This document shows positions 1-32,952 of a stretch of 32,952 bases of DNA, in pieces (position 1 is the first letter of the stretch; each line of letters begins with the position of its first letter). Origin of the DNA: Muribaculaceae bacterium (GTDB taxonomy: Bacteria; Bacteroidota; Bacteroidia; Bacteroidales; Muribaculaceae); assembly GCA_024400935.1 (NCBI GenBank), contig JAKSLZ010000023.1, positions 1 to 32,952 of the forward strand, written 5' to 3'. The position numbers and the translations under genes are program-made. Under the pieces are notes generated by a model. That model made no database searches. It saw nothing but the letters and a program-made list of their open reading frames with translations, and was not told the DNA's origin.

Positions 1-280
1 TGGTCATGAACTCGAAGCCTGCGTCAACCTTGTCCTTAGCAGCCTGCATGGGGCACTCTGCTTGGTTCCAGGGGAAAGACTTGGTCTCGGGACCAAACTG
101 GTCGCTACCCTCAGCGCACAGTGTGTGCCACCAAGCCATCGCAAACTTGAACCAGTCTTTCATCTTCTTGCCGAGGACTACCTTCTCTGCATCGTAGTAA
201 CGATATGCCAGGGGGTTCTTGCTCTCTTTACCTTCAAATTTAATTTTACCAATACCGGGGAAAAATTCTTTGTTAGCCAT
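1..280 (-). CDS. xylA: Xylose isomerase, N-terminal part (runs off the left edge)
   Basis: Reading the minus strand from the ATG at 278-280 gives an open frame to the window edge (about 93 residues) beginning MANKEFFPGIGKIKFEGKES and continuing with NPLAYRYYDAEKVVLGK and FAMAWWHTLCAEGSDQFG. This is the characteristic N-terminus of class II xylose isomerase, which converts D-xylose to D-xylulose in the cytoplasm with divalent metal ions. The catalytic and metal-binding residues lie in the missing part. The gene follows xylulokinase on the same strand after a 91-bp gap, so the two enzymes act in sequence and are probably co-transcribed. The overlapping plus-strand reading frames are shadows. 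Identification is firm; completeness cannot be judged here. Confidence 0.95.
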   Translation of the reverse strand, partial: MANKEFFPGIGKIKFEGKESKNPLAYRYYDAEKVVLGKKMKDWFKFAMAWWHTLCAEGSDQFGPETKSFPWNQAECPMQAAKDKVDAGFEFMT

Positions 281-338
281 TTTTGTTAATGTTTTTAAGT
301 CGTTAATTATGTTGTTGTTATTGTTTTCTTTTTTTTCT

Positions 339-358
339 CTCGGCCTTGAAAGGCCGAG
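339..358. promoter_or_regulatory. Intercistronic hairpin between xylB and xylA
   Basis: CTCGGCCT (339-346) and AGGCCGAG (351-358) form a perfect 8-bp stem with the loop TGAA. On the xylB-xylA transcript it lies just after the xylB stop and is followed by an A-rich, not U-rich, stretch. It therefore looks more like an RNA processing or stability element than an intrinsic terminator. A role in setting the xylA:xylB ratio is inference. Confidence 0.5.
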
Positions 359-371
359 CACACTGCTCTTT

Positions 372-1856
372 TCACCTCATCTCCTTGTTGAGGCGGGCTG
401 TCCAGCGGGCATAGGCCTCGGCATAAGCGCCGGCGTCGGCAGCTACGGGCTCGATGGTCGCCATCTTCTCGAGTGAGCCGAAGGCCTCGTTGTTGTCCTT
501 GTAGATGCCCACACCCATACCGGCGCCCTTAGCTGCTCCGGCAGCACCATCGGTGTTATAGAGCTCGATGGGCACACCTGCCACACCTGCCAGTGTTTCG
601 CGGAAGATGGGGCTGAGGAACATGTTGGCGTGGCCGGCGCGTATGCGCTTCACGTCCATGCCCATGCCCTTCATGATCTCGATGCCGTGCATAAACGAGA
701 ACACGATGCCCTCCTGCGCCGCACGCATGAGGTGACCGCGGCCGTGCTGGTTGAAGTCAACGCCGCTGATGTTGCATGCGCTGGGACGGTTCTCGAGCAT
801 GCGCTCGGCACCGTTGCCAAAGGGGAGTATAGTCACGCCCTCGCTACCTATGGGCACCTGGGCTGCAAGTTCGTTCATCTGCGGATAGTTGAGGTCAACG
901 CCACATGTGCGGCGCATCCACGAGTTGAGGATGCCGGTGCCATTGATGCACAGCAGCACGCCCAGGCGGGTGAGCTCGGGAGTGTGGTTGACGTGGGCAA
1001 ATGTGTTGACGCGCGACTTGGGGTCATAGTTTACATCACCCAGCACACCATATACTACGCCCGATGTACCTGCGGTAGAAGCAATCTCGCCGGGGTTGAA
1101 CACATTGAGCGACAAAGCGTTGTTGGGCTGGTCGCCTGCGCGATAAGTGACGGGGGTGCCTTCAGCCAGACCCAGGTGGGCAGCGGCCTCGGCATTAACG
1201 CGGCACTGAACGCCGAAGGTGGGCACGATGGCAGGAATCAGCGACTCGTCGAAGCCGAAGTGCTCCATCAGTTCTTTTGACACGCATCCGTTCTTGAAGT
1301 CCCAGAACATGCCCTCGCTCAGACCCTCGATAGTGACACCGCACTCACCGCTCAGCTTCATGGCGATGTAGTCGCCGGGAAGCATAATCTTGTGGATGCG
1401 GCTGTAGAGCTCGGGCTCATTCTCCTTGACCCACGCCAGCTTAGCGGCGGTGAAGTTGCCGGGAGAGTTGAGCAGGTGGCTCAGGCAGTAGTCGCTGCCC
1501 AGTGCCTCAAAAGCGGCATTGCCGTAGGGGACAGCACGCGAGTCGCACCAGATGATGCTGGGGCGCAGCACATTGAGGTCCTTGTCCACACACACCAGGC
1601 CATGCATCTGCCATGAGATACCTATTGCCTTGATGTCGTTCTTGTCCACATGGCTCTGCCCCATCACGTCGTGAGTGGCTTGGGTGAGATACTGCCACCA
1701 GCTCTCAGGCTCCTGCTCGGCCCAACCGGGCTTAACGGCAATGATGGGAGCCTCGTCGCCAGGATAGAATGCCTGGGCAACGCAACGACCGCTCTCGGCC
1801 TCGACCAGACTGGCCTTGACCGACGAACTGCCTATATCATATCCTAATAAATACAT
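372..1856 (-). CDS. xylB: Xylulokinase (FGGY family)
   Basis: This 494-residue protein has the FGGY carbohydrate-kinase layout. The N-terminal phosphate-binding segment is YLLGYDIGSSSVKASLVE (residues 2-19). A middle sugar-binding region includes GISWQMHGLVCVD and IIWCDSRA, and the C-terminal ATPase half has AGTSGVVYGV, GNGAERMLENR and DGAAGAAKGAG. Length matches bacterial xylulokinases (about 480-500). The enzyme phosphorylates D-xylulose to xylulose 5-phosphate for the pentose phosphate pathway. It lies between a Nudix-like regulator (109 bp upstream) and xylA downstream, the order I recall for the Bacteroides thetaiotaomicron xylose operon. The start ATG directly follows a TTTAANNG octamer array, with no strong Shine-Dalgarno sequence, as is common in this phylum. 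Confidence 0.95.
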   Translation of the reverse strand: MYLLGYDIGSSSVKASLVEAESGRCVAQAFYPGDEAPIIAVKPGWAEQEPESWWQYLTQATHDVMGQSHVDKNDIKAIGISWQMHGLVCVDKDLNVLRPSIIWCDSRAVPYGNAAFEALGSDYCLSHLLNSPGNFTAAKLAWVKENEPELYSRIHKIMLPGDYIAMKLSGECGVTIEGLSEGMFWDFKNGCVSKELMEHFGFDESLIPAIVPTFGVQCRVNAEAAAHLGLAEGTPVTYRAGDQPNNALSLNVFNPGEIASTAGTSGVVYGVLGDVNYDPKSRVNTFAHVNHTPELTRLGVLLCINGTGILNSWMRRTCGVDLNYPQMNELAAQVPIGSEGVTILPFGNGAERMLENRPSACNISGVDFNQHGRGHLMRAAQEGIVFSFMHGIEIMKGMGMDVKRIRAGHANMFLSPIFRETLAGVAGVPIELYNTDGAAGAAKGAGMGVGIYKDNNEAFGSLEKMATIEPVAADAGAYAEAYARWTARLNKEMR

Positions 1857-1869
1857 TATATTGTAAAAG

Positions 1870-1933
1870 TTTAAAGGTTTAAGAGTTTAAGAGTTTAAAA
1901 GTTTAACCGTTTAAAGGTTTAATCGTTTAAAAG
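1870..1933. repeat. TTTAANNG octamer array (8 units)
   Basis: Eight contiguous 8-bp units, all TTTAANNG, run without a register break from 1870 to 1933. The variable pairs are AG, GA, GA, AA, CC, AG, TC, AA. The array fills most of the gap between the regulator and xylB. Longer and shorter arrays of the same octamer occur at 13549-13636 and, inverted, at 32774-32797. It may be a simple intergenic repeat or a protein-binding array; nothing here decides which. Confidence 0.85.
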
Positions 1934-1964
1934 TTTTCGTAGCGCAGCGTTTCGTTTTACGAAG

Positions 1965-2711
1965 TTACTCCGTTCCGCGGCGTGACTTCTTGTACTTGAC
2001 GCGGTTGAAACGATAATAACGTGCCGCACGATGGGCTACACCCTGCTCATACTCGTTGAGCGGCTCGATATAGGCCAGCTGCACCATCTTCTTCTTGAAG
2101 TTGCGCACGTCAATCTCCTTATTATATATAAACTCATAGAGCATGCGCAGCTGCAATGCAGTGAACTTGTGGGGAAGCAGCGTGTAGAGAACAGCGGGGT
2201 CGGCGTCGGCGTGCTTGCGTGTAGCCTGCAGAGCCTCGTTGATAATAGTATTGTGGTCAAATGCCAGTTTCATCTTCAAAGCCTCATTGACAGGCACCCA
2301 GCACACCTCGTTGCCGGCATTGTGCAGGTTGAGCTTGCGACCTATGCGACCTATCGCAACATAGCCTATTGTCACCAGCGAGCGAATCTCCTGATGCAGT
2401 GTGTCCTTGAGCCATTGTGAATCGCGCGGAGAGATGCGGTCACGTGAGCCGAAAGCCTTGAACTGCATCATGCGCTGGTTGCGCACTCCGGTGAGCTCCT
2501 GAAGCACACGAGACGCCGCATTGTCAAGATCCTCGTCAGTGTAAATGAGTCCGCCAGGCAATTTGTAGTCAAAAACCTTCTCTCCATTTTCTTCCATTTC
2601 TCTCTTGATGAGAAGAACATAAAGGGTGCTGCCCGAAAGGCCCAAAACCACGCAGTCTACCGACATATGGTTGACCGACAGCCCCACCTTGCTTGATGCA
2701 TTTGTTTTCAT
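1965..2711 (-). CDS. xylR: Nudix-like transcriptional regulator of xylose genes
   Basis: This 248-residue protein has an N-terminal Nudix-like fold (about residues 10-150; VDCVVLGLSGSTLYVLLIKRE, then GGLIYTDEDLDNAASRVLQE) and a C-terminal winged-helix-like region (about 165-240; HKFTALQLRMLYEFIYNKEI and NFKKKMVQLAYIEPL). The Nudix box is degenerate: the expected REUXEEXGU reads RVLQELTGV, so catalytic glutamates are missing and hydrolase activity is unlikely. The architecture matches the Nudix-related sugar regulators (AraR/NrtR type) of Bacteroidota. Position directly upstream of xylB and xylA points to xylose utilisation, and the symbol is given by that analogy. The effector is not visible. 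It is the first gene of its operon and has a well-formed promoter. Confidence 0.85.
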   Translation of the reverse strand: MKTNASSKVGLSVNHMSVDCVVLGLSGSTLYVLLIKREMEENGEKVFDYKLPGGLIYTDEDLDNAASRVLQELTGVRNQRMMQFKAFGSRDRISPRDSQWLKDTLHQEIRSLVTIGYVAIGRIGRKLNLHNAGNEVCWVPVNEALKMKLAFDHNTIINEALQATRKHADADPAVLYTLLPHKFTALQLRMLYEFIYNKEIDVRNFKKKMVQLAYIEPLNEYEQGVAHRAARYYRFNRVKYKKSRRGTE

Positions 2712-2741
2712 AAACTTATCATGTTATTGGTTTTTCTGTTG

Positions 2742-2773
2742 CAAATTTAATGCTTCATTTTAAAAAAAACAAA
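2742..2773 (-). promoter_or_regulatory. Bacteroidota-type promoter for the xylose regulator operon
   Basis: On the minus strand a -33 TTTG (2773-2770) is followed after 20 bp by a -7 box TAAATTTG (2749-2742), matching the Bacteroidota primary sigma consensus (TTTG, 19-21 bp, TAnnTTTG). It ends about 30 bp before the regulator start at 2711. It is one of the two best-formed promoters in the window. Confidence 0.8.
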
Positions 2774-2957
2774 TAATATCAATAAAATTTTTCTATACTT
2801 AACACATTCTTTCTCAACAAACTAATATATTGTACACAAAACAACAACCCCTTATTGTGTTTTTTACATTTACCGCTTATTGTCCAAGAGACAAAAACCC
2901 CGCAATTGCAGCTCCACAGATTCAAGCAGTTGCAACATGCTAGTCTACACTGCTTTT

Positions 2958-2990
2958 TTTGGTATTATTATAAATAATTTATTACCTTTG
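2958..2990 (+). promoter_or_regulatory. Bacteroidota-type promoter for the S1/P1 nuclease
   Basis: TTTG (2958-2961), a 21-bp spacer and TACCTTTG (2983-2990) fit the -33/-7 consensus, 30 bp before the ATG at 3020. The 308-bp divergent region 2712-3019 thus holds two outward promoters. The AT-rich stretch between them (2774-2957) shows nothing else I can name. Confidence 0.8.
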
Positions 2991-3019
2991 CACAAAAATA
3001 AAACTTAAACAATAAAACA

Positions 3020-3838
3020 ATGAAGAAAATCGCATTTATCCTTTGCCTCATGGTTGCCCAGGGCGCAATGGCATGGAACATCGTGGGACATCGCATCGTG
3101 GCCGATGTGGCCTATCACAACCTCACCCCCAAGGCTCGCGCAGCAGTGGACAGCGTGCTGGGATTTGAACGCGCCATCGTTGCCCTCTCGTCATGGGCCG
3201 ACGACATCAAGAGCGACACCATCTACGAGGGACAGAGCCAATGGCACTTCCAGGACTTAGACGCCGGCAAGACCGACAAGGACCTTGAATATCTGTATAA
3301 CAACAAGCTGGCCGAGGGCTACCACCTGTTCCAGGCCAAGGATAGCATCATCAACCTGCTCAAGCGCAATCCCGGCAATGCCGATGCTCTCAAATTCTTA
3401 ATCCACCTCACCGGCGACGAGTACCAGCCCATGCACATGGGACACCTAGATGACCTGGGCGGCAACAAAGCCCGCTTCATGTGGTTTGGCCGCAGCATCA
3501 GCCTGCACTCGCTGTGGGACGGCACGCTCATCGACTACTCGCACTACTCTAGCACCGAGTATTGCGACTACCTGCTACAGCGATTTGCATCGCAGCGCGA
3601 CGAAATCTACGGCTGGGATGAACTCACCTGCATCAAGAAGACTTATCAGGTTGTCAACTCGATCTACACAGCCTACTCGCAACTGTGTGCCAGCAGCAAG
3701 GGCGAAGAAAAAGGAGCAAAGAAATTCTACAACGGCTTTGAGTACCGTTTTGCTTACCGCTACCGCCCCATGCTCGACATGCAGCTCTACATGGGCGGCC
3801 TGCAACTGGCCAAAGAACTGAACGAGATTTACAAGTAA
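3020..3838 (+). CDS. Secreted S1/P1-family zinc nuclease
   Basis: This 272-residue protein has a signal peptide (residues 1-18, ending AMA) whose cleavage would expose Trp19 as the mature N-terminus. In the S1/P1 family that tryptophan itself binds zinc. The other expected zinc ligands are present with family spacing: H24 (WNIVGH), D61 (SSWADD), H76 (WHFQDLD), H129/D133/H139 (HLTGDEYQPMH) and H163/D167 (LHSLWD). GGN at 147-149 is also typical. The protein is a single-domain nuclease for single-stranded nucleic acids and 3'-nucleotides, exported to the periplasm or outside, with a likely role in phosphate or nucleoside scavenging. It has its own promoter and terminator, so it is monocistronic. 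Substrate preference cannot be read from sequence. Confidence 0.92.
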   Translation: MKKIAFILCLMVAQGAMAWNIVGHRIVADVAYHNLTPKARAAVDSVLGFERAIVALSSWADDIKSDTIYEGQSQWHFQDLDAGKTDKDLEYLYNNKLAEGYHLFQAKDSIINLLKRNPGNADALKFLIHLTGDEYQPMHMGHLDDLGGNKARFMWFGRSISLHSLWDGTLIDYSHYSSTEYCDYLLQRFASQRDEIYGWDELTCIKKTYQVVNSIYTAYSQLCASSKGEEKGAKKFYNGFEYRFAYRYRPMLDMQLYMGGLQLAKELNEIYK

Positions 3839-3861
3839 ACAAGCTTGACAGCACACTTGAG

Positions 3862-3883
3862 GGGGCCATGTGCCCCTTTTTTT
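3862..3883 (+). terminator. Intrinsic terminator after the nuclease gene
   Basis: GGGGC (3862-3866), loop CATGT, GCCCC (3872-3876) and then seven T residues (3877-3883), 23 bp after the nuclease stop. A short but classical hairpin with a T tract. Confidence 0.75.
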
Positions 3884-3950
3884 GTGCCCGCATGCGGTGC
3901 ATGTTGGTTCATTTTCAAAAAAAACTATTTCAATTGTTATTTTTTTTACT

Positions 3951-3958
3951 TATATTTG
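3951..3958 (+). promoter_or_regulatory. Putative -7 box for the SPFH locus
   Basis: TATATTTG (3951-3958) matches TAnnTTTG; the region upstream is T-rich but has no convincing TTTG at 19-21 bp. It lies about 150 bp before the SPFH start at 4109, implying a long 5' leader of roughly 140 nt (3967-4108). I see no named riboswitch in that leader. Confidence 0.5.
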
Positions 3959-4108
3959 CAGTCTGATTATAACGCGATAACTACAGTGCACCGGCGATGC
4001 CTGCACCCTACACGGGACGGCACACGATACTCACGCCACCGCACAACCACTAACATAAAAAACCACGTCCCCACAACCAGGAGTATCAAGGGACAACACT
4101 AAGGAAAA

Positions 4109-5503
4109 ATGGCACTATTTGGATTTGGAAAATCAAGAGGCAACAGCGGAGGACTGATGAACGTGATTCGCTGCGACGAGCCCGAATACCTCGTGTGGAA
4201 ATGGCGCCCTCTGGGACAAGACGTCAACTCTACCAGCCGTGAGAACTCAATACGCTACGGCAGCAGCCTGCGCGTCAAAGACGGCGAGGTAGCAGTATTT
4301 GTCTACAAGCAGAAGAACGGTCCTTGCCAGGACTTCATCGAAGGGCCCTATGACGACACCATCAAGACTGCAAACTTCCCCATCCTTGCAGGCATCGTGG
4401 GTGCCGCATTTGGCGGTGAGTCACCCTTCCAGGCCGAGGTTTACTTCATCAACCTGCAAGGCAACAACCAGATCAAGTTTGCCATCCCCTACTTTGACGT
4501 GGCCGACCCCCGTCTGCCCGACCTGCCCGTTCCCGTATCGGTGCACGGAACCATGACGTTTACCCTTGAGGACTACCGCAGCTTCATCAAGCTCAACCGC
4601 CTCATCAACTTTGATCTTGAAGCCTTCAAGAAGCAAATCAAGGACGCCATGAGTCGCAAGATCAGAGGCCTCGTTACAAATGTTCCATTTGACCTGGGCA
4701 TGCCCGTGGTCCACATGGAGAGAAAGATTGACCAGATAAGCGAAGTGCTCGAGACCAACCTCAAGGAACGCTTTGAGGAGTTTGGCGTGAAGATGAAGCA
4801 CATCGACGTGAGCCAAATTCTCATCGACAAGGATTCTGAAAGCTATGCAAGAGTCAATGCGCTCACCGGCGGCATCCAGGAAAAAACCATGCAGGCTCAG
4901 GCCGACCTCAACATCAAGAACATGCAGGAGACTCAGCGCATCCAGCTCGAGAACATGGAAGAGGCAATGCGCATCCAGCGCGAAGAGGCACAGCGTGCAC
5001 AGCGCCTCCAGACCGAGAGCAACTTCATGGGCGCACACGCTCTCGACCAGCAGACCAGCGTGCTCCAGACCGCGGCAAGCAGCCTGGGCCAGATGGGCAC
5101 AATGGACACTGGCGGTGGCGGCGGTGGCATGAACCCCGCCGGCATGATGACCGGCATGATGATGGGTGGCGCCATGGGCCAGCAGATGGGCGCCATGATG
5201 GGCGCCATGGGCCAGCAGATGCAAGGCGCCATGCAGACTCCTCCCCCCATGCCACAGGTGCAGTATATGGTTGCCGCAAACGGAGCCCAGGCCGGCCCGT
5301 TCAACATGCAGCAGCTCCAGCAGATGGCACAGGCAGGCCAATTCACTCCACAGAGCTATGTGTGGAAGCAGGGTATGCCGCAATGGGAACTCGCCGGTAA
5401 CGTTGCCGAGCTTGCACCCCTCTTTGCCGCTCCCACTCCTCCCCCAATGCCCGGAATGCCTCCCGTGCCCGGTAGCGGAATGCCCACAACTCCCGCTCCT
5501 TAA
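4109..5503 (+). CDS. SPFH-domain protein with C-terminal GYF_2 domain
   Basis: A 464-residue cytoplasmic protein without signal peptide or membrane helix. Residues about 20-245 form an SPFH (band-7-like) domain of the bacterial YdjI or 'virion core protein-like' type (VIRCDEPEYLVWKW; SSLRVKDGEVAVFVYKQ). About 246-305 is a charged, Gln-rich coiled coil, and 331-373 is a Gly/Met-rich linker. About 385-440 is a GYF_2 (DUF4339) domain with VWKQGMPQW at 418-426, followed by a Pro-rich tail. SPFH proteins oligomerise on membranes, and GYF_2 domains are thought to bind partners. The next gene has another GYF_2 domain and three further genes encode membrane proteins, so this is likely the scaffold of a membrane-associated assembly. 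That role is inference; the domains are clear. Confidence 0.88.
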   Translation: MALFGFGKSRGNSGGLMNVIRCDEPEYLVWKWRPLGQDVNSTSRENSIRYGSSLRVKDGEVAVFVYKQKNGPCQDFIEGPYDDTIKTANFPILAGIVGAAFGGESPFQAEVYFINLQGNNQIKFAIPYFDVADPRLPDLPVPVSVHGTMTFTLEDYRSFIKLNRLINFDLEAFKKQIKDAMSRKIRGLVTNVPFDLGMPVVHMERKIDQISEVLETNLKERFEEFGVKMKHIDVSQILIDKDSESYARVNALTGGIQEKTMQAQADLNIKNMQETQRIQLENMEEAMRIQREEAQRAQRLQTESNFMGAHALDQQTSVLQTAASSLGQMGTMDTGGGGGGMNPAGMMTGMMMGGAMGQQMGAMMGAMGQQMQGAMQTPPPMPQVQYMVAANGAQAGPFNMQQLQQMAQAGQFTPQSYVWKQGMPQWELAGNVAELAPLFAAPTPPPMPGMPPVPGSGMPTTPAP

Positions 5504-5521
5504 CCACACTTTACAAACCAC

Positions 5522-5544
5522 AGTGGGGGCAACGCGCCCCCACT
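5522..5544 (+). promoter_or_regulatory. Intercistronic hairpin
   Basis: AGTGGGGGC (5522-5530), loop AACGC, GCCCCCACT (5536-5544) is a perfect 9-bp GC-rich stem between the SPFH gene and the small GYF_2 gene. There is no T tract, so partial termination or mRNA protection are both possible. Confidence 0.5.
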
Positions 5545-5564
5545 CATAACCTATATACACAACT

Positions 5565-5918
5565 ATGGATAACGACAGCTTCTATTCCATCGACCGACTC
5601 ATGGAGTTCGGCATGGGCATGGCGATGGCCCGCCAGATGATAGGCATCATGAACCAAACCATGGCACAGATGCAGGTGCCCGGCTCTATGGCTACAATAC
5701 CTCAGCCGCAAACACCCCCCATCCACGTGAGCCTTGACGGACAGGCCGTGGGACCGCTCACCGAGACAGAGTTTGCTCGTCTAGTGACAGAGCGCAAGGT
5801 CAACAAGGACACCCTGGTGTGGACTCCCGGCATGCTCAACTGGCAGCCGCTGGAGCAAGTGCCCAGTGTGCTCAAAATTGTAGCTATGGCCCCTCCCCCA
5901 CTCCCCACTAACATGTAA
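5565..5918 (+). CDS. Small GYF_2-domain protein
   Basis: A 117-residue protein. The N-terminal 45 residues are Met-rich (MEFGMGMAMARQMIGIMNQT), and the rest is a GYF_2/DUF4339 domain (about 51-107: IHVSLDGQAVGPLTETEFAR, then LVWTPGMLNWQPLEQVP). It resembles the C-terminal domain of the preceding SPFH protein, with the same VW-x2-GM-x2-W core, and lies 61 bp downstream on the same strand, so joint function is likely. There is no signal peptide or clear membrane helix. Its stop codon at 5916-5918 lies inside the left end of an inserted miniature element. Without the insert the reading frame would end PTND-stop instead of PTNM-stop. Function beyond partner binding is unknown. Confidence 0.8.
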   Translation: MDNDSFYSIDRLMEFGMGMAMARQMIGIMNQTMAQMQVPGSMATIPQPQTPPIHVSLDGQAVGPLTETEFARLVTERKVNKDTLVWTPGMLNWQPLEQVPSVLKIVAMAPPPLPTNM

Positions 5919-6196
5919 CTATACACCAACGGGGTAATCTCGCGCAGACCTCACTGGGACATTAAGGACTGAAAGAACCGAGCGAAGCGAGCTCAATGGA
6001 GTGAGTAGCGGTAAGTGGAAGAAGCCCGTGCCGCGACCAGTGAATCTCCATTAAACCAAATAATTAATATAAAATTTGATGTTCTTATAGTCTAAAATTT
6101 AATTTTAATTTCTTTTAATTTCTGTCAGTCCACCCTCAGGGGTGTGACCCGTAAAATCCGCGCAGGGACTATGCAAATAAAAGAGTGAATAGTTAC
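5915..6196. mobile_element. MITE-like element E1 (282 bp)
   Basis: Left end GTAACTATACACCAACG (from 5915) and right end GAATAGTTAC (to 6196) are inverted repeats shared with elements at 21186 and 30765. Imperfect 9-bp direct repeats flank it: CACTAACAT (5906-5914) and CACTAACGA (6197-6205). Inside are a CGCGCAGA segment near each end, an 87-bp module (5969-6055) shared with the 30.8-kb element and bounded by AATGGAG (5995-6001) and CTCCATT (6046-6052), then an AT-rich stretch ending TTTCTGTCAGTCC (to about 6133). There is no reading frame for a transposase, so movement would need one in trans. It fills the whole 304-bp gap before the next gene. Confidence 0.8.
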
Positions 6197-6222
6197 CACT
6201 AACGATTAAAAGACCAAGAATA

Positions 6223-6573
6223 ATGAAAATCAATATCTTCATGGCCTGCATCAGCGTGTTGCTGGCGGCCCTCATTGGATACCTGGCGTTTACTGTTGCC
6301 CGTGGCGATGCCTATGACACCGTGTGCGGCATCACCAGCGGACTGTGCTTCCTGTCGGCATTGCTACCCGTCATGGGCTTGTCGCTTGAATCAGGACGCC
6401 TCAAGGCCAATGTAAACATCCTGGCGATACTTTTCTTCGTCGTCTTCCTTGTGAGCCACTTCGCATTTGCAGCATTTGGCGTCAAGATGCCTTACTACAT
6501 CATCATCAACGGCATCCTGCTGCTCATCTACCTTGCTGTCATCTACAAGATGGCTTCAATCAAGGACGTATAA
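6223..6573 (+). CDS. Small membrane protein of unknown function, four predicted helices
   Basis: A 116-residue hydrophobic protein with about four transmembrane segments (roughly residues 2-25, 32-53, 63-87 and 91-111) and short polar loops. I recognise no family. The start ATG at 6223 fits the AT-rich leader. It sits between the GYF_2 gene and the two zinc-ribbon paralogues, and the upstream gap is occupied by element E1. Without that insert the previous stop would be 13 bp away, so it most likely belongs to the same operon as a membrane partner of the SPFH/GYF_2 proteins. The link is inference from position. Confidence 0.7.
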   Translation: MKINIFMACISVLLAALIGYLAFTVARGDAYDTVCGITSGLCFLSALLPVMGLSLESGRLKANVNILAILFFVVFLVSHFAFAAFGVKMPYYIIINGILLLIYLAVIYKMASIKDV

Positions 6574-6609
6574 ACAACTGTTTCTGAAACCAAAAAAAAT
6601 TACAACAAT

Positions 6610-7446
6610 ATGTTTTCTAAAGAACTTGAAGAGATAATCGATGCGGCACTAGCCGATGGTGTATTAACTGATACTGAGCGCCGTGTGCTGCACAAGCGTG
6701 CCGCAGCCGAGGGTGTGGACCCCGACGAACTTGACGTGGTGGTCGAAGGCCGACTGGCCAAGATGAAACGCGAGTCAGACTGGCTGCGCCCCGCTCCCCC
6801 CAAGATTCCCACCCAGGTGAAATATGGCAACGTGCTCACCTGCCCCAGCTGTGGTGCACAGGTCAAGGCCGGTGCCGCACGGTGCGAGGAGTGCGGTTAT
6901 GCATTCACTAACATCTCAGCCACAAACTCTGCACGCGAGCTGCAAAGGAAGATCGAGGAATTTGACCGCCGCAACACTGAGCGCCTGGGCAACCAATCTA
7001 GCGGCTTGATGGACATGTTCAATGGCATGAATGCGCTTAACAAACAGAGGCAAGACCAGCAAGCAGCCAAGAGCAAGTTGAACATGATTTCAACTTTCCC
7101 AGTGCCCAACTCCCGCGCCGACCTGCTTGACCTGATGTCGATGGTCGAAGTACAGATGGACGTTGCAGGACCACATGACGGAATCAACATGACACAGCAG
7201 GAGAACATGAGCTACGGTTACTGGCTGCTGTTCAGCAACTGTATCAACAAGGCACGCATCAGCTTTGCCAACGACCCCGACTTTGCACATTTCTTTGCAC
7301 GCTATGACGAGGAAGTCCAGAAGACCAAAGGCCTAATGGGATGGTGGCGCACACGTGGCAAACTCGCTAAATTTGGCTGTGGCTACGTTATTGTTGTGAT
7401 AGCTTTATTTTTACTCCTGGGAATCCTTGCCGCTATAGCCGGATAA
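6610..7446 (+). CDS. TerB-like helical / zinc-ribbon / membrane-anchored protein
   Basis: A 278-residue protein. Residues 1-52 are acidic-helical with a DGVLTDTERRVLHKRA segment reminiscent of TerB-like domains. A four-Cys zinc ribbon follows at C78/C81/C92/C95 (CPSCG and CEECG). A helical linker (105-145) leads to a region conserved in its neighbour (about 158-240: STFPVPNSRADLLDLMSM, then WLLFSNCINKARISF), and a single C-terminal helix (about 255-277) anchors it, probably with the bulk in the cytoplasm. It is a tandem paralogue of the next gene (12-bp gap) and lacks that gene's WG-repeat tail. Function is unknown; the TerB comparison rests on motif likeness only. Confidence 0.8.
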   Translation: MFSKELEEIIDAALADGVLTDTERRVLHKRAAAEGVDPDELDVVVEGRLAKMKRESDWLRPAPPKIPTQVKYGNVLTCPSCGAQVKAGAARCEECGYAFTNISATNSARELQRKIEEFDRRNTERLGNQSSGLMDMFNGMNALNKQRQDQQAAKSKLNMISTFPVPNSRADLLDLMSMVEVQMDVAGPHDGINMTQQENMSYGYWLLFSNCINKARISFANDPDFAHFFARYDEEVQKTKGLMGWWRTRGKLAKFGCGYVIVVIALFLLLGILAAIAG

Positions 7447-7458
7447 ATATACTGAGAC

Positions 7459-8787
7459 ATGTTTTCTAAAGAATTAGAAGAGATTATTGATGCGGCGATT
7501 GCCGATGGCGTACTGAGCGATGTGGAACGTCGAGTGCTGCACAAGCGCGCGGCGGCCGAAGGCATTGACCCCGACGAACTCGACGTGGTGGTTGAAGGCC
7601 GTCTGGCCAAGCTTAACCGCAAACAGGCATTCAACAAGGCTCCCGCGCCACCGCCCATGGCAGGCATTGCCAACATGAAGATGGGCAATGTGCTCACCTG
7701 CCCCAGCTGCGGAGCACAGGTCAAGGCGGGCTCGGCCGTGTGTGCCGAGTGCGGTTATGCATTCACTAACATCCAGGCCAGCAATGCGGCTCGTGAGCTG
7801 CAGCGCAAGCTCGACGAGTATAACCGCCGGCAAGAGGCATCAGCAGGATCTTTTGCTAACTATTTTTCGCTGAACCAAAACATGTACAAGCCCAAGGTAG
7901 ACTTGCTGGCCACTTTCCCCGTACCCAACTCGCGCCTCGACCTGCTTGACCTGCTGTCGATGAGCGAGGTGCAGATGGACGCATCCGCGCCACACAACGG
8001 CATGACGTCTGACCGCACCGAGAACCTGGGCTATGGCTTCTGGCTGTTGTATAACAACTGCATCAACAAGGCACGCATCAGCTTTAATGACGACCCCGAC
8101 TTTGCACACTACTTTGCACGCTATGAGCAGGAAGTCAAAAAGACAAAGGGGTTCATGGGCTGGTGGCGCTCAGTGCCCCGTTCGGCCAAGGCAATGATAT
8201 GGATGGTGATTATCTACGCCATATTAGGAGGCGGCGTGTGGGGATTCATAAGCCACATGAGCAACAAGAGCAAGTCCAGAAGAGCTACGACCGAATACAC
8301 CTATACAGCTCCCGACAACATGACTACCGACAATGCAGTTTCTGACGAGGAAACCGACGGCGACAGCGATGGCACCACAGCCGACGGCGACAGCGATGGC
8401 ACCACAGCCGACAGCGACGAGAGCGACCTGCCCAAGGGGTCAGAGAGCATGAAGGAGAGGCTCAAGGCCAAGTATGACTATGTCTACAGCGAGAGTGACG
8501 GCTTGTACAAGGTGGAAAAAGGCAACAAGAAAGGCTATTGCGATGCCGCTACCGGCAAGGAAGTGGTTCCGTGCAAGTATGACTACATCTACTCATGGGA
8601 CGACGACGGCATGGCCAAGGTAGAGATAGACAACAAGAAAGGCTACATCAACAAGCAGGGCAAGGAAGTGGTTCCATGCGAGTATGACTACATCTACTCA
8701 TGGGACGGCGGACTGGCCAAGGTTGAAAAGGGCGACAAGAAAGGCTACATCAACAAGCAAGGCAAGCTGGTATCGCCTTTAGAGTAA
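7459..8787 (+). CDS. TerB-like / zinc-ribbon / membrane protein with C-terminal WG repeats
   Basis: A 442-residue paralogue of the preceding protein. It has the same N-terminal helical domain (1-52), zinc ribbon (C81/C84/C96/C99), conserved middle region (about 150-230) and membrane helix (about 234-256). After the helix come an acidic linker (280-325) with a perfect DGDSDGTTA duplication (27-bp DNA repeat, 8356-8382 and 8383-8409) and about three WG-type repeats (326-442; KVEKGNKKGY, KVEIDNKKGYINKQG, KVEKGDKKGYINKQG). The last two repeat units are nearly identical in DNA at a 105-bp spacing, a sign of recent expansion. The single helix places the zinc ribbon and WG repeats on opposite sides, suggesting a sensor that spans the membrane. 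That is inference. It is the last gene before a terminator. Confidence 0.8.
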   Translation: MFSKELEEIIDAAIADGVLSDVERRVLHKRAAAEGIDPDELDVVVEGRLAKLNRKQAFNKAPAPPPMAGIANMKMGNVLTCPSCGAQVKAGSAVCAECGYAFTNIQASNAARELQRKLDEYNRRQEASAGSFANYFSLNQNMYKPKVDLLATFPVPNSRLDLLDLLSMSEVQMDASAPHNGMTSDRTENLGYGFWLLYNNCINKARISFNDDPDFAHYFARYEQEVKKTKGFMGWWRSVPRSAKAMIWMVIIYAILGGGVWGFISHMSNKSKSRRATTEYTYTAPDNMTTDNAVSDEETDGDSDGTTADGDSDGTTADSDESDLPKGSESMKERLKAKYDYVYSESDGLYKVEKGNKKGYCDAATGKEVVPCKYDYIYSWDDDGMAKVEIDNKKGYINKQGKEVVPCEYDYIYSWDGGLAKVEKGDKKGYINKQGKLVSPLE

Positions 8788-8805
8788 CCCCCTTTTAACG
8801 AAAAA

Positions 8806-8840
8806 AATTGCCCCGCGGCCACACGGCTTGCGGGGCAATT
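8806..8840. terminator. Strong bidirectional-looking terminator
   Basis: AATTGCCCCGC (8806-8816) and GCGGGGCAATT (8830-8840) form a perfect 11-bp stem with a 13-nt loop. It is preceded by an A run and followed shortly by TTTTT, 18 bp after the WG-repeat gene stop. It closes the SPFH locus and separates it from rpoN. Confidence 0.85.
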
Positions 8841-8933
8841 GCTTTTTACACCATGCACTATCAAACCGCACAAAGTGACACACTTCTTAAAAGAAATCAG
8901 TGCAGGACAATGCAATAATAATAAAATTATTAT

Positions 8934-8941
8934 TACCTTTG
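8934..8941 (+). promoter_or_regulatory. -7 box for rpoN
   Basis: TACCTTTG (8934-8941) matches TAnnTTTG, 52 bp before the rpoN ATG. No clear -33 TTTG is present at the usual distance. Confidence 0.6.
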
Positions 8942-8993
8942 CATTCTATTACAACTTTTACATCTGTATATACAATCGTTAAATCAAATTATC

Positions 8994-10448
8994 ATGGCAG
9001 GACAAGGAACAGGACAGATTCAAGTTCAACAGCAAGAAAAAGACCCCATAAGGGCCTTGAACCGCATTGTGGGCGAATTGCTCGACGGCAACGAAGAAGA
9101 CGCCTTGAAATATGTCCAGAACGAAGTTGAACGCAACATGGGTCTTGAGCAGAAAAACAGCGGGGACCCAGAGGCAGAACACAAAGACACACAAACTGAA
9201 CACAACGACAAGAGGGACGACTCTTATGACTACGGCATACCTCTGGCTACAGGGGGGTCACGCGGCGGCAGCGGATATGTATGGGGGTCTAACGACAGCG
9301 AGACCGACGAAACCATCATCGAGCACATGATGCCGCAAATCAACGAAAGCTCACTCAACGAGAAACAACGCCTCATAGCCACATACATCGTGGGCAACCT
9401 CGACAACTGGGGATACCTGACACGCAAGACCGACGAGATAGCCGACGACATGTCGTTCAACGATGCGATAATCACTGAGACAAGCGAGGTGGAAGAGGTG
9501 CTCAAGGTGGTGCAGGACATGGAGCCCGCAGGCATTGCGGCACGCGACATCCCCGAGTGCCTGCTGCTGCAGCTCAAGCAACGCAACACGCCTTACACCA
9601 AGGATGCCATCGAGATTGTGACCAAGCACTTCAAGGACCTGGCCAACAACCGCCACGACCGCATTGCGGCCAGCATGGGCATCACGGTAGAGGATGTGAG
9701 CACAATCATCACAAAAGAAATCCACAAGCTCGACCCCAAGCCCGGAGCCGCCTATGCCGGGACATCGGCTCGTCCCATCTCGCCCACGTTCTACATCATG
9801 GTCGAGGGTAATGACGTGCGCCTTGAAATCCCCAACAAAATCCCTGACCTATATGTCTCCAAGTCTTATGCGGCCGAACTGGCAAGACTCAACAACAAAG
9901 ATAAGCTCTCGGCCAACGAGACCAAGGAGAAAAGCGCATTACAAGACAGCGTCAACAAGGCCAACCTGCTCATCAAGGCCCTGCAGATGAGGCAAGAGAC
10001 CCTAACGCAGACCATGATGGCCATCATTGACATGCAACGCGAGTATTTCCTCAACGACGGTGACGATGAGTTCCTGGTTCCCATGACGCTCAAAGACCTG
10101 CAGGAAAAGACCGGACGCGACCAGTCGGTGCTGTCGCGTGCCACCAGCAACAAATATGCGAGCACCCCCTGGGGTACCATAGCGTTGCGCGACCTGTTCT
10201 CTGAAGGCATAGAATATACTGACAGTGACGGCAACAAGCACATCGTGTCGACAACAGTGGTCAAGAACCGCCTGCGCAACATCATCAGCGAGGAGGACAA
10301 GCAACACCCCCTGAGCGACATGAAACTGTGCGAAGCACTCAACGAGATGGGCTTCAACATTGCGCGCCGCACCGTGGCTAAGTACCGCGAGGAGATGAAA
10401 ATCAACCCCGCCAAAGTAAGAAAAGAACATTTCAAAACCAACGATTAA
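8994..10448 (+). CDS. rpoN: RNA polymerase sigma-54 factor
   Basis: A 484-residue sigma-54. The core-binding region is recognisable (about 110-270; LNEKQRLIATYIVGNLDNWG, AAMG-type helix, LDPKPG). The DNA-binding region has FLVPMTLKDLQEKTG, QSVLSRATSNKYASTPWGTI and the RpoN box ARRTVAKYRE at 457-466. Region I (residues 1-55), which normally has a Leu/Gln-rich LxxSPQ-type pattern and contacts the AAA+ activator, is unusual here: DPIRALNRIVGELLDGNEED replaces it, although the ending VERNMGLEQ keeps the familiar N-x-x-LE. An acidic, Gln-poor linker follows (56-105). A sigma-54 activator with an intact GAFTGA loop lies at 28140, so the system is probably working. The gene is followed after 18 bp by a membrane-protein gene. 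Confidence 0.93.
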   Translation: MAGQGTGQIQVQQQEKDPIRALNRIVGELLDGNEEDALKYVQNEVERNMGLEQKNSGDPEAEHKDTQTEHNDKRDDSYDYGIPLATGGSRGGSGYVWGSNDSETDETIIEHMMPQINESSLNEKQRLIATYIVGNLDNWGYLTRKTDEIADDMSFNDAIITETSEVEEVLKVVQDMEPAGIAARDIPECLLLQLKQRNTPYTKDAIEIVTKHFKDLANNRHDRIAASMGITVEDVSTIITKEIHKLDPKPGAAYAGTSARPISPTFYIMVEGNDVRLEIPNKIPDLYVSKSYAAELARLNNKDKLSANETKEKSALQDSVNKANLLIKALQMRQETLTQTMMAIIDMQREYFLNDGDDEFLVPMTLKDLQEKTGRDQSVLSRATSNKYASTPWGTIALRDLFSEGIEYTDSDGNKHIVSTTVVKNRLRNIISEEDKQHPLSDMKLCEALNEMGFNIARRTVAKYREEMKINPAKVRKEHFKTND

Positions 10449-10466
10449 ACAACGACTGCAACCATT

Positions 10467-11108
10467 ATGGCTAGCCGATTCAAACAATTCAAACTGTTGA
10501 CCGCACTGTCGAGGCTCATCTCGTCAATGCTCAACCCCATGCTTGCGCCCACTTATGGCACAATCCTCGTGCTGTGGACATCAGTGTTGTGTTCTGAGTC
10601 AACAGGCACCCGCACCACTATAGTGATAGTGATGATGGGTCTCACATGCATCCTCCCCGTGACATGCATAGGTCTGATGCACCACTACGGCTTCATCAGC
10701 GACAAGCGGCTCAGGAACCCCAAGGAACGCACCATACCCTACATCTTTGCGATAGTGTGCTATGTGATTGCAACATTCTACATCAACAGCATTCACGCCC
10801 CGGCATGGTTCACCATGTTTGCCGCTGGCGGCACCCTGACACTGCTCATAACCACCCTCGTCAACTTCAAGTGGAAGATAAGCGCCCACATGGGGGGCAT
10901 GGGTGGCATCGTGGCATTGCTGTACCAGATGCACGTTGAGGGTATCAGCGCCTTTGACCTGTTTTGGGTATTGTGCGCAGCCATCATGCTGTCGGGCCTG
11001 CTAGGCTCAGCACGCATGCTGCTCAAGTGCCACACGGCACCGCAAGTGATTCTGGGCTTTGCCAACGGCTATGCCTGCGTCACCCTAGCAATGAAACTCC
11101 TGGGCTAA
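10467..11108 (+). CDS. PAP2-like integral membrane protein (degenerate phosphatase motifs)
   Basis: A 213-residue protein with about six hydrophobic segments. It shows remnants of the PAP2 phosphatase signature: R-L-R-N-P-K-E-R (about 81-88), K-I-S-A-H-M-G-G (about 137-144, in place of PSGH) and SARMLLKCHTAPQVILG (about 177-193, in place of SR-x5-H-x3-D). The final aspartate is absent, so catalysis by the standard mechanism is doubtful. Such proteins in Bacteroidota are usually annotated as hypothetical or PAP2-family. It is 18 bp downstream of rpoN and likely co-transcribed. A lipid-phosphate role is a guess. Confidence 0.65.
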   Translation: MASRFKQFKLLTALSRLISSMLNPMLAPTYGTILVLWTSVLCSESTGTRTTIVIVMMGLTCILPVTCIGLMHHYGFISDKRLRNPKERTIPYIFAIVCYVIATFYINSIHAPAWFTMFAAGGTLTLLITTLVNFKWKISAHMGGMGGIVALLYQMHVEGISAFDLFWVLCAAIMLSGLLGSARMLLKCHTAPQVILGFANGYACVTLAMKLLG

Positions 11109-11121
11109 CCCCCCTACAAAG

Positions 11122-11301
11122 GGCGCCACAGCGCCGCTCCGAAAAGCAAAGCGCTCTGAAAAGGCACGCAGTGCCGCTCCGAAAAGCAAAGCGCTCTGAA
11201 AAGGCGCACAGCGCCGCTCCGAAAAGCAAAGCGCTCTGAAAAGGGCGCCAGCCCGCTCTGAAAAGCGAAGCGCTCCGAAAAGGCGCCACAGCGCCGCTCT
11301 T
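11122..11301. repeat. 40-bp tandem array with conserved hairpins, 4.5 units
   Basis: Units start at 11122 (41 bp), 11163 (40), 11203 (40), 11243 (39) and a partial unit at 11282-11301. Each begins with a small inverted repeat and continues with a CTCCGAAAAGCAAAGCGCTC-type stretch. The hairpin arms differ between units but stay complementary: GGCGC/GCGCC (units 1, 3, 5), GGCAC/GTGCC (unit 2) and GGGC/GCCC (unit 4). The array fills the gap between the PAP2-like gene and purE and ends 22 bp before the purE start, so it may be carried in the purE leader RNA. Confidence 0.9.
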
Positions 11302-11323
11302 AATAACTAAAAAAACAAAAATA

Positions 11324-11830
11324 ATGACTCCACTCGTTAGCATCATCATGGGCAGCACAAGCGACATGCCCGTTATGGAAAAAGCTTGTAACTGGTTGAA
11401 CGACCACAAAATTCCCTTTGAAGTAAACGCCCTCTCGGCACACCGCACACCGCAGCAGGTCGAGGAGTTTGCCCGCACTGCCCAGAGTCGCGGCATCAAG
11501 GTCATCATCGCAGCAGCCGGCATGGCCGCAGCCCTGCCCGGTGTCATCGCCGCAAGCACAGCTCTGCCCGTGATAGGCGTACCCATCAAGGGTATGCTCG
11601 ACGGACTTGACGCCATGCTCAGCATCATCCAGATGCCTCCCGGCATTCCCGTGGCTACAGTGGGTATCAACGGCGCAATGAATGCCGCCATACTCGCTGC
11701 ACAGATCCTCGCCGGCTCTTGCCCCGAGGCAGCAGCTGCAGTCAACGAGCACCGAGCTTCGCTCAGCGCTAAAATCGAAAAAGCTAACCAGGACTTGGCA
11801 CAAATCAAATATGACTACAAAACAAACTAA
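11324..11830 (+). CDS. purE: N5-carboxyaminoimidazole ribonucleotide mutase
   Basis: This 168-residue protein is a full-length class I Pur[17 protein letters not shown] at the N-terminus (phosphate-binding GSxSD), [11 protein letters not shown] (catalytic His region) and [15 protein letters not shown]. It moves the carboxyl group of N5-CAIR to give CAIR in de novo purine synthesis, in the cytoplasm. The ATG at 11324 follows an A-rich leader. The 3' end overlaps the next gene, ispG, by 20 bp, so the two are translationally linked although the pathways differ. No PurK gene is in view. Confidence 0.95.
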
Positions 11831-13544
11831 CGACAGTTACTTCAACTATAGCCGCCGCACGACCGTGAGCGTCAATGTGGGCGGCACTCCGCTGGGCAGC
11901 GACTATCCCGTGCGCGTCCAGTCGATGACTAACACCGCCACCGACGACGTGGAGCGCAGCGCCGAGCAGTGCACACGCATCGCTCAGGCCGGGGCACACT
12001 ATGTGCGACTCACCGCCCAGGGCGTGCGTCAGGCCGAGAGCATAGGCATGATACGCAACCTGCTGCGCAAGCAGGGCTGCAACGTGCCCCTTGTGGCCGA
12101 CATCCACTTCAACCCCCGCGCCGCGTTTGCCGCTGCCGCGCTCACCGACAAGGTGCGCATCAACCCCGGCAACTTCGTTGACCCAGCACGCACGTTCAAG
12201 ACCCTTGAGTACACCCCCGAGGAATACCAGGCCGAGCTGCAACGCATCCACGACACGCTGGTGCCATTCATCGAACTGTGCCGCGAGCACGGCACTGCAG
12301 TGCGTCTGGGAGTCAACCACGGCTCGCTCAGCGACCGCATCATGAGCCGCTATGGCAACACCGCGGCAGGCATGGTCGAGAGCGTGATGGAGTTCCTGCG
12401 TGTGTTTGTTGAGCAAGACTTCATGGAGGTTGTTATCTCGATGAAGGCCAGCAACGTGGTTGTCATGGTCGAGGCTGTGCGCCGCCTAGTCGAGGCAATG
12501 GACAAGGAGGACATGCACTTCCCGCTCCACCTGGGCGTTACCGAAGCCGGTTTCGGCGAGGACGGCCGCGTGAAGAGCGCAGTAGGCATAGGCACGCTCA
12601 TGGCACAAGGTCTGGGCGACACCATCCGCGTCTCGCTCAGCGAAGACCCCGAGGTCGAGGTTCCCGTTGCCAACAAACTGGTTGAATACATCACCTCGCG
12701 CCAGGGACATGCCTACATCGACGGCCACCTGTGTGCCGGTTATGACGCACTCATGCCCCAGCGCCGCAAGAGCGCTCTCGTTGACGGCCGCGTGGGCGGC
12801 GGCAAGCAGCCCATCGTCATTGCGTCGTGCCGTCCCGAGGATATCAAGGGCAACATCAAGCCCGACTTCTACGGCTTGAATGCCGAGGGCATCCACTTCG
12901 TCGAGGTCAAGGCCGACACTCCCGTCGATAGCCTCAAGCACCTCAACGACGACCCGCAGGCAGTGCTAGTAATCTCTCCCGCAAGCGTCAATGTGCCCGG
13001 CAGCATGCTCGCCATGCTCCATGCACTCGTGGACGCAGGCATCAACTGCCCCACTGTGATGCACGTGGCCTACGATGACCTGGACAGCGAGTGGCTGCAG
13101 GTCAAGGCCGGTGCCGACCTGGGCGCAGTGCTCATGAGCGGACTGCTTGACGGTGTGTGGCTCGAGGCTCCGCAGTACAGTGACCAGGAAGAAGTGGTCA
13201 AGATAGCCTTTGCCGCACTGCAGGCAGCACGCCTGCGCACCAGCAAGACCGAGTTCATCTCGTGCCCCTCGTGCGGTCGCACCATGTTTGACCTCCAGAC
13301 CACCGTCAAGCGCGTGCAGGAGGCAACCTCTCACCTCACCCACCTCAAGATAGGTGTGATGGGATGCGTGGTCAATGGTCCCGGAGAAATGGCCGATGCC
13401 GACTATGGCTATGTGGGCGCAGCACGCGGACGCATCAGTCTCTACAAGAACAAAGAGTGCATTGAGAAAAACATCCCCGAGGACGAAGCAATACCCCGCC
13501 TCATCGCCCTCATCAAGGAGAACAACGACTGGGTGGAACCGTAG
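11811..13544 (+). CDS. ispG: 4-hydroxy-3-methylbut-2-enyl diphosphate synthase (long form)
   Basis: This 577-residue protein begins [20 protein letters not shown]. It has the TIM-barrel half ([42 protein letters not shown]) and the C-terminal [4Fe-4S] half with cysteines at 485, 488 (SCPSCGRT) and 519 ([10 protein letters not shown]). The extra central insert (about 290-450) makes it the long form seen in Bacteroidota, chlamydiae and plants. It catalyses the reductive ring opening of MEcPP to HMBPP in the MEP isoprenoid pathway. A longer frame from 11682 is open, but 11811 is preferred: the extra residues overlap purE, look like its shadow, and the family begins near [12 protein letters not shown]. 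It overlaps purE by 20 bp. Confidence 0.95.
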
Positions 13545-13548
13545 TTTA

Positions 13549-13636
13549 TATAAAGGTTTAAAGGTTTAAAGGTTTAAAGGTTTAAAGGTTGAAAAGTTTA
13601 ATCGATTAATCGTTTAAGAGTTTAAGAGTTTAAAAG
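13549..13636. repeat. TTTAANNG octamer array (11 units)
   Basis: Eleven octamers in unbroken register: TATAAAGG, four TTTAAAGG, TTGAAAAG, TTTAATCG, ATTAATCG, two TTTAAGAG and TTTAAAAG. The array begins 4 bp after the ispG stop and occupies most of the 142-bp gap to the next gene. Same repeat as at 1870-1933, with three off-consensus units. Confidence 0.85.
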
Positions 13637-13686
13637 GTTTATGCATTAACGGGGTAAACCTGTTGCAAACTATCATGTAAATACTT

Positions 13687-14238
13687 ATGAAATATACCTG
13701 TCCCAAGTGTGGGAAAACGATGGAATTCAGCGTCGAGCAACTCACCGACGCACAGTATAAAGTGACTTGCCCGCAGTGCGGCTGCGCACTGGAGATTGTG
13801 GGCGACTATGCCTATGTGCCACTCGAGGACGGTTCGCTCGACCTGAGCGACACCCCCAAGGAGGATCCTGAACCCAAGCCCCAACGCGACCCTCTGTACC
13901 AGGCCGCCGTCGACTATGTCGTGACATGCAATGCCATCACTCCGGTGATGCTGGCACAGTACTTTGACATACCCATTGAGCGCGCCAACGAGATCATGCG
14001 CCAGCTCGAGGAAGCCGGTGTCGTGGGACCTGCCAACGGCGGCGCTCCGCGCACCATCCTCATCCCCCACAACACCAACCTGCCAGGTGCATTCATGAGG
14101 CACTTTGACCCCGATGCGGCAAACACTCCCCCCACATTTAAGTACGGTAACTTCAAGGGCAAGACTTACACCATCAACTGCAGCGGATGCCTCTTTATCC
14201 TAATTCTGATTAGTATCATAGCAATGTTTCTGAAATGA
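13687..14238 (+). CDS. Zinc-ribbon / FtsK-gamma-like winged-helix / membrane-anchor protein
   Basis: A 183-residue protein with three parts. A zinc ribbon (C5/C8/C28/C31; CPKCG and CPQCG) is followed by a segment closely resembling the FtsK gamma winged helix (about 68-127: DPLYQAAVDYVVTCNAITPV, IERANEIMRQLEEAGVVGPA, then GAPRTILI). A C-terminal hydrophobic helix (about 164-182) ends the chain. FtsK gamma domains bind KOPS DNA, but here the motor is absent, so this may be a membrane-tethered DNA- or protein-binding adaptor. The stop overlaps the start of the Sel1 gene (ATGA at 14235-14238), showing translational coupling. Function is unknown; the FtsK-gamma likeness is from motif reading. Confidence 0.75.
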   Translation: MKYTCPKCGKTMEFSVEQLTDAQYKVTCPQCGCALEIVGDYAYVPLEDGSLDLSDTPKEDPEPKPQRDPLYQAAVDYVVTCNAITPVMLAQYFDIPIERANEIMRQLEEAGVVGPANGGAPRTILIPHNTNLPGAFMRHFDPDAANTPPTFKYGNFKGKTYTINCSGCLFILILISIIAMFLK

Positions 14239-15806
14239 AAAAAATAATAATTCTACTCTCCATGGCACTTATCACTTGCAGCGCCATGGCACGCACCCAC
14301 AAGACTGCAAGCAAGACAAGCAACAAAAAGACAACAACAACCTCTACTGCAACCCTCTCAGGCAAGGAACTGTATGAAAAAGCCAAACGTCTGGACGAGG
14401 CCGACGAAGACCTCGCCTCCTACTATTACGAGCAAGCGGCCAAGACCGGATACTCTAAGGCCATGATCGTGCTGGGCAACATGGCTTATCACGATGACGA
14501 CTATGAAGAAGCGGCCGAGTGGTATGACCGGGCAGCTGCAGCCGGCAACCCCGAGGGATATATCAACCACGGCGAGCTGTTTCGCGACGGTGAAGGTGAG
14601 GAACAGGACTTTGAGACCTATGCCCGCTATTGCCTCAAAGCTGCAGCATTGAGCAAGGACGGCAATGGATTCTACGAGGTGGGACGGTCCTATTATAATG
14701 GCAAAGGTGTAGACGCCGACTTCAACAAGGCTTTGCACTGGTGCGTCCAGGGCGGTTCCAGAGCTGTAGAAGATCTGGGGCTTGACTGCATGAAAAACAA
14801 CGACACCAGCAACATGATCACCTGTTTCAAGAAAATGATTGAGATGGGAGACTACAAAGGAGCCTTACGCCTTGCCGAAGCCTATGAGGATGGCGATGGT
14901 GGTCTGGCCGTCAACACTCAGCTTGCCATGGAATGGTATCGCAAGGGCATCGAAAGCGGCAGCAAGGATGTTGCAACCGAGTGTGCCAATAACCTGGCTT
15001 ACATCTATGAAAGGCAAGAGAACCCACTTGCACTGCCTCTTTACAAAAAAGCGGCCGAGATGGGCTACAATCTCGCCTATGAGGGTATGGCCGACTGCTA
15101 CTATAACGGCACCGGTACCACACAGAACTATGCCGAAGCACTGCGCAACTATGAGCTGGCAGCAAAGACCGAAGGCGTTTCGGCTCTCAAAGCCGCACAC
15201 ATGTATCTGGAAGGCGAAGGCACAGCTGTCAGCACAGCTAAGGCAGCCCCTCTGCTCGCTAAAGCCGTGCAGCACGACGAGGACCTCGACGACGAGGAAG
15301 ACATCGCAGCCTGCTCAGCATCAGTCCTGGTGGGCAGCTGGCTATATGAAGATGATGAAGACGAAGACAATGACAGCAAGACAATATTAACCCTTGAAAG
15401 CGGGGGCAAAGCAACACTGGCGTGTTATATTATAAATATTGACAATGATGAATATTTCTTTGTTATAGGAACATCGGCATCAGGTACTTACAGAAAAGAC
15501 GGAGATGAACTGAGCATCTCGCTTAACACTTCAACCGCCTCCTACTTTGTGGTTGGAACCCCATATGAGAAAGCCACTGCATCTGAGATAGCAACACTCA
15601 ACAACACGTTGAAAAGGTCCATACAACTTGCAGGAGGAGATAAAAAAATAAATGCTGTTTTTTATAGGAGTAGCAACATAACCAATACCATCAACGGCAT
15701 TTCTAAAGACGAGATCACGCTTGGCGACATGACCCTTAGCCGCTACAGTGGTCCCAGCCTTTCAGAGATCAAGCAGGCCTTTGTAGACTACCAGAAAGGC
15801 CTCTAA
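14235..15806 (+). CDS. Exported Sel1-repeat protein with a beta-rich C-terminal domain
   Basis: A 523-residue protein with a signal peptide (1-19, ending SAMA). After a Thr/Lys-rich linker come about eight Sel1/TPR-like repeats (40-345; AAEWYDRAAAAGNPEGYINH, VGRSYYNGKGVDADFNKALH, ALPLYKKAAEMGYNLAYEGM, and others), then an acidic hinge (about 348-380). The final part (365-515) looks like a small beta-barrel or lipocalin-like fold (LVGSWLYEDD, TILTLESGGKATL, GTYRKDGDELSI). Sel1 repeats are protein-binding scaffolds, so this is probably a periplasmic adaptor. The start overlaps the previous stop by 4 bp. The DNA of the C-terminal part (about 15370-15700) is visibly more AT-rich than the repeats, which suggests a separately acquired domain. 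Confidence 0.8.
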   Translation: MKKIIILLSMALITCSAMARTHKTASKTSNKKTTTTSTATLSGKELYEKAKRLDEADEDLASYYYEQAAKTGYSKAMIVLGNMAYHDDDYEEAAEWYDRAAAAGNPEGYINHGELFRDGEGEEQDFETYARYCLKAAALSKDGNGFYEVGRSYYNGKGVDADFNKALHWCVQGGSRAVEDLGLDCMKNNDTSNMITCFKKMIEMGDYKGALRLAEAYEDGDGGLAVNTQLAMEWYRKGIESGSKDVATECANNLAYIYERQENPLALPLYKKAAEMGYNLAYEGMADCYYNGTGTTQNYAEALRNYELAAKTEGVSALKAAHMYLEGEGTAVSTAKAAPLLAKAVQHDEDLDDEEDIAACSASVLVGSWLYEDDEDEDNDSKTILTLESGGKATLACYIINIDNDEYFFVIGTSASGTYRKDGDELSISLNTSTASYFVVGTPYEKATASEIATLNNTLKRSIQLAGGDKKINAVFYRSSNITNTINGISKDEITLGDMTLSRYSGPSLSEIKQAFVDYQKGL

Positions 15807-15828
15807 CTCATACAGCTCAAGGTAACAG

Positions 15829-15864
15829 ATTAGGCTGCGTCTCGGTGTTGAGATGCAGCCTAAT
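15829..15864. terminator. Terminator-like hairpin, copy 1
   Basis: A 15-bp stem (ATTAGGCTGCGTCTC, 15829-15843; complement 15850-15864) with a 6-nt loop GGTGTT and one G-T wobble, 23 bp after the Sel1 stop; a weak T run follows. A 44-bp copy (15824-15867) recurs at 16204-16247 with a single difference. Confidence 0.8.
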
Positions 15865-15909
15865 TTAGTGCTTATTGGTGCTTTTGTTGGTCGATTAAAA
15901 ACAATAGTG

Positions 15910-15917
15910 TATCTTTG
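15910..15917 (+). promoter_or_regulatory. Promoter for the small membrane protein
   Basis: TATCTTTG (15910-15917) matches TAnnTTTG. TTGG (15887-15890), 19 bp upstream, could serve as the -33 element. The spacing to the ATG at 15954 suits a short leader. The TTG inside this box opens a longer frame but is not a plausible start. Confidence 0.65.
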
Positions 15918-15953
15918 CACAAACATTATTTACTAACCATAAAACTAATCAAA

Positions 15954-16184
15954 ATGGGACGATTTTTCTTTACATTATTCTGGCTCTTGGTAGTCCTTGG
16001 TGTTGACATTTTAGCATTATTTGTTATCGCAAATCCGTTTGTAGGAGCAGTTGTTGAGCTGATTCTGTTCATTGTGACATTCAGCGTTCCTTACCTACGC
16101 AAGAAAGACTCTTACACTCGCTGGTGGGGCTGGCTGGCATTGTTCTCTGCCATAGGCCTTATCTCACTAGGATTAGGACACTAA
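15954..16184 (+). CDS. Small membrane protein of unknown function
   Basis: A 76-residue protein (MGRFFFTLFWLLVVLGVDIL at the start) with about three transmembrane helices (3-25, 29-47, 55-74) and a short polar loop, YLRKKDSYTRWWGW. The ATG at 15954 is chosen because the upstream TTG falls inside the promoter box. It stands alone with its own promoter and is bracketed by two nearly identical hairpins, so it behaves as a single-gene cassette. I recognise no family. Confidence 0.7.
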   Translation: MGRFFFTLFWLLVVLGVDILALFVIANPFVGAVVELILFIVTFSVPYLRKKDSYTRWWGWLALFSAIGLISLGLGH

Positions 16185-16208
16185 ACAACATTTGATTCCA
16201 AGAAACAG

Positions 16209-16244
16209 ATTAGGCTGCGTCTCGGTGTTGAGACGCAGCCTAAT
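16209..16244. terminator. Terminator-like hairpin, copy 2 (between convergent genes)
   Basis: The same hairpin as at 15829-15864 but with a perfect stem (ATTAGGCTGCGTCTC / GAGACGCAGCCTAAT). It lies 24 bp after the small membrane gene on plus and 23 bp after the esterase gene on minus, so it can end transcription from both sides. Confidence 0.8.
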
Positions 16245-16267
16245 TTATGCGGGGTCAGCAAGTGGAG

Positions 16268-17095
16268 TTACTTGGTGATGGTGTTTACGGTCTCGATGTG
16301 GGTGTCTTTCCAGCCCATGCCTTTGTAGGCATTCTGGCGGTCAGAGGCATTGATGTCGATGGTGCGGTTGATTTGGCGCGGGTCGTCATCAAGCAAGTGC
16401 TGGAACAGCCACTCGTAGGTCTTCTCGGTATAGAAGTAGCGCGCCAGGTCACCGTGGCTGGCTCCGGGAATCCACTCAAATCGCAGCAGCGGAGTGGGTC
16501 CGGCAGCCTGCAGGCCGCTAACCACCCTCTTTGACGCATTGATACTCACTGCATTGTCGGCTGTGCCATGGATAATCCAGATGGGAGCCTTGGCAAGGCC
16601 CGAGAAATCTTTGAGCGTGGTGCCTCCGCACAGGGCCATCGAGGCAGCCACCTTCTCGGGGTAAGTACCCACAAAGTCCATCGTGCCAAATCCGCCCAGG
16701 CTCATGCCCAGCACATACACTCGGGTAGAGTCGGCGCGGGTGTTGGCAAGAACCCACTCCAGGATAGCATTGATCTTAGAGGGTTTCCATGAGCCACCGG
16801 GATTTTGGGGGCACATGACAAGTGCGGGGATGTGACGTCCCTTCTCCACAGCGTCGAGCACACCATATTTGCGCGAGCGGTTCATGTCGCTGCCACACAG
16901 GCTCTGGCCGTGCAGGAAGATAATGACCGGGAAATCCTCGTCGGGATGCTCATAGTACTCGCTAGGGGCATAGAGCCAGAAGTTATAGCCGTCAGCCACA
17001 CTGCGTATAGCCGCCACCTTGCCGCTGGCGGCCTGAGCCACACCAGAGACAAGCGCTAGCAGCACTACAGCTATGATTGATAATGTCTTGTTCAT
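16268..17095 (-). CDS. Exported alpha/beta-hydrolase esterase
   Basis: A 275-residue protein with a signal peptide (1-22, ending AQAA). The alpha/beta-hydrolase fold is clear: oxyanion HGQSLCG (62-68), nucleophile Ser132 in GMSLGGFG, acid Asp180 in HGTADNAVS and His214 in GASHGD. It is close to the predicted phospholipase/feruloyl-esterase or prolyl-oligopeptidase-like group common in Bacteroidota. The likely role is hydrolysis of an ester in the periplasm or at the cell surface; the substrate is not readable. It is the last gene of a four-gene minus-strand run, 17 bp after the beta-propeller gene, and ends at a shared hairpin. Confidence 0.85.
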   Translation of the reverse strand: MNKTLSIIAVVLLALVSGVAQAASGKVAAIRSVADGYNFWLYAPSEYYEHPDEDFPVIIFLHGQSLCGSDMNRSRKYGVLDAVEKGRHIPALVMCPQNPGGSWKPSKINAILEWVLANTRADSTRVYVLGMSLGGFGTMDFVGTYPEKVAASMALCGGTTLKDFSGLAKAPIWIIHGTADNAVSINASKRVVSGLQAAGPTPLLRFEWIPGASHGDLARYFYTEKTYEWLFQHLLDDDPRQINRTIDINASDRQNAYKGMGWKDTHIETVNTITK

Positions 17096-17112
17096 TAATG
17101 TTGCTATCTAAT

Positions 17113-18690
17113 TTACTTAATCACAAATCGATAAATCTTGTCGCCACGTGAGCCCACTACAGCATAGTTGTCCTTGACCACGGGTGATGACTCAAAGTTG
17201 GCAACAAGCTGCTCAGTGAAGAGCACCTGGCCAGTCTTACCATTGATAAGGTAAGCATTGCCGTGGCTGTCGCCCGCCATGATGAAGAGCTCGTTCTTCT
17301 CGTTGTAGAAGGGAACAGGTGAGCTCCAAGCCCAGGTCTTGAGAGGAATGCTATAGATGGTGTGTCCGTCCTTACGGTCGATAGCCCAGAACTCAGCAGC
17401 ACTGCTGTTGCCCAGCTGGCACATGTTGAGGAACATCATGCCCTCACAGTTGCCGTGACCCAGTAGCGGAGTTGAATAGAGACCACCGTCAAAGTGCTTG
17501 CCCTTGATGTCAAGGCGCTTGCACTCTACGTCGCGCTTCCACACGGGCTGACCGGTCAAGCCATTGAGCTTGACGAGGCTGCAGTTGCCGTGCACGCCCT
17601 GGAGGTCAACCTCGCAGCCGGCATAGATATAGGGCACGCCGTCAACCACCTCGAGCACGAGGCTGGCGTCGATGTCGTCCACGTTGTCATAGTGCCACAC
17701 GGGCTTCATGGTGTTGAGGTCGATGCACAGGATGTCGCCGTGATTGTCGCCCACAAATCCATAGTTGCGGTAAACACACATGCTAGACTCCATGCCGGCA
17801 CCGCGGCCGTCGCCCTTGATGGTGTAGCGCAGTGCGCTGTGCATCACGAGCTCGCCGTTGCCCTTGCGGCTATACTTGTAGATAGTGCCGTTCTCGGCAG
17901 GCCAGAAGAGGAACTGTCCGGCTACGATGGGCGATGAATCATAGGCACCCCAGTTGCGCTTAGCCTTGCGGTCCTCGGGCCACATGTATTTGATTTCATG
18001 AGCATTGAGGTCAATGGCCATGTGTCCGAACGGACGCACTGCAGGCACACCCTGACCCACATACAAGCTGTTGTTATAAGCGGGGTCGAGCATCACGGTA
18101 CCCTTGACAGGATTGTTGACAAACAGGGGCTCACGGGTGGGCTTTCCTGTCTCAAAATCCAGGAAGTAGACATTGCTGCACAATGAGCCCACGATGATTT
18201 CCTTTGACTTGAAGTCGGGGGTCAGGCCCTTAGCCTTGCTCTTGATCTCGGCCACCTGTGCAGGAGTCCATTCCACGAGGAGTGGCTGCGCAGTCCATCC
18301 GGTACCGCCACCCCATGTGCCCAGGGGAGTCTTTCGGTTGTCAGAGGCTGTCTGGAACACCCAGTCCTGCTCGATGCGTGAGGGCACACCCTTGATCTTA
18401 CCGGCCATGGGCATGTCACGACGGGCGCCACCGCGGAAACCAAAGTTGCCGTGCACGGTGTCATAGGCATTCTCCACCTCGAGTTTAAGCATTCCGTCAG
18501 TGACAGAGTCCAGAATCTCAACTTCATAATCAACCTCCTCGGCCGATGCCAGGGCGGTGTCGGGAAGCATGGTTGGGGGTTCGGGCACAGAGTCAGTTTT
18601 GTCGGCAGTACCTTGCGAGGTGCCGCCACAGGCAGTGTTCATCATTGCCATTGCGCCGCCTAATGCAGCAAATAATAAAAGCTTTCTCAT
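17113..18690 (-). CDS. Beta-propeller (PQQ-like repeat) lipoprotein
   Basis: A 525-residue protein with a lipoprotein signal peptide (Cys21 in MMNTACGG), an acidic linker and a long region of beta-propeller blades (about 100-520): NVYFLDFETGKPTREPLFV, HGDILCIDLNTMKPVWHYDN, SLVKLNGLTGQPVWKRDVE, NAYLINGKTGQVLFTEQLV. The blades resemble PQQ-like/BamB-like repeats. There is no evidence for bound PQQ, so a binding or scaffold role at the outer membrane is more likely than dehydrogenase activity. It lies between a CapA-like lipoprotein and an esterase, with gaps of 27 and 17 bp. Function is unknown. Confidence 0.8.
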   Translation of the reverse strand: MRKLLLFAALGGAMAMMNTACGGTSQGTADKTDSVPEPPTMLPDTALASAEEVDYEVEILDSVTDGMLKLEVENAYDTVHGNFGFRGGARRDMPMAGKIKGVPSRIEQDWVFQTASDNRKTPLGTWGGGTGWTAQPLLVEWTPAQVAEIKSKAKGLTPDFKSKEIIVGSLCSNVYFLDFETGKPTREPLFVNNPVKGTVMLDPAYNNSLYVGQGVPAVRPFGHMAIDLNAHEIKYMWPEDRKAKRNWGAYDSSPIVAGQFLFWPAENGTIYKYSRKGNGELVMHSALRYTIKGDGRGAGMESSMCVYRNYGFVGDNHGDILCIDLNTMKPVWHYDNVDDIDASLVLEVVDGVPYIYAGCEVDLQGVHGNCSLVKLNGLTGQPVWKRDVECKRLDIKGKHFDGGLYSTPLLGHGNCEGMMFLNMCQLGNSSAAEFWAIDRKDGHTIYSIPLKTWAWSSPVPFYNEKNELFIMAGDSHGNAYLINGKTGQVLFTEQLVANFESSPVVKDNYAVVGSRGDKIYRFVIK

Positions 18691-18717
18691 CTTTTTCCGT
18701 TAATTATGGGTCGTATC

Positions 18718-19818
18718 TCACTTTCGGGTAAGGCGGCCTTTTTCGTCAATATTAAGTTCGTTGTTAGTGATATCCTGTGCTGAGAGAGTGCGCAGGTCGT
18801 TGATGACGACACCACGGGTATCGGTGCGTGGACCGCTGGTGCCTTTCTGTATAAAGCCATACAGCTGGCCGTCAATGAGCTCGCCGGTGGTAGAGAGCAC
18901 ACGCAGCACGGCCAGGGGGGCATAGCCCGTCTGGGCGGCAGTGCTCATGCCTGTGGTGGCAAAGTTGCCCATGCTGTAGGCAATGAAGTGTCCCTTGTAC
19001 ACCTCCATGGCACGAGGCACGTGGGGTCCGTGGCCATAGACCAGGTCAGCGCCCCAGTCGATGCAGTCGTGGGCAAACTTGCGCAGGTGTCCGCGGTTCT
19101 CGCCCCAGGCATACTCGGTCTTGTCGGGCAGATGGCGTGCACTGGTGCCTTCGGCTCCGCCGTGGAAGCACACCACCACGATGTCGGCCTCACGCTTGAG
19201 ACTGTCGATGATGCCGTGCACCAGCTTGGCGTCGGTGTGCAACAGGGTGCCACGGCTGTGGCCAAAGGCGCAGAAACCCACACGGGTGCCGCGCACCTCC
19301 TTAACCACACCATGTGCATGGGGGTTGCCGGCATAGGCAATGCCGGCGCTGTCGAGAGTTGCCATTGTCGACTTGACACCGGGCTCTGAGAAATCAAAAG
19401 CATGATTATTGGCCACACCCACAAAGTCAAACCCGGCTTTCACCAGATGGTTGACATAGCGTGTGGGCATGAGGAACGAGAAACTACCCTTGGCACCCAG
19501 GGGCTTGCGGGCCTTGCCGCTGTTGGCAAGCACACCCTCCAGGTTGCCGCATGCCAGGTCCACACTGCGCAACAGCGAGTCGCAGTCACGGAATAGTTCA
19601 GCGCCGTCGTTGGCCGCAAATTTCTTCACAGGATAGGTACTGCCCATCATGATATCACCCACCACGGCAAACGACAAGGTGTCGGCCTGACGGGGCTTTG
19701 CCACTGCGGCACTGTCACCCACCTGTGCTATTGATGCGGCACCATTGCCATTGCCGCCGCAAGCTATAGCGGCCACGGCAAGCAACAGCAAGCATATTGA
19801 TTTGCAAACGTGTTTCAT
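18718..19818 (-). CDS. CapA-family lipoprotein (metallophosphatase-like)
   Basis: A 366-residue protein with a lipobox (Cys20 in AIACGG). The CapA/PgsA-type domain, related to calcineurin-like phosphatases, has SFAVVGDIMMGSTYP, VDLACGNLEGVLANSG, FDFVGVANNHAFDFSEPG, VVVCFHGGAEG and YGHGPHVPRAMEVYKGHFIA followed by YSMGNFAT. These carry the expected D, N-x-E, NNH and H/GHGPH metal-site residues. Family members are linked to poly-gamma-glutamate or capsule export but many have no defined role. No capB/capC genes are near, so a capsule role is not supported here. Its start is 6 bp after the CASDH stop, so the two are co-transcribed. Confidence 0.88.
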   Translation of the reverse strand: MKHVCKSICLLLLAVAAIACGGNGNGAASIAQVGDSAAVAKPRQADTLSFAVVGDIMMGSTYPVKKFAANDGAELFRDCDSLLRSVDLACGNLEGVLANSGKARKPLGAKGSFSFLMPTRYVNHLVKAGFDFVGVANNHAFDFSEPGVKSTMATLDSAGIAYAGNPHAHGVVKEVRGTRVGFCAFGHSRGTLLHTDAKLVHGIIDSLKREADIVVVCFHGGAEGTSARHLPDKTEYAWGENRGHLRKFAHDCIDWGADLVYGHGPHVPRAMEVYKGHFIAYSMGNFATTGMSTAAQTGYAPLAVLRVLSTTGELIDGQLYGFIQKGTSGPRTDTRGVVINDLRTLSAQDITNNELNIDEKGRLTRK

Positions 19819-19824
19819 GCGTTA

Positions 19825-21021
19825 TTACAGTTCGAGGTCAATGTTAAACTGCTCGTGCCAGGGCAGACCAGACTTAGCCACCTGCTCGAGGAACGGATCG
19901 GGATCAAACTCCTCAACATTGTGCACACCAGGCTTAACCCACAGGCCCTTGAGGAACATCATGGCGCCGGTCATAGCGGGAACACCGGTGGTGTAGCTAA
20001 CGGCCTGCATGCCGGTCTCCTCATATGCCTTGTGGTGATCGCAGTTGTTGTAGATGTAATAAGTGAGGGGCTGGCCGTCCTTGCCTATACCGCTGATGCG
20101 GCAACCTATCGAGGTCTGGCCGGTGTAGTTGGCACCCAGGTCCTGGGGATTGGGGAGCACTGCTTTGAGGAACTGCAGGGGCACGATTTCAACACCGTTG
20201 TACATGATGGGGTCAATGCGGGCCATGCCTATGTCCTGGATAACGCGCAGGTGAGTGAGGTATTCCTGGCCGAAGGTCATCCAGAAACGTGCGCGCTTGA
20301 TAGTTGGGTAGTTGAGCACGAGCGACTCAAGCTCCTCGTGATACATCAGATAGCTGTCGCGGGGACCGATCTCGGGATAGGTGAGAGCCTTGTGGATCTC
20401 GAGCGCACCGGTCTGTACCCACTCGCCGTCCTGATAGTAGCGGCCCTTCTGGGTAATCTCGCGGATGTTGATTTCGGGGTTGAAGTTGGTGGCAAACGCC
20501 TTGCCGTGGTTGCCGGCGTTGCAGTCCACGATGTCAAGGTAGTGAATCTCCTTGAAGTGGTGCTTAGCAGCGCGTGCTGTGTACACGCCGCTCACGCCCG
20601 GGTCAAAGCCGCAGCCCAGGATGGCTGTGAGGCCGGCCTTCTCAAAGCGCTCGCGGTAAGCCCACTGCCAGCTATACTCAAAGTGAGCCTCGTCGCGGGG
20701 CTCATAGTTGGCAGTGTCGAGATAGTTGACTCCACACTGCAGGCAAGCCTCCATGATAGTGAGGTCCTGATAGGGCAAAGCGAGGTTAATCACGAGATTG
20801 GGCTTGTGCTTCTCAAAGAGAGCCACCAGCTGCTCCACACTGTCAGCGTCCACCTGGTCGGTGGTGATGTTGGGTGCGCCTATGGCCTTAGCCACAGCGT
20901 CGCACTTAGCCTTAGTGCGTGATGCAATCACGATCTCGTTAAACACGTCGGGGTTTTGGGCGCACTTGTAAGCGCACACGGTGCCCACGCCACCGCAACC
21001 AATGATAATTACCTTATTCAT
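19825..21021 (-). CDS. Carboxynorspermidine/carboxyspermidine dehydrogenase (saccharopine dehydrogenase-like)
   Basis: A 398-residue protein with a Rossmann start, KVIIIGCGGVGTVCAYKCAQ (dinucleotide motif at 8-13), and the saccharopine dehydrogenase fold (INLALPYQDLTIMEACLQCG, YLDTANYEPRDE, LGCGFDPGVSGVYTARAAKH, SYTTGVPAMTGAM). The length and DTANYEP / GFDPGVS motifs fit the CASDH group, which condenses aspartate semialdehyde with a diamine using NADPH in the alternative spermidine pathway used by gut Bacteroidales. The decarboxylase partner is not in the window. It is first in a four-gene run with two lipoproteins and an esterase, an unexpected partnership. True saccharopine dehydrogenase is less likely. 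Confidence 0.88.
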   Translation of the reverse strand: MNKVIIIGCGGVGTVCAYKCAQNPDVFNEIVIASRTKAKCDAVAKAIGAPNITTDQVDADSVEQLVALFEKHKPNLVINLALPYQDLTIMEACLQCGVNYLDTANYEPRDEAHFEYSWQWAYRERFEKAGLTAILGCGFDPGVSGVYTARAAKHHFKEIHYLDIVDCNAGNHGKAFATNFNPEINIREITQKGRYYQDGEWVQTGALEIHKALTYPEIGPRDSYLMYHEELESLVLNYPTIKRARFWMTFGQEYLTHLRVIQDIGMARIDPIMYNGVEIVPLQFLKAVLPNPQDLGANYTGQTSIGCRISGIGKDGQPLTYYIYNNCDHHKAYEETGMQAVSYTTGVPAMTGAMMFLKGLWVKPGVHNVEEFDPDPFLEQVAKSGLPWHEQFNIDLEL

Positions 21022-21067
21022 CTTGTCAGTATATATTATTTTCTTATTTTCCTTGCTTTTGGTTTTG

Positions 21068-21098
21068 TAAAGTTAGTGATTTTATTCAATAAATCACT
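21068..21098 (-). promoter_or_regulatory. Putative promoter and operator-like palindrome for the CASDH run
   Basis: On the minus strand TAACTTTA (21075-21068) resembles the -7 box with one mismatch. Abutting it upstream is a perfect inverted repeat, AGTGATTT (21075-21082) and AAATCACT (21091-21098), with an 8-bp spacer. This sits where a repressor would block polymerase. The bound factor is unknown. Confidence 0.45.
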
Positions 21099-21185
21099 TG
21101 TATTGCACAAAAAACCTACTTTTTTTATTCACTACAGCCTCCAAATTCAACAAAAAATGTTTTTTGGGACGCCCTTTTTCTACCG

Positions 21186-21369
21186 GTAACTATACACCAA
21201 TGTAGATAATCTCGCGCAGAACTCGCAGACAACGCAGATAAAAGCGGAACAATTTATTTGCATAATATTAGGTGGCGAAATAATTTCTTCTGATTTTGAG
21301 AAATTTCTTCCAGTTATTCTGCGAGTTCTGCGAGTTCTGCGCGAGATCTTACCATTGCTGAATAATTAC
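21186..21369. mobile_element. MITE-like element E2 (184 bp)
   Basis: Left end GTAACTATACACCAATG (from 21186) and right end CATTGCTGAATAATTAC (to 21369) are inverted repeats. The match continues inward with ATCTCGCGCAGAACTCGCAG at both ends, giving an arm of about 40 bp. Imperfect 9-bp flanking repeats are present: TTTCTACCG (21177-21185) and TCTCTACCG (21370-21378). There is no reading frame inside. It lies in the 404-bp gap upstream of CASDH and downstream of the Sel1 gene. The rest of that gap (21099-21176) is AT-rich and shows nothing I can name. Confidence 0.8.
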
Positions 21370-21403
21370 TCTCTACCGGTCCTTGGGGGCGATGCCGGTG
21401 TGG

Positions 21404-21423
21404 CACGGCCGTTGCGGGCCGTG
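21404..21423 (-). terminator. Hairpin after the Sel1 gene
   Basis: CACGGCC (21404-21410) and GGCCGTG (21417-21423) form a perfect 7-bp stem, 2 bp after the Sel1 stop on the minus strand. A second inverted pair, ACCGG.../...CCGGT, surrounds it at 21375-21399. There is no T tract, so termination is uncertain. Confidence 0.45.
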
Positions 21424-21425
21424 TA

Positions 21426-22424
21426 TTACTCGGCATTGAGTCGCTGCAGGCCTTTTCTTGCATAGCTCTTTGCCTTGCGGTAGTCGTGCTCGTTGGCTAG
21501 AGCCTTTTTGTACCACTCAATGGCAAGGTCACGGTTCTTCTCCACACCATTGCCATATTCATAGCAATAGCCCAGGGCCGACTGTGCCTCTACATAGAAA
21601 CCCTCGGCCGACCTCCTGTACAGCTCTATTCCTTTTTCGAGATTCTGCTCTACGCCCTTGCCGTTGAAGTAAAAATCTCCCATGCCAAACAGGGCCTTGG
21701 GATAATTGAGCTTTGCCCCGCTGCTGTACCACATGAACGCCTTGTCGTAGTCCTGGTCAACGCCTTCGCCGGTCTCGTAGCAGAAGCCCAAATAATAGTG
21801 GGCAAATCCATATCCTTGCTTGGCTGCATTCTCGAGCCACTTGATTGCCGCAGCATCGTCATGCTCGTTGCCCAATCCGTTGAAAAGGCCAAATGCCAGC
21901 TCCACCTGTCCCATCACGTTGCCGGCGTCGGCCGACTTGTGGAGCATCTCCATTGACTTTTTCTTACTGGTGACCACACCATAGCCATAACGATAAGCCA
22001 CTGCCACAAGATACTGAGCATAGGCATTGCCGCCATCGGCAATGCGTTCGATGACAGGCAGCACCTCCTTGAATGTCGCAATGGCTTTTTCGCGGGCCTG
22101 GTCTTTGTCCTGTATGGTGTGCACATAACACAGGGCAAGATGGTATTTTGCAAAGGGATTGCCAGCCGAGTCGCTCTTTTCAAGCCACTGCTGAGCCAGC
22201 TTGTAATCAACGTCCACCCCCGTGCCATCTTCCATATAGCACACTCCAAGCAGGAACTGGGCATCGGCGTCACCGCCTTGGGCCTTTTCCATATACTCCT
22301 TGGCATTGAGGCTGATCATGTTGAAATCCTGTGCCTCGGGAGTCTTGAAATGGTCCCAGGCAAAGAAAGCGGCACAGCCACCAACCACGACTATTACTAA
22401 AAAAATTATTATATCTTTTTTCAT
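21426..22424 (-). CDS. Membrane-anchored Sel1-repeat protein
   Basis: A 332-residue protein whose N-terminal hydrophobic segment (4-23) includes VVGGC, so it is either a lipoprotein (Cys17) or a signal-anchored protein. The rest is about seven Sel1-like repeats (GDADAQFLLGVCYMEDGTGV, GNAYAQYLVAVAYRYGYGVV, GYGFAHYYLGFCYETGEGVD, YVEAQSALGYCYEYGNGVEK). Such repeats bind proteins, and the protein probably acts as an adaptor in the periplasm. It follows mgtE by 21 bp and is likely co-transcribed. It is unrelated in detail to the Sel1 protein at 14235 beyond sharing the repeat. Confidence 0.8.
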   Translation of the reverse strand: MKKDIIIFLVIVVVGGCAAFFAWDHFKTPEAQDFNMISLNAKEYMEKAQGGDADAQFLLGVCYMEDGTGVDVDYKLAQQWLEKSDSAGNPFAKYHLALCYVHTIQDKDQAREKAIATFKEVLPVIERIADGGNAYAQYLVAVAYRYGYGVVTSKKKSMEMLHKSADAGNVMGQVELAFGLFNGLGNEHDDAAAIKWLENAAKQGYGFAHYYLGFCYETGEGVDQDYDKAFMWYSSGAKLNYPKALFGMGDFYFNGKGVEQNLEKGIELYRRSAEGFYVEAQSALGYCYEYGNGVEKNRDLAIEWYKKALANEHDYRKAKSYARKGLQRLNAE

Positions 22425-22445
22425 CTAAGTGTTACATTTAGTGGG

Positions 22446-23840
22446 TTATATCACTAGGGTGGTGAAGGTATGGATGAGCCAGGTGCTCACGGCCATGTAG
22501 ATGGCCATGCCCACGATGTCATTGGTCACGGTGACGAAGGGGCCCGTCGCCACAGCCGGGTCGAGCTTGAGCTTCTCGAGCACGATGGGCACGAGCGAGC
22601 CAAAGAGCGACGCAAAGAGGATGACCGAGAACAACGAGATGGTCACAGCCATTGAGGTCACCTGGGCCTTTGTGGGGTCGTTGTCGGGCGGGAAGCACCA
22701 TGCGTAGGCAAAGAGCAGCGAACTGATGATCAACGCATTGAGCATAGCAACGCCAAACTCCTTGATCAAGTGCTTGCCTGCATGCGCCAGGGTGAGGCTA
22801 CCGTTGGCCAGGCCCTGAACGACTATCGCGCTCGACTGTGTGCCCACGTTACCGCCCGTACCGCCAATCAAGGGGATGAACAGCGCCATGCCCGGCAGCA
22901 CCTGCAGCAACGTCGAGTCGCCGCCGTCGAGAATCATCGCGTTGGCAATGCCGCCCACCAGGCCTATGAACAGCCAGGGGATGCGGGCCTTGACCTGAGT
23001 CCACACGCTGTCGTCGGTCTCAACGTCGCCGGCGATACCTGATGCCAGCTGGTAGTCGCGCTCGCTCTGCTCACGCACCATGTCGATGACGTCGTCCACG
23101 GTAATGACGCCCACCAGGCGGCCTATAGAGTCGACCACGGCCATCGACACGAGGTCATATTTCTCGAAGTCGAGCGCCACGTCCTCGATGGGGGTGTCGG
23201 TCTTCACTGCCAACGGGTCGGGCTCCATCACCTGCTTGATATTGGGGGCCGTGGGGTTAGTGATTGTGGTCTTGAGGGGGAAGATGCCACGCAAGCGGTG
23301 GTCGTCGTCCACGACATAGATGTTGTATATCTCGTCCATCTCCTCAGCCTGCTCTCGCATGGCCTTGATGCAGTCCTGCATAGACATGTTCTCGTTGACC
23401 ACGATCATCTCGGTCGACATGTAGCCACCGGCGGTGTCCTCGTCATACTGCATCAGGTCAACGATGTCGCCGGCCTGCTCCACGTCGTCGATGTGCTGGA
23501 TCACGTCTTCCTGGTCCTCCTTGTCGAGTTCCTGGATCACGTCAACGGCATCGTCGGCGTCCATCTGCTCAAGGCGCTTGGCAATATCCTCGTTAGACAT
23601 CTGCTCCAGCAGTTCCTTACGCTGGTCGCTGTCGAGCTCCACAAGCACATCGGCACTGCTCTCGGCATCAAGCTGGCTGAGCAGGAACACAGCCTCGTCG
23701 GTGTCCAGGTCGTCGACCAGCTCGGCAATGTCGGCCGGATGCAAGTCCTGTATCACCTCAAGCATTTCCTCAGCCTTCTGCTTCTCAATGAGAGAGCTGA
23801 GCCTGTCCATAAATTCCTCGCTATATTTGTTTTCCTTCAT
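22446..23840 (-). CDS. mgtE: Magnesium transporter MgtE
   Basis: A 464-residue protein with the full MgtE plan. The helical N-domain (about 1-130; LHPADIAELVDDLDTDEAVF) is followed by a CBS pair (about 137-258; GGYMSTEMIVVNENMSMQDC, DLVSMAVVDSIGRLVGVITV) and five membrane helices (about 280-464) with the pore segment LIGGTGGNVGTQSSAIVVQG. Acidic N-domain and CBS residues gate the channel by sensing cytosolic Mg2+. The gene starts 24 bp after rsmA. I see no M-box riboswitch in the short gap. Confidence 0.95.
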   Translation of the reverse strand: MKENKYSEEFMDRLSSLIEKQKAEEMLEVIQDLHPADIAELVDDLDTDEAVFLLSQLDAESSADVLVELDSDQRKELLEQMSNEDIAKRLEQMDADDAVDVIQELDKEDQEDVIQHIDDVEQAGDIVDLMQYDEDTAGGYMSTEMIVVNENMSMQDCIKAMREQAEEMDEIYNIYVVDDDHRLRGIFPLKTTITNPTAPNIKQVMEPDPLAVKTDTPIEDVALDFEKYDLVSMAVVDSIGRLVGVITVDDVIDMVREQSERDYQLASGIAGDVETDDSVWTQVKARIPWLFIGLVGGIANAMILDGGDSTLLQVLPGMALFIPLIGGTGGNVGTQSSAIVVQGLANGSLTLAHAGKHLIKEFGVAMLNALIISSLLFAYAWCFPPDNDPTKAQVTSMAVTISLFSVILFASLFGSLVPIVLEKLKLDPAVATGPFVTVTNDIVGMAIYMAVSTWLIHTFTTLVI

Positions 23841-23864
23841 AGGTCACTTGGTTTGGCGCGTTGC

Positions 23865-24647
23865 TTACTGCTCTCTTGCGCTCTGGATGATATTAGTGAG
23901 TTCGATAAATTGCTCCACCGAGAGCTGCTCGGGGCGCATGTTCATGATGGGGAGCTGCAGCACCTCGCTATCCTTGGGCACGAGGGGCTTGACCGAGTTG
24001 CGCAACTGCTTGCGGCGCTGGCCAAAACTGCTCTTCACCACCGTGCGCATGAGCTTGGCATCACACCCCAGATCCTGCACCTGGTTGCGGGTGAAGCGTA
24101 TGACTCCGCTCTTGACCTTGGGTGGCGGATTAAACACATTCTCGTCAACCGTGAACAGATACTCGGCATCATACCATGCCTGCAGCAGCACGCTCAGGAT
24201 GCCATAGGTCTTGCTACCCGGGCCGGCAGCCAGTCGCTGGGCCACCTCGCGCTGCAACATGCCGCTGCAGCACACCACCTGGTCCTTGTAGTCGAGCACC
24301 TTGAAGAAGATTTGCGACGAGATATTGTAAGGATAGTTGCCTATCACCACAAACTCGCGGTCACCCACAATCTTGCGCAAGTCAAGCTTGAGGAAGTCCT
24401 CAAAGACTATGCGCCCTTCCAGTTGCGGAAAGTTAATCTTCAGGTAATCAACGCTCTCCTCGTCCAGCTCGACCACCGTCACATCGTGTCCGGTCTCAAG
24501 CAGATACTGCGTGAGCACACCCATACCCGGGCCCACCTCGATGATGGGCAGTCCCTTGTAGGCCTCAACGGTGTCGGCGATGCGCCGTGCTATCGACAGG
24601 TCAGTGAGAAAATGCTGGCCCAATGCTTTCTTTGCTCTTACTTGCAT
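23865..24647 (-). CDS. rsmA: 16S rRNA dimethyladenosine methyltransferase RsmA (KsgA)
   Basis: A 260-residue protein opening KKALGQHFLTDLSIARRIAD, the standard start of RsmA. The SAM-binding motif IEVGPGMGVLTQYLL and the catalytic motif IGNYPYNISSQIFF (N-x-P-Y) follow, then the small C-terminal helical domain. It dimethylates two adjacent adenosines near the 3' end of 16S rRNA during small-subunit maturation. It is the first gene of the rsmA-mgtE-Sel1 run, which I recall as a common gene pair in Bacteroidales. A -7 box lies about 30 bp upstream. Confidence 0.96.
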   Translation of the reverse strand: MQVRAKKALGQHFLTDLSIARRIADTVEAYKGLPIIEVGPGMGVLTQYLLETGHDVTVVELDEESVDYLKINFPQLEGRIVFEDFLKLDLRKIVGDREFVVIGNYPYNISSQIFFKVLDYKDQVVCCSGMLQREVAQRLAAGPGSKTYGILSVLLQAWYDAEYLFTVDENVFNPPPKVKSGVIRFTRNQVQDLGCDAKLMRTVVKSSFGQRRKQLRNSVKPLVPKDSEVLQLPIMNMRPEQLSVEQFIELTNIIQSAREQ

Positions 24648-24677
24648 GTGTATCGTCTTCGGTTACTAATTAAGATG

Positions 24678-24685
24678 CAAAGATA
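24678..24685 (-). promoter_or_regulatory. -7 box for the rsmA-mgtE run
   Basis: On the minus strand TATCTTTG (24685-24678) matches TAnnTTTG, 31 bp before the rsmA start. The upstream region is AT-rich without a clear TTTG. Confidence 0.6.
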
Positions 24686-24734
24686 CAATTTTTACCTTAA
24701 ATTTAAAAGGATTTGGCCCTAAAACACCCGTCAC

Positions 24735-24892
24735 GACACTATACGGCAATCAGTCACTACGTTTTAGGCTGTGAGAACATTTTTTTGACTAAATTTCTTT
24801 AGTTTAAAGTCCCCGCGCAGATCTCACGAGTTCCACGGATTTTATTTTTAGACTAAAAGAACATAATTTTATTTTAATTTCTGTCAGTCCTT
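24735..24892. mobile_element. Probable decayed relic of the MITE-like family (E4)
   Basis: GACACTATACGGCAATC (24735-24751) resembles the left terminus. CCGCGCAGATCTCACGAGTT (from about 24813) resembles the CGCGCAGA segment of E1 and E2. GACTAAAAGAACAT (24851-24864) and TTTTAATTTCTGTCAGTCC (ending 24890) resemble interior parts of E1 and E3. No right terminus is recognisable. It fills most of the 300-bp gap between rsmA and the YbhN-like gene. Also present are a 6-bp hairpin (ACTAAA/TTTAGT, near 24790-24805) and a wide 8-bp inverted pair CCTAAAAC/GTTTTAGG (24718-24725, 24761-24768). Confidence 0.45.
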
Positions 24893-24914
24893 AATATATT
24901 TCATCAAAAATTAT

Positions 24915-24922
24915 TACCTTTG
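24915..24922 (+). promoter_or_regulatory. -7 box for the YbhN-like / lptE run
   Basis: TACCTTTG (24915-24922) matches TAnnTTTG, 25 bp before the ATG at 24948. Relic E4 ends about 23 bp upstream, so the promoter is directly next to repeat DNA. Confidence 0.65.
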
Positions 24923-24947
24923 CAAATTGATATTTAAAGCAAGAACG

Positions 24948-25958
24948 ATGAAAAAAGTATTATCAGCTATACTCAAGTATGTGGTGCCCCTGATCATAGG
25001 CGTGGGACTGTGCTACATACTCTATAACGGCGTTGACCTCGAGGCCGCCAAGAGCACCCTGACCAACGACGTGAACTACCTGTGGTTCATCCCCGTGCTG
25101 TGTGTCAGCACCATGAGCCACGTGTTTCGTGCCCTGCGCTGGCGCCTGCAGTTGCGTGCCATCGATGTCAAGACTCCGCTCCACCCCATCGTGTGCTCAA
25201 TCTTTGGCACCTATGCCGTGAACCTGGTGTTCCCGCGCCTGGGCGAGGTGTGGCGCTGCGGCTACATTGCACAGCGCGAGAAGGCTCCGTTCACACAGGT
25301 CCTGGGCTCGATGGTGGCCGACCGCCTGAGCGACACCATCACCGTGCTGGCTCTCACCGTGGGCACCTTCTTCCTGGCCCAAGATGCCTTCTATAGCTTC
25401 CTCGACACTTATCCCCAGGTCAAGGACGGCCTGGTGGGCATGGTCACCTCGTGGAAGGTGTGGGCTGCTGGCGTTGTGGGCGTTGCCGCCCTCGTGTGGC
25501 TGTTCACCAGCAAGACCGAGAACAAGCTGGTGCTCAAGGTCAAGGACATGGTCAAGGGACTGTGGGACGGCTTCGCTGCCATCATGCACATGGAGGGCAA
25601 GTGGTGGTTCCTCTTCTACACCGTGTGCATTTGGGGCTGCTACTTCCTGCAGCTCTACATCGCCGCACAGGCATTCACATTCACCAGCGGCCTGAGCATG
25701 CTCGCCGTGCTGGTGCTCTTTGTGCTCTCAAGCATAGGCATGGGCGTGCCCACCAACGGCGGACTGGGAGCATGGCACATGGCCATCATCTTCGGCCTGT
25801 CGCTCTATGGCGTGGGCGTGTTCTCGGCCACACACCCCGACACCCAGGCGTCGGCATTTGCAATGCTCGTGTGGGGCATCCAGACTCTGCTGCTCATCGT
25901 GCTGGGCATCTATGCTTATGTCTTCATCGCCCTTGACAAGAAGAAATCAACCCACTAA
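24948..25958 (+). CDS. YbhN/UPF0104-type membrane protein (flippase-like domain)
   Basis: A 336-residue polytopic protein with about eight transmembrane helices. The signature of the lysylphosphatidylglycerol-synthase membrane-domain family is present: VFPRLGEVWRCGYIAQREKA, then VLGSMVADRLSDTITVLAL and GMGVPTNGGLGAWHMA. Such proteins are thought to move or modify lipids; the catalytic MprF aminoacyl domain is absent. The start at 24948 (ATG, MKKVLSAILKYV) is preferred to an in-frame TTG at 24927, which would lie within a few bases of the promoter. lptE follows after 5 bp, consistent with an envelope role. Confidence 0.85.
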   Translation: MKKVLSAILKYVVPLIIGVGLCYILYNGVDLEAAKSTLTNDVNYLWFIPVLCVSTMSHVFRALRWRLQLRAIDVKTPLHPIVCSIFGTYAVNLVFPRLGEVWRCGYIAQREKAPFTQVLGSMVADRLSDTITVLALTVGTFFLAQDAFYSFLDTYPQVKDGLVGMVTSWKVWAAGVVGVAALVWLFTSKTENKLVLKVKDMVKGLWDGFAAIMHMEGKWWFLFYTVCIWGCYFLQLYIAAQAFTFTSGLSMLAVLVLFVLSSIGMGVPTNGGLGAWHMAIIFGLSLYGVGVFSATHPDTQASAFAMLVWGIQTLLLIVLGIYAYVFIALDKKKSTH

Positions 25959-25963
25959 GCACA

Positions 25964-26485
25964 ATGACGATGAAACGCCTCAGCATCATATTACTTGTAG
26001 CCATCATGACCTGCATCAACCAGGCCTGCCTGCCCAAGTACACCTTTAACGGCGCATCTATCGACTACACCACTTACCGCAACATCTCCTTCGGCGAGTT
26101 CCCCATCAGGGCGGCACTGGTGTACCCGCCGCTGCAGCAGCTCTTTGAGAACAAGATGCTGGACATGATACAGCAGCAAACGCGCCTGCGGGTGGTTGAC
26201 AACGTGGCCAGCGACCTGCGCATGGAGGGCGAGATCACAGGATACAACCTCACGCCGCAGTCGGTGGGCGAAGACGCTTACGCCAGCCAGACACGTCTCA
26301 CCATCACCGTGAGAGTGAGGTACATCAACAACAAGAACCCCAACCTGTCTAAGGACCAGAGCTTCTCGGCCTACCGCGACTTCTCCAGCAGCGAGATGCT
26401 CACCGACGTGCAGGACGAGCTCTGCAACCAGATATGCAAAGACCTCACTGACCTCATCTTCAACGCCACCCTGGGCGACTGGTAA
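25964..26485 (+). CDS. lptE: LPS-assembly lipoprotein LptE-like
   Basis: A 173-residue protein with a lipoprotein signal (Cys22 in INQACLPK). The fold matches bacteroidal LptE: YTFNGASIDYTTYRNISFGE, LQQLFENKMLDMIQQQTRLR, DLRMEGEITGYNLTP, and a C-terminal helix DELCNQICKDLTDLIFNATL. In the outer membrane LptE plugs LptD during LPS insertion. Two start codons (25964 and 25970) differ by two residues; either gives a good signal peptide. It lies 5 bp after the YbhN-like gene and upstream of the sigma-54 activator and secG, an arrangement I recall from other Bacteroidales. Confidence 0.85.
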   Translation: MTMKRLSIILLVAIMTCINQACLPKYTFNGASIDYTTYRNISFGEFPIRAALVYPPLQQLFENKMLDMIQQQTRLRVVDNVASDLRMEGEITGYNLTPQSVGEDAYASQTRLTITVRVRYINNKNPNLSKDQSFSAYRDFSSSEMLTDVQDELCNQICKDLTDLIFNATLGDW

Positions 26486-26572
26486 GGCCTGCACAAGGAT
26501 GGGATGACACCCCGAGAGAATTTAAAGGTGCACCGGCACCCATAAAGACATAAAAAATATATTTTTCACAAC

Positions 26573-27109
26573 ATGAACGACGAATTTAACGACCACTTCA
26601 TGGAAAAGCCCGAGCCCCGCAAAGAGCCCGTGCACAAGGAAACTCCTCAAGAACGCGAAGAACGCGAGATAGAAGAGTCCATCATCTCGCGCCGACACGA
26701 CACCATGCGGTGGTCAATACTGGGAGTCATCGTGCTGCTGGCACTGGGCATCGCCACATGGACATGGATGCACTATTACAAGCCCTACAGCCAGAGCGTA
26801 GAGAAGGGCTGGGTAATGACCGTGAGCAGCGAGGGCTCGCTGTTCAAGACCATCGAGTGCAAGATGCTCACACAAGACTATGTCCTTGACACCGTCAAGG
26901 TTAAGTGGACCAAGGATACAGTGCTGGTAGACGGATGCAACTTTGAAGCCACCATCAGCAACGATAGCCTGGCACGCGAAGCCGTGAAGTGGAAAGCATC
27001 GGGCAAACGCGTGGCCGTGTACTACGACGAGTACAGCGGACGACTGCCATGGCGAGGCAACTCCACACGCATCGTCACCGACATACAGCTCGACACGCTG
27101 GCCAACTGA
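26573..27109 (+). CDS. Single-pass membrane protein of unknown function
   Basis: A 178-residue protein. The N-terminal 45 residues are highly charged (EPRKEPVHKETPQEREEREI), one transmembrane helix lies at about 46-66, and the remainder is a small, probably beta-rich, extracytoplasmic domain (GWVMTVSSEGSLFKTIECKM, DGCNFEATISNDSLAREAVK, VAVYYDEYSGRLPWRGNSTR). I recognise no family. It lies 87 bp after lptE and is followed by a strong hairpin, so it closes that transcription unit. The gap holds only a weak GGTGC/GCACC inverted pair. Confidence 0.7.
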   Translation: MNDEFNDHFMEKPEPRKEPVHKETPQEREEREIEESIISRRHDTMRWSILGVIVLLALGIATWTWMHYYKPYSQSVEKGWVMTVSSEGSLFKTIECKMLTQDYVLDTVKVKWTKDTVLVDGCNFEATISNDSLAREAVKWKASGKRVAVYYDEYSGRLPWRGNSTRIVTDIQLDTLAN

Positions 27110-27144
27110 CAGCGCCATCGCCACACACATCACTGGCAATCATC

Positions 27145-27182
27145 ACAGCACCCCGCTCACTTAATGCCGAGCGGGGTGCTGT
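27145..27182. terminator. Strong hairpin terminator
   Basis: ACAGCACCCCGCTC (27145-27158) and GAGCGGGGTGCTGT (27169-27182) form a perfect 14-bp stem with a 10-nt loop. No T tract follows directly. It is the most stable hairpin in this half of the window. Confidence 0.75.
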
Positions 27183-27270
27183 CATATCCCAAAACTCTTA
27201 AAAACAGCTCTATAAGATTTTTCAGCAAAAATAAATATGACAAAATGTCGGTTTTTTGTTATTTTATTTG

Positions 27271-27278
27271 TAACTTTG
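27271..27278 (+). promoter_or_regulatory. -7 box for the acyltransferase operon
   Basis: TAACTTTG (27271-27278) matches TAnnTTTG, 25 bp before the ATG at 27304. No clear -33 element is visible at 19-21 bp. Confidence 0.6.
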
Positions 27279-27303
27279 CGTTTCATTTCAACAACTATCA
27301 CTG

Positions 27304-28152
27304 ATGAACGAAGAAAATAACAACGAAATAAAGAAAACAGTCCTTGACTATGACGACCTGCGCAAGATGGTGCCGTTCTTTGACGGTAAACCCAAACTCG
27401 TGAACACCCTGATGCGATGGCTCGACGTGGACAAGGTCAACTGGATACACGAGCACAACTGCGCCACTCCGGGAGTGCCCTTCACCACCGGACTGCTCAA
27501 CGACCTGGGGGCAACCATCCACTTCAACAGCACCGAGGTGCTCGACAACCTGCCCGAGGGCGGATTCATCACCGTGAGCAACCACCCCTTTGGCGCCCTT
27601 GACGGCATCATGCTCATCAACATCCTGGGCCAGAAACGCCCCGACGTGAAGGTGATGGTCAACATGATCCTCAACTACATCAGCGCCATGCGCCCCAACT
27701 TCATCGCCGTGGACGCGCTGCAGAGCAACGACCCCGCCAAGCGCGCCGTGTCGATGCGCGGCGTGGCAACCGCCATCAAGCACGTGCGCGACGGCCACCC
27801 GCTGGCGTTCTTCCCTGCCGGAGCAGTGTCTAAGCTCAACAACCACCTTGAGCTCGAGGACCGCACATGGCAGCCCACCGTGATGCGCATCATCCAGAAG
27901 TGCAAAGTACCCGTCATCCCCATCTTCTTCCACGGCAGCAACAGCACGTGGTTCAACATCCTGGGACGCATCGACTGGCGACTGCGCACCCTCAGACTGC
28001 CCGCCGAGGTGTTCCGCCGCAAGGACTACAACTTCAATGTGAGCATTGGCCAGCCCATCATGCCCGATGTGCAGGCACAGTACTCTACTCCCGAGGAACT
28101 TGGAGAATTCTTGAAACAACAAACATATAATTTGAAGTCATGCCAGAAATAA
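27304..28152 (+). CDS. 1-acyl-glycerol-phosphate acyltransferase-like protein
   Basis: A 282-residue protein of the lysophospholipid acyltransferase superfamily. The catalytic block is VSNHPFGALDG (residues 91-101; His94 and Asp100, the longer H-x5-D spacing seen in the hemolysin/OlsB-like branch). The substrate motif AFFPAGAVS (about 168-176) replaces FPEGT. No signal peptide or strong membrane helix is present, so it is probably peripheral. It likely transfers an acyl group to a lipid or ornithine-type acceptor; the substrate is not clear. Its 3' end overlaps the sigma-54 activator gene by 13 bp, indicating co-transcription. Confidence 0.85.
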   Translation: MNEENNNEIKKTVLDYDDLRKMVPFFDGKPKLVNTLMRWLDVDKVNWIHEHNCATPGVPFTTGLLNDLGATIHFNSTEVLDNLPEGGFITVSNHPFGALDGIMLINILGQKRPDVKVMVNMILNYISAMRPNFIAVDALQSNDPAKRAVSMRGVATAIKHVRDGHPLAFFPAGAVSKLNNHLELEDRTWQPTVMRIIQKCKVPVIPIFFHGSNSTWFNILGRIDWRLRTLRLPAEVFRRKDYNFNVSIGQPIMPDVQAQYSTPEELGEFLKQQTYNLKSCQK

Positions 28153-29441
28153 CACAACGAGACATCCAGAATGTCAAGGCACAGCACAAGATCATCGGTG
28201 CATCACGCATCCTTGACATGGCCATCGAGCGAGCAATGCGCGTCGCTCCGGTAAACCTGTCGGTGCTCATCACCGGCGAGAGCGGTGTGGGCAAGGACAT
28301 CGTGCCCCGCATCATCCACAACGTGAGCCCCCGCAAGACTCGCAACTACTTTGCAGTCAACTGCGGAGCTTTCCCCGACGGCACCATCGACAGTAACCTC
28401 TTTGGTCACGTCAAGGGAGCCTTCACGGGCGCCGACCGCGACCACGACGGCTACTTCCAGGTGGCCGACGGCGGCACGATATTTCTCGACGAGGTGGCCG
28501 AGATGCCCATGTCGACCCAGGTGAGACTGCTGCGTGTGCTCGAGAACGGCGAGTTCATCAAGGTGGGTTCGTCACAGGTTCAGAAAACTAACGTGAGAGT
28601 GGTAGCGGCCACTAACAAGGACCTGCTGCAAGCCATCAGCGAGGGCAAGTTCCGCGAGGACCTCTACTATCGCCTCTCAACGGTGCAGATACACATGCCG
28701 TCGCTCAAGGAGCGTGGCAGCGACGACATCCTGCTGCTGTCGCGTTTCTTTGCACGCAACTTTGCCGACAACTACCGCCGCCCCGCCATCGAGTTCACTA
28801 ACGACGCCCGCAAGATGCTGGCGGCCTATGAGTGGCCCGGCAACGTGCGTCAGCTCAAGAACGTCATCGAGCAGGTGTCGCTGTTCTCTGACAGCAACCA
28901 GGTAGACGCCGCCTTCCTGCGCGACTACATGCCGGCGGCTGTCAACACCGCGACCGGCGAGACTCTGCCCGCAACCATGGGGGCAAGCACGTTTGACTAC
29001 ACCCACGACCGCAACATCATCTTCAGCATCATAGGCCAGCTCACAGCCGAGATCAACCAGCTCAAGCAGTTCATCAACGAGCGCCCGGCACAAATGGAAA
29101 CCGCTGCCTATCACGGCTTCAACGCCCTGAACCATGATTCAGCGGCAACGATACCCATCGCGCACAAGACGGGCGGCTCGTTCTATGCACAGGAGTTCGA
29201 CTCCCCGGCTCCAAGCCACGCACATGCCCCTGCCGGCGCACACAAGGACGTGTATGACGACATCGTCGTGGACGTGAACATGGTCAAGACCCTCGACGAG
29301 ACCGAGCGTGAGACCATTGCCGAGGCCCTCAAGCGCAACAAGGGCAAGCGCAAGCGCACTGCCGACGAGCTCAAAATCTCAGAGCGCACGCTCTATCGCA
29401 AAATAAAACAGTATAACCTCGAAAAAACCGGGACAAGATAA
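28140..29441 (+). CDS. Sigma-54-dependent transcriptional activator without a receiver domain
   Basis: A 433-residue protein. The AAA+ domain starts almost at the N-terminus: Walker A GESGVGKD (46-53), GAFTGA loop (93-98), Walker B GGTIFLDEVAEM (111-122), FREDLYYRL (171-179) and WPGNVRQL (232-239). A variable linker (260-390) leads to a Fis-type helix-turn-helix (about 395-425; RKRTADELKISERTLYRKIK). There is no CheY, GAF or PAS domain, so activity must be controlled through partners, expression or the linker. It acts with RpoN, whose gene is at 8994. It overlaps the acyltransferase gene, and the TPR-like gene follows after 2 bp. Targets are not evident here. Confidence 0.92.
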   Translation: MPEITQRDIQNVKAQHKIIGASRILDMAIERAMRVAPVNLSVLITGESGVGKDIVPRIIHNVSPRKTRNYFAVNCGAFPDGTIDSNLFGHVKGAFTGADRDHDGYFQVADGGTIFLDEVAEMPMSTQVRLLRVLENGEFIKVGSSQVQKTNVRVVAATNKDLLQAISEGKFREDLYYRLSTVQIHMPSLKERGSDDILLLSRFFARNFADNYRRPAIEFTNDARKMLAAYEWPGNVRQLKNVIEQVSLFSDSNQVDAAFLRDYMPAAVNTATGETLPATMGASTFDYTHDRNIIFSIIGQLTAEINQLKQFINERPAQMETAAYHGFNALNHDSAATIPIAHKTGGSFYAQEFDSPAPSHAHAPAGAHKDVYDDIVVDVNMVKTLDETERETIAEALKRNKGKRKRTADELKISERTLYRKIKQYNLEKTGTR

Positions 29442-29443
29442 CA

Positions 29444-30202
29444 ATGGAAAACTTAGTTGACGGCATCAGCAACATGGTGAAACACGGGGGCACCACACGA
29501 GAGTGGCTCGACAGCATGATGGACGAGCACCCTTACTTCACAACCCCCATACTGCTATACCTCAAGGAGCACGGCATTGAGGGCAACCAAGACCTGCTGG
29601 CACGACTCGCCATCGCCAGCCCCGACCGCAAGGCACTGGCACTGCAGCTGGGCGAGGACGTGGAGCGCTTTGCCACATTCTACACCCCCGAGCCCGAACC
29701 CAAGACACCCGACACCGACGACGCCATAGACCGCTTCCTCACTAACTTCGGGTCGACTAACTCCAAGGAGGTCGAGGCCATCAACAACGCTATCTTCAAC
29801 CCCACCCCCGACTATGCCGACATACTGGCCGCCGAGGCCGAGAAAGACCCCGCAGCAATGCAGCAGCCACAGTCTGAGCAAGACAAGCTCATCAACGACT
29901 TCATTGCCGACAGCATGCAGCGAGAAAAAGCCGTGGCACAGGCACCGTCGCAACCACACATCGAGGAAAAAGAAAAAGCCGAGATTGCACACGAGAGCAT
30001 CGACGAGCCCGAGCACATCGACGACTCCATGCTGCAGGAATCTCTGGCAAAATCCTACATTTCTAAGCGCAAATATGCCCAGGCTCTCGAAATACTGGAG
30101 AACATAAATTTGCGTTTTCCAGAAAAAAGTATTTACTTTGCAGACCAAATTCGCTATTTGCGCAAATTGGTATTGAACGAAACAATAACAAATAACAAAT
30201 AA
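29444..30202 (+). CDS. TPR-like protein of unknown function
   Basis: A 252-residue, mostly acidic protein without signal peptide. The middle (about 75-190) is low-complexity and Glu/Pro/Asp-rich. The last 60 residues form one or two TPR-like helices (LAKSYISKRKYAQALEILEN, then INLRFPEKSIYFADQIRYLR), a form common at the ends of bacteroidal adaptor proteins. The final 40 codons are visibly more AT-rich than the body and contain a promoter-like sequence for secG. It sits between the sigma-54 activator and secG, an order I recall in other Bacteroidales. Role unknown. Confidence 0.7.
   Translation: MENLVDGISNMVKHGGTTREWLDSMMDEHPYFTTPILLYLKEHGIEGNQDLLARLAIASPDRKALALQLGEDVERFATFYTPEPEPKTPDTDDAIDRFLTNFGSTNSKEVEAINNAIFNPTPDYADILAAEAEKDPAAMQQPQSEQDKLINDFIADSMQREKAVAQAPSQPHIEEKEKAEIAHESIDEPEHIDDSMLQESLAKSYISKRKYAQALEILENINLRFPEKSIYFADQIRYLRKLVLNETITNNK
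30109..30140 (+). promoter_or_regulatory. Possible secG promoter inside the preceding gene
   Basis: TTTG (30109-30112), a 20-bp spacer and TTACTTTG (30133-30140, one mismatch to TAnnTTTG) match the -33/-7 layout, about 70 bp before the secG ATG. The sequence lies within the 3' end of the TPR-like gene, where base composition turns AT-rich. Confidence 0.5.
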
Positions 30203-30212
30203 AACAACTAAA

Positions 30213-30638
30213 ATGTACACAGTACTAGCAATTCTTATTTCTATCGCATCTATCCTCATGATAGGTGTAGTTCTCATCCAGAAATCTAAGGGTGGTGGCC
30301 TCGCTGCCAACGTCAACAACTATAACCAGTTCATGGGCGTGCGCAAGACTACTGACTTTGTAGAAAAAGCAACCTGGGGACTCGCAATTTTCATCTGCGT
30401 TCTCTCTATCGCATCTGCTTTTGTATCAGCTCCTACAATGATCCAGGGCGCTCCCCAGATCAAGAAGCTCCCCACTGCTGAGGCTCCCGCTGCTATCCCC
30501 ACTGCTGGCCAGGAACAGGCTGCTCCCGCTGCCGCTACCGAAGCTCCTGCTCAGGCTACTGAGGCTCCCGCTACCGAGGCTGCAGCTCCTGCTGCTGAGA
30601 CTCCCGCAGAGGCTCCTGCCGAGGCACCCGCTAAGTAA
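30213..30638 (+). CDS. secG: Protein translocase subunit SecG with Ala/Pro-rich tail
   Basis: A 141-residue protein. The first 75 residues are a standard SecG: helix MYTVLAILISIASILMIGVV, the loop KSKGGGLAANVNNYNQFMGV, then a second helix (about 53-72). From about residue 85 an Ala/Pro/Glu-rich tail (roughly 55 residues) replaces the usual short end; tails of this kind occur in Bacteroidota SecG. SecG assists SecYEG and SecA in export across the inner membrane. Codon use is richer in T-ending codons than its neighbours, consistent with high expression. Confidence 0.93.
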   Translation: MYTVLAILISIASILMIGVVLIQKSKGGGLAANVNNYNQFMGVRKTTDFVEKATWGLAIFICVLSIASAFVSAPTMIQGAPQIKKLPTAEAPAAIPTAGQEQAAPAAATEAPAQATEAPATEAAAPAAETPAEAPAEAPAK

Positions 30639-30673
30639 TCACTGTTTAGCACATTTTTTACAATAAATACACA

Positions 30674-30723
30674 GCACGCACACTGTGCCCCTTGACACGT
30701 TTTTAGGGGTTATGTGGGCGTGC
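30674..30723 (+). terminator. Bipartite hairpin after secG
   Basis: GCACGC (30674-30679) pairs with GCGTGC (30718-30723), with CAC/GTG extending it past one mismatch. An inner pair, CCCCT (30688-30692) and AGGGG (30705-30709), stacks inside. It lies 36 bp after the secG stop and before element E3. Confidence 0.6.
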
Positions 30724-30764
30724 ATTTTGAGTTTATATAGCAAAATTCGTATTTTTATATTTTT

Positions 30765-31280
30765 TTAACAATACACCATTTCAGTGGCACTCTTACAGCA
30801 ATAGGGACACCCTTGCCCCGATTTAAAGACTGAAAGAAATCTTTTAGCTAAAAGAACCGAAAGGGCTGAAAGAACCGAGCGAAGCGAGCTCAATGGAGTG
30901 AGCTGCGGTAAGTGGGCGAAGCTCGTGCCGCGACCAGCGAACCTCCATTAAATTAAAATAATTAAAATGATTTTTTTGCTCTTTAAAGTCTGAAAAGAAC
31001 ACGCAACAAATAATTTAATTTTAATTTCTTTTAATTTCTGTCAGTCCTAACACATAGCCTGTCAGTCCCAACACATAGTCTGTCAGTCCTAAAATTAATT
31101 TTAATTTCTTATAATTTCTGTCAGTCCTAACACATAGCCTGTCAGACTAAAAAATTAATTTTAATTTCTTTTAATTTCTGTCAGTTCTAAACACATAGTC
31201 TGTCAGTCCCAACATATAGTCTGTCAGTTCTAAACACATAGTCTGTCAGTCCTAAATATAGAACATTGCTGAATAGTTAC
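30765..31280. mobile_element. MITE-like element E3 (516 bp, longest copy)
   Basis: The left end TTAACAATACACCAT (from 30765) is a diverged form of the E1/E2 terminus. The right end CATTGCTGAATAGTTAC (to 31280) matches E2 in 16 of 17 positions. Inside are the 87-bp module (30866-30952; 80/87 identical to E1 5969-6055), AT-rich TTTAATTTTAATTTC stretches and a tandem array of CTGTCAG motifs. No 9-bp flanking repeat is evident and the left end is degenerate, so this may be the oldest copy. It accounts for most of the 665-bp gap between secG and the cyclase gene. Confidence 0.7.
31038..31249. repeat. CTGTCAG motif array, nine copies
   Basis: CTGTCAG starts at 31038, 31059, 31080, 31118, 31139, 31178, 31200, 31221 and 31243. 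The intervals are 21, 21, 38, 21, 39, 22, 21 and 22 bp. Most units read CTGTCAGTCCTAACACATAG, and the longer intervals contain an extra TTAATTTTAATTTC stretch. The array forms the right part of E3. Confidence 0.88.
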
Positions 31281-31303
31281 ACGTTTTACAGGTGCTTTAA
31301 GTT

Positions 31304-32281
31304 ATGAAATTGATGAATTATATATCTCTTGCCGCAATGCTGCTCATGGGCATGGCGTGTTCAGGAAACAACACCGACGGCAACCAAGCCGACACTGCAG
31401 GCGACAACACCGACACAGCCCAGCAGATACCGCAATTTGACGCCGACTCGGCCTATGAGTTCACCGCAGCGCAATGCGCATTTGGTCCACGAGTGCCCGC
31501 CACTCCGGCCCACGCACAGTGTGCGCAGATGCTCACCGATAAACTGGGTGCTTGGGCCGACAGCCTGATCATCCAGGAAGCCCCTGTCACCACATTTGAC
31601 GGCAAGAAGCTCACCGCCAAGAACTTCATCGCCCAGTTCAACCCGCAAGCCGACGGACGCATACTGCTCGTGGCACACTGGGACTGCCGACCCTGGGCCG
31701 ACCAAGACCCCGACCCCGCCAAGCACAAAGAACCCGTCATGGGTGCCAACGATGCCGCCAGCGGCGTGGGCGTGCTCATGGAAGTGGCACGTCAGCTCAA
31801 GGCCAATCCCGCAACCATGGGCGTGGACATCCTGCTGGTCGACGTGGAAGACTGGGGCGACACTGACGACGAGGACAGCTGGGCACTGGGCACACAGTAC
31901 TGGGCCAAGAATCCCCACGTGGCTGGCTACAAGCCTCTCTACGGCATCCTGCTCGACATGGTGGGCGCACGCGGAGCCCAGTTCTCGCCCGAGTACTATT
32001 CAGTCAACTATGCACGCACCGTGGTCACCGACGTGTGGTCGGTCGCCTCAAGCCAGGGCTACGGCAGCTTCTTTGTCAACGAGGGCATAGGCGGTGTCAC
32101 CGACGACCACGTGCCCATCAACAAAGCCGGCATCCCTTGCATCGACATCATCGACATGCGCCCGGGCAACGAGCACGGTTTCTTTGACGGATGGCACACC
32201 ACCCACGACACCATGGACTGCATCGACCGCGCCACCCTCAAAGCCGTGGGCCAGACCCTCCTGGCACTCATCTACCGCTAA
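31304..32281 (+). CDS. Glutaminyl cyclase / M28-family zinc lipoprotein
   Basis: A 325-residue protein with a lipoprotein signal (Cys19 in MGMACSG) and a Thr/Asp-rich linker to about 45. The M28-type zinc fold follows: LLVAHWDCRPWADQDPD (H125, D127), GANDAASGVGVLMEVA (D150), DVEDWG (E182/D183), DDH at 267-269 and WHTTHDTMD (H298, H301). The HWD-x-RPW-A-D block and overall length fit the bacteroidal glutaminyl-peptide cyclotransferases, which form N-terminal pyroglutamate on exported proteins; an aminopeptidase is the alternative. It is monocistronic. Element E3 ends 23 bp upstream of the ATG, so its promoter must lie in or near the repeat; I see no TAnnTTTG there. Confidence 0.88.
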   Translation: MKLMNYISLAAMLLMGMACSGNNTDGNQADTAGDNTDTAQQIPQFDADSAYEFTAAQCAFGPRVPATPAHAQCAQMLTDKLGAWADSLIIQEAPVTTFDGKKLTAKNFIAQFNPQADGRILLVAHWDCRPWADQDPDPAKHKEPVMGANDAASGVGVLMEVARQLKANPATMGVDILLVDVEDWGDTDDEDSWALGTQYWAKNPHVAGYKPLYGILLDMVGARGAQFSPEYYSVNYARTVVTDVWSVASSQGYGSFFVNEGIGGVTDDHVPINKAGIPCIDIIDMRPGNEHGFFDGWHTTHDTMDCIDRATLKAVGQTLLALIYR

Positions 32282-32358
32282 CCCTGCCACACAAAAGCAC
32301 TCTGCCGAAAAATGCAGGAGGAGGGAAGGAGGAAAAAGCGTGCCGCAAGGTACGCTAC

Positions 32359-32676
32359 GGGGCTGTGTCATAATGCATGAACACAACTTCTGATTGTGCC
32401 ATCAACCGTTATGCCCGGCTACGGGCAGTAGGTAGGGACGACACCCCCGTGTCGTCCGTAGCGACCGCAGGGCACTGCAACACAACAGGTTACTACGGAG
32501 AATCATGCTCGTGCCGAGCATACGAGGCTGTGTCAAAATGCGAGAATCAACAGCGCGCTGTAAGCGCAATGCCGCTACCAGCCCAGGGCAACGCCCTGGG
32601 TAAAAGGAAAGAGCATCAACTCGCCCTGAAAGGGCAAAAGCATTGTTATCTCGCAGAAATGCATTTTGACACAGCC
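32359..32676. mobile_element. Composite hairpin-rich miniature element
   Basis: Inner ends GGCTGTGTCAAAATGC (32526-32541) and GCATTTTGACACAGCC (32661-32676) are perfect 16-bp inverted repeats bounding 151 bp. A second left-type end, GGGGCTGTGTCATAATGCAT (32359-32378), matches the right end in 19 of 20 positions, so two units may be nested. Small perfect hairpins line the region: GCCCG/CGGGC (32413-32426), GGACGACAC/GTGTCGTCC (32436-32457), ATGCTCG/CGAGCAT (32505-32521), CCCAGGGC/GCCCTGGG (32582-32600) and GCCCT/AGGGC (32623-32635). No transposase is present. The remainder of the 570-bp gap holds the next three features. Confidence 0.75.
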
Positions 32677-32698
32677 CCATACTTCGACTACAAGCTAA

Positions 32699-32733
32699 AA
32701 CGGGAGACTCCGCTCAGTGCGGAATCTCCCGTT
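32699..32733. terminator. Strong hairpin between convergent genes
   Basis: AACGGGAGA (32699-32707) pairs with TCTCCCGTT (32725-32733), and TCCGC/GCGGA (32709-32713, 32719-32723) continues the stem past one mismatch, with a 5-nt loop. It lies between the cyclase gene and the next minus-strand gene and could serve both. Confidence 0.65.
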
Positions 32734-32773
32734 CATTATCGTCAGGTGCAAAAGGGATAATGAAAAAGCTAAC

Positions 32774-32797
32774 CTTTTAAACCCTTAAACCCTTATA
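32774..32797 (-). repeat. TTTAANNG octamer array, short inverted copy
   Basis: On the minus strand TATAAGGG TTTAAGGG TTTAAAAG (32797-32774). The opening TATAA and closing TTTAAAAGG match the boundaries of the 13549-13636 array. Confidence 0.7.
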
Positions 32798-32814
32798 TAA
32801 AATCCCCTGCATCT

Positions 32815-32835
32815 CCCCTCTCTGTAGGAGAGGGG
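32815..32835. repeat. Short palindrome before the last gene's end
   Basis: CCCCTCTC (32815-32822), loop TGTAG, GAGAGGGG (32828-32835) is a perfect 8-bp stem, 17 bp after the stop of the minus-strand gene. It resembles dispersed CTCTCC-type palindromes seen in many Bacteroidota genomes; a terminator role is possible. Confidence 0.5.
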
Positions 32836-32851
32836 CCGGGGGAGAGGCTTT

Positions 32852-32952
32852 TTACTTCACCATTTGGCCTGCTGCGTTGTAGCGCTTGCCGTCCTTGGTG
32901 ATGACGAGCTGGCCGTTCTCGATGGTCTTAACAGCCTTGCTTGTGCTCATCA
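32852..32952 (-). CDS. C-terminal end of an unidentified protein (runs off the right edge)
   Basis: On the minus strand an open frame enters at the right edge and stops at 32854-32852. The visible 32 residues include TIENGQLVITKDGKRYNAAG and end QMVK. This resembles short C-terminal tails (NGQLVI-x-K-x-GK-x-YN-x-x-GQ) that I associate with exported proteins of Prevotella-like bacteria; this is a recollection, not a search result. An internal ATG at 32950-32948 lies at the edge, but the true start is almost certainly outside the window. Confidence 0.6.
   Translation of the reverse strand, partial: MSTSKAVKTIENGQLVITKDGKRYNAAGQMVK

Follow-up and report, generated by a model that had tools for sequence, protein, structure and literature searches.

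Three gene-free elements with shared ends

The window, a contig of 32,952 nt from a Muribaculaceae bacterium (genome G000), contains three intergenic gaps whose opening and closing sequences are inverse copies of each other. An earlier note had picked out these gaps from the sequence, and we found all three elements, with the shared ends, at the positions collected in Table 1. Ends of this type are 16 bp long and are referred to here as GTAACTATACACCAAT, GTAACTATTCAGCAAT and variants, including a GTAACTAT-type form. The exact word GTAACTATACACCA opens elements 1 and 2, and TTAACAATACACCA opens element 3; on the right, GAATAGTTAC closes elements 1 and 3 and GAATAATTAC closes element 2. The left edge of element 3 could be placed only to within ∼5 bp. 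The TTAAC at this position may be host sequence, since the uninserted site of three of the four aligned congeners has TTTTTTAAC. Element 1 also reaches into a reading frame: the stop codon TAA (5916–5918) of the ORF at 5565–5918 comes from the GTAAC of the element.

Table 1. Elements and related sequence in the window
Feature	Position	Strand	Description
Element 1	5915..6196	+	282 bp; IS66-type ends at 5915–5930 and 6181–6196
Element 2	21186..21369	+	184 bp; IS66-type ends and two arms
Element 3	30765..31280	+	516 bp; left end degenerate
Stand-alone piece of interior modules	24810..24899	+	CCGCGCAGATCTCACGAG... to TTTAATTTCTGTCAGTCC

Imperfect 9-bp repeats, which the earlier note had described for two elements, flank element 1 (CACTAACAT at 5906–5914 and CACTAACGA at 6197–6205, 7/9 alike) and element 2 (TTTCTACCG at 21177–21185 and TCTCTACCG at 21370–21378, 8/9 alike); elsewhere in the family, 8-bp repeats occur as well. 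A target duplication was also sought around element 3, where the flanks are 3/9 alike, and none was found. The interior of element 1 contains the modules GAGCGAAGCGAGCT and ...TTTAATTTCTGTCAGTC, and that of element 2 contains two arms (21210–21239 and 21319–21347) that read TCTCGCGCAGAACTCGCAGA... and its inverse. A tandem-repeat search on element 3 identified an array of TCTGTCAGTCCTAACACATAG with a period of ∼21 bp at 31037–31255. Compared with shuffled sequences, element 2 folds into a strong hairpin (z −7.9), followed by element 3 (z −5.1) and element 1 (z −2.1). Similar interior modules also form the stand-alone piece, which lacks recognisable IS66-type ends.

A large end family with target duplications

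The ends recur throughout the source genome, as expected for the large family that had been proposed. At no more than one mismatch, GTAACTATWCASCAAT has 122 genome-wide matches in G000, versus none for the reversed word; at no more than two mismatches, GTAACTATACACCA has 156 matches in its 2.84 Mb, versus 21 for the reversed word. The G000 loci fetched by the time of counting contain 61 inward-facing end pairs, 136–669 bp long and without genes, of which 17 are near-identical 204-bp elements at many places. Beyond G000, a family-wide draw of 198 genomes gave a single match to GTAACTATACACCAAT (no more than one mismatch) in each of two other genomes, and none in the 15 congeners within the draw. 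A looser genus-wide end search returned 57 + 69 matches in G200, versus 3 + 5 for the control, and a degenerate end word revealed ends in G217 and G207.

Many pairs are bordered by target duplications. At no more than one mismatch, 21 of the 61 G000 pairs have a 9-bp duplication (5 of 3660 mispaired controls) and eight further pairs have an 8-bp duplication (3 of 3660), with lengths of 6, 7, 10, 11 and 12 bp in at most two pairs. The idea that paired ends carry duplications holds for 29 pairs; the other 32 lack one of 8 or 9 bp at this threshold. Although G000 duplications are mostly 9 bp, six of nine MITEs in G217 and G207 have 8-bp duplications. Empty sites in relatives, which the earlier note had named as a sign of mobility, were found for element 3, whose insert is absent from the site in all four aligned congeners (G201, G234, G200 and G199). 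For element 2, comparison among relatives gave no clean case of presence and absence.

An IS66 transposase element in congeners

In a congener, ends of this type enclose a transposase gene. Locus L210 of G217 (3248–4925) is a 1678-bp element with the ends GTAACTATTCACCGAT and GTATCTATTCAGCGAT and one gene, which encodes a 527-aa IS66 transposase (PF03050, 2e-37; NF033517, 234 bits versus a cut-off of 180). The same genome has a 111-bp MITE with an exact 8-bp duplication, both ends of which are 16/16 identical to those of the IS66 element; the two have in common the unusual GTATC end variant. Other IS66 copies with such ends, including broken ones, occur in G204 and G217. Inspection by eye revealed no clear target duplication around the three longest copies. 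The G217 IS and the MITEs have only their ends in common, and the MITEs are therefore not simple deletion derivatives of it. The ends themselves read CAAT in G000 and CGAT in the G217 IS.

The transposase with matching ends that had been anticipated was thus found in a congener but not in the source assembly. A PF03050 search of the G000 assembly (77% complete), which covered the IS66 family alone, found no IS66 transposase, and the profile was likewise unmatched in G199, G200 and G207, each of which carries MITEs, as does G000. Among the ORFs of 14 end-bearing G000 loci (up to five ORFs of at least 120 aa each), no transposase was recognised by eye.

Interiors and stacked copies

The interiors had been said to differ far more than the ends. 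Like arms do enclose different centres when family elements are compared, but one single-linkage arm class recurs just inside the end, on at least one side, in 36 of the 40 non-redundant elements. Most interiors have this common arm class and are therefore not freely variable. In the window, common-class arms are on both sides of element 2, on one side of element 1 and on neither side of element 3. Copies also lie next to each other. At all nine copy junctions found with gaps of 0–14 bp the spacers are 8–9 bp, the neighbouring pairs consist of different copies, and one adjacent pair appears to have been mobilised as a single unit. These arrangements and the different centres support the modular or chimeric build suggested earlier. 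G000 MITE arms have a strong 9-bp periodicity (0.412 at lag 9); values at other lags are mostly 0.21–0.26, but reach 0.367 at lag 2 and 0.352 at lag 11. No 9-bp period was found in the G217 and G207 MITEs.

GxxExxY genes flanked by similar arms

Arms of the common type also flank GxxExxY nuclease genes in G000 and G200. A profile match identifies GxxExxY as a PD-(D/E)XK protein, and the family is widespread; to our knowledge, no function or activity of these proteins is known. Our literature searches found neither PDDEXK_3 together with inverted repeats nor the arm-like words as text. Inverted flanks that exceed the 95th percentile of mispaired flanks occur at 33 of the 45 GxxExxY loci scored, versus 1 of 29 control genes. 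We drew 30 arm loci from 59 exact matches (129 matches in total). Of these 30, 24 sit immediately within recognisable IS66-type ends and two within degenerate ones; a further two are the pair of arms around the GxxExxY gene at G000:C2, and the last two are neither.

Flank scores against MITE interiors give a mixed and partly non-specific picture. The flanks of L195, L184 and L190 match MITE interiors of their own genome on both sides (scores 50, 54 and 48), those of L186 match on a single side (52/25), and L191, in G000, has no match (29/28). The best scores of 27 class-wide GxxExxY loci were at most 32 (G000 interiors) and 40 (G200 interiors), and those of 23 window genes were at most 32 and 25, respectively. 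Four of the five G000 and G200 loci scored therefore match, one of them on a single flank. However, L184 matches G000 and G200 interiors equally, and L188 (G198) and L187 (G217) score 41/40 and 46/33 against G000 interiors, so the arm match is not strictly own-genome. The comparison left out L192, L194, L197, L199, L200, L201 and L202. Because the 9-bp period is barely visible in 120-nt GxxExxY flanks (0.322 versus 0.300 for control genes), the link between gene and arms rests on the inverted-repeat and arm scores.

Origin of the elements

We interpret the three gaps as non-autonomous IS66-family MITEs (ISBst12 type), mobilised in trans, and put the probability of this reading at roughly 0.8. 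An IS66-type DDE transposase acting in trans would recognise the 16-bp ends and insert the elements, duplicating 8 or 9 bp of the target. The interior would be free to change because such a transposase needs the ends only, and the centre between the arms could be replaced. A second copy may insert exactly at the flanking duplication of the first, after which the two neighbours could move as one unit via their outer ends. We infer that the G217-type transposase, or a lost relative, moved the G000 copies and that composite moves and deletions produced the present interiors.

IS256 and IS1 families likewise make 8–9-bp duplications. A transposase of another family might therefore move the elements, with the resemblance to the ends of the G217 IS66 element due to convergence or to shared ancestry of the short ends only. 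The failure of PF03050 to find an IS66 transposase in the 77%-complete G000 assembly would fit such an enzyme, as would the 9-bp majority in G000, as IS66 duplications are usually 8 bp in the portions of PMC12898284 and PMC3281130 available to us. We nonetheless consider another family improbable: the G217 MITE and IS66 element have identical 16-bp ends down to the GTATC variant, eight of the 61 G000 pairs have 8-bp duplications too, and the mobile ISBst12-group element ISDge4 has closely similar ends (PMC12898284, available portion). Far less credible still is a non-mobile origin, in which the gaps would be genes for structured RNAs, regulatory hairpins or terminators whose common ends were inherited. 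Elements 2 and 3 do fold better than shuffles, but the target duplications stand against almost empty controls, congeners have an uninserted site, near-identical 204-bp copies occur at many places, and Rfam at the gathering score had no match in the window.

The GxxExxY protein might instead act on the 9-bp-period arms, in which case the interiors would be GxxExxY arm pairs with acquired IS66 ends; such action could also occur beside an IS66 transposase. The exact matches to both arms at G000:C2, the three two-sided scores above controls and the widespread inverted arms around GxxExxY genes are consistent with this idea. We nevertheless find it unlikely, given the unmatched L191, the single flank of L186, the matches of L184, L188 and L187 beyond their own genomes and the G217 and G207 MITEs that lack the period. 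IS66-type ends bracketing the GxxExxY gene were sought and rejected (0 of 19 loci). It is tempting, if doubtful, to conjecture that two unrelated enzymes shape the family. IS66 would move the whole, GxxExxY would recognise the arms around its own gene and exchange or insert material at the arms or hairpin centre, and arms and gene would co-evolve in each genome. Such a division of labour would account for ends that stay constant while the centres are exchanged.

With IS66-type mobilisation as our preferred reading, an orphan repeat family is now tied to a transposase family. Insertion at the duplication of a first copy, followed by joint movement via the outer ends, offers a possible route to chimeric bacterial MITEs. 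The inverted flanks (33/45 loci) and the arms that recur in mobile repeats of the same genome (4/5 loci) also provide a lead on GxxExxY proteins.

Comparison with known systems

In REP/RAYT systems, dispersed inverted-repeat words also flank one DNA-acting gene of the same genome. Dispersed arm words here likewise match the flanks of GxxExxY genes at four of the five loci scored, one of them on a single flank, but the match is partly non-specific. However, GxxExxY is a PD-(D/E)XK protein rather than a Y1 transposase, and most sampled arms sit inside IS66-type ends.

A MITE review (PMC10969869), in the part available, uses none of the words IS66, Bacteroid, chimeric and mosaic. BrickBuilt of Porphyromonas gingivalis has IS5-like GAGACC-type ends and a 23-nt minisatellite (PMC4596501, in the part available). 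It too is a MITE of the Bacteroidales whose end pieces are constant, whose length varies and whose interior is built of repeats, and element 3 likewise contains a tandem array. In contrast, the window family has IS66-like ends, and its interiors consist mostly of inverted arms and hairpins from several classes. We rejected membership in BrickBuilt, as the ends are of the GTAAC and not the GAGACC type, and the repeat period of element 3 is ∼21, not 23.

The ISBst12 group of the IS66 family is a further close comparison. Its member ISDge4, from Deinococcus geothermalis, has the ends GTGACTACTCAGCA and GTAACTGCTCAGCA, carries a single transposase gene and is flanked by an 8-bp duplication, as given in the available portion of PMC12898284. 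The window elements differ in having no gene, G000 duplications are mostly 9 bp, and the three longest IS copies lack a recognised duplication. The ISDge4 end GTAACTGCTCAGCA agrees with GTAACTATTCAGCA at 12 of 14 positions, the G217 element of the congener likewise has a single transposase gene, and 8-bp duplications occur among the MITEs.

Family size, duplications and insertion sites

All three window elements lie where the earlier note had placed them, and its proposed large genomic family is evident in the host assembly (G000; 2.84 Mb, 140 contigs, estimated completeness 77%), of which the window forms contig C57. The end word GTAACTATACACCA has 156 matches there with up to two mismatches, against 21 for the reversed word; GTAACTATWCASCAAT has 122 with up to one mismatch, against 0. 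Pairs were counted in retrieved loci, so totals are lower bounds: at least 61 inward-facing pairs in G000 and, among congeners, at least 11 in G200, 5 in G217, 4 in G207 and 3 in G199. Near-identical 204-bp copies account for 17 of the 61. Several G200 contigs (at L156, L158, L161, L178 and other loci) break off within ∼35–120 bp of the outer end of an element; that assembly is thus interrupted by the repeats.

Window features and IS copies with family-type ends
Feature	Position	Length	Observation
Element 1	5915-6196	282 bp	Flanks 7/9 alike; folding z -2.1
Element 2	21186-21369	184 bp	Flanks 8/9 alike; folding z -7.9
Element 3	30765-31280	516 bp	Flanks 3/9 alike; folding z -5.1
ORF	5565-5918		Stop codon provided by GTAAC end of element 1
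Paralogous ORFs	6610-7446, 7459-8787		Both begin MFSKELEEIIDAA
Hairpins AACAGATTAGGCTGCGTCTCGGTGTTGAGATGCAGCCTAATTT	15828-15872, 16207-16250		Near-identical, ∼380 bp apart, flanking a short ORF
Interior module	24810-24899		Free-standing
Hairpin repeats GACGACACCCCCGTGTCGTCC; CCAGGGCAACGCCCTGG	32432-32648		Free-standing
G217 IS	L210:3248-4925	1678 bp	Starts GTAACTATTCACCGAT; other-strand end GTATCTATTCAGCGAT
G204 IS		1673 bp	Gene split across two frames
G217 IS	C114	1693 bp	Contains stop
IS end fragments	G268, G146, G217

The bases preceding and trailing each G000 pair were compared, with mispaired flanks as control. The many copies with 9-bp duplications that the earlier note had suggested seeking were found: the duplication is exact in 14 of 61 pairs and has at most one mismatch in 21 (control, 5/3660). 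Eight pairs, all different from these, have an exact 8-bp duplication (control, 3/3660), and lengths of 6, 7, 10, 11 and 12 bp occur in at most two pairs each. In G217 and G207 combined, the duplication is 8 bp in six of nine pairs and 9 bp in one (at most one mismatch). Thirty-two of the 61 G000 pairs have neither length at up to one mismatch, for which age, recombination or wrong automatic pairings may be responsible. The imperfect 9-bp repeats reported at two window elements are present at elements 1 and 2.

A secG-like ORF lies to one side of element 3 and an M28-type peptidase ORF to the other (secG, M28 peptidase, Sel1, truA and speA were recognised by eye from translations). Of 29 congener loci retrieved for the peptidase, four were aligned, chosen for the closest match upstream; all four (G201, G234, G200, G199) lack the insert, giving the empty site in relatives that had been sought. 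Because three of the four have TTTTTTAAC at the site, TTAAC in element 3 could belong to the host DNA. Element 2 has no clean empty site, since ∼21 bp separate its two matched neighbours in G199, so that the Sel1-type gene is also absent, and G200 has a different insert nearby.

Two further window features were observed. The AACAGATTAGGCTGCGTCTCGGTGTTGAGATGCAGCCTAATTT hairpins are perhaps terminators, and the paralogous ORFs reflect a tandem duplication, because their N-terminal halves are close paralogues.

A candidate source of transposase

The earlier note had proposed finding the transposase through matching IS ends. An IS66 element with such ends occurs in the congener G217, but none was detected in the 77%-complete host assembly. 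The 527-aa ORF of the 1678-bp G217 element matches PF03050 (E 2e-37) and NF033517 (234 bits, cut-off 180), which identify it as an IS66 transposase. A 111-bp G217 MITE (L214) has both 16-bp ends identical to those of this element, and an exact 8-bp duplication. No clear duplication was seen by eye at the three longest IS copies. The transposase protein finds matches in 7 of 101 genomes of the genus, two of them weak (G245 and G253; 25–29% identity, N-terminal part). Among ten genomes searched with the Pfam family, four match, one below cut-off, and G000, G199, G200, G207, G198 and G146 have no match. The enzyme that partners the G000 elements either lies outside the assembled sequence, has been lost, or belongs to a family other than IS66.

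Stacked copies and exchangeable interiors

Scanning the retrieved loci for an element end followed within 0–14 bp by another element's start yielded nine junctions, eight in G000 and one in G217, all with spacers of 8 or 9 bp. In seven of the eight G000 junctions the spacer is identical to an outer flank apart from at most one difference or shift. At L062, 204-bp and 184-bp copies with different interiors are framed by ataacacat, ataacacat and atgacacat; at L013, actatcttt precedes a 204-bp copy and separates it from a 160-bp copy, with no match afterwards. These spacers repeat outer flanks, so the second copy apparently inserted at the duplication made by the first. At L065 (385-bp and 204-bp copies) both outer flanks are tggtttacg while the spacer is gctgcattg, and the pair is therefore best read as having moved as a single unit. 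Under this scheme, a second copy would insert at the duplication flanking a first, the stacked pair would move as one, and, we infer, a deletion inside the composite would join halves of two copies.

Merging near-identical copies reduces the 61 pairs to 40 elements. Arms are the stretches just inside the ends. With single linkage at score 40, a permissive setting, one class takes 55 of 80 arms; of the 40 elements, 36 carry an arm of this class on at least one side, 19 of them on both. The G000 arms (204-bp copies excluded) have a 9-bp period. The centres within like arms differ: AATCATATGATT; ACTGACAGAAATTAAAAG-type hairpins; GGCTGAAAGCC and CGGTCTTCAACCGC hairpins; and GAGCGAAGCGAGCT hairpins. 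The claim that interiors vary far more than ends holds for the centres but less well for the widely shared arms, while the 'modular or chimeric' reading gains from the differing centres, the stacked junctions and the apparently joint move at L065. Interior modules also stand free, in the window and at L050. The nine G217 and G207 pairs have different sequence between their ends, with CTTCCCCTCCCC hairpins in several, and the 9-bp period was not seen in them. Single-strand folding is clearly better than in shuffles for elements 2 and 3 and weaker for element 1 (5/200 shuffles equally good). The window's GACGACACCCCCGTGTCGTCC and CCAGGGCAACGCCCTGG repeats are found also within some elements (L007, L083).

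Arms shared with GxxExxY genes

The interior arms resemble the flanks of genes for GxxExxY proteins (TIGR04256, PF13366), a PD-(D/E)XK family. For 45 of 48 loci (three had no recognised ORF), inverted-repeat scores between the flanks have a median of 39; the median is 18 both for mispaired flanks and for 29 control genes. The 99th percentile of mispaired flanks (44.2) is surpassed at 18 of the 45 loci. By hand count, the 95th (29.05) is surpassed at 33, against 1/29 control genes.

Best and weaker flanks were also scored against MITE interiors of the locus's own genome, giving 60/50 (L195), 52/25 (L186), 61/54 (L184) and 52/48 (L190, in G200); the flanks of L191 (29/28) have no match there. 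Maxima for 27 class-wide GxxExxY loci are 35/32 against G000 interiors and 45/40 against G200; among 23 window genes one flank reaches 63 in one case, and both flanks reach at most 32 (G000) or 25 (G200). L190 does not match G000 interiors (25/23). Genome specificity is nonetheless partial, because L184 matches both genomes alike and L188 (G198; 41/40) and L187 (G217; 46/33) match G000 interiors. Arm matches number 129 in all (control 2), of which 59 are exact. Among 30 of the exact matches taken as loci, 24 lie just within a recognisable end and two within a degenerate one, two are arms of a GxxExxY gene on contig C2, and two are neither; 21/1500 random positions pass the end-adjacency test.

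The truA-speA gap, identified by eye, contains a GxxExxY gene in G200 (L184), G199 (L185) and G000 (L186). It is apparently the same gene and place in three species, with inverted arms unlike in each. Outside the genus, GxxExxY genes at Bacteroidia loci L307-L335 often have inverted arms (e.g., CACAGATTACACAGAT, CACAGAGGTCACAGAG), and 17 of 29 exceed the 95th percentile of mispaired flanks (hand count). A further PF13366 gene (L200, G000:C13:25752-26105) has long similar flanking repeats around TTTTTCATCACGGGCAATCTTT; a MITE of the element 2 copy type lies ∼130 bp upstream of another TTTTTCATCACGGGCAATCTTT-type repeat, an arrangement unlike the 9-bp-period arms.

Relationship to known elements

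The sharing of arms with GxxExxY genes is the most interesting lead. We found neither it nor the MITE variant described in the portions of the open-licence literature consulted. The family itself fits best with MITEs of the IS66/ISBst12 type, a kind already known; its variant features are exchangeable interiors, copies stacked at the duplication and apparent movement as composites. For comparison, ISDge4, an ISBst12-group element observed to transpose, is described in PMC12898284 as having ends GTGACTACTCAGCA and GTAACTGCTCAGCA, encoding a single transposase of 449 aa and duplicating 8 bp of its target, and PMC3281130 lists 8-bp duplications for two Paracoccus IS66 elements.
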